A DNA stretch of 64,000 nucleotides. Source: Nereocystis luetkeana. Its lineage: Eukaryota; Sar; Phaeophyceae; Laminariales; Laminariaceae. The translations under genes and the position numbers were made by a program. The stretch covers positions 7,022,270-7,086,269 of the forward strand of contig JARUPZ010000016.1 in NCBI GenBank assembly GCA_031213475.1, read 5' to 3'. The notes under the pieces were generated by a model, which was given only the letters and a program-made list of their open reading frames with translations, made no database searches and was not told the DNA's origin. Shown here piece by piece: positions 1 through 64,000 of this stretch (positions are counted from its first letter, which is position 1; each line of letters begins with the position of its first letter).

Positions 1-480
1 AACAGTCGGCGGCCCAACGAACGGCTTCGAGTCACAGGCGGTTGCCATCGGCCCGGATATGGGGGATCCGGGCGAAGTCGATGCTCGGGAAGAGCCGTCG
101 AATCTCGCGGCGAGCCGCATGGCCACCCTTCATGGCCCGCCAGATCGCGCTCTCGACAACCGCGTTCTGTTGCGACTTGCCCGAGGCCATGCACTTGCGT
201 CTGACCCCAGCAGCGTCGCAGAGCTCGACGAAGCTGCCGCCGGTGAACCCCTACCGTCGACCGTGCGAACGCAGAGTGGTCGTCCCATGGCGTTGGTGTC
301 GGCGGGGAACTTCTGGACGTACGCGGTGGCTCCGACTCGTTTCTCATCCCGTACGGCTGCATCCACCGCGACGCGCTGTCGGCGAACATGATCAGGTAAT
401 GGGACCCGCCCATGAACGCCTCGTAGGGGCCGGCCAGGTTGATATGCACCGTCTCCATAGGCCTCCCCGCGTCCGATATC
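1..480 (-). pseudogene. copia integrase core, frameshifted
   Basis: Minus-strand translation gives pieces of an rve integrase core spread over more than one frame. First comes a segment with GGSHYLIMFADSASRW (first catalytic Asp region). Then comes YVQKFPADTNAM with VRT-DG (second Asp region). Last is FVELCDAAGVRRKCMASG followed by QNAVVESAIWRAMK, which holds the catalytic Glu. At least two frameshifts (near 330 and 257) separate these pieces. The enzyme joins retrotransposon cDNA to host DNA. The sequence continues out of the window at base 1. Confidence 0.8.
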
Positions 481-1542
481 GTCTTCCGCGGCACCCCCGC
501 CCGCACGTCCTTCGCCTCCAAACATCCACCACACGGCTGCAGCACCCCCGTCAGGGCGAAACCGTGCTGTCCAGCTGTTTCCCTCAACAGACGTTTGTTT
601 ACGTGGCCGGAGGAGACGTGAAGGATAATATCAATAAACCTGTCACGTTTCCCAACAGTAGGTGGGCGCCTACCCGGAGCAAGAACAGGTGACGCAGTCA
701 TGCCTGCGTGCCTAACTTCAGGGTCTGTCCGATCCGACTCTGTAAGGGCTTGAGCTGCCGTAGCATGAAGGGGAGTGGGAAAAAAATCGGTAGACACGGT
801 GCCATCCTGACCGTCCATGCGCCGGATATCGGTGAACACGCCCATGTCTGTCTCCTGCGTCCCGGGGGCGGCTACCAGAGGTCTAATCCTCACCACTACA
901 TCCCCTACCCCTACTGCCGGTCCTACATCTGCTTCACTTGGAGCCGGCGGGGGGAACAAGAAGTCACAGGCACTACATCGCTGTCGGTGGGCTGGAAACT
1001 TGAATCCTGAGGTAATACGCCGTTAAAGGCGGGCGGGAAACATCATCCGCAGTCACTACCCCTTCTACGTTATGGTGAGAAAGGGCGTGGAAGCCAGACG
1101 CCGAAGGCCCTGCTCTAGCTAGGTTATAGAGGGGAGGGGGGGATAAGTGAAGCACTAGACACTGATGTATGGCCGGGATTACCAAGCGGGGGGGTTGGAA
1201 CACCAGACATGGCAGCTACAGTAGCAAGTCCTGCAGTGGGGGTCGGGTCTGTCGGGTCCATGCGAGTCGGATGCAAACAAGATCCGATCGAATCACGGGT
1301 GAAGGCCAGACGGTTATTGAACAAGTGCACACCGTCCTTGTCCATGGTATTTATTTTGGCCCTTGGGCCTGTTGGAAGGAAAATAGGTTGAACCCGATAC
1401 CCTCTGTCACATATTCTCCCGTCAACTTTACGTGAACGTCTGTCTTCGTGTGCATCTTCAGGTTGAGGCTACCTACTCCTGTCACCATCACGTCTTTCCC
1501 ATCACCAGCCAGAACCTTCTTCTTCCCAGAGGGAATTTCTAC

Positions 1543-2109
1543 CTAGTCGTACACGAATCGAGGGTCACTGATAATGTGGTCAGTGGCCCCACTATCGGAA
1601 ATACATATCTCACTATCGGGCGGATCTCTGTCACGCCCCCCAACAGTCTTAGCACCAGTCTGGCCTGCAGGCGCCAGCCCAGCTACTCCTACGCTACCAA
1701 CACTCGAGTACGACTCGTCTTGGGGCACTGAATGTGCCATCAGAATATGAAGGGCGCTCCGGGAAGATGTAGATGCTCCGGGAGGAGGGGCAGAGGAAGA
1801 GGGCGGGACATGGCTGGGAGGGTGCTGAAAGGTGCTGTGGCGGTGGCTGGTACAGCTGCGGAGACGGTGCCTGGCTATGCTGCAGAGGCGGTGGCTGGTA
1901 CTGCTGCGGTTGCTCTTCCTCGTAGTAGTGCCCGTGATCGTCGTCGTAATAGCTGCCGTCCCCGGCAACGGTGGCAGCATCAGGACCATGAGCATACGGG
2001 GTGTCGTTGTAGGCGGTGACGACGATGGCGGTGGTGGCAGCGGCGGCGATATTTGCTTAACCGTACAAGTGCGGCCACGACTGCTGCCGATTTCTGGGGT
2101 CAGCCCCAT
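1543..2109 (-). pseudogene. copia aspartic protease region
   Basis: A 188-codon open stretch ends with DSGATDHIISD, the D-S/T-G retropepsin signature in the form typical of Ty1/copia polyproteins (DSGATDHI). The part before it is Pro/Ser/Thr-rich linker. A stop follows at 'FVYD', although downstream sequence in the same direction (to about 1130) still reads as post-protease polyprotein (VTGVGSLNLKM-like). The stop therefore interrupts what was a continuous Gag-Pol reading. The protease would cleave the retrotransposon polyprotein inside virus-like particles. Confidence 0.75.
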
Positions 2110-2130
2110 GCACCGGCAGCTGATTCCCGG

Positions 2131-3569
2131 TTAGACGGGGGTACCGGGAATAGTCGTAGCCGCCGGGGGGGGCGGGGTACGAAGGTAAACCTCTCCCCCT
2201 ACTCCCAACTGCTTGCGCGCCCCTGCCACCGGGTCCTCTGCTTCTAGTCCCCCACTGCTGTGGCGCTCCGCTCCTACCGCGACCTCCCCGATCGTTGGTG
2301 TACTGATGCTGCTGTTGGTGTTGTTGTAGCTACTGCTGTGGCTGTTGCTGCAGCTGCTGCTGCTGCTGCTGCTGCTGCGCCTGCTGCGGTTGCTGCTGGT
2401 CCGGCTGCTGATTCTGCTGGTGCTGCTGCTGGTGCTGCTGGTGCTGTTGCTGCTGTTGCTGCTAGTTCGGCTGCTGATGCTGCAGTTGATGCTACTGCTG
2501 GTGCTGATGTTGTCCACCTCTGTTATCGTTCCTCCTGTTCTTCCCGTGTCCGCCACGTCCACTTATCCCACCATATTGAACACCCTTATAGCCCCGAACC
2601 GCTTTGGCAACCACGAGGGCGTGTCCCGTCCCGTTCCTGAGCTCCTGCTCCCTCGATATCTCACGCGCTGAGCACCACATCTTTAAGGACTTGTTATGTC
2701 AACTCTGCGTTCGTGAGCAAAATGCTCTTTTGCACCCCGAAAGCAGGGGACAGGTTACGCGCACAACGATGGTTAGCGTCGACATCGAGAAAAATCACTA
2801 CATGAGCACTAAGCCTTCTCCTGAGCACACATCCCCCCGACAAGTACTCATTGGGGGTTCCCCATCTTGCATGCGAAAACTATACCATGCCTGTGTCAGC
2901 CTGGCCTTGCCTGCGGCTGCCTGAGGCTGGTACTGCCTCTTAAAAGCAGATCACGCCTCACTAGGACTAACTGCTGCAGCTACCAGAGGGGCAACTGCGG
3001 GGCATGTGGTCTGACGAAGAAGAAGGCCCCAAACCCTGCTTGCCTTTTCCACCATCTCTCCCCCAAACTCTGCAATCAACGCCTCTCGACTCGATTCTTT
3101 CAGACCTACTCTAGTAGGTGTTGCAGTCTCCACTGGTTCTAGGCAGTCCATCTCCCAAAACTGAGCATTCGTTTGATTCTCAAACCGTATTACTTTTTGC
3201 TGTCTCTCTCCTCCCTGCTTGAAACAACCGTAAAAATCTGCGGGCCTTATGGGGCTACTAGTATGGTCGGTATGAAACGTGCCTGCCTGTCTGGTAGAAC
3301 TGACTTGGTACGGGAGGGGTGCTATCGGGACCTGCAGTGAGTGGGCTTGGCGTGGGCTCTTGCTGCTCCTAGGCTCCTTGCCCTCGGCTTGCGCACCCTC
3401 CTTCCTGCCTACTTCCTCTTCTGCGGAGGAAGCGGTCGCATGCTCATTTTGCCGCTGCGAGCTATTGTTCTACGTGTTCCTGTACGGCTTCACGCTTTGC
3501 CTTCATGACGAGGTCATCGATCGCTTGTCGATCTTCCACAGACAGCGTCGAAAACGAGGACAAATTCAT
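2131..3569 (-). pseudogene. copia Gag, broken
   Basis: The ATG at 3569 opens a 35-codon stretch (MNLSSFSTLSVEDRQAID...) that ends at a TAG near 3462. Further gag-like stretches follow at 3151-2951 and 2680-2492; the latter ends in a Gly/Arg/Asn-rich run and then a polyglutamine tract. Basic Gly/Arg-rich tails are common in copia capsid proteins. I see no clear CCHC knuckle. Several stops and frame changes show that the capsid gene is dead. The start was chosen because it is the first ATG of a frame leading toward the protease on the same strand. Confidence 0.55.
2335..2515. repeat. (CTG/CAG)n-rich tract
   Basis: Impure CTG triplets on the plus strand (CAG on minus). In the gag direction this encodes a glutamine-rich run. 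Alanine-, leucine- and serine-rich open frames over the same bases are by-products of the triplet. Confidence 0.85.
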
Positions 3570-4857
3570 GGCACACTCTGCGCCCGAGCAACCGTGACTG
3601 ATATGTCAACACTAGCGTACGGGGACAACTCGTGCGCCGGGTGGTGCACCGCTCGGCCTTGCCATGAGGCGCGGGAGATAAATAAGAGATAGTGTTGCGA
3701 AGTCTCAATGAACGTTTCGAGGTCAAGGGGTCTCTCATCCCTTTTCCCCGTGACCCTGGAAAATCATCTAAATACTTTTTATGTAACCCATTCGGGAAAA
3801 CACAAAACCCACCGCACATTTCCGTCAGTCAATTTGCCGTTTCGCAAGTCACACCATCATCAGCTCAATCAGTCAGAGTACGGTACGAGCAAATCTCACA
3901 GGTGGGGGGGTGGAATGCGATATAGCTCCTCGGTCCATGGTGCCCAGCACCATGATTTCGGTGCTGGGTTCAATTTCCGGGCTGCAACGCTTTTTTCTTT
4001 TCTTGCATTCGACGATTTTTGACCCTTCGACGATTTCTAGCCGTTTACCGTTCGTGCTTCGCGCTCACGGCCTCCGGCGGCTCCTGCGGAAGGCGATGTT
4101 TATTCACCTTGTAGGTGGGAGCAGGGTGCCCAATAGGATCACATCTGGGTGGGATTAGGTCCTGGTGACATCAGGAGAGCCAAGCAGGGGCCTGTTTTGT
4201 TTTCCCGCGTTTCATCGAGAATATCCCCAGAAACTTAATAATCTACAACTAACTCTACTGGCGAGGACAGGATAATATGCGCAGAAAAGGTACAGACTTT
4301 CCCGCCTACCCTAGCCGGTAGGCTACAGGCTTAGGATTTTTCTGCATGATCATTTCACTCCCAGGGATGGGCGCCGGGCCGAGAGCGCACTCGGCGCGGG
4401 GTTTATACCGGGCGAAGATTTGGCTCCGGAGCAAAAGACCTCATCCAATCCAACACTTACATTGAGCGACCGTGGCAGCGTAAAACACTACGGTAGGATG
4501 TTTTTGTCTCCCTTGGACTCACCTTTTCGGCGAAAGAAACGGGTTAAGCATCCTATTGCACGTCGATTTACATCGATGTTTGTCAACTCGTCCACGCGAA
4601 TTTCGGCGACGGAAGAAAAGCAAGGGAAATATCCTCGGGACGTGCTTAAACACAAGTACGATATTGTTGGCCCTGTGCTCTCAGCGCTCCTCAGCGTTTT
4701 TGCGGGCGTTTTTTTGCGTTGTTCGTGCTAGAGCGATATTAGGTTCCCATCACGGGACGAAACTGCCTCATCGTGATCTCCGACCCCGACTGTGTCGGGG
4801 ACGGCCTCGGGCGTGCTTGCACCGTGCCCTGGCTGCCGGCTGGCCGGGTGTGAATAT
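3570..4857. other. Spacer upstream of copia gag; no gene seen
   Basis: This should hold the 5' LTR and leader of the copia element, but I found no terminal TG...CA repeat pair. Short overlapping frames are unrecognised. Confidence 0.4.
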
Positions 4858-5270
4858 GTCAGCTGTGAGTTGGACCAGTTGAGTGGTCGATACTTGATTT
4901 ATAACAGTCTCGTGGCCAGAAGAGTTGGGTTGACGGTCTACCTTTGCCCCGTCAGGCCTACGTTTGGCCCGTCAAATCCTCTTCTAATGTATAACAGTTC
5001 TCACCATTGGGATGTCCTTGACAGCTGTGGCCGGATGTGCTGTGCTCGTTTCTTACAGAAAGTTTTTATAAAAACGTCAGCTGTGAGTTGGACTATTAAT
5101 AGTTGAGTGGGCCATACTCAACTTATCACAGTCTCGTGGCCAAAGATTTTGGTTGACGGCCTACCTTTGCCCCGTCAGGCCTGCCTTTAGCCTGTCGAGT
5201 CTTCTTCTTAAACAAGATAATTTTGAGCATTGGGATGTCCTTGACGGCTTCAATGGGAAGTCCTTGATGG
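4858..5270. repeat. Diverged tandem duplication, period about 218 bp
   Basis: Two copies start with GTCAGCTGTGAGTTGGAC at 4858 and 5076. They continue collinearly through CAGTCTCGTGGCCA, CTACCTTTGCCCCGTCAGGC and TTGGGATGTCCTTGAC. The second copy carries TATTAATA where the first has CA. Further short pieces with the CCGTCAA/TTGACGG theme follow to about 5300. Confidence 0.85.
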
Positions 5271-5299
5271 CTGCCCGTCAAGGGGTAAATGTGCCGTCA

Positions 5300-6778
5300 A
5301 CCGACATCTATGCTCGCTCGTGACGGTAAAAATATTATGTTTTCGATGCCAGCACCCAGATTGGACCTCTTCTCCTTCGGCCGAAACGGGAGAGGCCGCA
5401 TCCTTCGCGGCTTTTGGCAGCTAATGGCGGCAAGAATGTGGGGAATATGGGCTGGGGTGGCGGGTGGCATGCTCGGCCGTTGCTTGTGCGTTGAGGGTTG
5501 GGCGTTCCAGAAACGAGTGTCGAAATTCCGCTTCGGGCGATTTTACGAGTGAAAGCACAAGTTTTGCGCACAACTGTAAATATTCGTTGGCTATAGCATA
5601 TGGTCGCGAAACTAGCGTCGCGAGCCTCTTCGGCTGCTGTGAACGCCGGGCGATCAGACTCCGTAAGGCAGAGAGGACGGGGTCGTTGGTGTCGACCGAA
5701 TCGGATGAGCCTACGCCACGGCAGGGGCGGTACGGTGGTGGAGGTACAAACGGTGTCTACGAAAAACTGTTTGTACACACAGCACTGGCAGACGTGTCAC
5801 CTGCATTGTGGAGTTTTGGTTGTGTTGTGAAGGAGTTTTATTTTAATGTAATTGCCTAGAAAAGGAGGAGAAGTTATGAACGAGTACATGTATGCATGTA
5901 TGTGCCCGTTACGCTCACCCTGTAACACGTTTCGTTGCTGACCCTCGAGGGTATGATTGTGCCTTTCCTCGTCATGCCTACTGCTGTAGAGACGAATGGA
6001 GTATGCACTCGGTGAGACTCTAACCCTCAACTTGACTTTTTGGTAGGGAGTTACAAAGTAACTCCGTCGGGGGCGCCATTTTACCTTCCCTCGTCGTGCC
6101 CCACGGTGCTTCCCTGCCTCGACTGCTGTGCCGAGAGCGGCCCCGGGCGTGCGTGATGTGCTGTGCTGCTGCTGTTGCTGCCTCTGCTCTGCTGCCGCTG
6201 CTGCTTCGTGGCGGCTTCGGGCGTGCATGATGTGCTACCGCGGCTGTTCCTGCCGCTGTTCTGCCGCTGATCTTGTGCTGCTGCTATGCACGTGCTGCTA
6301 CCGTGCTGTTCTGCTGCTGCCCTTGCTATGTCTGCGATATGCTTTTGCTGCTAACCCCGGTGAGATTGGTTATTATGTAAGTCACACCCTCTCGGCGATG
6401 TGCCTCCGCATCTTGAAGTTGAAAGACGGATTCATCTGCTTCGGAAGCTTTACGAGCACCGTCTCGCAATTGACACTTGTTTGGCGTTTCGGCGGAGGTC
6501 TCGTGCCAGCTTAGGTTTCGTACGACACATACCTGTACGCTTTGCCGCTGCTGCTTGCCGCTGCTGAATTTGCTGCGAACGTATTCGCCGGCGCTGCGCA
6601 CTGTCGATTAGCTCGACCGACAGCTGCTCAACAAACTGTTGTGTGGCTATCTGCACATGAAGCATACAGTGCGGACACCGAGCGTCTCGTAAGTGACACT
6701 CTTTTTAACAAAGTGCTGCTTGCTGCGGTTATGTGTTGTTGTGCCGGATGGCGCGAGACAATGGTCGTTTTTCCTGCG
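5300..6778. other. Spacer with CTG-rich patches; no gene supported
   Basis: The stretch holds a CTG/TGC-rich patch (6130-6350), whose Cys/Leu/Ala-rich frames are artefacts. It also holds a 50-bp match (5998-6045, minus) to the tRNA-like head of the repeat at 11041 (CTCACCGAGTGCATACTC). No protein family recognised. Confidence 0.5.
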
Positions 6779-6846
6779 TTTCCAGCGTTTTATTTCAATT
6801 AACTTAAAATTGTTTCCAGCGTTTTATTTCAATTAACTCAAAATTG
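6779..6846. repeat. 34-bp tandem duplication
   Basis: TTTCCAGCGTTTTATTTCAA starts at 6779 and again at 6813. Each copy continues to AAAATTG and they differ by one base (ACTTA versus ACTCA). Confidence 0.9.
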
Positions 6847-7813
6847 TTTTTTAAAATGAATGCACTTGGCAGTGCTGTCGCACTAACAGCCTCGAGTTGC
6901 AAACCGGTACGCGTTCAGCCATTACGAGCATGCGCGGAGCCGCCAGCGGGCGTCAGCCCGCCGCGACGAAGCCCCCCTTGTACAGTAGTAAAACAATACA
7001 GGTACACGCCACTAGAGATTCGAAGCCCGGCGTAAAACTCCAGTAACAATGACAACCTGCCACTGTTCCATCCATACAGGCTAGTTCAACAAGCAACACT
7101 CCTCAAATTGCGTCCGCGATGAATGTTGCACTGTAGCTACCACTGGAATGTCACATACATACAAGGTACTTCGTATGTGGTATCATACTGACCGATCAGC
7201 AGAAGACAGCTCACAGAGTAGCATTGCTCTCCTCTGTGGGCCAGTCGAGATAGGTCAGATAATCGCGAGTGATATCGCCGGGAAGAGAATAGTCCAAGGG
7301 CTGACTCGCTGACGTCCCTGGGTGTGGGACCCAAGACCGTACCCACGTGCGTGCCGTGTGCGCAGAGCCCTCGAGCCTCAAAAATGGCAGAAATCATGGG
7401 GGCGGTGCATGGATCGATACGGATATTCAGTCGCAGACCAACTTCCGCGTCAAGACATAACAACCACGCGCAAGCGGGGAAGGACGTACGGGAAATATAT
7501 ATTGATATTTGGGGTTTGGGAAGGCATCACGGCATCGGAAGCCCTTTCTCGGCCAGTAGACAGGTGCAAGAACGCCAACTAGGCGAACACATTGCGTAAA
7601 TTACCATTGACTGTCTTACACAAACGCCTGTCAAAACTCCGTTCGTGGCCCCCTTACCCCCCTGACACCATCCCCGCACACAAACACAACTTCGACTCTG
7701 ACGCCCGCGATTTAAAACCTTCAGAGCATACACCAAATGCATGCAATACCCCCAACACCACCGGTCCTCTTTCCGTGGTATTTCAGTGGTTCGAGGGGCA
7801 ACACGCGTGACTC
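6847..7813. other. Spacer 3' of the LNR gene; no gene supported
   Basis: Small overlapping frames on both strands (for example 7324-7599 +) match nothing I recognise. This is probably 3' flank and UTR of the minus-strand gene that starts at 9397. Confidence 0.4.
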
Positions 7814-9397
7814 CTACGTGGCGCCCTCTTCACTTTCTGCCCATCCGGGGTTTTTTCTGGCTGTCTCTATTTCCCACACCCTTTGGCCCGTTCGAAGCAC
7901 AACAGGAAACTCAGTAGGAGCATTGCTTGCCCTTTTTCTACGCTTGTGGCGAACGCAACCAACAGTGACAACCAAGAGCAAGCATCCCACAATGGAAGCG
8001 AATGTTATGCCAGCAGTTTTCCATCTCGAAAGAGAACTGCCGGTGGCAGTTGCAACATTCGCCGAAAGAGTGCAATCTTGAGCGGGGTCCAGGCAACTGT
8101 AACCGGTCTCTCCGCAGGGATAGCTATTGTCGGTGCAGGTGCACTCACAGCAGTCTCCCCCGTCCCAGCCACACACGGCAGTATTAGCCTCTGCGTTGCA
8201 TCGGCCGTCCGACACGTTTGACTGGGGGTCCTGGCACCCGGAGTTGCCACTCGCCGAGGAGCTTTCTATTCCGCAATCCGCGGGGGCGTCAGGGTTCAGG
8301 CAATCAAACTCTTGGCACATTTGACCATCTCTATCCACGCATGTACACCGACAACAATCTCCCCCGTCCCAGCCACACGCGAGTGAATTGGTGTCCTCGT
8401 CACACATCCCGTTCCCGATAAAATCTGTTGACCCCTCGCAGTCGGGAAGAGGGAACATGGTCGGGCTTGGCGTAGGGACTGCATCGACCGATGCGCATTC
8501 TGCGGAAACGCTCGGGTCTATACAATCAAATCCATTCACACCGCAACGGTAGCCTGGGCCATCGTTGCCCGTGCTCTCAAAGACATCCACGCACGTGCAT
8601 ATACAGCAGTCGCCGCCGTCGTATCCACATTCCACGTTGTTGACGCTGCTGTCGCAGAACAGATCCTGAATAAAGTTAGCATTCCCTTCGCAGCTGGCGC
8701 CAATCACCTTACAGGCGGAAGTTACGTCCGGGTCTCTGCAATCAAAGCCCCCTCCATCTTCCCCGCATGGAAATTCTAGATCATCTACGCAAGTGCAAGA
8801 ACAGCAGTCTCCCCCGTCGTAGCCGCATTCGGCGTTGTTGTTAGTCTCGTTACAGAAACCGTCCTGGATGCGGGCAGAATCTCCTGAACATGCGGGATAA
8901 GTGGATGCCGACGTTTGGCTGCCTGTTGGGGTTGCCGTCGGGCTGCCTGTTGAGATGGTCGTCGGGCTGCAGTCAGCGGAAGCGTCTGGATCTTGACAAT
9001 CAAAAGCAGACCCCGTTGGGTTGCAAGGGGTACCATCAGCAAAACAGGTGCACTCACAGCAGTCTCCTCCGTCGAAACCGCAGGCGCCTATGTTGACGGA
9101 ATGATCGCAAACGCCATCCGCAATCGAACTGGTGTTCCCCTCGCAGCTGGTGCCGTAGTCAAAGGTGCTATAGCTGCTCTGGCTCCCACTTTGGCCGGAT
9201 ATGGAGATCAAGCAAAACACCATGAATCCTCCCACCCCACCTAACCACAGCCTATATATTTCAGCAGAAGTCCGAAGTCTTCTCCCAGCACGACCCGTTC
9301 CGAAATCGGCTGATCTGCAAATTAAGACCCGGAACAGGCACAGAGGTAATCGAATTTGCGAGAGAGACATCAAGTTATCGGTGCCCCAATGCTGCAC
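7814..9397 (-). CDS. LNR (Notch-like) repeat type I membrane protein
   Basis: A 527-residue open frame with no visible intron. A hydrophobic segment near residues 50-67 (WLGGVGGFMVFCLISISG) looks like a signal sequence or anchor; a start at Met10 or Met59 is also possible, so the N-terminus is uncertain. Five cysteine-rich repeats follow at about 85-143, 170-229, 236-301, 320-375 and 388-442. Each carries the LNR core C-G-[FYW]-D-G-G-D-C-C, then CTC and a DP-x-C tail. Ser/Thr/Pro linkers separate some repeats. A single transmembrane helix (461-481) is followed by HKRRKR stop-transfer residues and a tail of about 40 residues. LNR modules bind calcium and are disulphide-bonded, so the repeats should lie outside the cell. 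Ligand and function are unknown. A decayed copy of repeats 4-5 lies near 30.5-31.0 kb. Confidence 0.85.
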   Translation of the reverse strand: MQHWGTDNLMSLSQIRLPLCLFRVLICRSADFGTGRAGRRLRTSAEIYRLWLGGVGGFMVFCLISISGQSGSQSSYSTFDYGTSCEGNTSSIADGVCDHSVNIGACGFDGGDCCECTCFADGTPCNPTGSAFDCQDPDASADCSPTTISTGSPTATPTGSQTSASTYPACSGDSARIQDGFCNETNNNAECGYDGGDCCSCTCVDDLEFPCGEDGGGFDCRDPDVTSACKVIGASCEGNANFIQDLFCDSSVNNVECGYDGGDCCICTCVDVFESTGNDGPGYRCGVNGFDCIDPSVSAECASVDAVPTPSPTMFPLPDCEGSTDFIGNGMCDEDTNSLACGWDGGDCCRCTCVDRDGQMCQEFDCLNPDAPADCGIESSSASGNSGCQDPQSNVSDGRCNAEANTAVCGWDGGDCCECTCTDNSYPCGETGYSCLDPAQDCTLSANVATATGSSLSRWKTAGITFASIVGCLLLVVTVGCVRHKRRKRASNAPTEFPVVLRTGQRVWEIETARKNPGWAESEEGAT

Positions 9398-11040
9398 AAT
9401 TAACGGTGACCTTTTCTATCGCCGAGGTTATCAAAGTCAACACACGGGATTTGGGCAATGAGAGCTCACTCTACGTAAAGCACGAGTGCACGGGATTGCC
9501 AAAGTTGCACCATGTAGCAACAGCGGGCCTGAAGGAGGCATCATGCTGTGAAACGATACCATCGAGGATGTTGTTTGGTGCGGGGAATAGCCACCCGGCG
9601 CATCCCTTTGGGCGAACGATACTCATGCACCCTTGTACGGTGACCCCTGAACGATAAGGTACATAGACAACAATCGATCTATGGCCAACTTTTGAAAAAT
9701 CAGTCACTATCGGCGCTCTTGTCATATGTCTAAGATGCATACAGTATTTCGTTCACGATACAACTACAAGCCGTCCGGCGTAAGGGTTTAGTTTCGCGAG
9801 AAGCCTACGGCCGTGAAAGCGAATATCAAACGTGGCAATACTATCGTACACCATAAACAATTAGCGATCGCTACCACGCAGTAACTTTGTCGGAACCTTG
9901 TATGCTTGATTCTCGACGATGACATGCTGCCGCGAGCGCAAGGGTCGCCAGCACTTGTGAGCGAACGCATCGAGAAAAACGTTGCGTGATAGCGCCGTGA
10001 CTCATGTTGCTCTCTTCACATATATACAACCAGTATCGACCGCAGCATCTATCAATTTAATCTGTCTTGTTTCTCGACCTACCGTTCGCACACCTTGAAG
10101 CATGCTTCTTTTCAGACGCTACGATGGTAGTGCGGGAAAGTCACGACCCCGAAAGTTGGTTGGATTAATGTTCATGTCGTCGACTTCTTACACAAATGCA
10201 GCTGGCAAACCACCTGATACGAGCCCACACGCCACAAGCCACAAGCTTCAGACACGAAGAACCGGTCACGACGAAATATGAGTGGTAGCTGTACAAGTAC
10301 TGGCCTCTGTAGTGATGCGCTCGACAATCAACCGTAGCTGGTCCTTCTTTTATGGCTCCAAGCAGCATCAAGGAGCGAAGATCGCCCCTTGAACCCCCCC
10401 CCCCCCGCGTCGAACCAAAACCATGCACACCAGCCACAGCATTTCTAGACACGTCTTTGGTGCCAGTACTTCACAAGCGAGGGTATAGCTGAACCAGGAG
10501 TAGGCCATAAGTTTACGGGAGGGGGCTGGCGCTACGGGAGGGCGGGGGGGTGCCTTTATGTCCTCTTTTTCAGTCGACGAGAACCACTCGGTCGAGCGCC
10601 CATCTTGTTTCTTGGCATTTTTTAGTCATTGTAAGTTTTTTGTTTTAGCGATGTTCACCGACGAGGGATTGTTTGTTAATCTGCGAAAAAAAACTGAACT
10701 TGCGCCCATTTTGAGTGAGGTACAGAGCCACTCGTCCGAGTGACGCAATCGCGGTAGGGGAAATGGGTGTACCCCTCCAACCGTAGTACCAGTCAGGGGC
10801 ATGGCTAGGTGCAGGCCTAGGCGGGAAACATGGTGCTTTGTCCTTGCTCCACTGAAGGCCGGAGAACGTTGAATCACTGAGCGACTCGATCAACGCTGAC
10901 TGAGTGGCTCATTGGTTCAACCCTTGTCGGTTGATAAGTACCGAATCAGCGCCTGGTTTTTACCTTCATGTGGTCCCCAGCCCCCCCCCACAAGTCGTGC
11001 GTCCTTTTATCTGAAGTGGTTATCTCCCCTTCCAACCCTA
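9398..11040. other. Spacer upstream of the LNR gene; no gene supported
   Basis: This is the presumed promoter side of the minus-strand LNR gene. I see C-runs (10396-10406) and G-runs (10540-10549), but no recognisable protein or RNA gene. Short frames lack family motifs. Confidence 0.4.
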
Positions 11041-11345
11041 CATGCTTCTCGGTGGCTTAGTAGGTGGTCCGCGTGCCTACTAAGATTAATTTCGTGGGTT
11101 CAAGTATCACCGAGTGCATACTCGTAATGACTTTTTCTTGCATAACGAAAAATAGGATCAGCGGAAAGCGCGAAAGCGTGAGTTAGCTACTTCGATGAAA
11201 ATCGACGAGCAGTGGGAATGCTGACCCCTATGCGCGACAAAGAACGAAGGTACGTACAGGGGGGGAGAAGGGACGACACCTGTGCCCACCGCTTGTCGAG
11301 AAGAAGACCGCTCAGGGTAAAACCCCCACGAATTAAGCTGCAGTG
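11041..11345 (+). mobile_element. tRNA-derived SINE-like repeat, copy 1
   Basis: The head has an exact Pol III box A (TGGCTTAGTAGG, 11053-11064) and a box-B-like GGTTCAAGTAT (11097-11107), 32 bases apart as in tRNA genes. ATCACCGAGTGC follows. The body (AGCGGAAAGCGCGAAAGCG, CGACGAGCAGTGGGAATG, CTATGCGCGACAAA, ACGACACCTGTG) recurs in reverse orientation at 16021-16316. A shared non-tRNA body behind a tRNA-like head is the structure of a SINE. The family name is unknown to me. Confidence 0.65.
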
Positions 11346-11520
11346 GAACTGATGATTGAAAAACAATACGCCAGGCTTGGGACGGTTTGGATAAACAGAT
11401 ACCTGGTAGTGCATTCAATGTCGTCAAGATCCGCATCCAGTCGGTTTTGAACGCAAGGGGTGGAAGTGTAAAGGAAATTCTCAGTCTGTAAAATTGAGTC
11501 TCTGTTGTGGTAATTGCTAA

Positions 11521-11745
<225 letters not shown>

Positions 11746-11752
<7 letters not shown>

Positions 11753-13075
11753 CATGCTTAATATTTTCGAACACGTTCCAATGATCGATATTAAGGCCGT
11801 TACAGATGATATTCGTACGACGTATTCGACTCTTACGGACCTTATAGACTGAAACATACCATGCCACCAGGCAATATTTAGCCACATGTAACTCCCACCA
11901 CACCGTATCATCATACCATACCACCAAAATACCAAATAAGATACCGTGTTTTTTCCATATACCATACCACTAGCATACCATATCACATACCGTGTTTTCC
12001 CATATAGTATATCAAACCGTACCATCATACCATACCAACATACGATATCACATACCGTGCCACACCGCACAATCGTACCGTGCCACACTATACCCATACT
12101 GTACCGACACCCCAGGGCGGCAGAGCAGGAACGAGTCTTAGTAAGTGCACAAGAGCATTCGTTGAAGGTGCAAGGTGGTGAGGTGATAAGTGAGGTGAGA
12201 GTGCAAGGTGATGAGGTGATATATGAGGAGGTGAAGGTGCGAAGGGAGAGCGATGGCACCAGGGAGCAGCAGCAGCAGCCGCAACGGCAACATCAGCCAC
12301 GTCTGCAACAGCACCTGCTGCAGGACCAAGTGGGTCCGTTAAGTTCTTGCGACGATCGTCCCGGAGAACAACAGCGACAGCAGCAGCGGAGTCAGGAGGG
12401 CTCGGTTAGCGCTGGAGGATACAACCCTGGCAACCAACAGCCAGAACAAGACGGGGGGGGGGGGTGAAGGAGGTGGAGGGGGTGGAGGAGGTGGAGAGGG
12501 TGGACGGGGTGGAGGAGAGCGGGGGGCTGGTAGGGGAAGTGGAGCAGCAAGTTGGTGTTGGGACCATCGCGGGCATGGACGCTGGAGGGCGCTGGAAGTG
12601 GGGTGGCGAAGGCTTCTCTGCTTTTGCACCAGATTGAAACAGGTTTCGTTGGCCTGCCCCCGATGCTCGTGATGCGAACCGCTGTTCATTGCTTGTTGTA
12701 CTCTGTTGGATGTATGATGATTTGCGTTGACTGCCTGCATATGAACGAGTGCGCAGTACTTTAAAGCAGTATAAGTCCTGGTGAGTATAGAAGAGTAAGT
12801 GCATACCAGTACCAGGTACCAGGTATGAAGTTCGTTTTGTGTGCATGTACGAGTTGGATAGAGCAGACAATATTATACTGCTGACCCAGATGTGAATTGT
12901 GGAACCTTGAGCTGTACGCCGTGGGCGGGGTCTTTTGAGAATTGCAATGGTCATACCACACACGCATGGCATGGCATCATGTGCTGCACTACCAGCAGCA
13001 TACACTGGTTGGGTGCCGTATACGTATTACACTATTCATAGACTACCAGGGGGTTAGTAGTGAGATTAGCATGAC
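11746..13075 (+). repeat. 1.3-kb dispersed repeat, complete copy
   Basis: This region is related in inverted orientation to 43886-44900 plus 40216-40440. Shared blocks are the segment after the microsatellite (CATGCTTAATATTTTC, GATATTAAGGCCGTTACAG), an ACCATACC-rich patch (11850-12110), a GGTGGA-rich patch (12450-12530), CTGGAGGGCGCTGGAA and the 3' part with CAGATGTGAATTGTGGAACC. About 240 bp at 12187-12430 is absent from the inverted copy. I see no coding motifs. The repeat carries TACCAGGTA twice (12810-12825). Confidence 0.75.
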
Positions 13076-13337
13076 AATACGCGGAATATACGATATTGGC
13101 ACAGGCTACTCTTGCAATGTAGGCACGACCGGAACGCCGGACCGAGCTGGGATTTAGGCTCCGTTTCTTGTCGGTATGACGCAAAGTGATGCACGCGTCG
13201 GGAGCATGTACGAATAAAAATACGAAGTACAGTGGTAGTTGTAAGTCAACCTCTGACTCCAGGGAAACACAGCCTTTAGACTTACGCGTGCAGACGAAGA
13301 TATCAAAGCAACGCACGCAGATACGGTCATCCAACGA

Positions 13338-13880
13338 GGGAGGGGGGGTGTACTCGATAGGAGATATGTACTCGATCTCATGCATGGCCGTAGTCGTATG
13401 ACCATAGACCCTCGTATCCCTACAATGCCGGGACGGAGAATGCCGGGTTTTCACCGACCAGGCAGGCATTGCTTGCACCAAGCGCGAAGCGCCGTGAGGT
13501 GTCCGGCGAGTCGCATGAAGGGTGAGCAGCATCCTACAAAGAACCGCTTGTGAGGCGGACTTGCATATTGATGACAGCTTCAATGAGTGAATTTGATTTC
13601 CGGTGTAACCATCTCCAGAGACAGCAATGGGAGTACTATGTACCTGCCTCTTGGGTGCCTTGCCATACATACTACCAGGTACGTGATATGATCAATCCCC
13701 TTGTCTGGAGTAAAGGATCTTTACCTCGCACAAATGATCTAACTCGACCAGCTGTGGGCGACCGCCAAATTAAAAAATAAAAACACTACCATGGTTGTCT
13801 AGCTCACGTAGTGAGCGGCGTGTTTTACAGTGTCGTTGCCAACCGATGCTAACCCTACCTATACAGAATCGGGGGGGGGG
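13338..13880 (+). mobile_element. Poly-G-flanked dispersed repeat, copy A
   Basis: The first of eight related segments (A-H). It begins in a G-run followed by TGTACTCGATAGGAG. Next come CATGCATGGCCGTAGTCGTA, CCTACAATGCCGGGACGG, GTTTTCACCGACCAGGCAGG and CGCGAAGCGCCGTGAGGTG. It ends CGTTGCCAACCGATGC...CTATACAGAATC and another G-run (13871-13880). No terminal inverted repeat, no coding capacity. Compared with copies B-D it has a clean extra CCAGGTA at 13675-13681. Confidence 0.85.
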
Positions 13881-15289
13881 TAAGCGGCCGTACAATTTTA
13901 TCACTTTCGCTTTCTCTCGGGCCCGCACTTGAATCCATACCCGACTTACGTTTCGCAGGAAACCCGTCGTTCCCATTGCATCCAACCCTTTCAGTACTGC
14001 ACTGTCCTAAATATAGATCCAACTCTAATTCCAAGAGTATTATTCCCAATTGTTCCCACAACGGGACTGCAGTCCTAAAGGGGTTAACTGGCACAAGACC
14101 TTACTTCTGAAGGTTTAGACGTTGGAGCTTGTACAACATCAAACTGCATGTTGCCTAGATAACACCACGGGTTCTCTGCAGTTGCGTGATATTAGCGAGG
14201 GTTGAAACACTAAAAAACGTACAACGGAACAGCCCGACCCAGGAAAAAACAGCCGATCAATGTTGCATAGTATATTAGCATACCAGGTTGTCACTACAAC
14301 CAGCATAGTTTTTATTACGATGAAGACTCCACGACACACTCATATAAATACGGATCGGTTTCTCTTTCCGCCCCTCTGTCCGCACTTGAGGCCTTTTTTA
14401 TTGGAGAGCTCTTTTATTCCAGAAACCCAAAGTGTGGAGATTTTTGTTCATGTGCATCAAGATACGGAGGCTTTCTGCCACAATTTGTGAAATTCGTCAG
14501 AAGAAAACAACAATATCAGGGAACTTAAACTGCAAAATATTGGGGGGGGGGGGGGGGGGGGAAATAGTTAATCAGGAAATTTTGGAGGATTGAAAACTTG
14601 CGCAAAACGAATACATAAATTGTGGGGGGGGTATATCGTTGTATGTATGTGTGGTCGCATGTATGTGCACATGGCGGCACAGGCTACTACTACAGGGCGA
14701 ATCGCCATCTTGCGCACGTTCGGCCAGCTTTACTCAGTCAGTCAGGCCGTTGCACCCGAACCGATCGTGTGCGTCATAGTGTGTCGTAACCGGAGCACCA
14801 GTCTCTGCGCAGATTTCCCCCCATAAGGGGAAGATATCGAATGTTAATCCTCTTGGGATTTCAGAGGGGAAAGCTGACGATACAAAGTGACGGTTGCGGC
14901 TCCGGCCACTGCGTGATTGGAGGTTAGTACAACGGTTGGTTTCTCGAAATACGATCCAAAGGAGTCGTGCGGCACGGGTGGGACATGATCCTACCCGTAC
15001 TGCCCGGCGCGTACACTGCTCATAGACGGTTGATAGCAACAAAGAGTTGTTATTGCTTTGGTCCCGATCTCAGGGTCCGAAGGGAGTTAAACACTGCCTG
15101 GTATATTGCGGGTTGGCGACTGGCGTGTGTGCCAGGTCCCGATTGCCGATTGCCGGACAACACAACGGTCTAAAAAATTAAGGGAAGCGCGAAGTCACGG
15201 TTAGGTGAACTTACACGACAAGATTCAATAGAAGAAAATACGGCGAAATGGTGTGGTGACCTCAAGCCACAATGTTGATAATGTCCTTC
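13881..15289. other. Spacer; 20-nt poly-G tract; no gene supported
   Basis: G20 at 14542-14561. A segment near 15070-15110 faintly resembles 5S rRNA but cannot be folded or aligned convincingly. Other frames are unrecognised. Confidence 0.4.
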
Positions 15290-15990
15290 AGTCAGAGCTC
15301 TCGAAGAGTATGTTGTTGCATTATCTCCCTTACCGAAGCTGTAGAGTTCCGCACGTTTTTCCTGTACGGGGCGGATAGATATTCAATTCCTTGGTCAACT
15401 GACTGATCACTGGAGTTTTTTATCCTTACATTGATTGGTAGCGTATCCCGTCCGTCTTCCCTACAGTGCAGTGATGGCCTGGGTTGTGCAAGATTACGAT
15501 ATATCGCAGTCAGTATCAATCAAGTAAGGGTACATTGTAACCAAGTCGAATTCGTATTTTCGATTGGGTCGTTGAAGAATGGCTAATTCGGCTACGTCGT
15601 CTCCACCACTTCAGGATGTATGGTAGGAGAAACCGCCACCTGGACGAGAACGGGAGATTAACAAACACAAGTGGATGGTGTCTCTTTAAAAACAATATGT
15701 CTAGTTACAGTGTACCTGGTAAGCTCCCAGCATCGTTAACATGGTACGTTGTTTGTTTTGCGGCCGGCAGGAGCGTTGATGGTTTGTTGCGGAAGGATGA
15801 ACAAATGCACTGTTTCATACTACCAGGTATTAATATTACAAACACGATGATTTCCTTCGTCGTTTAACTGGCTGGAATGCACAGTAGTTCACGTCTGACG
15901 ATTCTAGTATTATTGCGGACAGGCAGTAGCCTAAGCGTTGTCATGAGTATCATGGAAGTATCAGCGTACGCACATATGTCGGGTATTAAA
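15290..15990 (+). repeat. Dispersed repeat, related to 19630-21085
   Basis: Blocks ATTCAATTCCTTGGTCAACT, TTGATTGGTAGCGTATCCCG, TTGTGCAAGATT and AGGGTACATTGTAA recur in the same order and strand at 19640-20040. The next part (TTTGTTTTGCGGCCGGCAGG, TTGTTGCGGAAGGATGAAC) matches 20760-20870. The later copy is longer, with extra sequence between the two parts. No gene recognised. Confidence 0.8.
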
Positions 15991-16020
15991 ACGGGACTTT
16001 TCGTTTTTTGTTTTTTTTAA

Positions 16021-16316
16021 TCGTCACTTTTACTTTCCAGCCCAACTCGTAGGAGGTTTTTACCCTCCTCGGCGATCTTCTGGACAAGCCGTGGTCACAG
16101 GTGTCGTTCCTTCTCCCCCCCTGTACGTGCCTTTATTTTTTGTCGCGCATAGGGTTCAACATTCCCACTGCTCGTCGATATTTATCGAATGTAGCTAACT
16201 CGCGCTCTCGCGCTTTCCGCTTTTATCAATTTGTTTTGCAAGAAAAGGTCCCCGCGAGCATGCACTCGGTGAGACTTGAACGCCTGCTGACTCTCTGTGG
16301 GTGAGAGATAGGTGTT
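16021..16316 (-). mobile_element. tRNA-derived SINE-like repeat, copy 2 (head truncated)
   Basis: The reverse complement aligns along its length with 11095-11340: GTTCAAGTCTCACCGAGTGC, then AGCGGAAAGCGCGAGAGCGC, CGACGAGCAGTGGGAATG, CTATGCGCGACAAA and GACACCTGTG. Box B is kept. Sequence beyond it no longer matches box A, so the head is truncated or replaced. It adjoins the repeat at 15290-15990. Confidence 0.7.
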
Positions 16317-18060
16317 TGTTTCATTCAGCAGAACGTTTCAGCCTGCTGAATGCAAAGCGCCTGACCAAGGTGTATAGCGCATGCAGCGCGTGGGCCGACA
16401 CCGAGTGTCTTTAGACGCTACCCAGGTTAAGGAAGAGAATAAATACGTGCAAACCTAAGAATTGAACCAAAGGACGAAATACTAAGGGATTAAAGGCTCA
16501 GCCGACTGTCCGCTCGCGTAAATGCATCGTTCCGCGTGACTGCGAGTCTTGTCGAGTATCTGCATCGCTCGTAATCGGGGGGCTTGGTCATCGTTTGCTT
16601 CGCTAAAGCCTGAGCGAAGCACTGGAGCCACTTTGACTGTCGACGGGTCCAACTTACAGACTGAGGAGGTGAGTCAGTTGAGCGTTGACAGCTCACGTCG
16701 GGGAGCTTGCCGTGACAGAAACGTGACCAAAGCTACGGGCACAGTATTCAAGACCGCCACCCCGAGTTTCTACTGGCGTCCGCAGGTAAACTGGACTTTT
16801 TCAAGATCAAGAAACCTGGTGTGTGGCGCTTCAAATCTACAAGTACGACACCAACGTCAAACTTAAACGTGAGCGGTAACAGTTGTACTGTCTGTTGTGT
16901 GCATCCAGAGGGTCTCGCATAGATGGACGCCTGCTAACAACTACTGTGCTAACGAACTGCAGTTAGGAGTGTGTCATCCGTGCGAAATACCCAGTGAGAA
17001 TCACTGCGTCGTTGCAGGTGTGTAACATCTCACTTCCTGCCATATTTCTCATACGAAGTGTGGACCCAAACCAAATCGACCCATCGTCGATTATTATACT
17101 GCTTGCTGTGCGCCGTCAAAGGTAACTTCAACCAAACCCATCACGCTTGGGATCCCCAAGCAGCAGCGGTGTGGAAGCAAACTCCCGACAGGGGCATTAC
17201 GAACTCGGGGAGTAAGCGTTATCCTCGAGACGGGGAACTTCCACCTACAGGCAACGATTCGTTTACGCTGAGTCGGCGCCCTGGAGAAAAGGGTCTGTCC
17301 TCGTACGAAATCCTTCTTCGCGCCCTGGGAGGCACGATAGAAACAACACCAACAATGCCCCCCAACAGAACGGGTACCCAAGCATACCGGACAAACGCCT
17401 GCGGCCAAGAACAGGCGCATGCTAAGGAGCGATAACAACACACCTGGGGAGGCTATCGCTAAGACGAAACGACAACGAGCACAAATCCAAGACAGCACGC
17501 CCGAGGAGAAGGAGGATATTGTTGCTGAGATGGAGCGTCAACGAGTGTACACCCTAGCCAGACCGCAGCAGTACGCAAGCAATTTCCTGGGAGAAGACCA
17601 GTTATCTACAACAACAGCCGGAGCGTCATCGACCTGAGTTGGGGTATCCTCACCAGGGGCTGGAATACAATCACCTAGGACTAAAGGTTCCTCCTCAGGG
17701 ACCAAAACGCCGTCATCAGAGACTGGAACGCTACCGCAAGAAGATTGAGTCTCGCCAACATCATCAGGAGGAGCTGCATCTTCTATTCCACCCCGAGAGG
17801 CATCTATCTGCTGCTTCGGTAGGAGTCGAATCTTCTACTTCGGCTGGAGTCACACCGGATGCACCGCATCCCGAGACCACCGGAACGACACCCAATCCAA
17901 GCGTCGAGGAGACCTTCAACAGCACGCACGCCAAGAGAGCATCGGCGGCAACCACGTATGTATGTGGAATTTGCCTACACCGATAGAGACCCGTTTCGGA
18001 TCTCGGCGGTGGAAAACTGGGTGATCAAAATCCCCGACAAAACACTATTATAGGATGTCA
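16317..18060. other. Unassigned region with several plus-strand frames
   Basis: Frames at 17058-17435, 17419-17637 and 17639-17986 (+) are hydrophilic, rich in Thr, Pro, Gln and Arg, and overlap or abut in different phases. They could be exons or a frameshifted gene (for example EEKEDIVAEMERQR near 17500), but I recognise no domain and see no convincing splice pairs. Confidence 0.3.
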
Positions 18061-18089
18061 TTCCTTCCCGGAGAAGCATCACCCGGGAT

Positions 18090-18215
18090 CATCGGATCAT
18101 CAACATCTGAGGTCATCAGAGCTTCAGCATCTGTGATCATCAGAGCGTCAGCACCTGGGGTCATTGGAGCATCAACGTCTGGGATCATCGAATCATCAAT
18201 GTCTGGGATCACTGA
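18090..18215 (+). repeat. 24-bp minisatellite, about 5 units
   Basis: Unit type CATCAGAGCNTCAGCATCTG plus four bases, repeated with substitutions. In the open frame 18055-18513 (+) it gives an eight-residue repeat (I-I-R-A-S-A-S-V type). Whether the frame is expressed is unknown. Confidence 0.7.
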
Positions 18216-18519
18216 CCCGGGATCGCCCGATCATCAGCCGGGTCATAACCATCATCAGCTGGCATCGCCGGAGCATCATCAGCTGAGACATCACCGTCTG
18301 CTTCACCACTGCGACAGGGGTCGTGTCAGCTGTTCGAGAGCTGTGTCTGACTCGCGCCTCCACACGAGCCCAGCCCAATACAGAGGACACAAAGACCAAC
18401 CGTCAGCTGAAGGAGGTCCACACGCTCACGGTAGCGGAAGGACGACGGCGGGCAAAGCCCGGCATACGATCTGTGGAATCAACGCAAGACGGCCAAGAGC
18501 CACTCCATATTAGAGATGA

Positions 18520-19629
18520 TACTTGTTTGTCAGTAACCATCATATTCGTTACTCGATTACACTTACATAATCTGGTATACATTTACGCATTATATGTACA
18601 ACAGACAGTTTGCCAGTCTGAGTTATAGTAGGATAGCAGCAGCTGTCTTTTTACGTATATACTGCTGTGCACCCGTACGCACAGAATAAAGTCCCAATGA
18701 CGAGTAGTGCCATGGATCTACTGTTGTTGTGGTACGTACGTACATGATCTACGGTAGACAGCACATTTAGTACGTGCTATCATTGGTACATAGTGGACAG
18801 GATATCTTCAGTATCCCTCCGAGACGGGTAGCATAGTTTTACTGTTACAATGTAGTTCTGGTTGGAGAAACAACATAGGCTACACTGGGGTCATGGATAT
18901 GTACCCCAAGATATATTGTTCTTTACAGTAAATCTGAGGGTTCTCTTCGTTGTTTTTATTTTGAACGGAATACGAGGGTATTCCCTCATTTTGTTTTTGT
19001 TTGACCGAAGTGCAAGGGTCGTCCTTTGTTGCGAGCTGCGAGCGCACACGCGCACCGCCCTCCCCTTTGAGCTCACTCTACTTTTGCTCACCATCATCAG
19101 CTTCCAGCTGAGCAATCAATCAACAATGTGGCTTGGGGTCACCACACCATCTTCTTCTTCTCTTCTATGTTGAAGCTTCACGTACAAGTCACCTGACAGT
19201 GACTACGTGTTTGCCTCGAACATTTTGACTGTGTATTGCCGGCCATCGGCAATCGAGTCTAGGCGTACACACCAGCTACGAGCTGGTACACACGCCAATC
19301 GCCATACCTAGTAGGTTATGCGCCATAAAGCTTTAATACTCCACTGGCGACTTCAGCCTTCGCGTACACCCCCCCCCGCAAGCCAACCTCAGGCTTGCTT
19401 TAATTGCAGGACGGAGAGCCCATCGACATCGGGATCAAGAAGCAGATATTGACTGCTGGATTAAGAGTAATGGCGGAGCAGAGACGACAATCAGTCTGGA
19501 GGGCAAGGAATTCGCCTACCTCTCCAACTTCAGCACAAGTTGAACCTCAAATCCTAAGCAAAGGGTAACGGACCGAGCACATCGGATGACCACCGGCGTC
19601 TGTGCCGACGAGGTCAAGCCACTGGAAGC
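18520..19629. other. Spacer; no gene seen
   Basis: AT-richer sequence with GTACGTAC-type motifs and C9 at 19371-19379. No recognisable gene or RNA. Confidence 0.4.
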
Positions 19630-21085
19630 ATGATCTGCATTGTCTCCCTTACCGGAGCTGTAGGATGTCGCATGTTTGTTTTGTTCGGGGCGGATATAGA
19701 TTCAATTCCTTGGTCAACTGACTGATCACTGATGGAGTTTTGTTCTTACGTTGATTGGTAGCGTATCCCGTCCATCTTCCCTTGAGTGCAGTAACGATCG
19801 GTATTGTGCAAGATTGCTGTATATCGCCGTCAGTACCGAGCAAGGGTACATTGTAAACAAGTAAAATTCGTATTTCCGCTTGGGTAGGTGAAGAGCAAAA
19901 TCAGTTACGTCATCTCCAACTTCAGGGTGTATGGCAAGAGAACCCACCACCTGGATGGATGAGTCCAAACAGGAGAATAGCATACACGAGGGATGTTATC
20001 TCTCTACAAACAACAGTTATGTCTTGTTACAGCTTTAAGGCCACGCTGACATCCAAGCGTCTCCTGGTCCCCGGGTTTCCGGTCCCTCTATACTCTCCAT
20101 ATAATATAATATATGTTTTATCGGAATAGACAAGAAGATCGCTATCTTAACACGTTGCGTTAAGAACTCGGGCTGGTTCGCGCTTGCCGGAGACCGACGG
20201 CGACTTGAAAGAGCTTCATCACAGCAGCTTGTTGTACTTCTCTCGAGATTGATATCCCGCCCGTTCTCAACAAAGAGAGAGGTCTACTCCTCGACATAGA
20301 GGTGCTCAAGTGGTCGAAAATTGGGGTGTGCACCAAGTGAGACAAAAAAACAACCCCCAGCTGATTGTTTGCACTCCACTTGCGGACACCTGCAGCTCCT
20401 CACAGGAAACTTCAGCCCGCGGATTTAAGGGATGCTCCTGATGGGGCGTGTGAGGGCGTCGGGTGCGCCGGACGGCAGTAGTCGTAGGCGGCGAGAAACG
20501 ACTCTCTCATCATCAATCAGGTAACATGTTTCATTTCACGCAAGGGAGCATAGCACAACGGCTACATCACCGATGAAGAAATGGCCTTCACTATTATTAA
20601 TAGAAGATTGCTGTTCTCCAGGTAGGTGTGGGTGGTATATCTCTTCGACAGTCGTCGTCGAAGATGCCGCGGGAGGAAAACTACGTAGTTCTCATGGGTA
20701 GTAAGATATATATGGCCCAAAGAAGTGCAAAAAGGGCTCTGGCAGTGTTGTCAATACGGTCCTTGGTTTGTTTTGTGGGCGGGAGGAACGTTGATTGTAA
20801 TATTAATAGTGTGTTCACTTTTTATTCTTGTTGCGGAAGGATGAACGAATTATATGTTTTTGAATACTACAAACAAGCATGGTATATTAATATTCCTTTG
20901 TCTGATATGTACAGCAGCAGCAGTATTGATAGTTCATGCCTGATGATTCGGGTACTTGTGGACTGGTACGTATTAATATTTAATATTTATATTAATAGTT
21001 TAAGTTTTGTAGTGCGTATCATGGGAATATCCACGTATTGTACGTCCATACACATGCGTCCTTTAGTACTGGAGTCCCGTTTTGG
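19630..21085 (+). repeat. Second, longer copy of the 15.3-kb dispersed repeat
   Basis: 19640-20040 and 20760-21085 match 15300-15720 and 15740-15990 in order and orientation at visibly diverged identity. About 700 bp in between (20041-20759) has no counterpart at 15.7 kb and may be a later insertion. No coding content recognised. Confidence 0.75.
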
Positions 21086-21349
21086 GTACAAACCACTCTA
21101 ATTCCAATGAGTTTGTCCCCGATACGGACTGCGGTTCTAAAAGGGACTGCTGGGAGATTTGGTCGAATAGAATACCTAATAGAATACCCTCTGTCTGGAA
21201 TACGTACCAGATACCCTGGAATACCATTGGAATGTTCCGGGAAATATCCTAGGACCGTCATGGATATTTGAGGTGATAACGAATATCATCACTGGTCTAT
21301 GTTGCAGCATTTTTTTTTAAATCCACATAAGAATACCGCTCACTCTGAG

Positions 21350-21605
21350 CGAAAACCGGAACTTTTCACCTTCAAAATTTTGCACCGTCGAACGGAAAAT
21401 GAGTTGGGAAACGAAATTCAGCAGTTTTGTTCGTCATGTCGATGCGAAAAAACGACACGTTTGTTTGGCATTTTTCGTAAAGTGATCATTTTTTTCTTCT
21501 GACCAGGAACCTTGCCAAAAGTCGTTTTCCAACTCTTTTGTCTTACAGGAGGGTCCAAAAGAAGTGATTTCCGTCGAGAAAGTAAAAAGCTCCCCTGTTA
21601 ATACT
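21350..21605. repeat. Imperfect long inverted repeat (foldback)
   Basis: The left arm, containing GGAAAATGAGTTGGGAAACG, pairs with the right arm, containing TCGTTTTCCAACTCTTTTGT. Outer parts (GGAACTTTTCACCTTC versus GAAAGTAAAAAGCTCC) also pair with mismatches. CATTGTCGGATGGCAAGCAT lies just outside (21639-21658); its reverse complement lies beside the hairpin at 25.4-25.7 kb. Confidence 0.6.
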
Positions 21606-21686
21606 TTCTGTTTGTCGTTTTTTAGAACAATACTACACATTGTCGGATGGCAAGCATACTAATATTATTAATAATAATCATCATAT

Positions 21687-21797
21687 TACGGGGGGCCATA
21701 GTAAACAGGACCTACGGTACACACGAACAACTCTCTATTTAGCTATTTTTACAGACAATATTTGGTCCTATATTATTTACCACGACGTCCCCTCGTA
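21687..21797 (+). mobile_element. MITE copy 1 (104-bp TA-flanked family), diverged
   Basis: Starts TACGGGGGGCC and ends CCCCTCGTA, with internal TTTTTACAGACAATATTTGG as in the better copies. Non-coding. Confidence 0.75.
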
Positions 21798-22936
21798 TTA
21801 GTACGTCTCCTCTCTGCTTCAAAGTGAAGAACTCTCCAAAACAAAAGCGCGGCAGTATCATACGACAATTTAAAGCTAATGTGACGCTCATGAAGACTAT
21901 TAATACTACAAGCAACATCCCTCCATCTCATCCACCAAAAAACGCCCACTCCCACCCCCTAAGAAGCATATTATTATTATTGTAGGTGATACATACCACG
22001 TGGTATCTGGCATCACATTCAAAAATGACTTTCGACGAAATCCTCGATCTCACAAATAAATGTTTTGTTTTCTAGTTTAAAAAATGCACCTGGTATGTAT
22101 GTATGCCGCCGTCGCGTACGGGGTCAAAGGCGCAGCTCAATCAACGCACGATTACCATTGGTTCTGCATAGATTTCGTTCATTATGCCCATATATATGGT
22201 GTGGTACGTATAGGTAATCTGGAATCGAGGCGCCCCCTCGTTACAATCTCACCTCTCCCTTTTCGTTTTTAGAGATACCAGAGGGTGCGTGCGGACTGTG
22301 CGGACGACCCGAGGAGCAAGGAAAAAAGTAAACTCGTTGTTGGTGCTCCGCTGCTCCAGCCGCGCTTCCTGGGATATACTGGTACATAGAGGCACGTGCT
22401 ACGTATTACCACAGGTATGTATTCTGTATGTACCAGGTATGTATGATACGTACGCGTAACCTATACTACCCGATACATTGGCTCGAAGATTCGTTCGCGA
22501 TTTTTTGTTGTCGTTCTACAAAAGTTTGAAAGACACACTCATCCATGTCTAAAATATGACATCATACTCGTACCAGTATGTACGTACTCACTCATATATA
22601 CCATGGTACTTCGCAGCAGCCGTGGGATCCTAATTTTCGTCGAACGCCACACACAGCAGTCGCGAGCTGCGTGTGATGCATCGGCCGAGCGAGCTGTGTG
22701 TGATGCTTCGATCGAGCGTGCTTCGGAGTGCATGACGGTGAAGGATAGAAGATGAGTGGGTCGGTAACCCCCTCGGTTTTCTCTTGTTGTCTGTGGCAAG
22801 AGAAAAACGGCTTGACAATGTGCTGTATGGTATTATACCTCTCTGCAGGATATAGCAAAGTAGTATACTACTGCTGTACCTGTAGGAGTAGGTACCTGGC
22901 ATAGGATGCAGACTAGTTTGAACTGAAACTCTCAGT

Positions 22937-24165
22937 GTGTGTGCGTTCTTCACATTAAACCGTTCTTTCTACCCGTCGACATCCAGCACAACCAGCGTCC
23001 GTGCCGATTCTTCAATTCTAGAAGATATACAAGTTCTGTGGTCACAAAGCTACGCCACAGAGATACTACGTTGCCACGTACCCGGTATGCAGTAAGCACA
23101 GCTGTGGGCAATGCAATGACATGTATGTCCTCATGCTAGATACGACAGGCACGACATACACAACCTATGAAATAGAGAAACGAAAGGAAACAGTCAAAGA
23201 CAAAACACAAACAAAAAAGACAAATCGAAAGAGAAGAAAAAAAAATGAAAGAAAAACTATTACGGGGGACCATAGTTAAGTAGGACCAAATATTGATGGT
23301 AAAAATGGGTAAATATACAGGTTTTTGCCGATACCATAGGTCCTATTAACTATGGCCCCCCGTAATAATAGAAGAAACAATCTGTCGTGCCCCCCCCCCG
23401 CAGGCGAGGTGGCCAACACTTGAAAAACAACGAGCTAGAAAAAAAAAAAAAAAAAAAAAAAAACTCCACTGCTTGTAAGCAGAGTAAGACAAAGAACCAA
23501 GGAAAAATAACAAAGGGAAAATAACAGGCAGACCAAAGCCCAAAGCACCCTCCAGGTTAGGTGGTGGCAGCAGTTTGTGTTACGAGTAGTATAGCCAGGT
23601 TCCCCCTGCTAACCCGCCTGGTACCTTGCTACCCAGACTGCCGTCTCCGCCCTGCGTATTCGTCAACTATGCCCAGCCCCTTGGCGTCAGACAATACGAA
23701 ACGAGCAGAGCAGGTTCGTCATCCAACCACGCCACACGACTCCTTCAATACGGCTTACCGTATCAATCAAAAAAGGAAGAGGAAGAAATGAAATGAAAAT
23801 CTCGGAGAATCAGCGCAAGAAAAAAAAAGAGACGTCAAGGAAGGGAAGACCACGTTCGAACCAGCTGCACCAGTTGGTGGCACTACTATTAAATAGTAGT
23901 ATTGGCATGTTCTACTTCCTAGTCGGCCTGGCGCCTTGCTACCCTGTCTGCCCTTTCCTTTCTACTTTTGTCGACCGCAATTTACGTTTTCTATACTCCT
24001 CCTGTCCCCCCCCCATCTCCGCATTCCCTAGGTCGGGTCGTCTGTCACTTCTCCTGCCCCCCCCCCCCCCCCCAACCCATTCCCTTGGACACCATCCACG
24101 GCGGATGCGCGGCGCTGCCTACTCATCTCAGCCTCACAGTCTCGTGCCATCTCACCATGATCCGT
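22937..24165 (-). mobile_element. 5'-truncated LINE copy, inverted relative to 35480-36600
   Basis: The reverse complement aligns with the 3' end of the LINE at 32.7-36.6 kb. It starts in the last coding stretch (RWHE...EMSRQRRAS, near 24150), passes the stop and runs through the 3' UTR to CTTCACATT at 22945. Only the 3' portion is present, as expected for incomplete target-primed reverse transcription. A MITE (23261-23364) and a poly-A tract (23440-23462) interrupt it, and a CCCGGTA insertion lies at 23081-23087. Confidence 0.85.
23261..23364 (-). mobile_element. MITE copy 2, inserted in the LINE 3' UTR
   Basis: TACGGGGGACC...GGCCCCCCGTA, 104 bp. The empty site is visible in the LINE relative at about 36275-36285, where AAAACTAGGAGAAAC runs without the element. 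The internal asymmetric core is reversed relative to copies 4-7. Confidence 0.92.
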
Positions 24166-24214
24166 GATATGGTGTGCGTGTGTGCGTATGTATGTAGACG
24201 TGTGTGCTTGTTTG

Positions 24215-24305
24215 TCTGTGTTCCTCGTTCCTTCACATTGAACCGTTTTGTTTTTGCATACCCGTCGACATCCAGCACACAGTGCCCCTGCCGACTCTTC
24301 ATCCT
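24215..24305 (-). mobile_element. Short second LINE 3'-end fragment
   Basis: CTTCACATTGAACCGTTTT, CCCGTCGACATCCAGCACA and TGCCGACTCTTC repeat the terminal LINE sequence seen at 22948-23015, in the same orientation. Only the last 90 bp or so are present. Confidence 0.75.
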
Positions 24306-24322
24306 ACTATTATTATTGATGT

Positions 24323-24450
24323 TGCGGGGGGTCATAGTTCATAGGACCAAATTTAATATTTATTTGTAGTAAAAATGGTTAAATATATACCAGGTAGGAT
24401 GTATGTATACCACAGGTAGGTCCTATTAATAGTAACTATGGCCCCACGTA
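24323..24450 (-). mobile_element. MITE copy 3, with small insertions
   Basis: Same family and orientation as copy 2 but 128 bp. Extra bases include CCAGGTA at a TA (24395 region), CAGG near the other end, and ATAGTA inside CTATTAACTATGG. The left TA has become TG. Confidence 0.85.
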
Positions 24451-24530
24451 ATATATACTGCTCACATGTGATGTACTATTTTTCCAAACAGCTAAACTAA
24501 GGTGGGTGAGTGAGTGAGCAGTGAGTTGGC

Positions 24531-24652
24531 GAGGGAAGAAAGGGCTGAAGAAGTCTTCTCGCGATAAACATGCCTTCGAAGGCTCGAACCGCAGTGAGTG
24601 GGGAGTGGGTGGGGGGGGGCTGCTATGTGACCCCAGATCGGAGTTATGACCA
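24531..24652 (+). repeat. Single arm of the 37.7-kb foldback family
   Basis: GAGGGAAGAAAGGGCTGAAG, TCTTCTCGCGATAAACATG and GCTATGTGACCCCAGATC match the left arm at 37685-37796. No opposing arm follows, so this is a solo or half copy. Confidence 0.75.
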
Positions 24653-24727
24653 TTATACTATTAAATACCTGGCAGGTACTACTTACTACCAGGTACCGGT
24701 ACCTGGTAGGGGTTTTGTTTTATTTAT

Positions 24728-24830
24728 TACGGGGGACCATAGTTAATAGGACCTATGGTATACATAAAAACCTATATATTCAACATTTTTTACCAACAAT
24801 TTTTGGTCCTATTAACTATGGTCCCCCGTA
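24728..24830 (+). mobile_element. MITE copy 4, well preserved
   Basis: TACGGGGGACCATAGTTAAT at the left end, with the inverted equivalent ending GGTCCCCCGTA at the right. A core of about 45 bp includes AAAAACCTATATATTC and TTTTTACC. Flanking TA suggests a two-base target duplication as in Tc1/mariner-type elements. Non-autonomous; no transposase in the window. Confidence 0.92.
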
Positions 24831-25399
24831 ATAGGAGGGAGAGGGAGAAAAACGAAGGGCGGAGAGAACGGATGCCAAGAAAGAAAGAGAAAAAGAAGGA
24901 GAACTACTTCATACATACGAGCCGGTTGGAGCAAGAAGCTCAACATTTCACCTCCGCCGGGCGATCAAAATAAACATAAATAAGGGTATGATGCGTACTC
25001 GTATGTATGTCGTTCATGATTCGATACTGAACTTACTTATCTACATACACACATGACCGGATAGACACGGGGAACATATCGGAAAAGAGATTTTTGGCGC
25101 GTGCGAGTTGTAGTTGTAGTTCGAGAGACATGGGCATTTTTCGTAATTCTTTGGGAGATGTTATTTCTTACGGAAGAATACCTTTCTATTATAGTAAAAT
25201 CAATGTGTATCAAGCCATAGATCTCGGCTAACACGTTAATACGGCGAGTAATTCGACACTTAAACTTGGCATGATCGATCAACACAGGGCAGACGCCCAT
25301 GCCCATTTCTTTTCTGCGAGCGTACAAGCCCGTGAAAGAAAAGAAGAGTGCCGAAACCTTTATTGAGGAAATTCGAAACCTTCGATGGAAAATTTACCT
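24831..25399. other. Spacer; purine-rich patch; no gene seen
   Basis: An AG-rich run at 24833-24900 follows the MITE. The short frames at 25037-25327 (-) and 25299-25568 (+) have no recognisable motif; the latter runs into the hairpin. Confidence 0.4.
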
Positions 25400-25710
25400 T
25401 CTTCCAGGAATATGTTTTTGTGCACAATGGTTTTTACGAGTTGGAAACCAAAAATTGGCCGGGTTGTTCTTCATGGCAATACCAAAAAAAGTGAGGACTG
25501 GCCTTTTTTTTGTGCGTCAGCTAAGAAGGTCAAAGTTGTCGAAAAATCCCGAAACATCGCAAAGTTGATTGTTAAGAACAAAAACGACAAGAAATGAAAA
25601 AGGCCAGCCCTCAAATTTTCACGTTACCCTGAAGAACAACCGTGCCAATTTTTGAGTTTCAACTCTCAAAAATATGATACAAAAAGTTCCAGACAGAGCC
25701 GAAATCGTCC
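25400..25710. repeat. Long hairpin, arms about 100 bp
   Basis: The left arm (AAAAATTGGCCGGGTTGTTC, GTGAGGACTGGCC) pairs with the right arm (GGCCAGCCCTCAAATTTTC, GAAGAACAACCGTGCCAATT) around a loop of about 80 bp. Estimated arm identity is 75-80%. It could fold as a long RNA hairpin if transcribed, or be a foldback transposon. The flank at 25890-25909 (ATGCTTGCCATCCGACAATG) is the reverse complement of the flank of the 21.4-kb foldback. Confidence 0.75.
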
Positions 25711-26271
25711 GCCTGTCGCTGGAACCAGCTCGTACAACTCTTGTTGCGGTCACAAACTACGACACCACAGATACACGGCGTTGTATTGTCCAGCATGGGT
25801 GGAGATCAAGGGGAAATACAATGCCCTGTCAAGAAGCATTCCTGCCGTGCACACACACCTTAGCGAAGCAGTTAACTTATTATTATTATGCTTGCCATCC
25901 GACAATGAATGGGTAGTGTTAAAAAAAGACCAACATAAAGTAAGTGAAGAACTCTCAAGAACTTATTGTGCATACATATTTCACTAAAAAAACAGACATG
26001 CTCACTACAGTATCAATAGTACCATAGCGTTTCCTCCGTCTCCGTGCATGGAGGAGGTGGGTGAACAGTGTCGGGTCTCCCTCGTCCATTCCCTTCTTCT
26101 GCCCACCCTCCCCTCCCGTCTCATATCCCATATGCTGCACGCGACTCACCTGCCCCCCCACTCTGGCAGGCAACCTCTCTCAACAACAACAGCCAAAATC
26201 CGCGTTGACTGCACGTATGTCTCTTACATTTTATTCCCCGACACGTCCCACCTTGTCCCCTGCCCCCGCTC
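25711..26271. other. Spacer; no gene seen
   Basis: Apart from the 20-bp flank match noted for the hairpin, I see only short unrecognised frames. Confidence 0.4.
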
Positions 26272-26577
26272 CTACCCGGCTACCCTGTCCTTCACACCAG
26301 CAACCCTACCACCCCCGGTGGATCCTCTACACTTGACCTTACGTATCCCATAATAAGCAAGCGCGTGTGACGCACATCTCTCCTCTGCGTCGACCACCCA
26401 CGAGAGGGGCCCAGTCTCTGCCAGCCTCAATGATCCCCCTATCCTTCCCGAGTGCAGCGCGAATTCCTCCGGTGTGAGTTCCACCACCGTTCCTTTTTCC
26501 TGCGATACTAATGTCTCCCCCAACTTCTGCAGTCCGGTCAACAAGAAATACGTCGCCTGCCCTCTAGTCCATCCCCC
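26272..26577 (-). pseudogene. Tyrosine recombinase C-terminal fragment
   Basis: A single frame reads LTGLQKLGETL...LTPEEFALHSGRIGGSLRL...ERCASHALAYYGIR before a stop at the end of a Gly-rich tail. HSGR fits the H-x-x-R box of tyrosine recombinases. The later ERCASHA...AYY segment lies where the G-R-W-x-S box and the nucleophile tyrosine are expected. Such enzymes occur in DIRS/Ngaro retroelements and Crypton-like transposons; I cannot tell which. The N-terminal part with the first catalytic Arg is not seen. The upstream side abuts the C-tract of poly-G repeat B, so the gene was probably cut there. Confidence 0.55.
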
Positions 26578-27112
26578 CCCCCCCCCCTCCTATTTTATAT
26601 AGGTTGGGTTGGCGTCGGTTGGCAACGACACTGTAAAACATGCCGCTCACTACGTGAGCTAGACAACCAGGGTACCGTTTTTTTTGTTCTTGGCGGTCGC
26701 CCAAAGCTGATCGTCGAGTTAGATCGTCTGTGCGAGGTAAAGAACCTTCACTCCGCAAGGGAATTGATCGTATCACGTAGTGTTCAAGGTAAGGCGCCCA
26801 AGAGGGAGTTACATAGTACTCCCATTGCTGTCTCTGGAAGTGCCTACACCGGCAATTAAATTAACTCATTGAAGCTGTCATCCATATGCAAGTCCGCCTC
26901 ACTAGCGGTTCTTAGTAGGATGCAGCTCACCCTTCATGCGACTCGCCCTCCACCTCACGGCGCTTCGCGCTTGGTGCAAGCATTGTCTGCCTGGTCGGTG
27001 AAAACCCGACATGCTCCGTCCCGGAATTTTAGGGATGCGAGGGTTTATGGTCATACGACTACGGACATGCATGAGATCGAGTACACCTCTCCTATCGAGT
27101 ACCCCCCCCTCC
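26573..27112 (-). mobile_element. Poly-G-flanked dispersed repeat, copy B
   Basis: Inverted, nearly full length: C-run at 26573-26587, GTTGGCAACGACACTGTAAA, GAGCTAGACAACCAGGGTAC, GCATGAGATCGAGTACACCT, C-run at 27102-27111. Where copy A has CTACCAGGTACGTGATA, this copy has the uninterrupted equivalent (TATCACGTAGTG, 26771-26782). Confidence 0.88.
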
Positions 27113-30100
27113 TGTAGGCCACCCGTGAGGCACCCCCCCCTCATGATACTGCTTCGGTTGTACCCGAAGAGGTCCACCCAAAATTCCACGGTACTACCCT
27201 CCAGCCCCCACCCCCCGCGCCACCCTTGTTTTAACCATGGCCGCCCCTCTTCTCCCCTTGTCGCCTTTGCCGGCCTCCCTTGTAGTGTACATCTACCGTG
27301 TCCGCCGGTCTTGTCCTCAAGGGCCCCAACTGCGTACCCTGCTCATTATCCCCACGTAGGATGGCACAACCGTCCCAATCAGCTCCAGAACATTGATGGG
27401 TTGCTGGTTCTTACCTCCGCCCTTCTCGCCCCTTTTCGTCCTCCTCTGTTCAGCTGTATCTCCATTTCACCCCCGTCTCGATGCTCAGCGCCTTCACCAC
27501 CTCGAACTAAGCGTCCGAAACCATGCTCTCTAGCGGATCTGCTTTGCCAACCTGAAAACGGCGGCGCCGACCTCTCTGCTTTCCCTGCCAGGCCCTCCTA
27601 CGGGCACTATCCCCACCACTCTCTTCGTGAACCCCCGCAGTAGGCGTGTGTGCACGGCTCCTGAGTTAGATTGGGCAGCTCGTCCCAGAAGTAAGCACTT
27701 CAGCCGGTCGAACCGACTGGTTGTTGTTCAAGCTTCAGCTCTCAGAAGAACATGTGACAGCAAATAAATGACGCTCAAAGCCAGTGTCGATTGCCGGTCT
27801 TGTCCAACAGGACAGGATGACGAGCAGAAGAGAAGAGAAGTGGACGAGTGTGTATGTACGGTCGATCGATCACGGAGCCCTCAAGTTTCAAGACCCCCAG
27901 CATGCGGTGAAAACTCAAACTCGAACAAATACCCTGGGCTAAACTCGGAACGGTATTTCGGGGTTCCACCGCATGTAAACCCGATATACCTGATCCAGCG
28001 GAGTTCCGCCGCAAACTACTGAATCGGTATCGGGCATAGCGCGTACTGCCCTAGCACTTTGTTCTGCTGTTGTGGCCTACTCGAAATACGTGTATGGTGC
28101 CGATCAGTGACTCGGTATATATAGACCACCGGGTACTGGTGGGTAGCATGGTAACTATCCTTACTACACTCCACATCTTCCATGAGCTCCTCCGCCATCT
28201 CCAGCTCCATTCTAGCCTCCGTTTTTTTCCTACCCCTAGCCCGCGCCGTCGCGTCCCCCCCCCGACCTTTTGTTTTGCCCTTTCAGGTGCGGCTTGCTCA
28301 GCTGTAGAAGCCGCCGTACAAAACACCTGCCTGGTCTGACAACGCCCCACCACGCATTTCCCACTCCCCTTTCGTCTGCGGCTTCGGCGTCCACTTGCAC
28401 CCTCTTTCCGTGAGTGGCCCGGCCGCGCACCCTTCCCCCCCCTTTCCGTTCACGTCTCCGCCACGCACTCGCCTCCCCTTTGGGTGTACGATCCCGGCGT
28501 GCGATTTCCTCTTCAAGGGGGCAACAGGTTAATACATGTTGACGTACGTAATACTTTCGCCTGGTCGGGGTTCGTCGTTCCGTCTACTTCAGGAAGATTG
28601 CTCTCCCATGTCATAGTGGCTTTCCAAGCGCTGAAGCCGTACTGGGTTTGCTGCACATTTCTTCAGAGCATGATAGTGTTTGTGGTGCGTTTATAGGTAC
28701 ATACGTCGATAGGGCAGAGTCTACCGGATCGATCGGTCGCCAGTGCGGTGTCCTCGTTTTTTTCGCGGCATGAAGAGTCACCCCACGGTAGAGGTTGCAC
28801 GTTTTAGGCGAAAGGTTTCTGACCAGTGGAGTTCCATAAGTAAGGGACTACCAGTTAGGATAAAAATTGTACCAGGTACTTGTTTATTCGTTTATAGACT
28901 AGTGTATACAAGTACCTGTCGGGTGGCACGAACGAATTTCTTCCAAGTATTGTATCGGGTGAGATATTGAGCTCCTAATGCGAGGAGCTCAGGAACTTCT
29001 GGTGCACCCCTACTGTGGGATGGCTCTGAACTACGATTTGTTTTCTTGTTTTGATCGTTTTGCTTGTTTTGCTGTGTTTGTGGTGATTTGCCCCCACGAA
29101 GGAACCTAATTTCTGACCAATTGTCGCCGGTAGGTATTTAGTAGGAGTAGCGCCCTATATAATAAATAAATGTGCAATGGCTGAATTGATTGATGAAGAG
29201 GTCGAAAGTCCTTCCCCGTGGATTCACCGGGAGTGGGCCGAAACAGTCCACGCTACTGACGACACCAGGCCCGCATGACAATAGGCGAACGTATGGGCCA
29301 ATGAGGCGCCTGTCGAAACGATGTGCGTGGTTGACCCTTGAGCACTTGAGATAGTGACGACGCCGTCACCGTGTACCCGCCCTTGTGCTGATCCATCAGG
29401 GAGGACGCTCGAGAGCATGGGCAGGAGGCGAGAAGTGCCGAGGGGGGGTTGGCGCTTTGGCACGGCATGCTTGTACATAATCCGCGGTCGTGTCGGAAGC
29501 GAGACGTCAATTCTCGTTGGGGTCTCTATCCAACAAGTGGGTCATCCGCCCGCCCCCATGCCCACCTATTGAGTTAGCCACGGCTACGTAAGGGGGCTGT
29601 GTATGTTCCCGTATCAATTTATCGGTGCCACCGGCGTCCTTATATAAGCTCTATTTGTCCCCAAGACTCGGTCCTCCAAATGCGGTGGTAGTTTGGGGAC
29701 CGGAAATGGATACTAACCTGGTGATGGGGCCCAAGCACGGTCGCGGCCTACGTCCAGCTGCAACTCTGGCTATATTACCACCAATGAAACTTCTGCCCTT
29801 CCGCGTATGGTCACAATTCCCTATTTGAACACCGTTACCTTCCTCGACAAGTGCATATGTGTTGTCGCCTTTACTCTCCTCCATGGTAATCAAATCGCCA
29901 CTCTAGTGTCGTACCTCAACCCGCGAGACAATACAAGTACGCCGCTACTGGCGATCGAGCCGGTAGACTCAGCCCCACGGACGGGTGTACATACAAACCC
30001 GCCACTAGCATTTCTACAGTATCATGCTTCTAAAAAATGTGCAGCGAACCCAGGTCGGCCTCAGCGCTTGGGAAGACACTAGCCATGGAAAAGCAAATGT

Positions 30101-30519
30101 TCCTGCAGTAGACCGAACGAGGGACGCCGATCGGGCGAAAACACGACGTACATCGCCGTGTATCCTTCTGTCCCCTCTAGACAAGACGAACGCCTACCGA
30201 CTCGGCCCATCCATCGTGTCCGCACTGTTGTTCCCTTTACACTATCGCCGTACACAATCCCGACGCTTTCGCTCGCGAACAGAATCATTGAGAATAAATA
30301 GCATATATATCGTAAAAATGCGCTGGTCCGCTTTCAAGAAATGCAGTGCGATTTGAGTATCGATCACGCCACCGCTCTACATTATTGTCTTCATTCCTCG
30401 TCTATTCCGTGTCCCTGCTATTATTAGTTTCGCGCTTATCAAGCCCGTACGCTGCTATCATCACCGTCGTTTTAGTTAGAAACCCCAATATCCCGAGCAG
30501 GATTTTCGGCTACCTGATA
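27113..30519. other. 3.4 kb without a supportable gene
   Basis: Pyrimidine-rich stretches (27190-27640, 28190-28480) give Pro/Ser-rich frames without domains. TACCAGGTA occurs at 28870. Other short frames (29224-29510, 29651-29893) are unrecognised. No repeat shared with the rest of the window was noticed. Confidence 0.35.
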
Positions 30520-30985
30520 GCTGCACAGGCGGCGGGTGAGCGCAAGGCCAACAACAATCACCCCCGCTCAAGAACCAATACCCAACGACGGCTTCCGAAG
30601 CGTTCAACACAGCGACAAGTTCATCCCGCGTGAGGAATGCGGTGGTGGTAGCTGTAGCATATACAGAAGGACCCCAATCCCGGATGGGGTCCAGGCAACG
30701 GTAAGCGACTTCTCCACAGGAAAATGTATTGCCGGTGCAAGTGCACTCACCGCAATCTCCCCCACCCCAGTCGTATACGGCAGTGTTAGTCTCATCGTTA
30801 TACCGTCGGTTGGACTGGGGGTCTTGGCACCTGGAGCTTTCACTCTCCAGAGAGCTTTCTGTTTCACAATCCGCGGGGTCGTCAGGGTCCAGACAATCAA
30901 ACTCTTCGCAAGTTCGATCCTCTCTATCTATTTACGCGTGTACATCGGCTGCAATGATCTCCCGTTAACGGTTCCAGCCGCACTC
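30520..30985 (-). pseudogene. Decayed partial copy of the LNR membrane protein gene
   Basis: The minus-strand reading starts inside LNR repeat 4 (CGW, then stops where the intact gene has GGDCC). It continues EEFDCLDPDDPADC, SSRCQDPQSN, NTAV-DWGGGDCGECTCTGN, then CGEVAYRCLDP. These correspond to residues 341-440 of the gene at 7814-9397. A degenerate transmembrane-like stretch (GVIVVGLAL) lies at the far end, after a frame change. At least two in-frame stops, lost cysteines (D-W-G-G-G-D-C-G) and frameshifts show it is dead. The order of modules is kept, so it arose by duplication of the 3' half of that gene or a close paralogue. Confidence 0.85.
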
Positions 30986-32745
30986 AAGAAAGTTGATGAC
31001 TTTGTCTCACAATCGAGTGGTTCCTTGCGGCCAGTGCAATCTCAAGGCTTATATGATACCTGGTTGGTACCTGGTACACAGCAGTCAGTTTCCAACAACA
31101 ACGAAAAAACATCAAAACTCTAAGCCATACTACTGGACCTTTCTTCGAGCTCTCACACATTACAAAAAAGCATATCTCCAAAATGTCTCGTCGTGCTCGG
31201 GGCATACATACTCGGGTTCTGGTGAAGTTCAACACCCGAGGGGGGGAACGGCGAGAAGGAAGGGGGGAACTCGATGGTCGAATAAAGCGATCAAAAACAT
31301 CAATGTATGCTGGAGAAATTCGAGGAGGATCCGATGCCGAGACCGACTGGAAAAGAAAACGGCTGCCAGCCCCTTGGCATCTATCTAGTGTTTCGTATCC
31401 ATTTTACATATATATCGTACATATATATATATATATATATCTAAGTGATTGTAGTTTTATGACGCCGGCTTTATTTGCTGTGCGTTCTTGAGCAAACAGT
31501 AGACGTCAGCTAGCTGTGAACTACAAGAGATAAAACACGTGGAGCACCAACACTAATTATTAGCCGTTTTATTTGTGAGATTCGAGATCGATCGAGATCG
31601 GATTTTGTTTTCGGAGATCGTCAAAAGGATTTATCTTGGCCGGCAGTCTCAAAAGTTCGAGCGGCGTGGTTTTCGGAACGGCCTCCATCACTGACCAAAA
31701 TACTGGTTGAATGGTGAGTACGTACAAATGGTATATACTACGTACAAGGGAGGCTTGGCTCCGCGCATGCCCGTGTTGACCGAGGATGTAGGAAAATCGA
31801 GACTGTAAATGCGACGGTACTGCCAAATAGGTGCATTAAAAACAAGTCGTGCTTGGGTAAAGAGGAAACAAACACTGGGACCAGCTTCAATGAACCAGCA
31901 ACAAGCAAGTGTTGCGATCCGGCACACATTCTGCCACATCCGACACAATGTGTGAATCAATTAGAACATAATGTACTACACGTAATTTACTGCGAATTAC
32001 GCGAAATGCCGACTCGAGCGTTTTGAATATTACCATCAGGTGATCGATCTCGTCTGACTCCTCTGCCGTGTCTCCTGGGCCTAGTTCAAGGTGCCGTTGT
32101 TACCTACAGACACTTGTTCTTACAACAGAAGCAGCAGTACTACTATCAATAGGAGAACTTGTAAAACAAGGGTATTGTTGTTGAACCGAGGGGCTCAACC
32201 CTACGAACACTTGAAGAGCATTCCCAATCTCGTTGTGGATAATAGTAAGCATGCACGTAGGAGCAGGGAGCGTTGAAAAGAACTCGAGCACGCATACAGC
32301 ACATATCTTTGATATTGCGTGCCTTGCAGGAGTCGTCGCAAACCGGTACCTTGGTCTCCCATCGTCAAGGCCGCTTTTGTCTTGGCGTGTGACCATCCTT
32401 TGGGTGAGGTTGACGGAAGTACTGTCGCTGTGATGGGGAGGCTTGTCGGCCTCCTACTTTACAGACACAGACACCACCACCCCGTTCGAGTGCTTCAACT
32501 CGGGTGCTTACCACCTTCGATGTGCCTTAGCCTGGCAGTCAGAACAATAGCCCAGCAGGGCTGGCCCTCTACCCAGTTCAATCTCCAACCCTCACAATGT
32601 AGGCATTCGTGCGAGAGGCATGCGGTGGTGTGCAACTCGAGCCATGCGCGACGTTGGGGGGGGGGGAGGGGGGCAGAGCCTCAGTTTTCTGACCTCAGAA
32701 CGCGCCGGGGTTGGAGCCATCTCTTGAGCGCCTTCTACATGATAT
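30986..32745. other. Spacer; no gene supported
   Basis: (TA)n at 31410-31442, two TACCTGG(T) motifs at 31059-31075 and a G12 run near 32656. Short frames on both strands are unrecognised. The upstream part of the LINE may begin before 32746, but I cannot place it. Confidence 0.4.
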
Positions 32746-33561
32746 TTGTGCTGTAGTTCGGTTGGCCGTTGGGCTCCTGCTGGTCTGTGTGCTGCTCTAT
32801 GTGATATTTGTTTTGCTGTGTTATGTGTGCTTGCTCCTTGGAGACTCGAGATTGTGCTTGATCCTTGGAACAAACTGAGAGGCGAGTACTCTTCTACTTC
32901 GCAGAAGCTCGGAACGGGCATTCAACGCCCTACTTACAAATTTCTGCTTCGTGTTGTGGGTAGTGATGCACCAGACTCTTCCACAGCCGCAGGACTGCAT
33001 GCGTACTTCGAAGAGTACCTTGCCGAAACCGAACGACTCCTAGCGAACAACGATCAGAGAGGCTTGTACAAGCACCTTAAGAGTACGGTAGGATTGGAAG
33101 GGACTAAAGCGAGGAGCGAGCAGTTCATTAGGAACGAGGATAGCACGCTCTTACGGGATAAGGTGCGAATTCGTGAACGATGGGCGGGGTTTTACCACAA
33201 ACTCTTGAACACGAAGTCGCTGAAACTCGATCCCACGATCATCGACCTCTTGCCACCGCGACCGCCTAAACTGTCGCTTGAAGATGAACCACCCATAGAC
33301 GAGATGACAGAAGCACTTAAGGGGATTTCGAATTGGAAAGCTGTCGGGCCAGATGGTCTCCCGGTCGAACTCCTAAAAATCGACCACCCGGCATTCGCCC
33401 AGTGCTTTCACAACATCCTAGTCAATGTTTGGTTAACAGGAGAAGTCCCTCAGCAACGGAAAGATGCGATCATCAACGTCCTTCACAAAAAGAAGGATCG
33501 AACTGACTGCAACAACTACAGAGGGATTTCGCTTGTTGCCCATAATAGAGATGTGGTATAG
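32746..33561 (+). pseudogene. LINE reverse transcriptase, N-terminal part
   Basis: This frame carries the linker before the RT domain and the first RT motifs: SNWKAVGPDGLPVELLK, then DAIINVLHKKKDRTDCNNYR and GISLVAH. It runs into the inserted DNA after the histidine codon and stops 19 bases in. The ATG at 32746 is only the first in the frame; clear LINE-like sequence begins near 32880 (KLRGEYSSTSQKLG). The missing continuation is in frame at 34083 ([15 protein letters not shown]). Confidence 0.85.
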
Positions 33562-34082
33562 CGTGTTTACCAGCGCGTAGCTGGTGTATACGCACTCAGA
33601 CCCACTTGCCGATGACCGGTCAAGATACAGCCTGAATTTGAGGCAAACGCTCAAGTCGCTGAGAGGCAAACTTGTATGAACGCTTCAATAGAAGAGACAA
33701 GATAGTGTTGGCAACTCCGGGCCAATGTTGATTAATGTATGTGCTCAAAAGCGAGGCTGATGATGATGAGCAGAAGAAGAGTGCGAGAGGGGGCGTGCAA
33801 GCGCTTCTGTTCGCTCCTGTTCCTTTGACGATATTGAGGATTGCAGCAACATGCACTACGATCTTGCATCTCAAAACAGCAACATGTACCTCCTACGATA
33901 CCCCGCGACACCAGGTACGACAATCCATTACTTGTCCTGCATACCCTTACTGGCTTGGTAATGAACTCTGATTGGCCACTACTGGATATTCCGAGGATTC
34001 AACTCTTGAATCATACTGCCAGATAATTCCTCCATGTTATCGAGTGACGACAAATGATTCTACCAACAATAATCATTCAACA
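33543..34082. mobile_element. 540-bp insertion in the LINE, 5-bp target duplication
   Basis: GCCCA at 33538-33542 is repeated at 34083-34087, exactly where the RT reading breaks off and resumes. The insert starts TAATAGAGATG and ends CATTCAACA. It has no clear terminal inverted repeat and no coding capacity. A 5-bp duplication would suit a solo LTR or small LTR-derived element, but the ends are not canonical TG...CA. Confidence 0.75.
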
Positions 34083-34189
34083 GCCCACGCAGGCAAAGTT
34101 ATGTTGAAAATCGTCGCGTCCCGCCTCAGCAACTACTGCGAGACCCTGAGGAACAGTGCGGCTTCCGCCCCGCACGATCAACGATTGAT

Positions 34190-35713
34190 ATGTTGTTCGT
34201 CGTGCGCCGGTTGCAAGACCTCGGACGACAGAAGGAAACCCCCTTATACGTGTGCTTCATCGATCTGCAGAAAGCGTACGACTCTGTCGACCGAGAGCTG
34301 TTATGGAAGGTACTCACACGCTTTGGCGTGCCAACCAAGATGCTGAGAAATATCCGTAATTTCCACGATGGCATGCGGGCTCGCGTGCGTACTGATGACG
34401 GCAGGCACTCGGAATGGTTTGATGTCACGCAGGGGCTGCGGCAAGGCTGTGTACTATCACCGTTACTGTTCAATGTGTTCTTCGCTGCTGCGTTACACGT
34501 CGTACTAGTACGCTTCAGCCAAGACGAAGCCATTGTAAGGGATTTGGTCCAACTCAGTGAAGCTGGAGTAGTTCGAACAGGGAAGGAGGAGCCATTGGCG
34601 TGCGTGCGAAGGTCTGTATGGGGCATGTTGTACGCCGATGATGCAGGAATTGGCTCGAAGTCGGCTGAAGGGCTCGCGAAAATGATGACAGTCATCGTGA
34701 CTGTCTTCGAAGCAGCAGGCCTCACGGTGTCGGAAAATAAGACAGAGACAATGGTCCTACAAACACTAGACCAGACAACCCTCGCACCACCGCTCGTCAT
34801 CGAAGCGGCAGGCCAGAGGTATAAGCAGACGACCCAGTTCTTATACCTAGGCGGCGTTATCCACGAAAACGCTGCGCTCTCGCTCGAAATCGACCGACGG
34901 ATCCGCCTCATCATGCGAGCATGCCTCAAACGGTTCGGCCCGGAGTTGTATGATAGGACGACCGCCCCCCTTAGCCTTAAAGTCCGAATGCTGAAGGCCG
35001 AGGTGATTGAGACCCTGCTGTACGGGTGTGTGACGTGGACCCTCAGAGCGGAACACTTTGCCAAACTTCGAACGGCTCACCACCAAGTCCTGTCGCGAGT
35101 CATTGGCTTCCAGCGCCGACTTCGTACTGACCATGCCACCCTCTCGTACGCGAAGGCCCTCAAGATGACACGTTGCGAGAGCGTCAAAACGACCATTCGT
35201 AAACGGCGGCTCTTCTTTGCGGGGGGCGTGGCACGGAAAAGCAAGGAGCGATTACCCAGTCGGATAATGTTCGGGACGATAGCTGGTGGGGAGAACCCGA
35301 GACCAGGCGGGCAGTGTAAGACTTGGCATAGATGCATAGTCGAAGACCTTAGGGAGTTCCGAGCCACCGAAGGGTCAACGGAAGTTGCCCCCTTGGTGTT
35401 TGGAGTTGAGACCGCGTTGTGGTCCACTGCAGCCAAAAAGGCGGGGAAGTGGTACCGGGGGATCCTTGAAGCAGCCGAACGGTTCATGGTGAGGTGGCAC
35501 GAGGCTGAGGCTGAGATGAGTAGGCAGCGCCGCGCATCCGCCGTGGATGGTGTCCCAGGGAACGGGGGTGGAGGGGGCAACAGGAGAAGTGGCAGAAAGC
35601 CCGACCAAGGGAATGCGGAGAGGGGGGGGAACAGGAGGGGTAGAAGGGAAACGGCGGTAGACAAAAGTAGGAAGGAGGTGGCAGACAGGGTAGCAAGGCA
35701 CCAGGCCGACTAG
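34190..35713 (+). CDS. LINE reverse transcriptase, main catalytic part
   Basis: 507 codons open. RT motifs in order: [18 protein letters not shown] (motif A with catalytic Asp, about residues 24-41); [15 protein letters not shown] (motif B); [12 protein letters not shown] (motif C, YADD); [10 protein letters not shown] with thumb-region sequence; then [10 protein letters not shown] and a C-terminal basic region ending at TAG. The frame is really the continuation of the segment at 34083. A frameshift near 34155, just before [15 protein letters not shown], separates them, so the ATG at 34190 is not the native start. The C-terminal 60 residues are Gly/Arg/Asn-rich. It would copy LINE RNA at a nicked target. 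Open but not functional as it stands. Confidence 0.9.
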
Positions 35714-36600
35714 GAAGTAGAACATGACCATACTACTAGTAGTGCCACCAACTGGTGCAGCTGGTTCGAACGTGGTCTTCCCTTGTCTTCTCTTTTTTTT
35801 CTTTTTCTTTTCGTTTTTCCTTTCTTGCGCTGACTCTCCGTGATTTCCATTTCATTTTTTTCTCTTCTTTTTCTGATTGATAAGCCGTACTGAATGAGCC
35901 GTGTGGCGTGGTTGGATGACGAACCTGCTCTGCTCGTTTCGTATTGTCTGACGCCAAGGGGCTGGGCATGGTTGACGAACGCAGGGCGGAGACGGCAGTC
36001 TGGGTAGCAAGGTACCAGGCGGGCTAGCAGGGGGAACCTGGCTATACTACTCGTACCACAAACTGCTGCCGCCACCTGGAGGGTGCTTTGGGCTTTTGGT
36101 CTGCCTGTTATTTCCCCTTTGCTATTTTCCCTTTGTTATTTTTTTTCCTTGGTTCTTTGTCTTAACTCTGTTTACAAGCAGTGGTGTCTTAGTTATTTTT
36201 TCTTTGTTTTTTTTTCCAGCTCGTTATTTTTCAAGTGTTGGCCACCTCGCCTGTGGGGGGGGGCACGACAGATTGTTTCTCCTAGTTTTTGCTTTCGTTT
36301 TTTTCTTTTTCTCTTTCGATCTATCTACTGTCTACTTTGTTTTTGTTTTCTCTTTGATTGTTTCTTTTCGTTTCTCTATTTCATAGATTGTGTATGTCGT
36401 GCCTGTCGTATCTAGTATGATGACATGGCTTTGCATTGCCCACAGCAGTGCTTACTGCACACGTGGCAACGTAGTATCTCTGTGGCGTAGCTTTGTGACC
36501 ACAGAACTTGTATCTCTTCTAGGATTGGAGAATCGGCACGGACACTGGTTGTGCTGGATGTCGACGGGTAGAAAGAACGGTGTAATGTGAAGAACACACA

Positions 36601-37000
36601 CAAACAGCCTACTGAACGTGAAAAAAGCAGGCCCATATTTCCGACCAGACAGAGCAGTCGACCGTGGAAAGCGGATTTCCACACAAAATGCACCCCAAAG
36701 GCATTTTTTTACCAAATAATGCGTACGTATTGAAGAAAGTTTTAGAGTAAGTTTTAGCTAACAAACAGGGATTGAGACCGCAACCAAACGAGGCAACGCG
36801 AACACAGACACAGCAGCAGCACACAGCACACAGCACGCCATAATTGCAACGCCCAGTCCAGCTACAGCTAGCCGCTTGATGTAGCATGAACCCGAAGCAA
36901 CTAACCTACGAGTACAACAACAACACCACCAGCGACGTTGCCGGTGGTCGGAGGTATCCCGCTCGTGTGGCTGAGCGGCGTGCCATGACGAATGTCCCTA
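36601..37000. other. Spacer between LINE and foldback; nothing recognised
   Basis: No gene, RNA or shared repeat seen. Confidence 0.4.
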
Positions 37001-37428
37001 TCCCCGCCCAATACGACCACGAGTAGTAACGATAGCCAGCACGCAGACGCTCAGTATGAGCCAAACCCCGCCTACTGGGGTGCCGTCTGTGCCGGTGCCG
37101 ACTGGTCTCTCTTGCCACTCCCACCAACTGCAACAACTACTGCGACTTCACAAACTAAAAGAGAAACAAATTGAGCACAGCGCTCGGATGCATTTCATCG
37201 AGGGAAATATACTTTTAAAATTGTTCTTGCCCTCAATGAAAAACATTCGAGCGCTGTTCTCAGCTTGATTGTCTTTTTTGTGAAGTCACAGTTTTGTTGG
37301 AGTTGGGGAGAGTGATGAGAGAGACCAGTTGGGACCGGCACAGACGGCACCCCAGCAGGCGGGGTTTGGCTGAGACTGAGCGTCTGCGTGCTGGCTATCG
37401 GTGCTACTCGTGTCGTACTGGGCGGGGA
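37001..37428. mobile_element. Foldback element with 200-bp inverted arms, TA-flanked
   Basis: The left arm opens TCCCCGCCCAATACGACCAC and the right arm closes GTCGTACTGGGCGGGGA. Inside, GCCAGCACGCAGACGCTCAG, CAAACCCCGCCTACTGGGG and GCGCTCGGATG pair with the right arm in order, with scattered mismatches. The centre is 30 bp at about 37205-37235. TA lies directly outside each end. Non-coding; no transposase in the window. Confidence 0.88.
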
Positions 37429-37508
37429 TATATATATATATTTATTTTTCTTGCCCATCCCCCATTTATTATCTTCGCCCATTTTCTTGTCTCTCTCCTT
37501 CCAAGCCG

Positions 37509-37632
37509 GTCACCCCGGTGGTTCAAGTGGTTAACCTCGAATTCTACTTGTTTGAGTCCTGGGTTCGAGCCCCAGGTGGGTCGGACTTTGACTTTATTTG
37601 CAAAAATAAAAAAAATAAAAAAGGATTCAATA
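37509..37632 (+). mobile_element. tRNA-like sequence with A-rich tail (SINE-like)
   Basis: TGGTTCAAGTGG (box A position), then GGTT...AACC as a D arm. CTGGGTTCGAGCCCCAG folds as a perfect 5-bp T arm with box B. The acceptor strands pair only partly, and the anticodon loop lacks U33 in the best fold, so it is probably not a working tRNA gene. An A-rich tail (AAAAATAAAAAAAATAAAA) follows within 30 bases. It lies between two foldback elements. Confidence 0.55.
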
Positions 37633-37684
37633 GTTGAGAGCGCCTTGCAGCGTGGGTAGGCACAATTCGATGCTAGTCGACGAG

Positions 37685-37972
37685 GAGGGAAGAAAAGGCT
37701 GAAATCTTCTCGCGATAAAAATGAAGGCACGTACCGTAGCGGGAAGGGGGGAGAAGAGCCTGCCTGCTATGTGACCCCGGATCTGAGTTACGAGTTGGAA
37801 AGAGAGAGAGAAGAAGATGGGCGAAGATAATAAATGGGATGAGAAAAAAAAAAAAAAAAACTCGTAACTCAGATCCGGGGTCACATAGCAGGCAGGCTCT
37901 TCTCCCCCCTTCCCGCTACGGTACGTGCCTTCATTTTTATCGCGAGAAAGATTTCAGCCTTTTCTTCCCTCG
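37685..37972. mobile_element. Foldback element with near-perfect 112-bp arms
   Basis: The left arm 37685-37796 (GAGGGAAGAAAAGGCTGAAA ... CTGAGTTACGAGTT) and the right arm 37859-37972 are reverse complements with very few differences. The 62-bp centre is purine-rich and ends in A17. Near-identity of the arms implies recent formation or gene conversion. A single-arm relative lies at 24531-24652. Confidence 0.93.
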
Positions 37973-38129
37973 TATGGAATATATTCGTCGTGGTTTCATA
38001 ATTTTATCGAAAAGTAATCGACAGACGACTATTAATAGACAGAAGATGTCTATATACCACACAGAGGATCGTAACAATATAAAAGTGCACTATGTTTCGT
38101 CTTTAAGTTGATATTGTGGCTGCGGGGTC

Positions 38130-38490
38130 GAAAACTCAATCCTCCTTCACAAAACTACATCACAAACTCAACCAGAAAATCTAATCCTCCTTCAGAAAAC
38201 TATACCAGGTATCACAAATTCCACCAGAAAATCTATCCTCCTTCAGAAAACTACCTGGTATATCACAAATTCCACCAGAAAATATAATCCTCCTTCAGAA
38301 AACTACCTGGTATATCACAAATTCCACCAGAAAATCTAATCCTCCTTCAGAAAACTATATCACAAAATTCCACCCAAAAAACTATCACAAAATCCAGCGG
38401 GAAATCCAGTCCTCCCTCAGAAAACAATACTGTATCACATATTCCACCAGGAAAATACCACAAAATCCACCACAAAATCCAGTCCTCCTT
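38130..38490. repeat. Minisatellite, about 45-70 bp units, six to seven copies
   Basis: Units share TCCTCCTTCAGAAAACTA and CACAAATTCCACCAGAAAAT. Units 2, 3 and 4 carry an extra 7 bp (CCAGGTA or CCTGGTA at a TA), which units 1 and 5 lack. Later units are longer and more diverged. Confidence 0.9.
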
Positions 38491-39389
38491 TATTGTGTCT
38501 GTCATCGCTACATTGTCATACATATCCTGCCTCGGTGGTCGAAAGCGTGACACATTTCGGCGTCCTCGAGTACCAGCACACGCAGGCACCTGCGCATGTA
38601 TGTGATAACTCCACCTGAGACGGACCTCCTGTCCATGGCTTACCTGGCATAGTTTGCATCAGCAAACAAACGCTGCCAGCTACAAAACCACCGCCTCTCT
38701 GAGAAGTAAAAATACCGAAATCACGGGTACAAGACACGTACTCGAGAAAAAATAACATCTATCTGCCACAACTGTGTGTACCTCTGGTATCATTCAATCA
38801 AGCTCGACGCACTATTGCATGCATGCCCTGAAAAACATATTGTTTGATACCTGGTACCCTGGTAGGTGATATCAGCTGGATTGAAAGCACCCCGTGCCTA
38901 GCTTGTACCAATATCGTTGTTGTTGTTGTTGTTGCTGTTGTTCTCACATTAACTCACATTGTACAATTCAATGCAGTCCGTGGTCGCAGGACAGGCTCCA
39001 ATAACTCTGGAGTGGAAGAAATACCTCAAGTAAAAACAGAGGCAAAAACAAAAAACAAACATACGCACTCCACCACAGTGCACTGCGGACACCAGGGAAG
39101 CAAAAAGGAGACTATTAATAGCAGACAAAAACCTAAAAAAGAAGATGAAGCTAAGCAAAACAAAACAAAACAAAACAAAAACAGACGCAGAGATAGTAAA
39201 ACGCAAAAAAAAGGCAAAACGGACCATACTAACAAAGACACAAAGAGGTACAAACGGGAATGAAAGAAAAATGAAAAAAAAGAAGGGACAAAAAAGCGAT
39301 AATCACGGGCGGGGGGGAAAGAAAATACGAAAGGCAGGCACTGGAGCATACAGACACGCACAGTTGCCCAGATGGCACCATGCTAGTTA
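38491..39389. other. Spacer; no gene seen
   Basis: Contains TTG/GTT-rich (38911-38940) and A-rich, AAAAC-rich (39120-39300) patches and TACCTGGTACCCTGGTA at 38850. The frames there are composition artefacts. Confidence 0.4.
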
Positions 39390-40215
39390 CTTGGGTCCCA
39401 AAGAAAGGAGTGCATCATGACGATGATGGCCATAACCAGGCTTCAGTCTGTTGGGCAGACCGCCTCCCCTCCCCCCCCCCGCCATTCCCCCTCGTCCCCC
39501 TTTCGCCCCCCCCCTCTTCCCTGCCATTCTGCACACTCGCGTTGGCGTCGACGGCTGTGGTCGTTGTTGCAGCTATTCTATGCCGTTCTGCCGATGCCTC
39601 TTTCTCATCTGTATGCCATTTCCGCATGAAGGCCTCCGCCCCTTCCTCGACCCGTCGGAACCATCTGCCGGCTTTCTGTGATGCCGAACTCCTTGAGGTC
39701 CTCCTCAAGGTACCTCATCCAGTCCCACTCCTGTCCTCCGGAGTAACCCTTACCCCCAACCATCTCCCCAAACATCACCCTCTTCGGCAGACGCTCCTCT
39801 CCCATTCGTGTCACAAAGCCCGCAAACAAGAGCCTACGTCTGCGTACCGTCGTCTCAACGCTTTCAGATTTTGTCCTGAGAAGCGCGCTAGCATAGATAG
39901 GATAGAATGTGGTCTTCGCGCTTTCGTTTTCGCCACCCGATGCATCGGAGGAGCATCTTGTGGTGGACCTCCCGTAGCCTACCGTAATCAGTCTTGCTCG
40001 GGCTCCAAGTAACGCAACCGTAGAGCAACGTTTCGATCACCTCGGCTCTCAGCATTCGCACCTTCAGGCGTAGGCGCACACCCGGGCGGTCATAAATTTC
40101 CATATTATACCGTCCGAAGCATGCCCATGCCCTCTGGAGTCGACGCGTTACCTCGACACTTACTTCTGCCCGTCCAATCTGCGCTGATAGCCCCGCCCAG
40201 AATCGTACCGTCGGC
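39390..40215 (-). mobile_element. LINE fragment, RT C-terminal region
   Basis: Minus-strand frames in succession: [19 protein letters not shown] (near 40060), GYVTR/GFVTRMGEERLPKRVMFG (near 39800), then FRRVEEGAEAFMRKWH (near 39650) and a Gly/Arg-rich end. These are the counterparts of residues 260-430 of the RT at 34190-35713, but diverged and frameshifted. This is therefore a different, older subfamily, truncated at both ends. Confidence 0.85.
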
Positions 40216-40440
40216 GCATTGCCATGCTAATCCCACTACTAACGCCCCGGTAATCTATTAAAAGTATAATACGTGTCCGACATCCAACCAGTGTATGCTG
40301 CTAGTAGTGTAGCACATGATGGCATGTCATGTGTGTGGTGTGGCCATTGCAATACTCACAAGACCCTCCGCACGGCGTCCAGCTCTAGGTTCCACAATTC
40401 ACATCTGGTTCAGCAGCATACTGTTGTTTGAGCTATCCAA
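40216..40440 (-). repeat. Distal part of the inverted 1.3-kb repeat
   Basis: The reverse complement aligns with 12854-13070: TTGGATAG at the start, CAGATGTGAATTGTGGAACC, CATCATGTGCT, CAGCATACACTGGTTGG, GATTAGCATG at the end. It starts where the matching part at 43886-44900 stops, so the two are halves of one copy. Confidence 0.8.
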
Positions 40441-42234
40441 CGCACCTCTCATACCATCGAACACAGAGTAGTTTAGTACACCCCACCCATTTCCCTACTG
40501 TCTGTAAGGGTCCTGCTCAGACAAAGCTACACCCTGCATCCCATGCCCATATTCGCCCAACAATCACTAATAGATGGGGGGAGAGAGGGGCAGGGGGCGG
40601 AGAAAGGAGCTGAGATATACACTTTTCTACGTGATATAGAATGAATGCCATGTATCTCCGTGCGTATCTTCTCAAACACCAAGCTACCTTTCAGGCGTAC
40701 CTGGTATGAGGTACCGCGTATCAGCTTTCGTAGGGGTACGTAGGTAGTAGGCACACAGCAGTATGAACAACGATAAATTCACTGGAAGGTTTCATTTTTC
40801 GTTCTTCTTCAATAATTGCACAAAATACAGGTTCCTGTACCAGGTACGTCACGACATGATGGTACTGGCTAAGCAACACATTAGCAGAACATCCAGCAAC
40901 AGCACGTATCGGCCGTCCGTGCACAGTATTACGTCAACGCAACTCAACTTGGCGCCCGCTTCGCTCACTTGGCTTCGATACTGCGTCCTTACCCGAATCC
41001 TCAGTCACTACTCGAACTATCCTGCGCTACGGTATGATCTATTAATTTAATTATATGTAGACAGCGTGATGCCCAATTAATTTATAGCTTCATCATAGTA
41101 TTTCCTCTAGTAATACCAACTTGTTTAAAAAATATATACCTCACGTACTTCAAAATCAACTTTTGTAAAAGCTCCCTTCGTGCAACAACGTAAAAACAAA
41201 ATGTATCTCTCACATACTCCGAAATCACATTTTGCAAGCTGCCTTCGTGCAACGTTCCAATATCTTGTCATTTGCGACGTCATCTTCGAAACACGCATGT
41301 GTTCCTGCCCTCCTGCGCTTTGAACATCCGGTCCTTGTCATCTACCGCCGCTTCACCCGAAGTGCATCGAAATAAGAGTCTTTCGAGCTACCGAGGGGTT
41401 CACGCAATCCTCTCAGTCGTATTTTGCACACTAGATACACCGCGCTGTGGACTACACACTGCAGGCAACAAAGCAGTACCTTCCTCTATAAGCTCTGCAA
41501 CAATACCCAATTTTCAAATCATCCTCCCTATCTCCTTCGACCGCAGCACACTGCTGTACACACACAATCATGCAGCTTGACACGAGAAGGTATTCCTTTG
41601 TCCCGCCGTGTTGTTGGTCGAGATCGTACTTTGCCGCTACGTATCGAAAACCCGCCGCAATTTTTATATTAACCAACCGACACCTCACGCATAGAGAGGA
41701 TGAGGAGCGACGCTCGCTACACCGCGTTGTTGGTGGCCCGTGGCGATGATGATGACTTTCGGCGCGAAGACCTTGCCCCGAGCAAAGACAACTCAACTGC
41801 ATACAGCAGCAGCGGAAGGAAGAAGCCTGCCTGTAGCACCTGTGGTGAGACAACGCAAACCGCCTACACGGTGCGAAAGACGTTGGCTCTCCTAGCAGGA
41901 GCGGATGTATGACGCGTATGCGCGGTTCGTTTATCATCCTCCATCGGTTCACGTTTGCTCGTGCCGGCTTCGTTTGATCCCCGTCGATGTTTACCGCTCG
42001 GCTTGACGTTGCTGCTGGTGCTGCTCCTCCTTCTGTTGTTTTGCCATCGTATGATGCTGTTGTTGGCACCCTGCTCGAGCTCCACTACTACTTTAATATC
42101 AGAAAGAATCACAATGATCCAAAACAGCTTTTGACGACGTCAAAACTCGCCCTATATCACCTGTGCAGCTGCCGGTTTGACGGTTTTTGGGGGTTGTACC
42201 GACATTGCTCGTGGCTCGAAAGCGTTCGATTTCT

Positions 42235-42940
42235 TGGTATTATCCTCGATACTCCGAGTATAGTCGGAGTATCGTGCAATTTTCGTATTCCGAGTACTCC
42301 GAGTATTAGAGTACTGGTGGCCTAAATACTCGGAGTACTTGCAGTATGCGCAGTACTGAAGGGCCACAACCTCCGAGTACTGGGAGTATGAGCAGAAATT
42401 ATACTCGAGTACACGCAGTACCCGGAGTACAAACATATAAATTACTCGGAGTACTCCGAGTATCACGAGTATTGAACCCAGGAATACTTCATCCTCCGAG
42501 TAAAAACTCCGAGTATATACTCCAATCCGGAGTACCTTGGAGTATAAAAGCCTGAAATACTCCGAGTATTACTCGTACCTTGAAATATGGAACCCAGAAA
42601 TACTCCGAGTATTGAAGTTTTTGCAGTATGAAAAGCACAAGTACTCCGAGAACTTAAAGCAGGAGCAGTACAATATCCCCAAATACTTCAAGTACAACGA
42701 GAAGTCCAGAGTAATGAACCCCAAAATACTAGGAGTACAGCAGTATTTCAGAGTATCGAACCCCAAAATACTCCGAGTACAAGCAGTATTGAGAGTGATC
42801 ACACCCGAAATACTCCGAGTACGAGCAGAATCCCGGAGTATCGAGCCCTGAAATACTCCGAGTACACGAAGTACCTGAAGTAACTTATCTCCGATACTCG
42901 TTACTTTACTCCAAGGTACTCGGAGTATCTATCTGCACCT
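42235..42940. repeat. Degenerate ACTCCGAGTA satellite
   Basis: TACTCCGAGTA or TACTCGGAGTA occurs more than twenty times at irregular spacing of roughly 15-40 bases, often beside CCCAAAATA or GAACCC. The motif is a near-palindrome (ACTC-S-GAGT). Long frames over it are artefacts. Stray copies continue to 43482. Confidence 0.9.
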
Positions 42941-43347
42941 TTCCATATTGATATCTTACGAGCATCGTCTGGCCTTTGCTCAGGACGACCCAATCCGGCA
43001 CACTCTTCTTTCTGTCGATGACCACCATAATTACAGCCGTTCTTCGTGCAGATACGTCTCGTACGGCATTCACATTTTGCGTTACCACTGCTGCTGCCAT
43101 CTCCATCATCCTCGTGCTCGTGGTTAAGTAAGTTCGACATCGTTTTCATTCCATTATCCTGCCAGCACGGTCGTCTGATCTCTGCTCTGACACCTCGATT
43201 TGACACACACACCTCATCCTCTCGATTAAGGTGATAATATTGACGACCGTTCATTCGGATATTTCGGCGTCCGATCCTGCGGGCACTCCTTGCACCCGTG
43301 GCATTTGGATATTTAGTACTACTCACACTCGCACTTACTCGCAACAT
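42901..43347 (-). CDS. Hypothetical protein with knuckle-like Cys/His pattern
   Basis: 148 codons, hydrophilic and basic. Residues about 88-115 read KCECRTRRICTKNGCNYGGH then RQKEEC. The C-x4-C-x4-H-x5-C spacing is close to, but not the same as, the CCHC knuckle of retroelement Gag proteins. An acidic/serine patch (HEHEDDGDGSSSG) precedes it. The last residues run into the ACTCCGAGTA satellite. It lies inside the 3.4-kb insertion, which would suit a gag remnant. I recognise no family with confidence. Confidence 0.3.
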   Translation of the reverse strand: MLRVSASVSSTKYPNATGARSARRIGRRNIRMNGRQYYHLNREDEVCVSNRGVRAEIRRPCWQDNGMKTMSNLLNHEHEDDGDGSSSGNAKCECRTRRICTKNGCNYGGHRQKEECAGLGRPEQRPDDARKISIWKGADRYSEYLGVK

Positions 43348-43885
43348 TCAGACAGTATTTCGAGGTTTGAAGTTGAGTCCTGCTCACACTCCCAGTCACT
43401 CGCAACGTTGAGGCCGTAAGCACCCTAATAATCTCAGCATTCAGAGTACGAAATTTGCTCGATACAGACACAATCGATACTCCGAGTGTGGTCCCTCTGC
43501 TGCTGTGCGTTTATCGTATTACCCGCAGATTGTATTGCATCGTGCTGATGCAACCTACAACTATTAATAATAAAGTTGCAATGTGATATTCCAGAGAGGG
43601 AGCAAGCACATCAAATAAATATTGCACAATTCATCATTTTAACGCTTATTGAGGTCCTACATAAAGTGACTTACAAAGTGGTTTTCATTAATTTAAAGCA
43701 CGGGGCCACAATTAATGTACATCCTATGTACGTATTGGCTCACCTATTATAGCTCCTATATTATCTACAGGAATCTGGCCCGACCGCCGTGGGGGCGGGA
43801 GGGCCTTTTATTCCCTAGTATGTATATAGAATGCACAAAATGCAAAAAAGAAATGAGGAATCACCAGAACTACTCGTGCATCTCG

Positions 43886-44900
43886 TACATACATGCAAGT
43901 AAACCACACAAAACCAACTTCATACCTGGTACTTGGTACCTGGTACCTGGTATGCACTCACTCTTCTATAACCCCCAGAACCTATACTGCTTCAAAGTAC
44001 TGCTGTACTCGTTCATATGCAAGCATTCAACGCAAGTCATGATACGTACAATAGAGTACAATGAACAGTGAACGGCGATACGCATCACGAGCATCGGGGG
44101 CAGGCCAAAGAACCCTGTTTTAAGCCGGTGCAAAAGGAGAGAAGCCTTCCCCACCCCAGTTCTAGCGCCCTCCAGCGTCCGTGTCCATGATCGTCCCACC
44201 ACAACCTTGCTGCTCCACTTCCCCTACCAGCCCACCACTCTCCTTCACCCCGTCCACCCTCTCCACATCCTCCACCTCCCCCACCCTCTCCACCCCCTCC
44301 ACCTCGTCCCCCCCGTCCCCCCCGTCTTGTACTGGCTGTTGGTTGCCAAGGTTGCTCAAATATCACCGTCACCTTGCACCTTCAACGTATGTACTTGTGG
44401 TGCTGATACAGCAGTATGGTATCTATACTCGCATGTTCTTGTGTACTTGTGGTGTTGGTACATAGTAGTATGGTGTCTATACTCGCTCCTGCTCTGTCAC
44501 CCTGGGGTGGTGGTACAGTATGAGCATGGTGTGGTACGGTACGGTTGTGCGGTGTGGCACGGTATGTGATATTGTATGTTGGTATGGTATGATGGTACGC
44601 TTTGATACACTATACGGGAAAACACGGTATGTGATATGGTATGTTGGTGATATAGTCTATGGAAAAAACACGGTATGTGATATGGTATGTTGGTGGTACG
44701 GTGTGATGGTACGGCGGTGTGGTTGATATATTATATGGCTGAATTGCCTGGTGGTATGGTATGTTTCAGTATATAAGGTCCGTAAGAGTCGGTGTACATG
44801 GTACGAATATCATCTGTAACGACCTTATATATCGATCATTGGAATGTACTAGTGTAAGTTTGAAAATATAAGGCATGCGGACAGACGGACAGACACATTG
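43886..44900 (-). repeat. Proximal part of the inverted 1.3-kb repeat
   Basis: The reverse complement aligns with 11745-12853: remnant CAGA microsatellite at 44880-44896, GATATTCGTAC-type block, GGTATG-rich patch (44520-44760), GGAGGTGG-type patch (44220-44320), CTGGAGGGCGCTAGAAC. It carries TACCTGGTA three times in tandem (43923-43952), where the relative at 12810 has two. Confidence 0.8.
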
Positions 44901-45611
44901 TAATTACCAAAACAGCTTGGTATATGTGTTCAATGCTACCTGTTTTTCGTTTTGTGGTCACGTGCAGCAATTGTATGGGTTTTGAGTATTCCGTATTCAT
45001 CGTAGAGCAGTACCTGGGCAGGGCGTTGTGGGTGGGTGGGTCTGTTGGTGGCTTTTTCCGATGATTCGTACGTGGGTGTGTAGGTAGGTGGGTAGGTCGA
45101 TTCGTACGTGGGTGAATGTTTTCTTCGTGCACGTCGCTACGTAGTACCCCTGTTCATAATAATTATAATGCAAACCGTGTCTTCAGACGAACAATGTACA
45201 AATATATACCTGGTAGCTAGATGCGTGGATAGATACACAAGTATTCAGTTATATATTGATTTGGGCTTTTTCTTGCGTCGCCGTCCTTATTGTCGTAACA
45301 CGACAACTCCGCAGTCCGAAGGGAACTCTCCTACCGAAATCGCGGCCGCGCAACAACTGTACGACACTTCTTTCCATAACCGCACCGTGTAGCTGTCACG
45401 AGCAATGTTGCCTTCCCCACCGTACCGAACCCTCCTCCAATCAAGAGCCGATACATACGTAGTATGTCATCCCCACACTGAACCCTTGCCCAGGACTACC
45501 TGGAAATACGCTGTTGTTCGCCGCGTTCAAACCTTACTCTTACGTCACCCGCTTGTCGGTCACTTAACAGCTGCCAAGACAATATGTTAGTTTGTTACAC
45601 AAACACAATTT
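44901..45611. other. Spacer; GTGGGTGG/TAGG patch; no gene seen
   Basis: Short degenerate repeats GGGTGGGT and GTAGGTGGGTAGG (45025-45115). Frames are unrecognised. TACCTGGTA at 45208. Confidence 0.4.
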
Positions 45612-45677
45612 CGTTTGGTTGGCTTTCTTTGGGCTATTCCGCAAAAGTTGGCTAAATAGCCCAAAGCCAACCAAACG
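45612..45677. repeat. Short near-perfect hairpin
   Basis: CGTTTGGTTGGCTT-TCTT-TGGGCTATT pairs with AATAGCCCA-AAGCCAACCAAACG across a 16-base loop. There are about 23 paired bases with one small bulge. The size and fold resemble a small-RNA precursor or a tiny MITE. Expression cannot be judged from sequence. Confidence 0.75.
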
Positions 45678-45742
45678 ACGTCTTGTGGGTACAAGAAACG
45701 ACTCAACCTTACTTCCCTCCGAACAAAAGCCTAATCTAGACC

Positions 45743-45791
45743 AGGTATATATATAATATATTATAATATGTATATATATATATATATATGT
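45743..45791. repeat. (TA)n microsatellite
   Basis: TATATATATAATATATTATA and following TA units, next to a partial ACCAGGTA. Confidence 0.95.
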
Positions 45792-48209
45792 CTTGTTGTA
45801 CGATTGTGGTCATTCGTATTCCAGGGTTACTGTTGTAAAATTTCGTCGTCGCCTCAACTCTTGCTGGTACCACATATATAGTTATAGTGAGGGGTCAATA
45901 AGACCTTGCCGCGTGAGATCACACTCATACGTGATATCCCTCTGCCCTTCTCTCAATACCGCAGTTTACTAATGTATTGCTTGGCTTCGCGCGGGTTGAC
46001 ATGTCGTCCTTACTACAACAGCAGACCCAAATGTCTACCTTGACCTCATTTTTTCAAGTGAATCTGGTTTCGATTGCTCCGTGGGAACGCTGCATACGAC
46101 CGTGCAAACTGCTCGGACTGCGACAGGACGCCTGCCGCTTTGAACACCGTTTCGGGAGAACGCTTCACCCCCCACCTGTCTGCGTGCGACGGTTACGGAC
46201 TTCCGCTCCACGTGTTTGATCAGAAGGTCCATGGCCGTACCGTCCAAGTTTTTACTCGCCGCCCTTCCCACGCGGACCGATTGCATCTTATGGTGTCATT
46301 CCTTATCCCCCATGTCAGCCGCCCGCAGGTTCTCCACACCCGTGCAGGTTGCGACGGGCACCAGCTTAGTTGGCTTGCCATGCGAGCTTCCGTAGCGGAC
46401 AACTTCTGCATCTTGCCGGAGCGCCCCGAGTCTGGAACGTTTCTGTATACCTGGTAGTAGACGATTCCGAACCCCTCGTAGTACTATGTATGCGAGGACG
46501 GGAATGGCCCTCGATTGGTATACTGCTTTTTTTGCGTCAAGAGACTCACTCTTTCGCGTTTCTGATAAACTGCAGTGGTCCCTCGAACGGCCGTATGCCG
46601 TACTCCACATATACACGTGGTCGTGCACCCTCGTGCTTGTGGTGCGGGAAAGCCCAACTACCCGTTTCGGGGTGATGGTAGAGCCACCGCACGATCGCGC
46701 GGGGGGGGCGCGGGAATCAAATACTCCCCGACATCGGGGACGGATATGACGGCGTGCGCGTCACGCTCGGCCGTGTGCTGCACGATGTGTCTCCCCATGC
46801 CCCATGACGGGTGGCAAGAAACGGCAGCCAAAGGCCGCTATTTTCCCACTCTGTAACGACTACTCTATATTTTGGCGGGAGGCGTCTACCCCCGCTGACC
46901 CCCCCCCCGCAACGGGACTGCGAATAGAACGGTAGTCTCGCTGCTCGCCCGTCCCCGTGGCGGCGCCCGGCTGGGCGGTCTCAGAAGCTGTCATTAGGTC
47001 GACGGCATTCTCCCCGAAATACACCTGTAGCTGCTGGCACGCCGCCGATCGCAGACGGATGATCCCACCTCGCCCCGGCCTAGTGGTCGCGTCGGCCGGT
47101 TCGCTGTCTGCTGTCGGCGGTCGGCAACCAGCGCAGCGACTACCCACGAAGCCTCCACTACTCGCAGCTCAAGGAGCTTTACCGGTTTTGCGTTGTTGGC
47201 GGGGTTTCACGAGACCACCTTCTCTCGCACGCGTCCACCACGGAGCTGTTATCTACGTCCGTCCACCACAAGCTATTCCCTGTGTAACTCCCGGTAATTT
47301 CGGTACTCCTCCGTGAGCATCTCGAGCAACGCGAATATGTCTGTGCCGCCGATGTGGCCGGATAAGCATTCGCGAAAGAAAAAAGCCCTCCCGCTGACAA
47401 CTCATCCAATGGCATGGACATCACCCCGCCCCATTTTGGTTCGAAGACGCGTCGGATGCGGCGACGGTGGCTTGTGGCTTGTGGCGCCATATGACGCCCG
47501 TTGTACTACGGCTCCGGCTAAGACATGGGTGATAAAACAAACCCGGACTTGATGTCTGTGCACAGGCCCGACCTGCTGACGGGCTGTTTCGCCCGACCCG
47601 TTGCTTTCGAATTCAATAAAAAACATTAAATGGGTTCACAGAGGCTCTGGTTGGGCCGGACTGCGACCGACATACTCACGCGTTTCCCCGAGATTTTCAC
47701 CTACATCATCTGTGTACTTGTACAGTAAGCGTACCGTTCTCTATCGCTGCTGCAAAACTCAAGGCGTGGAGCTCGCTGGGCGAATGCTCGGAAATCCGAA
47801 ACAAAGTGGTGCCCGAATCGCACAGGCTGCTGTCTAAATACTGCTGTCTCCTGCATTTGGTGTCCGACAGGAAGTCGCCGCAGAAACACGAGACTGGTAT
47901 GCCCACATCGTTTCCACCTCCCATCCAAAACTAAAAGTCTGGTGTCGTAGGTGCCTTTACCCTCAATTACATGCAGCAAATCAGAATCATCGTGCGAAAT
48001 CCTTGTGCACATGTATCTGCATCTCCATTCAACTCCCCCACAGCAGCCCGGGCGACGCTAGTCGTTCAAGCGTTGAGCGTCTGCCCGATCTCTTACAAAC
48101 AGAGCATCCAGAAAAGCCGCCAGACCCCATCTACTCTTGCTGCCAGAAGCCGCGCCGTCGCACCCAGACACAGGCACAAACACGCCCAACGAGGGGTATT
48201 CGAAACTAT
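45792..48209. other. Unassigned region with frameshifted minus-strand frames
   Basis: The frames 46035-46286, 46296-46628, 46860-47147, 47179-47490 and 47706-48012 (-) are moderately protein-like and GC-balanced. For example, SPSELHALSFAAAIENGTL lies near 47770. Stops and phase changes break them every 200-300 bases. I recognise no domain. A decayed gene or retroelement is possible. TACCTGGTA at 46447. Confidence 0.3.
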
Positions 48210-48312
48210 TACGGGGGACCATAGTTAATAGGACCTATGGTATACATAAAAACCTATATATTTATCCATTTTTACTAACAATACTTGGTCCTATTAACTA
48301 TGGTCCCCCGAA
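48210..48312 (+). mobile_element. MITE copy 5, well preserved
   Basis: TACGGGGGACCATAGTTAAT left; GGTCCCCCG then AAA instead of TAA right, so the right TA has mutated. Same 104-bp core as copy 4. Confidence 0.92.
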
Positions 48313-50037
48313 ATAACGACACGCCACTCTTGTCATTTAATCCCAGCGGGGAAGTGTACCCATGTCATGCATGGCCACCGGCGTATAACCATGGACCGGA
48401 GGGTGGGGGGGTGTACTAAAATAAAAGTACAGGAACCGAGTAAACATAACTTTTGGTCGAAAGTTCCATTTTCTAATCTCGTCCAGAAGTCCCACCAATC
48501 CGGTTCGCTTCTCGTTCTGACGTTGGTATATAGTGTAGGTAATCTTCTCTTCTTTTTTTTTCTCGTGTAGTGACAAGACTGTTTAAGACCCAGCGTGTGC
48601 GGCGATTGCCTGCCCGTACACGAAAATACGAACTCCGGAAAAAAGAGTAATTACCAAAGCGTAGAATGATTGCAAGCAACATAGGGCGTATTGCGGAGAA
48701 AGTCACCCCGCGAACACTATTATACTAGAATATATCTGGCAAAAATAAACAAGGACTGAGGAAATCTACGCCTCGACACCCGGACGCAAGACGCCGCCAC
48801 CTTACCCACATCCTCCTCTTCTCCACCCCTCCCCTCTCCCGCGTGTGGGCACGGATGCGGCCTCAAGCGCTCGCGATCCACCTTCACGATAGAAAACATA
48901 TGAAAAGCCTTTTTTGTTCAGGGACATCAGACTCAGCCGGTAACCACCCCCCCCCCCCCCTCCTGTTCTAGTCGTGGTGTCCCGGCAGGCCTTCGCCATG
49001 GTGCAGTTGTTTTTTTTGTTGTTCTAATATATATTTCCCCTGCTCGACCGCGCTGCGAGAAAAAAACACACCCGCGGAGATTCACACAGAGAGGTACAGA
49101 CAGAACGCGGCGCCGGTTAACGCTCCACCGTTCCGCGCGAACCAGAGGGAAAAACTCAAACTCAGTCGTACTGTCAAACTGAAGTAGAGATACCTCTGGG
49201 CATGATAGAAAGCAAGATTGCCAGCAGCAAAAAGGCGTGAGTGTCCGAACCATTTAGCAACGTGATCAGGCGGACGGACGTCAGCGCAATGCAATTGTCA
49301 GAACGCCCAGAGTGAGCCGACCGCGCACCGCTAACTGCGACGTTTCATGTACCCCCAAGACGAGCAGCTGCTGGTCACCCAAAAAACTCCCTCCACTTCC
49401 GGAAGTGATATGATACGAGTACACATGCGTACATGCCAGGTGCATACAAACACAGAAGAAGCATCCTAACACCGAAGCGTACGAAACGTGAAGGCATCAT
49501 AACTTGCAAACAAGCATGCAGTAGGTACCTTGATTAGGCGTACCACTAAAACATTTGATTGCGACCACGCCACACACCCCGCGACCCCTCTTCGAAGACG
49601 ACCCCTGGAAAGCTGCAGTAACCAAAACTGGAGGTAGGCGTGAATGCACAAAGAACGGTGGTCGCTGAGCGCACGGAAAGGGGGGCGGTATAAAACAGCC
49701 TGACATGATAGGCACACCATGGAACGCGTCCTACGCGTAGGGGTGAGAAAAACGTGGCGAAAGCCATGGCGCGACGGCATTTCACGCCGCTTCAAACTCC
49801 TGCACCCCTCTCTAACAACCTGCTGGCGTTCTTCTACGATTTGCGAGAACAAAAAAAAGGAAGAACAGCCAGCCAGCCACAACTAATCAACATGATTTAC
49901 GTCGCTGGCAAACCGCAATCGCAGACTCGATGTAACACACATTAAGCCCCCCTGAAGCAACAGTCGGGCTGCGCTCGCCTCGTCGGTTTTGCATCGAAAA
50001 GTGAACCCAACTTCCCTCCCCGGCATTCGCTTGAATA
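48313..50037. other. Spacer; no gene supported
   Basis: C11-C14 tract at 48948-48961. Minus-strand frames (48933-49253, 49466-49882) have no recognisable domains. Confidence 0.35.
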
Positions 50038-50570
50038 CCTGGTATATGTATATCATACAGGTTGGGCTGGCGTCGATGGGCAACGACGATATATCAAACA
50101 CCAAACACTGCGTGAACTAGACAACGAGCGTACCATTTTGTTTATTCGGTGGTCACCATGGCTGGCGGTCGAGTTTTGATCATTTGTGTGGGGTAGAGAA
50201 TATTGACTTCGCACAAGAGGAATGGTCGTATTACGTAGTGAGTATATGGTGAGGCACCCACGACGCAGTTAGATATGACACCCGTTGCTGTCTCTGGAAG
50301 TGGCCACACTGGAAAACTAATAGAGTCATTCCACGCTGTCGTCCAATACGCAAGAAAATCCTCCCCACGAGCGGTTCTTCGTAGGATACAGCTCGCACCG
50401 TCCATGCGACTCCCCCAACACCTCACCTCGCTCGCGCTTGGGGCAAGCAATCCATGTCTGTCTAGTCGGTGAAAACCCAACGTGCTCCGTCTCGGCATTG
50501 TATGGATGCGGGGGTCTATGATCATACGACTACGGCCATGCAAACCATGCGTACCCTGCCCCCCCCCCGC
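50038..50570 (-). mobile_element. Poly-G-flanked dispersed repeat, copy C, diverged
   Basis: Inverted: GGTTGGGCTGGCGTCGATGG, GAACTAGACAACGAGCGTAC, GTCGGTGAAAACCC, CTATGATCATACGACTACGG, then a C-run at 50558-50568. The other end has no C-run and instead meets TACCTGGTATATG (50038-50050). It lacks the CCAGGTA insertion of copy A (TATTACGTAGTG, 50228-50239). Confidence 0.85.
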
Positions 50571-53444
50571 GCCCCACTCCTTCCTCACCAACATAAAATA
50601 GTAAATACCTGGTATGTGCTATTTTACAAGTATAAACACATTCACGTCTCACAGACGGTGCAGCAGTAGAAAGCGTGCCAGGGGACCTACAGTAGTACAG
50701 TTACGCCCGGTCTCGATTGCGACGCAGCAGTCGCGCGGCAGCGCTGTGTGCTCGCCGTGGCTGGGCGGGCGCTGGGTGCGTGGGGCCGGGCCGTCGTCCT
50801 GTGACGTGTTAAGATGATATCGAATTTGTGGGTCACCGAAAATGCCAAAAAAAAAAAAAAAGTATACCTTGGGAGTGTGAGGTGCACCCGGCAAAAGCCT
50901 CGAATCGGGCCCTTAACTAAATATGGGGTTGTGAAAAAAAAAACGAAAGAAAAGTAAAACTTCGTGAGTACGACGGTATACGGCGTACGCGACAACAAAA
51001 TATCGAAACGAGTCCTGACACAAATGTCTGAGTTTCTGAAACGCCAAAAAACGGGTGTATATCTTTGGGAGCGTTACGGCGTACGCGCGACAAAAAATCT
51101 CGAAACAGGTCCTTTTATAAAAAAAAGTCGCTGTCAACATCAGAAACTCGCATGCGCTCGTAATAAAACACAAAGCCGACATTGAAGTTGATACGATACA
51201 AATGAAGAAAAGAAACAAAAAAAACAAGGGTTGTGACCGATACGAACGCGTCCCTTTCGAGACAGGGGAGGGGGGGGGGGGTCCCGACTGACAGACAACG
51301 GCAACACCCACCCAATACACAGGAGCCAACGCAAACGAGAACACAAATTTACAAGCAATAATCGAATTGGCTCCACCTTTTGGTACCACTTCGAAGTCAC
51401 CAGTCACAACACGTCACAGTCGACGGAATCGGCGAGCTTCAACCCCGGGCCCGTCTCTACTATGGGGCATACACCTAACGCTGCCGCCGGCTGAGTCCAT
51501 CGTGCCCTCGCCGTGGGACCGAAAACGGTGGGAAATGGCTTCACCTGGTCTGTATAACCGTATCAGCACATGTCTAGCCTTATCTGGCTAGCAATCATAT
51601 ACCTGGTATCGTTTTCTGAACGTATTTTCCCGTCACATGTTCATACGTCGTATAATTTCTACTAGTAACGGAGACCAAGATGGTAAAAACCCGGAGAGGT
51701 CTCATTAATCTCAACCTATGTAATTACCAGGTACGGGTTAAAGCGACGGCGAAATGTTACCGCAGTAATCTAGCCCTAATAATCTCGCCGTAAGGGTAAG
51801 CACCCGGTCCGGAAATGTTTCCCTAGCTCACAATCGGTCAGGTAAACCCATGTGGCTCGGTACACAACCATCGAGGTAAAACCATACGATCAGACGAACA
51901 ACCAAACACCGAAAACATAAGATTGCTGCTCAGAACCATGTCGGCGAGCATCTGACTCGGGGCATGACCATGCAGCCGTTCGTAAGCATGTGATCCGACA
52001 GAAAACCATGTCCTGGTGTCGGCCAAGCGTCTGATCAGAACACATAATAAATCACGAGCGTTTTGCGAGCGGCCAATGAACCAACTTAAATTATAAGCAT
52101 CTGATCTGGCACCAGACCATATCTGATCTGGCACCAGACCATATCGGTAGTCACCCAATTCGACGCATGAAGACAACGGTACACTGCCGCCTGGCACGCA
52201 ACCACCGAACCCTTACAGTCACGGCGGACTACTCTCATGCGGAATCGAACGCTACAGCAAGGCGTGTCTCTCTCAAGCCGTGATAAAAAATCGTGGCTGT
52301 GCGCATCCTCACCTCCGACGCGGCCTCCACGGCGCCAAACCCGCAATACCCCCGAACCACAAACTTCGCACCTCGGTGCGGCGGTGCAACCCATCCTGTT
52401 TCATCGCCGATTACACCGTCACCACCGAAACAAAAACACACACAGTGAAAACGAAACCGTAACCGCCGTTGATACCGTCACCGCCGATGGAAACGAAACC
52501 ATCCTGGCCGGTGAAACCGACAACGCCAAGATGAAACCGTCACCACCAATGAAACCGTCGCCAAAAGTGAAAACGAAACCGTCACCACCGGCGAAACCGG
52601 CGAGGGCGCGGGAGAACGCTCTCAGCCGCTCCGCCGCTCTAGCTATACTACCCTTAGATGCGCTCTCGGGCACACTGGCTGGACGGCATGCTAATCAAAT
52701 AGAGCACCTCTCACCTTGCGCCGGGGGGGGGGGGGGGGGGGGGCGAGAGGCAGAAAAACCCCACTACCTAAACTGTCGCGAACGCGCCCCGATTTGCTCT
52801 GGGGTTTTTACCACAAAATATGGGTAAGGAATGGGGGCTCTCGTGTTGAAGAAACCACAAACAGGGATACCAAACAAACCCCTACCGTACGCAAGACAGA
52901 CAAGTATACATACAACAAAGCAGACATGCAGGCAAGAGACAGGCTTAATGAACATCCAGGCGGCCAGGTAGCCAGACAGGCCTACAGACCGTTCTTCTAA
53001 TGAAATAAAATTTACGAGGAGTCTCATCTACTGCATCCGAGACGAGGCACGAGCGCGAAAAAAAACTAAAATAAAATAAAAAGTTAATTGCTCGAGAAAA
53101 AACAAACAAAAAAACCCGGTAAAACAATCTACAGGAGGAGGCCAAACACTTTCGGCCATCACTCCGAAAATTTCCACTCAAAAAAAGGACAGTCGGTCGG
53201 TCGGTTCGCCGGCTAAAAAAAAAGGTGCCAGGATGCGACGATGTGTCACTGATGTTGCTGCTGCAGTACCACGTGTGTTGCACTGCCAGCAGCGGGCAGG
53301 CATCACCACCACCACCACCACCACTACCACTACCACCATCACTATCAGCAGCTGAAGAAGGTGCATCACCCGCGAAGTAAAAATTATATATTATCTCAGA
53401 TAGATATCCTGAGACTCGCAGATAGATGACACAGATAATTGTCT
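50571..53444. other. Region downstream of the channel gene; small repeats, no gene supported
   Basis: Seen here: a direct repeat near 50980 and 51075 (ACGGCGTACGCG then TCGAAAC); a 26-bp tandem copy of ATCTGATCTGGCACCAGACC at 52099-52145; a GAAACCGTCACC-type minisatellite (52425-52605); and G21 at 52723-52743. The frame 52237-52827 (+) reads Thr/Lys/Pro-rich because of that minisatellite. The 3' UTR of the minus-strand channel gene should start at 53444. Confidence 0.45.
53290..53345. repeat. (CAC)n tract
   Basis: About ten CAC/ACC triplets, just 3' of the channel gene's stop codon. Confidence 0.9.
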
Positions 53445-56400
53445 TCAGGCACCCTTGGACTCCTCGATGTTGACGGGGACTTTGGGCATGGTGTACCGAA
53501 TGCCAAGGCTCCCGCAGGCGTTCTTGATGGCCCAGGTACACATGCTCTGGACCGCCCACTTCTTCTCCATTTGCTGTCATAGACGCGCGCATTGACAAGC
53601 GGGGGAGGATGGGTGGAGCCGCCGGGGGGTCAAGGAAGTGGAAACCTTTGGCGGGCTGGGCGGAGGCATGTGAGAAGGCAATGTTCACCCCGCAGCGGCC
53701 AGAAGCGGGGGGGGGGGGGGGGGGAGGGGGGGGTACTCATCATCGTGCATGGCCGTAGTCGTATGACCATAGACCCTCGCATCCCTACAATGCCGGGACG
53801 GAACATGTCGGGTTTTCACCGACCAGGCAGACATTGCCTGCACCAAGCGCGAAGCGCCGTGAGGTGCCTGGCGAGTCGCATGAAGGGTGAGCTGCATCCT
53901 ACTAAGAACCGCTTTTGAGGCGGACTTGCATATGGATGACAGCTTCAATGAGTTGATTTAGTGTCCGGTGGAGGCCTTTAAAGAGACAGCAATGGGAGTG
54001 CTATGTAACTGCCTCTTAGGTGCCTTACCATAAACACTACGTTATACGATCATTCCCACTTGTGCGGAATAAAGGTTGTTCACCTCTCGCACAAAACGAT
54101 CTAACTCGACAATCAGCTGTGACCGACCGCCAAAAGAAAAAAGAAAAAAAACGGTACCCTGATTGTCTAGCTCACGCAGTGAGCGGCATGTTTTACAGTG
54201 TCGTTGCCAACCGACGCCAACCCAACCTATATGTATATAGTAGAGGGGGGGGGGGTGGCAAAACCGTGATGAACCATATACTGGTTACCCCTGGTACGCA
54301 CGCCAAGGACTCTCGTTCGCGCTCCCGCGATCCGGCCGCGATGATGTCGTAGCCAGGTTACTGTTGGCATCTCGCGAGCCCATTCTCCTTCCCGAGCTCC
54401 CCCCCCTTTCAGTTCACAAAACGGGTTTTCGTTGTTGCTATTTAACACAGGCATCTTGTAGACGTACTATTAATAGCTGGACGAACCATGTCGTGCTTTG
54501 GTTTTGTTGCCGCGGCCGGGCTGGTTCAATGAAGGTTTTGGGGAGCCTTGTCAGCGATTGGTGCCTTAATCTCTCCATTTTTAGGCATTTCCAAAAACGA
54601 AACCTAAACCAGACTATCGTCCCACGTATCAACACTCGTTTTCAGGTACTTCTATCCGAACTCCGGTCGTGTTTAAGCGCCGACTCGAGGACGCAAAATA
54701 GACTCAGCAATTCCACGTAAACAACACCCAGCTGACGCTAAGTTCCCCCCGGGGCCAACGACCAGTACTAGAAGAGCTCTCGCCAATGGGCTGTCAACCT
54801 CGATAACGCTACCGATGTACCGACACGAACGCCTACCCTGCCGACACATCAAGCGTCGCCAACACTTGTCAACACCAACCGCAGCACCAACACCACGGAA
54901 ACCGCGAGCAACACAAGCAATACCACCCACATACCCTGACATGATGACCTTAACCACAACACCACCAACACCACCACCACCACCATGTACACGAGACGCC
55001 AGCACCGGACACCAACACAACCGCAAAAAAAACAAAAACACCACGGCGACCAATCAAGCATCTTCAAAGTGTCACATGCCACACACCCCTTCCCTCCTGT
55101 CTCCCCTATCCCCCCCCCCTACCTATCCTTCGCTCTCTCCCACCCAGAGGCATGCTACGTACCCTCTTACTTCCTCCCCCTCTCCCTCGCTGGCTCCATC
55201 CCTCCCTCCCTCCCAAAAGCATATTACGTGCTCCCTTCTTTCCTCTCCCTCTCGCTCCCTCCCTCCCTCCCTCCCTCTCTCTCCCTCCCTCCCCCCCTCC
55301 CGGAGGCAGGCTTCGACACGAGCAGCACGAACAAACCGTTCACGGCTCGATCTGGCGCTCCTCCAATCAAACAAATACGCCCCTATCGTTTTCGGAGGTC
55401 GTTGGCGTCATCCGATACGATTCGTCAGATTGCCATATGCCGCTCCGAGCCGAAATACGAGGACATTTTTTAGGCGTCAACAGGTAAGATAAAACGGTCC
55501 AATATATAATCAAGGTCAGAGTGGTACCCGGTATACAATCAAGGCCGTGATACAGGGGAGGTGCGTCGTCCGGATAAAACTAGAAAAAGGCCTCTTAATA
55601 CCTCTCAGCAGCTGTATGAGTGGAGGATTTCGTTAAAAACATATATATATTTGCAAAAGCTGCGTGTGATAAATTGTACGGTTCCACGATCGCGCGCGCT
55701 AAGTATGGGTTTCAAACGACCTCATCTGGAGAGCTCCTCGAGAGAATCACGTCATAAACACACACAGATCCTACGGGGGGGGGGGGGGGGGGGGGGGGGG
55801 ATGAAAAATCTCCGGCTAAGGTCTGAAAAATTACTCTATGCCAAGTTGACAATCCTCCATAGTTGACCATATCTCCAAGGTAGGAGACTAATTCCGAAGA
55901 GTAGCGCCCGGGTTTCAACGGGGTTCCCCGGCTCCCTTACGTAGGGGATTTCGAAAAAAACACAAGAAAGCGGTGATGGTCCAAAAATATCCCCTGTCGT
56001 GGCAGGCATTTACCCTCTTTCCCGGCACCAGAAATACCTTCGACCCGTCCTTGAAGCGCCATGGGCATGCCCGCACGGAGAGAAAAATATATATTCGGCG
56101 CCCCAATGGCGAGGTTGACTTCCTACAATCAGGACGCAGGCACCTTGCCCCGCTCCCCCCCCCTCCCTTCATTTGCATGTCTGCCATGTTGGGCAGTATT
56201 GATACTACCAGTACCTTATCACCCGGGTGATAAGATAGCACCCTATCACCCGGGTGATAATATAACACCCTATCACCCGGGTGATAAGATAACACCTCAT
56301 CACCCAGGTGATAAGATAGCACATTATCGCACCCTATCACCCGATTGATGAGATATCACCCCATCACCTGGATGATGAGATAGCACCTTATCACCGGAGC

Positions 56401-59400
56401 GATAAGATAACATCCTATCACCCGCGTGATAAGATAACACCCTATCACCCGGGTGATAAGAAAGTACCTCGTCACCCGGGTGATAAGATAGCGCATTACC
56501 GCACCTTATCACCCGGTTGATAAGATAGCACCCCATCACCCGGGTGATGAGATAGCACCGTATCACCCGGGTGGTACGATAGTACCTTATCACCCAGGTG
56601 ATAATATGGCACCTTACCACCCGGGTGATAATATAGCATCCTATCACCCGGTTGATAAGACAACACACCCCCTGGGACGACTTCCCGAGCCCGGTGTCTC
56701 CAAAAGCAAGGGGGGCGGACACGGTCAAATCAATGAATCTAGAAAGAAATCGACCAGATATTTCCACGGACGGAGCATCGCTCCGCGTTTGCACCCTCTT
56801 CTTTCCCATTGTCGAGGGAAAATCAGGTAAGATAAATCATTCGAGGGGAGGCGGTGTGTAGTCGTATCACCCGTGTGATACGGTATATGTGCGTCTCCCT
56901 CACCTGCCAGTTCCCTTTCTGCCTGAAGGTCAGCCTGATGCTCAGCTTGTTGGTGTTCTCGATGCTCGCCAGCGCGAAGCCCATCGTCGGGTACAATCCT
57001 GCGTCCAGGGAGCAGCAGCGGACGCGCAATAGAACGCGAGTGCACGCGAGGTTACGAAAAAACAAAAAGCGGCGAAGAAAAAGAAAGCGCAAACGTATAT
57101 ATCGGGCGAATCCAGCTATCATATTGTGAGTCTGGCTGGCGTTCGAGAGTTTCTTTCCCGAATTCATTCAAGCATATGGATGTTGGTATCTAGCTCGAAG
57201 TGTGCTGACAGCAATAAAAAACAGAACAAAACAAAACCTACACAAAAGCAACAGCCACAGACGTGCGTGCTGTGGCATTCGGCGACAACGACGACGGGTA
57301 AATACGGAGCTAACGACTGGTCGGTCGGTCGATCCGCCATATAAGGGCCATCGCGTAAAAAGTGAGAAAATAAACAGCCAAACAGAACATTTGGCGGCGG
57401 CGGGGAGGGGGGGTGTACTCGTTGTCATGCATGGTCGTGGTCGTATGACCAAAGACCCCGGCATCCCTACACTACTCGGACGGGGCACGTCGGGTTTATA
57501 CCGACCAGGTAGACATTGCTTGCACCAAGAGCGCAGCACCGTGGGGTGTTTTGGCGCATCGCTCGAAGGGTGAGCTGCATCCTACAAAAAACCGTTTTTG
57601 AGGCGGACTTGCATACGGATGACAAGCAGGAGGGGGGTGGGCACGTGACCTACCAAGGTACGAGTTTAATAGCTCTACGTACAGCGTCACGTACTTTACA
57701 GGCAAAAAACAACAAGCTACGAAGCGAGAAAACCCGCGCTTGCAAACCTGCTTGCATGCGTGCTTGGGTACTTCGCTGTACGAGCCCGAGCGTACGCAAC
57801 TCAAGCATGCAAACCGAGTATGACGTAAAACGAACGTAAAGACAAGCACACGACTCAAAAGCAAGCGCGCAAAATTAGCACGCAAGGCAGGTACTGTACT
57901 GTACGCACCCTCCGGCCTGTCTTTCTTCTTGCAGAACGCCTGAAGGGACGCGTTCAGGGACTTGAGCTTGTGGGACGGGGTGTTGATCGCCACCTGAGAC
58001 ACAGCGGGGACAGAAATTTTAAAAAAAAAACACAGAAGGGAGGTAGACTATCAATAGGTGCATGGGTTTCCTTTTGTTTCCGAGGTTTTCTTCTTTCGGG
58101 AAAGTTATGAGTGATCAATGTTGAAGATCATGCGGCGCATTGTCGGACGGCAAGGAAAATAATAATAAAAAATAAGCAAGAACCAAAGGGCGAGAGAAGG
58201 CAGGTCGTGACGACAGCTTCGCAGTCTCCACAAGGCACCAAGGGAGCATACGGAAAAAAAAAACAAAAACAAAAACAAAAACATGACACGCGCAAAACAA
58301 AACTCAGGGCAGAGAGACAAAAAGGAAGACAATAACAACTACAACTACAACAACAACACCAATAACACCAACACCATACAGCAACGAAAGCAGCTACACT
58401 CGGCGGCGAACAGTGGCAGCAGCAGCGGCGGCGGTGCTGGCGTTGCATGGCGGAAGACCGACCGGACGACCCCTTTGATGGCAGAAAACCTATCGACCGC
58501 CCTTTCGCTTTTCTGTGCGTACGCATCACAGCAGTGCCTATCGGTGTCGCTCGGGTGTGAACAGAAACCGTTTCATTTTTGATCGAGGGCACTTCGGCGA
58601 GTGCTTCCATACATATCACAGGTATATATATATCACAGGCAAATACCAGGTACACTGAAGTACCATGGCCTTGTTTTACGGGGCAACAAAACATTTTAGG
58701 ATGATACGTAGGTGAACAAAATTGGCCACGAGACTACAGTCTCTGGCGCCAACGGGATCCCCTGCGAGGACACAGCAACTTTTGTGTACGTGAGTTGCCA
58801 GCGGCGTCGGCTTCATCAATACGCGATCACGGGGGACCATAGTTAATAGGACCTATCATATACATAAAAACCTATATATTTAACCATTTTTACTAACAAT
58901 ATTTGGTCCTATTAATTATGGTCCCCCCGTAATATTTTTTTTTTTACCGGCCCCTCCGCCCCATTGCCGGAAGGGTAATATGTTCCAACTATTGTCAGAT
59001 CGATCGTCATCGTGCGGAAGTATACACAGTTGGTGATGAGCCGTGTTGCTCGCGGTGCTCTACATCGCTCTCGCACGAAGGTGTGCTATTCCACACTATC
59101 AATAAATCCTATTAATAGGCGAAACCCTCGAAACATCTCGGTCGACATCCTATCTAGCTATAGTAGACCCGGCACGATTCTACTGTAGTATGACTGGCAG
59201 GAAGTATCGGGTCCGCCGACTACCCAAACACCTGGTATACAAATGGGATGGATGTAAACGAGACGTAATACGCAGCTTGCAAAGCTGAGTATCAACTATT
59301 TGATCAGTCGAACGCACAGCTGACGTACCAGGTATTTCAAACTTTACAAAATCCAACCAGGTCACTATCAATAGTATGATTGGTAGGCGTACGGGGGTCC

Positions 59401-62400
59401 GCCGATTACCCAAATATACAAAACCGACCAGGTTCCCCCGGTAGTTTTGCTCCAGAGATACCGGGTAGTATTCAGTGCCCGGTAGACGGCAGTTCTCGTA
59501 AAAAAAAAAAAGGATAAGAGGATAGGAGGGCAATCGTGGTCTGACCTGGATGAAGAACTCGTGCCACTGATGGGCGCTCCTCTGGATGTTCACGATCGTC
59601 TTTTCCGCGAGAAGGTAGTTGGGCAGGTAGAACACCTGATGGGCAGGGGAAGGCCGTCCGTGGTAGGGGGAGAGGGTGAGAGGAGAAACAAATGGGGGGC
59701 GGGGAGGGGGGGAGGGGCGGGTACTCGATAGGAGAGATGTACTCGATCTCATGCGTGGCCGTAGTCGAATGACCATAGGCCCTCGCATCCCTACAATGCC
59801 GGGACGGAACATGTCGGGTTTTCACCGACCAGGCAGACCTTGCTTGCACCAAGCGCGAAGCGCCGTGAGGTGTCCGGCGAGTCGCACGAAGGGTGAGCAG
59901 CGCAAAAAGAAGAACCGCTTGTGAGGCGCACTTGCGTATGAATGGCAGACGCGATGAGTTAGCTTAATTTCTGATGTAGCCACAGAGGGGGGGGGGGGAG
60001 ATAATGTGGAGAAGACCGTACCCGCCAAGCAGCAAAGAGAGACCACCCGCTATTACAGGTTAGGTACCTCGCGTGCCATAGCCAAACCGAATAAGCGAGG
60101 GGGGCAGGAAGAAAGAAGAGGGACGTCCACCGCCCCCCCCCCCTCCTCCAAAAATCCCACCTCACCCCCCCCTTCCACCACACGCCCACCCACCCCAACC
60201 ACCCTCAACCCAACACCACCCCACACCACCCGTGCAAGACCCTCTAAATAAATTTGCACTTCTCTCACCATCTCGTCCCACCGCTTGAAGTGGGTGGTCA
60301 TCAGGTCCACCTTGGTCACCGACAAGTCTTTCATCGCCATGCCCGACATCCCGTCGTAGATGTGAACCCGGTCGCCCACATCGTAAAGCCTCGACACGAA
60401 GATGAACATCACCGAGGACAGGAGGTTGCTCGCCGCCGAGCCGATCACTATGGAGAAGATGATCAGGAAGGAGGAGAAGGTCAAGCTGAGGGAAATCACG
60501 TCCACCCCCCAGATGGACAGCCACACGAACTGAAAGTGTTCGCCCCCAGATTGGTGTCGTTGAGGGGGAGGAGGGAGGGAGTCCGGAAGGCGGAGGGGGG
60601 GGGGGGGGGGAGGGGGGGGTGTACTCGATATGGAAAGGTGTACTCGATCTCATGCATGGCCGTAGTCGTATGACCGTAGACCCTCGCATCCCTACAATGC
60701 CGGGACGGGGGGGGCGTAATCATTGCCATGCATGGTTGTAGTCATATGGCATGACCATAGACCTTCGCATCCCTACAAGCCCGGGTCGGAGCACACGTCG
60801 GGTTTTCACCAACCAGGCAGGCATTACTTGCGCCTAGCGCGAAGCGCCGTGAGGTGTTCGGCGAGTCGCATGAAGGGTGAGCTGCATCCTACCACAGCAA
60901 TAATCGATTTTGGGGGGAACTTTCCTGCATAAGGACGACAGCGTCGAATTTTGTTGATTCGTTTTCTGGTGTGGCTGCTTCCAGAGCCGGCAACGGGCAT
61001 ACAGCATAACTGCCTCGTGGGTGCCTAACCATGTGTACACACTACGAGCGTGACACAACCGCCCCTTGTGCGACGCCAAAGTAAGGTTCTCCACCCCGCA
61101 CAACTATCTTATCGCGGCCGCCAGCCATGGCGACAGCTCTTACGGGGGACCGTAGTTAATAGGACTTACGGTAAACATAAAAACCGATATATTCAACAAT
61201 GTTTACGAACAATATTCGGTTCCTATCAATTATGGTCCCCCGTACTAAAAACAACACAAAAACGGTACGCTGGTTGACTAGCTTGCCAAGTGGTGGGCGT
61301 GATTTACGGCCTCGTTGCCAACCGACGCCAACCCAACCATTGCATACAATACAGGGGCGGGGAGGAGGTCGAGCATAGACGCGTTCTACGATAGAGGTAG
61401 CAGATTTTCGCCAAAACGGTTTCTGGATGACGTGTCTCCTTAACCCGAAACCGTCGGAATGTCAATCTTGTTTTGAAAAAAAATGGCGCTCCTGTATACT
61501 TGGGCCATGGGGATTATGTATCGGGGGGTGCGGTTTAGTTTTTGCTGAAGTCAATTTTCGGGTGAGCTATGGAGATAGATCCTCAAGTGAGGAGCCTCAG
61601 AAAAATTAGGGAGAACCTCTCCCGTAGAACACTGCCTCCATAGGTCAACACGAGGAGCGTTTTTCCAAGACCGTAAACTGCGGTGCCCCAACGCACGGCC
61701 ACGTGAACCGTCGCGACAACGCAAGACCCCACCACATACACCGCGTGAAGGGTTAAGCGGAGGAGGGGGATGGACGCTGCACTCGCAAGTAAGTCGATTT
61801 TTTTTGTGTATACAGGGGGAAAGTGAGCGGGAAATCGCTGCTACACCGATAGTATCAACACCTTCGCTACCAACAACACCGACACTGCCAACACCAACAG
61901 TACCACCACCGACCCGACTAACATCAACCCTACCGGTACCACCACTACATACAACAACAATACTGCAACTACCAGCACCAACACTACCACCACCACCACC
62001 ACCACCCCCGACAATGAGGGCAACACGCTCAAAAAAGCAATGCACCACCACCTTCACCACAACCACCACCACCACCACCACCACCACCACCACGCCAGCC
62101 CTCACAATGAGGATGAAGGAGATGACACCCATGATGATCAGCCCCAGCTTCCGCGCGATGTGGTCACTGTCCTGCAAGGTGTCCGCCAGGCTCTTGTGGT
62201 CCTCGAAAGCCCGCACCACTCCGATCACCAGTTCCTTCCGACGAAAAAAAAGAACGAAAAAAAAAAAAAGAGAGAGAGAGAGAAAATAACAAAGTAGAAA
62301 AAAAACGCCACGGAGATACGAGAGGTCGGTACATGCGATACGGTCATCGACGGACGACTGGTCAAAAAACAGAAAAATTATGTGGGTACGAAGTATACAA

Positions 62401-63922
62401 GCATGCACCCCCGGCATGAAATATAAGATGAGTGGAGGAAACCGAAAACGCAGAAAAAAGCCTCACACGAAACAAGGCAAGTCGGTCGGTACATGTCGTC
62501 ACCGGACGCCCAAAAAAGAATTGATACGACGAGCATGTACGCCTCCACATTTTGTTTTTTCTCCAGGCAAGAGAGAGGGCCGACGCAGGTCGACGATTGA
62601 CCCGCTTGCCTTAGCCAGCGATGGCACCTAAACTACCCCCCCGCGCACGACGCCAAACCACAATGCCCCACACGTCCGATAGGTCAGATATGCAGGTTAA
62701 CGATCTACAGTAGACCATTCAAGCACATCCCTAACCCGCCGCTCTCAGACGCTGCGCAGGGTCTGTAAAAAGCGCAGATCCAACCCAGGAAAGAATTACC
62801 CCAGATAGCGCAGATTGTACAGTTCGTACAGATCCCTCTCAGATCGGGAACCTGTTCTACCCTGGAAGGCTTTTAGGTTCATGACGAGGGAACCGATTAT
62901 TCCTTGTCCGACGCGTGCAGGCAGCGTTCAGACCAAGACTGGCCCTCTCGTGGAACAGGCGGGGAAGACTAAAAATTCGTGCGTGAGAGAGAGAGAGAGA
63001 GAGAGAGGGTGGGGGGGGGGGGGGGGGGGGGCAGCAGCGCGCAAAAACCTCGACGGAAGCTTAGGCGATGAAATCCTGTTCATGTCCATGTGTCTTATCC
63101 CCCTAGAATGCAGTTGCGTAAAAAAGCGCCCGAAATGTAATCCCACGTGCTGCCGCCGAAAAAACAACCATTGCGCTAGAGACAAAAATTGTCCGAACTC
63201 TGAATATTGCGAGCGGCTTCCACAACACGAACTTGCGGCTGTAAAAAGGATGACAACCTCGGACGAAGCGTTGATTCCTACGCTTCATGATCCAGACCTT
63301 GTGGGGCAGAAAAAATCTAATATGCATGAAATGTCTGGTCTGTGTGATCTAGCTCCTTTTGCTGGGTGGGCCCCGTGCAATCTGCGAGATCTATCTAGCA
63401 CATGTTTCCTGGGTTGGATTCGGAAAAGGCAGGTTTCTGGCACAACCTCGCACACTGGCAGGTGGTGAACTAGATAGATGATCCACAGTACAGTAGATGA
63501 TGATCTCCGCGAGGTGTAAAGCGCTCTCGGTTGACAGGCACCTTCAACAATCCGCGCGCCCCGAGGCCGGAGTAATAGCCTATCCGTGTACGTAATACCT
63601 TCACTCTCTGCCTGAATTGCCCGAACGTTTCCAGCAACAAACTGCAGCCTCTCCGTGTGAGTCGATACGATACGGTACTCCAGGTATTAAGCTCCTGGCA
63701 GCACCATCCCGATCGCTTTCAATCAGAAATTAGATTTCGACTAGGCCCCACAAAAAACACACACACGCGCGCACACGCACACACAAGAAATATTCAAACA
63801 AAAATGCCGATCTCGTTTCTAAGGGGAAGTATCTCGACCTGAACCCAAAACGAACACAAAACGGAAACCCCCCCCAACACGACCAAAGCACACAAGACAA
63901 TATAAGCGGTAACAAACGTGTC

Positions 63923-63955
<33 letters not shown>

Positions 63956-64000
63956 CCTCCCTCGTGACGGTGCCGCTATTGTCCTCGTCGAAGTGCGAGA
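53445..64000 (-). CDS. EF-hand/MscS-type mechanosensitive channel, C-terminal half, seven exons
   Basis: Exons, 5' to 3' on minus: 63957->64000, 62106-62234, 60269-60529, 59546-59635, 57909-57993, 56904-56998, 53445-53573. All introns are GT-AG and phases agree (phase 1 only between 57909 and 56998). About 276 residues are visible. The first exon ends in an EF-hand loop, DEDNSGTVTRE, whose position-12 Glu is the first residue of the next exon. Next comes ARKLGLIIMGVISFILI (membrane helix). The MscS core follows, with LSLTFSSFLIIFSIVIGSAA as the pore-lining-type helix and FIFVSRLYDVGDRVHI at the start of the beta domain. YLPNYLLAEKTIVN continues the beta domain, and the protein ends NIEESKGA-stop. 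The family opens under membrane tension; calcium sensing by the EF-hand is inferred. The N-terminus lies outside the window. Confidence 0.9.
53707..54255 (+). mobile_element. Poly-G-flanked dispersed repeat, copy D, full length
   Basis: G-run 53707-53733, then TACTCATCATCGTGCATGGC. The whole body follows in the order of copy A, ending CCTATATGTATATAGTAGA and G-run 54245-54255. It lies in the last intron of the channel gene. Where copy A has CTACCAGGTACG, this copy has CACTACGTTATACG (54036-54049). Confidence 0.9.
55775..55800. repeat. 26-nt poly-G tract
   Basis: Uninterrupted G26 in the last channel-gene intron, with no poly-G repeat attached. Comparable runs: 14542-14561, 52723-52743, 63011-63031. 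Confidence 0.95.
56205..56665. repeat. 27-bp palindromic satellite (CACCCGGGTG)
   Basis: About 17 units of TATCACCCGGGTGATAAGAT plus AACACCC. Each unit contains the perfect palindrome TATCACCCGGGTGATA or a variant (ACCCGGTTGA, ACCCAGGTGA). An isolated relative (TATCACCCGTGTGATACGGT) lies at 56865-56884, directly beside the splice donor of exon 56904-56998. The array is in the last intron. Confidence 0.95.
57402..57626 (+). mobile_element. Poly-G-flanked repeat, copy E, right-truncated
   Basis: GGGGAGGGGGGGTGTACTCG at the left, body to GAGGCGGACTTGCATACGGA, then match lost after GATGACAAG. In the channel-gene intron 56999-57908. Confidence 0.85.
58828..58931 (+). mobile_element. MITE copy 6, in a channel-gene intron
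   Basis: Left end CACGGGGGACC (TA mutated to CA), right end GGTCCCCCCGTA, standard core. Lies in intron 57994-59545. Confidence 0.92.
59694..59999 (+). mobile_element. Poly-G-flanked repeat, copy F, right-truncated
   Basis: G-rich start, GGGTACTCGATAGGAGAGAT, body to TGATGTAGCCACAGA, then a G-run (59986-59998) directly at the truncation point. Lies in intron 59636-60268. Confidence 0.88.
60594..60714 (+). mobile_element. Poly-G-flanked repeat, copy G, short left end
   Basis: G-runs at 60594-60619, then GTGTACTCGATATGGAAAGG. The body stops at TGCCGGGACGGGG in a new G-run. It joins copy H head to tail. Confidence 0.85.
60715..61365 (+). mobile_element. Poly-G-flanked repeat, copy H, carrying a MITE
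   Basis: Starts near CATTGCCATGCATGGTTGTA and continues to the right end (CGTTGCCAACCGACGCCAAC, then GGGGCGGGGAGG). MITE copy 7 interrupts it at 61141-61244, between the CCGCCA block and AAAAACGGTACGCTGG, so the MITE arrived later than the repeat. Lies in intron 60530-62105. Confidence 0.85.
61141..61244 (+). mobile_element. MITE copy 7, nested in poly-G repeat H
   Basis: TACGGGGGACCGTAGTTAAT at the left, GGTCCCCCGTA at the right. TA duplicated exactly and otherwise unlike flanks (CTCT/CTAA), which supports a two-base TA target site. Confidence 0.93.
61850..62100. repeat. (ACC/CCA)n-rich tract in a channel-gene intron
   Basis: Impure ACC/CCA/ACA triplets adjoin the donor side of exon 62106-62234 (GTGAGGGCTGGCGTGGTGGT on minus). 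The Thr/Pro- and Val-rich frames here are artefacts. Confidence 0.9.
62984..63031. repeat. (GA)n followed by G21
   Basis: GAGAGAGAGAGAGAGAGAGA then G21 at 63011-63031, in the intron 62235-63956 of the channel gene. The open frame at 62815-63468 (+) spans it but has no recognisable domain. Confidence 0.92.
63918..63956. repeat. (ACGC)n microsatellite containing a splice donor
   Basis: About nine ACGC units. On the minus strand the first repeat bases, GTGCGT, are also the 5' splice site after exon 63957->64000. Confidence 0.85.

What the first reader, a model, noticed from the sequence alone, without database searches (positions are those of the whole stretch)
12805..59335. TACCAGGTA/TACCTGGTA: a 7-bp insertion at TA, repeated about 28 times
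The 9-mer TACCWGGTA appears about 28 times by my count between 12.8 and 59.3 kb and not at all in 1-12.8 kb. Under equal base frequencies about 0.5 would be expected in 64 kb on both strands. Occurrences are unrelated in flank and lie in spacers and in several repeat families. Homologous copies without it differ by exactly CCAGGTA or CCTGGTA at a TA. The form is TA + 5 bp nearly palindromic + TA with a variable central base. That parallels the known Sleeping Beauty excision footprint TAC(A/T)GTA, in which overhangs pair except for the middle base. I infer footprints of an undescribed TA-targeting transposon leaving a 5-nt overhang, or a self-propagating micro-insertion. Tandem runs (12810, 24688, 43923) suggest repeated visits to the same TA.
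Basis: partly seen in the sequence, partly recalled or inferred. Interest (0 to 1): 0.88.

Follow-up and report, generated by a model that had tools for sequence, protein, structure and literature searches.

The report
Transposon scars litter an algal genome
A brown-alga-like genome carries a very large number of near-identical 7-base insertions that look like the scars left when a jumping gene cuts itself out, although the jumping gene itself has not been found.

Summary
TACCWGGTA occurs 29 times in the window against 0.53 expected, and 182,395 times in the window's 465-Mb genome against 1,744 for the reversed word. It is a real insertion: related copies differ by exactly 7 bp (CCNGGTA) at a TA, and two neighbouring TAs of one tandem repeat were each hit. 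New here: the flanks carry a symmetric target preference within about 8 bp of the TA, which holds in loci not chosen for the motif. Length variants fit imprecise joining of 5'-CCAGG ends. One-mismatch copies are in excess, as expected of decay. Two further TA-to-TA micro-insertion classes with target preferences of their own share the genome. Best reading: excision footprints of a TA-specific cut-and-paste transposon with a 5-nt stagger; PMC7913693 (passages) gives 2-4 bp for Tc1/mariner. Weak point: no donor recognised in 316 kb holding 148 scars, and no DDE_3 transposase match genome-wide (limited sensitivity). Donor, species and strain polymorphism remain open.

The parts
11400..11408 (.). 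TACCTGGTA
12810..12825 (.). two overlapping units, TACCAGGTACCAGGTA, preceded by TACCAG; homologous to 43923-43952 with a different unit number
13673..13681 (.). TACCAGGTA; homologous copies at 27112-26581 and 53733-54231 lack exactly CCAGGTA at TA
15713..15721 (.). TACCTGGTA
15821..15829 (.). TACCAGGTA
22431..22439 (.). TACCAGGTA
23079..23087 (.). TACCCGGTA; homologue 36605-36283 lacks the 7 bp (its site reads TG)
24388..24396 (.). TACCAGGTA inside a relative of a 110-bp MITE-like repeat; related copies lack it but align raggedly
24687..24708 (.). TACCAGGTA and TACCTGGTA, 13 bp apart
28870..28878 (.). TACCAGGTA
31068..31076 (.). TACCTGGTA
38203..38211 (.). TACCAGGTA in a 52-bp tandem array; insertion at the second TA of ACTATATCAC
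38252..38260 (.). TACCTGGTA; insertion at the first TA of ACTATATCAC in the next array unit
38304..38312 (.). TACCTGGTA; the same place in the following array unit (junctions at about 38155 and 38355 lack it)
38848..38856 (.). TACCTGGTA, followed by CCCTGGTA
40698..40706 (.). TACCTGGTA
40838..40846 (.). TACCAGGTA
43923..43952 (.). run of four 7-bp units, TACCTGG-TACTTGG-TACCTGG-TACCTGG-TA
45207..45215 (.). TACCTGGTA
46448..46456 (.). TACCTGGTA
50036..50044 (.). TACCTGGTA
50606..50614 (.). TACCTGGTA
51600..51608 (.). TACCTGGTA
51725..51733 (.). TACCAGGTA
55525..55533 (.). TACCCGGTA
58644..58652 (.). TACCAGGTA
59326..59334 (.). TACCAGGTA
59459..59467 (.). TACCGGGTA
1216..1224 (.). CTACAGTAG, third class (TA-CWG-TA)
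50687..50695 (.). CTACAGTAG, third class
59180..59188 (.). CTACTGTAG, third class
62705..62713 (.). CTACAGTAG, third class
5096..5101 (.). TTAATA inserted at a TA (second class, TA-TTAA-TA) relative to the related stretch that begins at 4858

Best explanation
The 7-bp units are excision footprints of a TA-specific cut-and-paste (DDE-type) DNA transposon. The element, or its miniature derivatives, inserts at TA within a palindromic target of roughly W-A-N-N-A-T-R-TA-Y-A-T-N-N-T-W and duplicates the TA. On excision the cuts are staggered by 5 nt, so that each flank keeps the terminal five bases of the transposon, most likely 5'-CCAGG. The two CCAGG overhangs pair at four of five positions; the central mismatch is repaired to A or T and end joining leaves TA-CCWGG-TA. 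A new footprint holds two TAs, so the same place can be hit again, giving tandem 7-bp units. Shown: a 7-bp insertion at TA, the symmetric target preference, the length variants, the genome-wide number, an excess of decayed copies. Inferred: the donor element, its CCAGG end, the overhang polarity, the joining step, and that it belongs to or resembles Tc1/mariner.
For: Count and uniqueness of the 1-nt spacer. Exact 7-bp presence/absence at TA, including two different TAs of one tandem repeat; of 20 seven-bp insertions in a catalogue of 516 gap events, 4 are CCNGGTA at TA. Symmetric preference in 204 half-sites (102 of 135 sites kept) against TA half-sites of the same DNA: -1 T 5% vs 19% (p 1e-10), -2 T 41 vs 27%, -3 A 40 vs 27%, -6 A 45 vs 26% (p 3e-10), -7 A/T 77 vs 53% (p 1e-10). 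The same in the 24 stretches not chosen for the motif (101 sites, 79 kept): -1 T 6 vs 19%, -2 T 47 vs 27%, -3 A 38 vs 26%, -6 A 48 vs 25%, -7 A/T 77 vs 52%. Length variants in 276 kb: TACCAGGGTA 9 (0.75 expected), TACCAGTA 30 (12.9), TACCATGGTA 3 sites (6 on both strands against 0.93); forms expected of a CCTGG end: TACCTGGGTA 0 (0.5), TACCTAGGTA 0 (0.25), TACCTGTA 13 (9.0). Genome-wide TACCAGGGTA 11,422 against 409. TA-CWG-TA (as I recall, the Sleeping Beauty form) has a preference of its own (-1 C 44 vs 20%) and one 5-bp insertion. One-mismatch copies 154 against 51-107 for 22 of 23 permuted words; 73 of the 154 differ by a transition (summed by hand).
Against: No element with CCWGG ends and inverted repeats was recognised in 316 kb that hold 148 footprints: by hand, fewer than about 4,400 readable donors (95%) to 182,395 scars. 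The scans did list pairs (for example L021:61-238, L021:230 and L029:4859; two in L039); I set them aside because their ends are complete scars or their likeness is AT-rich or internal, a judgement by eye. No DDE_3 match at E<=0.001 among 30 scored candidates; mariner and pogo models did not complete. No fully filled-in footprint (TACCAGGCCTGGTA 0, chance expectation also about 0). A uniform 5-bp core lies outside the 2-4 bp stated for Tc1/mariner (PMC7913693, passages), though mixed Stowaway scars with 2-4 bp on one side and 1-2 bp on the other are reported (PMC1925063, passages). TACCTGGGGTA, which a CCTGG end would give, occurs twice against 0.18, in loci that look like copies of one repeat. 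Transitions are not in excess at the two innermost arm positions (7 of 35). The fresh 40 kb alone also showed C in 13 of 26 half-sites at -4, not seen in the larger set. The genome-wide count of TACCTGGGTA did not complete.
Confidence: 0.72

Rival explanations
1. A 7-bp insertion that propagates without a larger donor: a TA-specific nuclease or transposase opens the target and a short CCAGG-bearing fragment (a cleaved transposon end, an oligonucleotide or templated repair) is sealed in.
For: No donor recognised in 316 kb against 148 scars; the scar is nearly uniform; target preference and variants fit any staggered TA cleavage.
Against: No such process is known to me; three classes with three cores and different target preferences look like three transposons; TA-CWG-TA has, as I recall, the form of a known excision scar.
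Confidence: 0.13
2. Miniature elements with CCAGG ends are removed by hairpin or palindrome deletion in replication rather than by transposase, leaving the tips.
For: PMC1925063 (passages) discusses palindrome instability as a cause of Stowaway loss; variants of different length exist.
Against: Hairpin deletion should leave scars of scattered length; the 5-nt core has 120 sites against 9 for the +1 form TACCAGGGTA.
Confidence: 0.08
3. A functional palindromic site (regulator or nuclease site) maintained by selection.
For: Palindrome; widespread, in 18 of 20 sampled stretches.
Against: Present or absent as an exact 7-bp insertion in repeat copies; one-mismatch copies are in excess; an abundance of one per 2.55 kb.
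Confidence: 0.03
4. Microsatellite slippage of a CCAGGTA unit or an assembly artefact.
For: Runs at 12810 and 43923; 15,917 tandem pairs.
Against: In the window most sites are single with unrelated flanks; pairs of unlike central base occur (2 of 6 pairs in loci not chosen for the motif); an artefact would not show a target preference out to 7-8 bp.
Confidence: 0.02

Closest known systems
Sleeping Beauty / Tc1-like excision footprint, TAC(A/T)GTA (sequence form from the finding and from recall)
   Same: TA duplication around the terminal bases of the element; NHEJ gives footprints equal to the overhangs, 3 nt in SB (PMC7827188, passages); a palindromic preference around TA is reported for ZB and SB (PMC7913693, passages).
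   Different: Core of 5 nt (CCWGG), not 3; PMC7913693 states 2-4 bp for Tc1/mariner; the donor is unknown; the target preference reaches -7.
Stowaway (mariner-type) MITE footprints in Triticeae
   Same: Scars of short TIR fragments between two TAs; re-insertion at the TA of an older scar is reported (PMC1925063, passages).
   Different: There five distinct scars at one gene, with 1-4 bp TIR fragments and mixed lengths; here about 182,000 nearly uniform scars.
Minos (Tc1 family) footprint
   Same: More than 3 nt of the end kept with a TA (recalled, no call).
   Different: 4 nt as recalled; sequence unrelated. The second class here, TA-TTAA-TA, has a 4-nt core.
Mariner-Tc1 elements of Ectocarpus
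   Same: A brown alga with 17 families and almost 12,000 copies, mostly non-autonomous (PMC12477816, passages and second part of section 5).
   Different: No footprints or terminal sequences are described in the parts that I saw (the term 'excision' has 0 occurrences); no link to CCAGG could be tested.

Membership tests
Tc1/mariner (IS630-Tc1-mariner) superfamily | insertion at TA with TA duplication | tested here: met
   empty copies have one TA, filled ones two; one homologue (of 23079) reads TG
Tc1/mariner (IS630-Tc1-mariner) superfamily | palindromic target preference around the TA | tested here: met
   the Tc1-like example is in PMC7913693 (passages)
Tc1/mariner (IS630-Tc1-mariner) superfamily | footprint of 2-4 bp (PMC7913693, passages) | tested here: not met
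   core is 5 nt, CCWGG; mixed scars of more than 4 bp in all are reported for Stowaway (PMC1925063, passages)
Tc1/mariner (IS630-Tc1-mariner) superfamily | terminal inverted repeats of a donor beginning with the footprint bases | tested here: inconclusive
   none recognised in 276 kb or in 40 kb more; the rest of the genome was not searchable for this
Tc1/mariner (IS630-Tc1-mariner) superfamily | DDE/D transposase gene | tested here: inconclusive
   DDE_3 (PF13358): 0 matches among 30 scored candidates; its control search rang in 3 of 14 known genomes; PF01498, PF01359 and PF03184 did not complete
piggyBac | TTAA target, precise excision | tested here: not met
   the target is TA and a scar remains
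PIF/Harbinger | 3-bp target duplication | tested here: not met
   only TA is duplicated in the clean empty/filled pairs

The most novel reading that the evidence does not exclude
A TA-specific transposition system with a 5-nt stagger, or a micro-insertion process that needs no surviving donor, has written about 182,000 nearly uniform 7-bp insertions into one eukaryotic genome, so that scars outnumber elements by at least tens to one. Together with two further scar classes this makes excision, not insertion, the main visible mark of TA-specific DNA transposons in this lineage.
Probability: 0.4. Interest if true: 0.85.

Novelty: new variant of a known kind. Interest (0 to 1): 0.72.

Why it matters
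If right, the scars are a genome-wide record of transposon excision at about one per 2.55 kb. They would let excision, target choice and repair outcome be read without the element, and each is an exact 7-bp insertion that shifts the frame where it falls in a gene. A uniform 5-nt stagger would widen the range stated for TA-specific elements. The paradox of many scars and few donors is directly testable by aligning strains.

Tried and rejected
Donor search by shared sequence after TACCWGG (119 half-sites in 276 kb, no common terminus apart from repeats noted below), by inverted-repeat pairs and in 40 kb more: no convincing element; the listed pairs were set aside by eye (see the Against line). 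A repeat beginning TACCAGGCGG I judged internal to a repeat that lies next to the reverse transcriptase at 34190-35713, not an element end. TTAACCC..TTTTAG repeats first looked like donors of TATTAATA; their flanks suggest TTAA-type (piggyBac-like) insertion instead. Viral contigs: the motif-pair scan gave 9 loci with motif counts of 2-3, which I take for chance; the others gave no locus. Genome contigs gave 2 contigs of an Oligoflexales MAG that encode the reverse transcriptase, with no motif in 6.4 kb; that MAG as a whole has 24 motifs against 11 reversed in 2.8 Mb, a prokaryotic yardstick. Ten ORFs, hand-picked from the 70 listed, gave no Pfam family. Papers: the two motif words occur in 19 held papers; no title in that listing concerns transposons, and I opened none of them. 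Other searches; only four papers were opened (PMC12477816, PMC7827188, PMC1925063, PMC7913693), as passages and, for the first, also one part of a section. That the scar is unpublished is claimed only for these searches.
Full report
What it is in. The window has no tRNA found by ARAGORN and no Rfam match at gathering score, few long ORFs, a Notch-type LNR protein and a reverse transcriptase. In the listed best 120 of 952 relatives of the reverse transcriptase, those with an organism name are Ectocarpus proteins at 44-57% identity and one, at 77%, from a MAG named Parasphingorhabdus; the other near relatives are unnamed. The window is G000:C16:7022270-7086269 of an assembly of 465,085,209 bases in 1,987 contigs. 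I infer a brown alga; the species was not determined.

The observation. TACCWGGTA occurs 29 times, 0.53 expected. The spacer of one base is specific. Genome-wide there are 182,395 against 1,744 of the reversed word, one per 2.55 kb, and 15,917 tandem pairs against 2. Twenty 10-kb stretches at one fixed offset of contigs C1-C20 gave 77 motifs and no reversed word; 18 of 20 had at least one. Among four-base gapped palindromes (spacers 0-7, at least 8 copies) in these stretches plus the window, TACC-N-GGTA has the highest z score (120 against 5.1).

It is an insertion. Self-comparison of the window and of 276 kb (window plus L012-L035) shows related copies that differ by exactly CCNGGTA at a TA. 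In the array at 38150-38420 one junction without the motif reads ACTATATCAC (about 38355) and another ACTACATCAC (about 38155); one junction has the insertion at the second TA and two have it at the first. A looser catalogue held 539 insertions, 23 of them 7 bp long; the stricter, context-aware one holds 516, of which 20 are 7 bp long, 6 of these TA-type and 4 CCNGGTA. The array cases fell outside the TA-type rule there. A 14-bp double insertion in L013 is absent from a homologue at 88% identity. The window site 23079 has TG, not TA, in its homologue.

It has the mark of an integration enzyme. 204 half-sites, 102 of 135 sites kept after dropping pairs, near-pairs and sites too near an end, against all TA half-sites of the same DNA, show a symmetric preference at -1, -2, -3, -6 and -7, weak at -5 and -8 (p 0.03, 0.004), and nothing clear from -9 on apart from p 0.026 at -20. 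That pool contains the window and four loci fetched for a tandem pair (15 of the 135 sites). In the 24 stretches not chosen for the motif (240 kb, 101 sites, 79 kept) the preference is the same: p 1e-7, 1e-8, 4e-3, 8e-11 and 2e-8 at -1, -2, -3, -6 and -7, 0.04 at -8, and 0.08 or more (rounded) from -9 to -12. The last 40 kb alone gave 13 motifs (12 W, 1 C/G), no reversed word, and of 26 half-sites -7 A/T 23, -6 A 13, -3 A 12, -2 T 12, -1 A/G 22, but also -4 C 13, not seen in the larger set. A control set of other TA-to-TA words (72 half-sites) showed a deviation at -1 (p 0.013) and none further out; TACSGTA and TACGTA deviate weakly at some positions. So -1 alone would not be convincing; -6 and -7 are.

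It looks like joined staggered ends. Enriched length variants in 276 kb are TACCAGGGTA (9 against 0.75), TACCAGGGGTA (3 against 0.28), TACCAGTA (30 against 12.9), and the palindromes TACCATGGTA and TACCGGTA (3 and 13 sites; both-strand counts 6 and 26 against 0.93 and 8.45). They fit an end CCAGG. The forms of an end CCTGG are TACCTGGGTA 0, TACCTAGGTA 0, TACCTGTA 13 against 9.0, and TACCTGGGGTA 2 against 0.18, the last in what looks like one repeat. In the 240 kb of stretches not chosen for the motif: TACCAGGGTA 8, TACCTGGGTA 0; TACCATGGTA 2 sites, TACCTAGGTA 0; TACCAGTA 22, TACCTGTA 14. Genome-wide TACCAGGGTA is 11,422 against 409; some of these lie in a 528-bp tandem repeat visible in the list. 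The central base in 135 sites is T 65, A 55, C 8, G 7. Exact copies number 135 and one-mismatch copies 154, against 51-107 (mean 75, by hand) for 22 of 23 permuted controls; the exception, CTAC at 161, overlaps the third class. By hand, mean divergence is near 7%. Transitions make up 73 of the 154, but only 7 of 35 at the two innermost arm positions. So copies decay; whether fully neutrally was not tested.

Two more classes. TATTAATA (140 half-sites in 276 kb) prefers TAC-TA-GTA; TTAATA is the commonest TA-type 6-bp insertion, 5 of 39 six-bp events. TACWGTA (204 half-sites) prefers C-TA-G; CTACWGTAG has 26 sites and one 5-bp insertion was seen. One TA-flanked stretch with inverted ends beginning CAG, identical over the 43 bases shown, lies at L019:4010-4768 between C-TA and TA-G; its left flank is a TAC microsatellite and its surroundings hold many related inverted repeats, so its bounds are uncertain.

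Mechanism and doubt. A TA-specific cut-and-paste element with 5-nt staggered ends explains the insert, the TA, the W centre, the target preference, the variants and the pairs. Passages say that SB leaves 3-nt overhangs and footprints equal to them (PMC7827188), that Tc1/mariner footprints are 2-4 bp and that Tc1-like elements prefer palindromic AT sites (PMC7913693), and that Stowaway sites can be re-used and leave mixed scars (PMC1925063). The missing donor is the main doubt: none recognised in 316 kb with 148 scars (135 and 13), and no DDE_3 match among 30 candidates. Either the donor is rare, at most some thousands of copies, and very prone to leave, or it has died out, or it is not of a kind that I could recognise. 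A donor-free micro-insertion is not excluded.

Noticed in passing
L020:4568, L023:7098, L026:6282, L029:3925, window 5096: Second micro-insertion class, TTAATA at TA (TA-TTAA-TA), with target preference TAC-TA-GTA; five presence/absence cases. Its donor was not found.
   Followed up: partly
window 1216, 50687, 59180, 62705 and 22 sites in L013-L033: CTACWGTAG, a scar-like class TA-CWG-TA with preference for C-TA-G.
   Followed up: partly
L019:4010-4768: TA-flanked stretch of about 757 bp with long inverted ends beginning CAGACAGCTG; a candidate donor type for TA-CWG-TA scars, bounds uncertain.
   Followed up: partly
L020:377-473, L020:1603-1699, L029:8651-8751: About 100-bp inverted-repeat elements beginning CCCTTTTAG or CCCCTTTAG next to TTAA, probably piggyBac-type MITEs.
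   Followed up: partly
window 21684-21792, 24725-24833, 48207-48315, 58825-58933, 61138-61246: 110-bp MITE-like family with inverted ends beginning TTACGGGGG next to TA.
   Followed up: no
window 32746-35713: LINE-type reverse transcriptase region in two ORFs; related contigs occur in a MAG filed as Oligoflexales (L010, L011), which looks like algal contamination.
   Followed up: partly
window 42250-42864: Eight copies of TACTCCGAGTA, a palindrome between two TAs, in and near a tandem array; perhaps another scar multiplied by tandem duplication.
   Followed up: no
window 56213-56667: Tandem array of nested 27/118/172-bp periods built on the palindrome ATCACCCGGGTGAT.
   Followed up: no
window 37707-37948: 90-bp inverted repeat, 100% complementary, 62-bp spacer.
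   Followed up: no
window 7814-9397: 527-aa ORF with a Notch/LNR domain and cysteine-rich repeats; a related stretch at 30644-30815.
   Followed up: no
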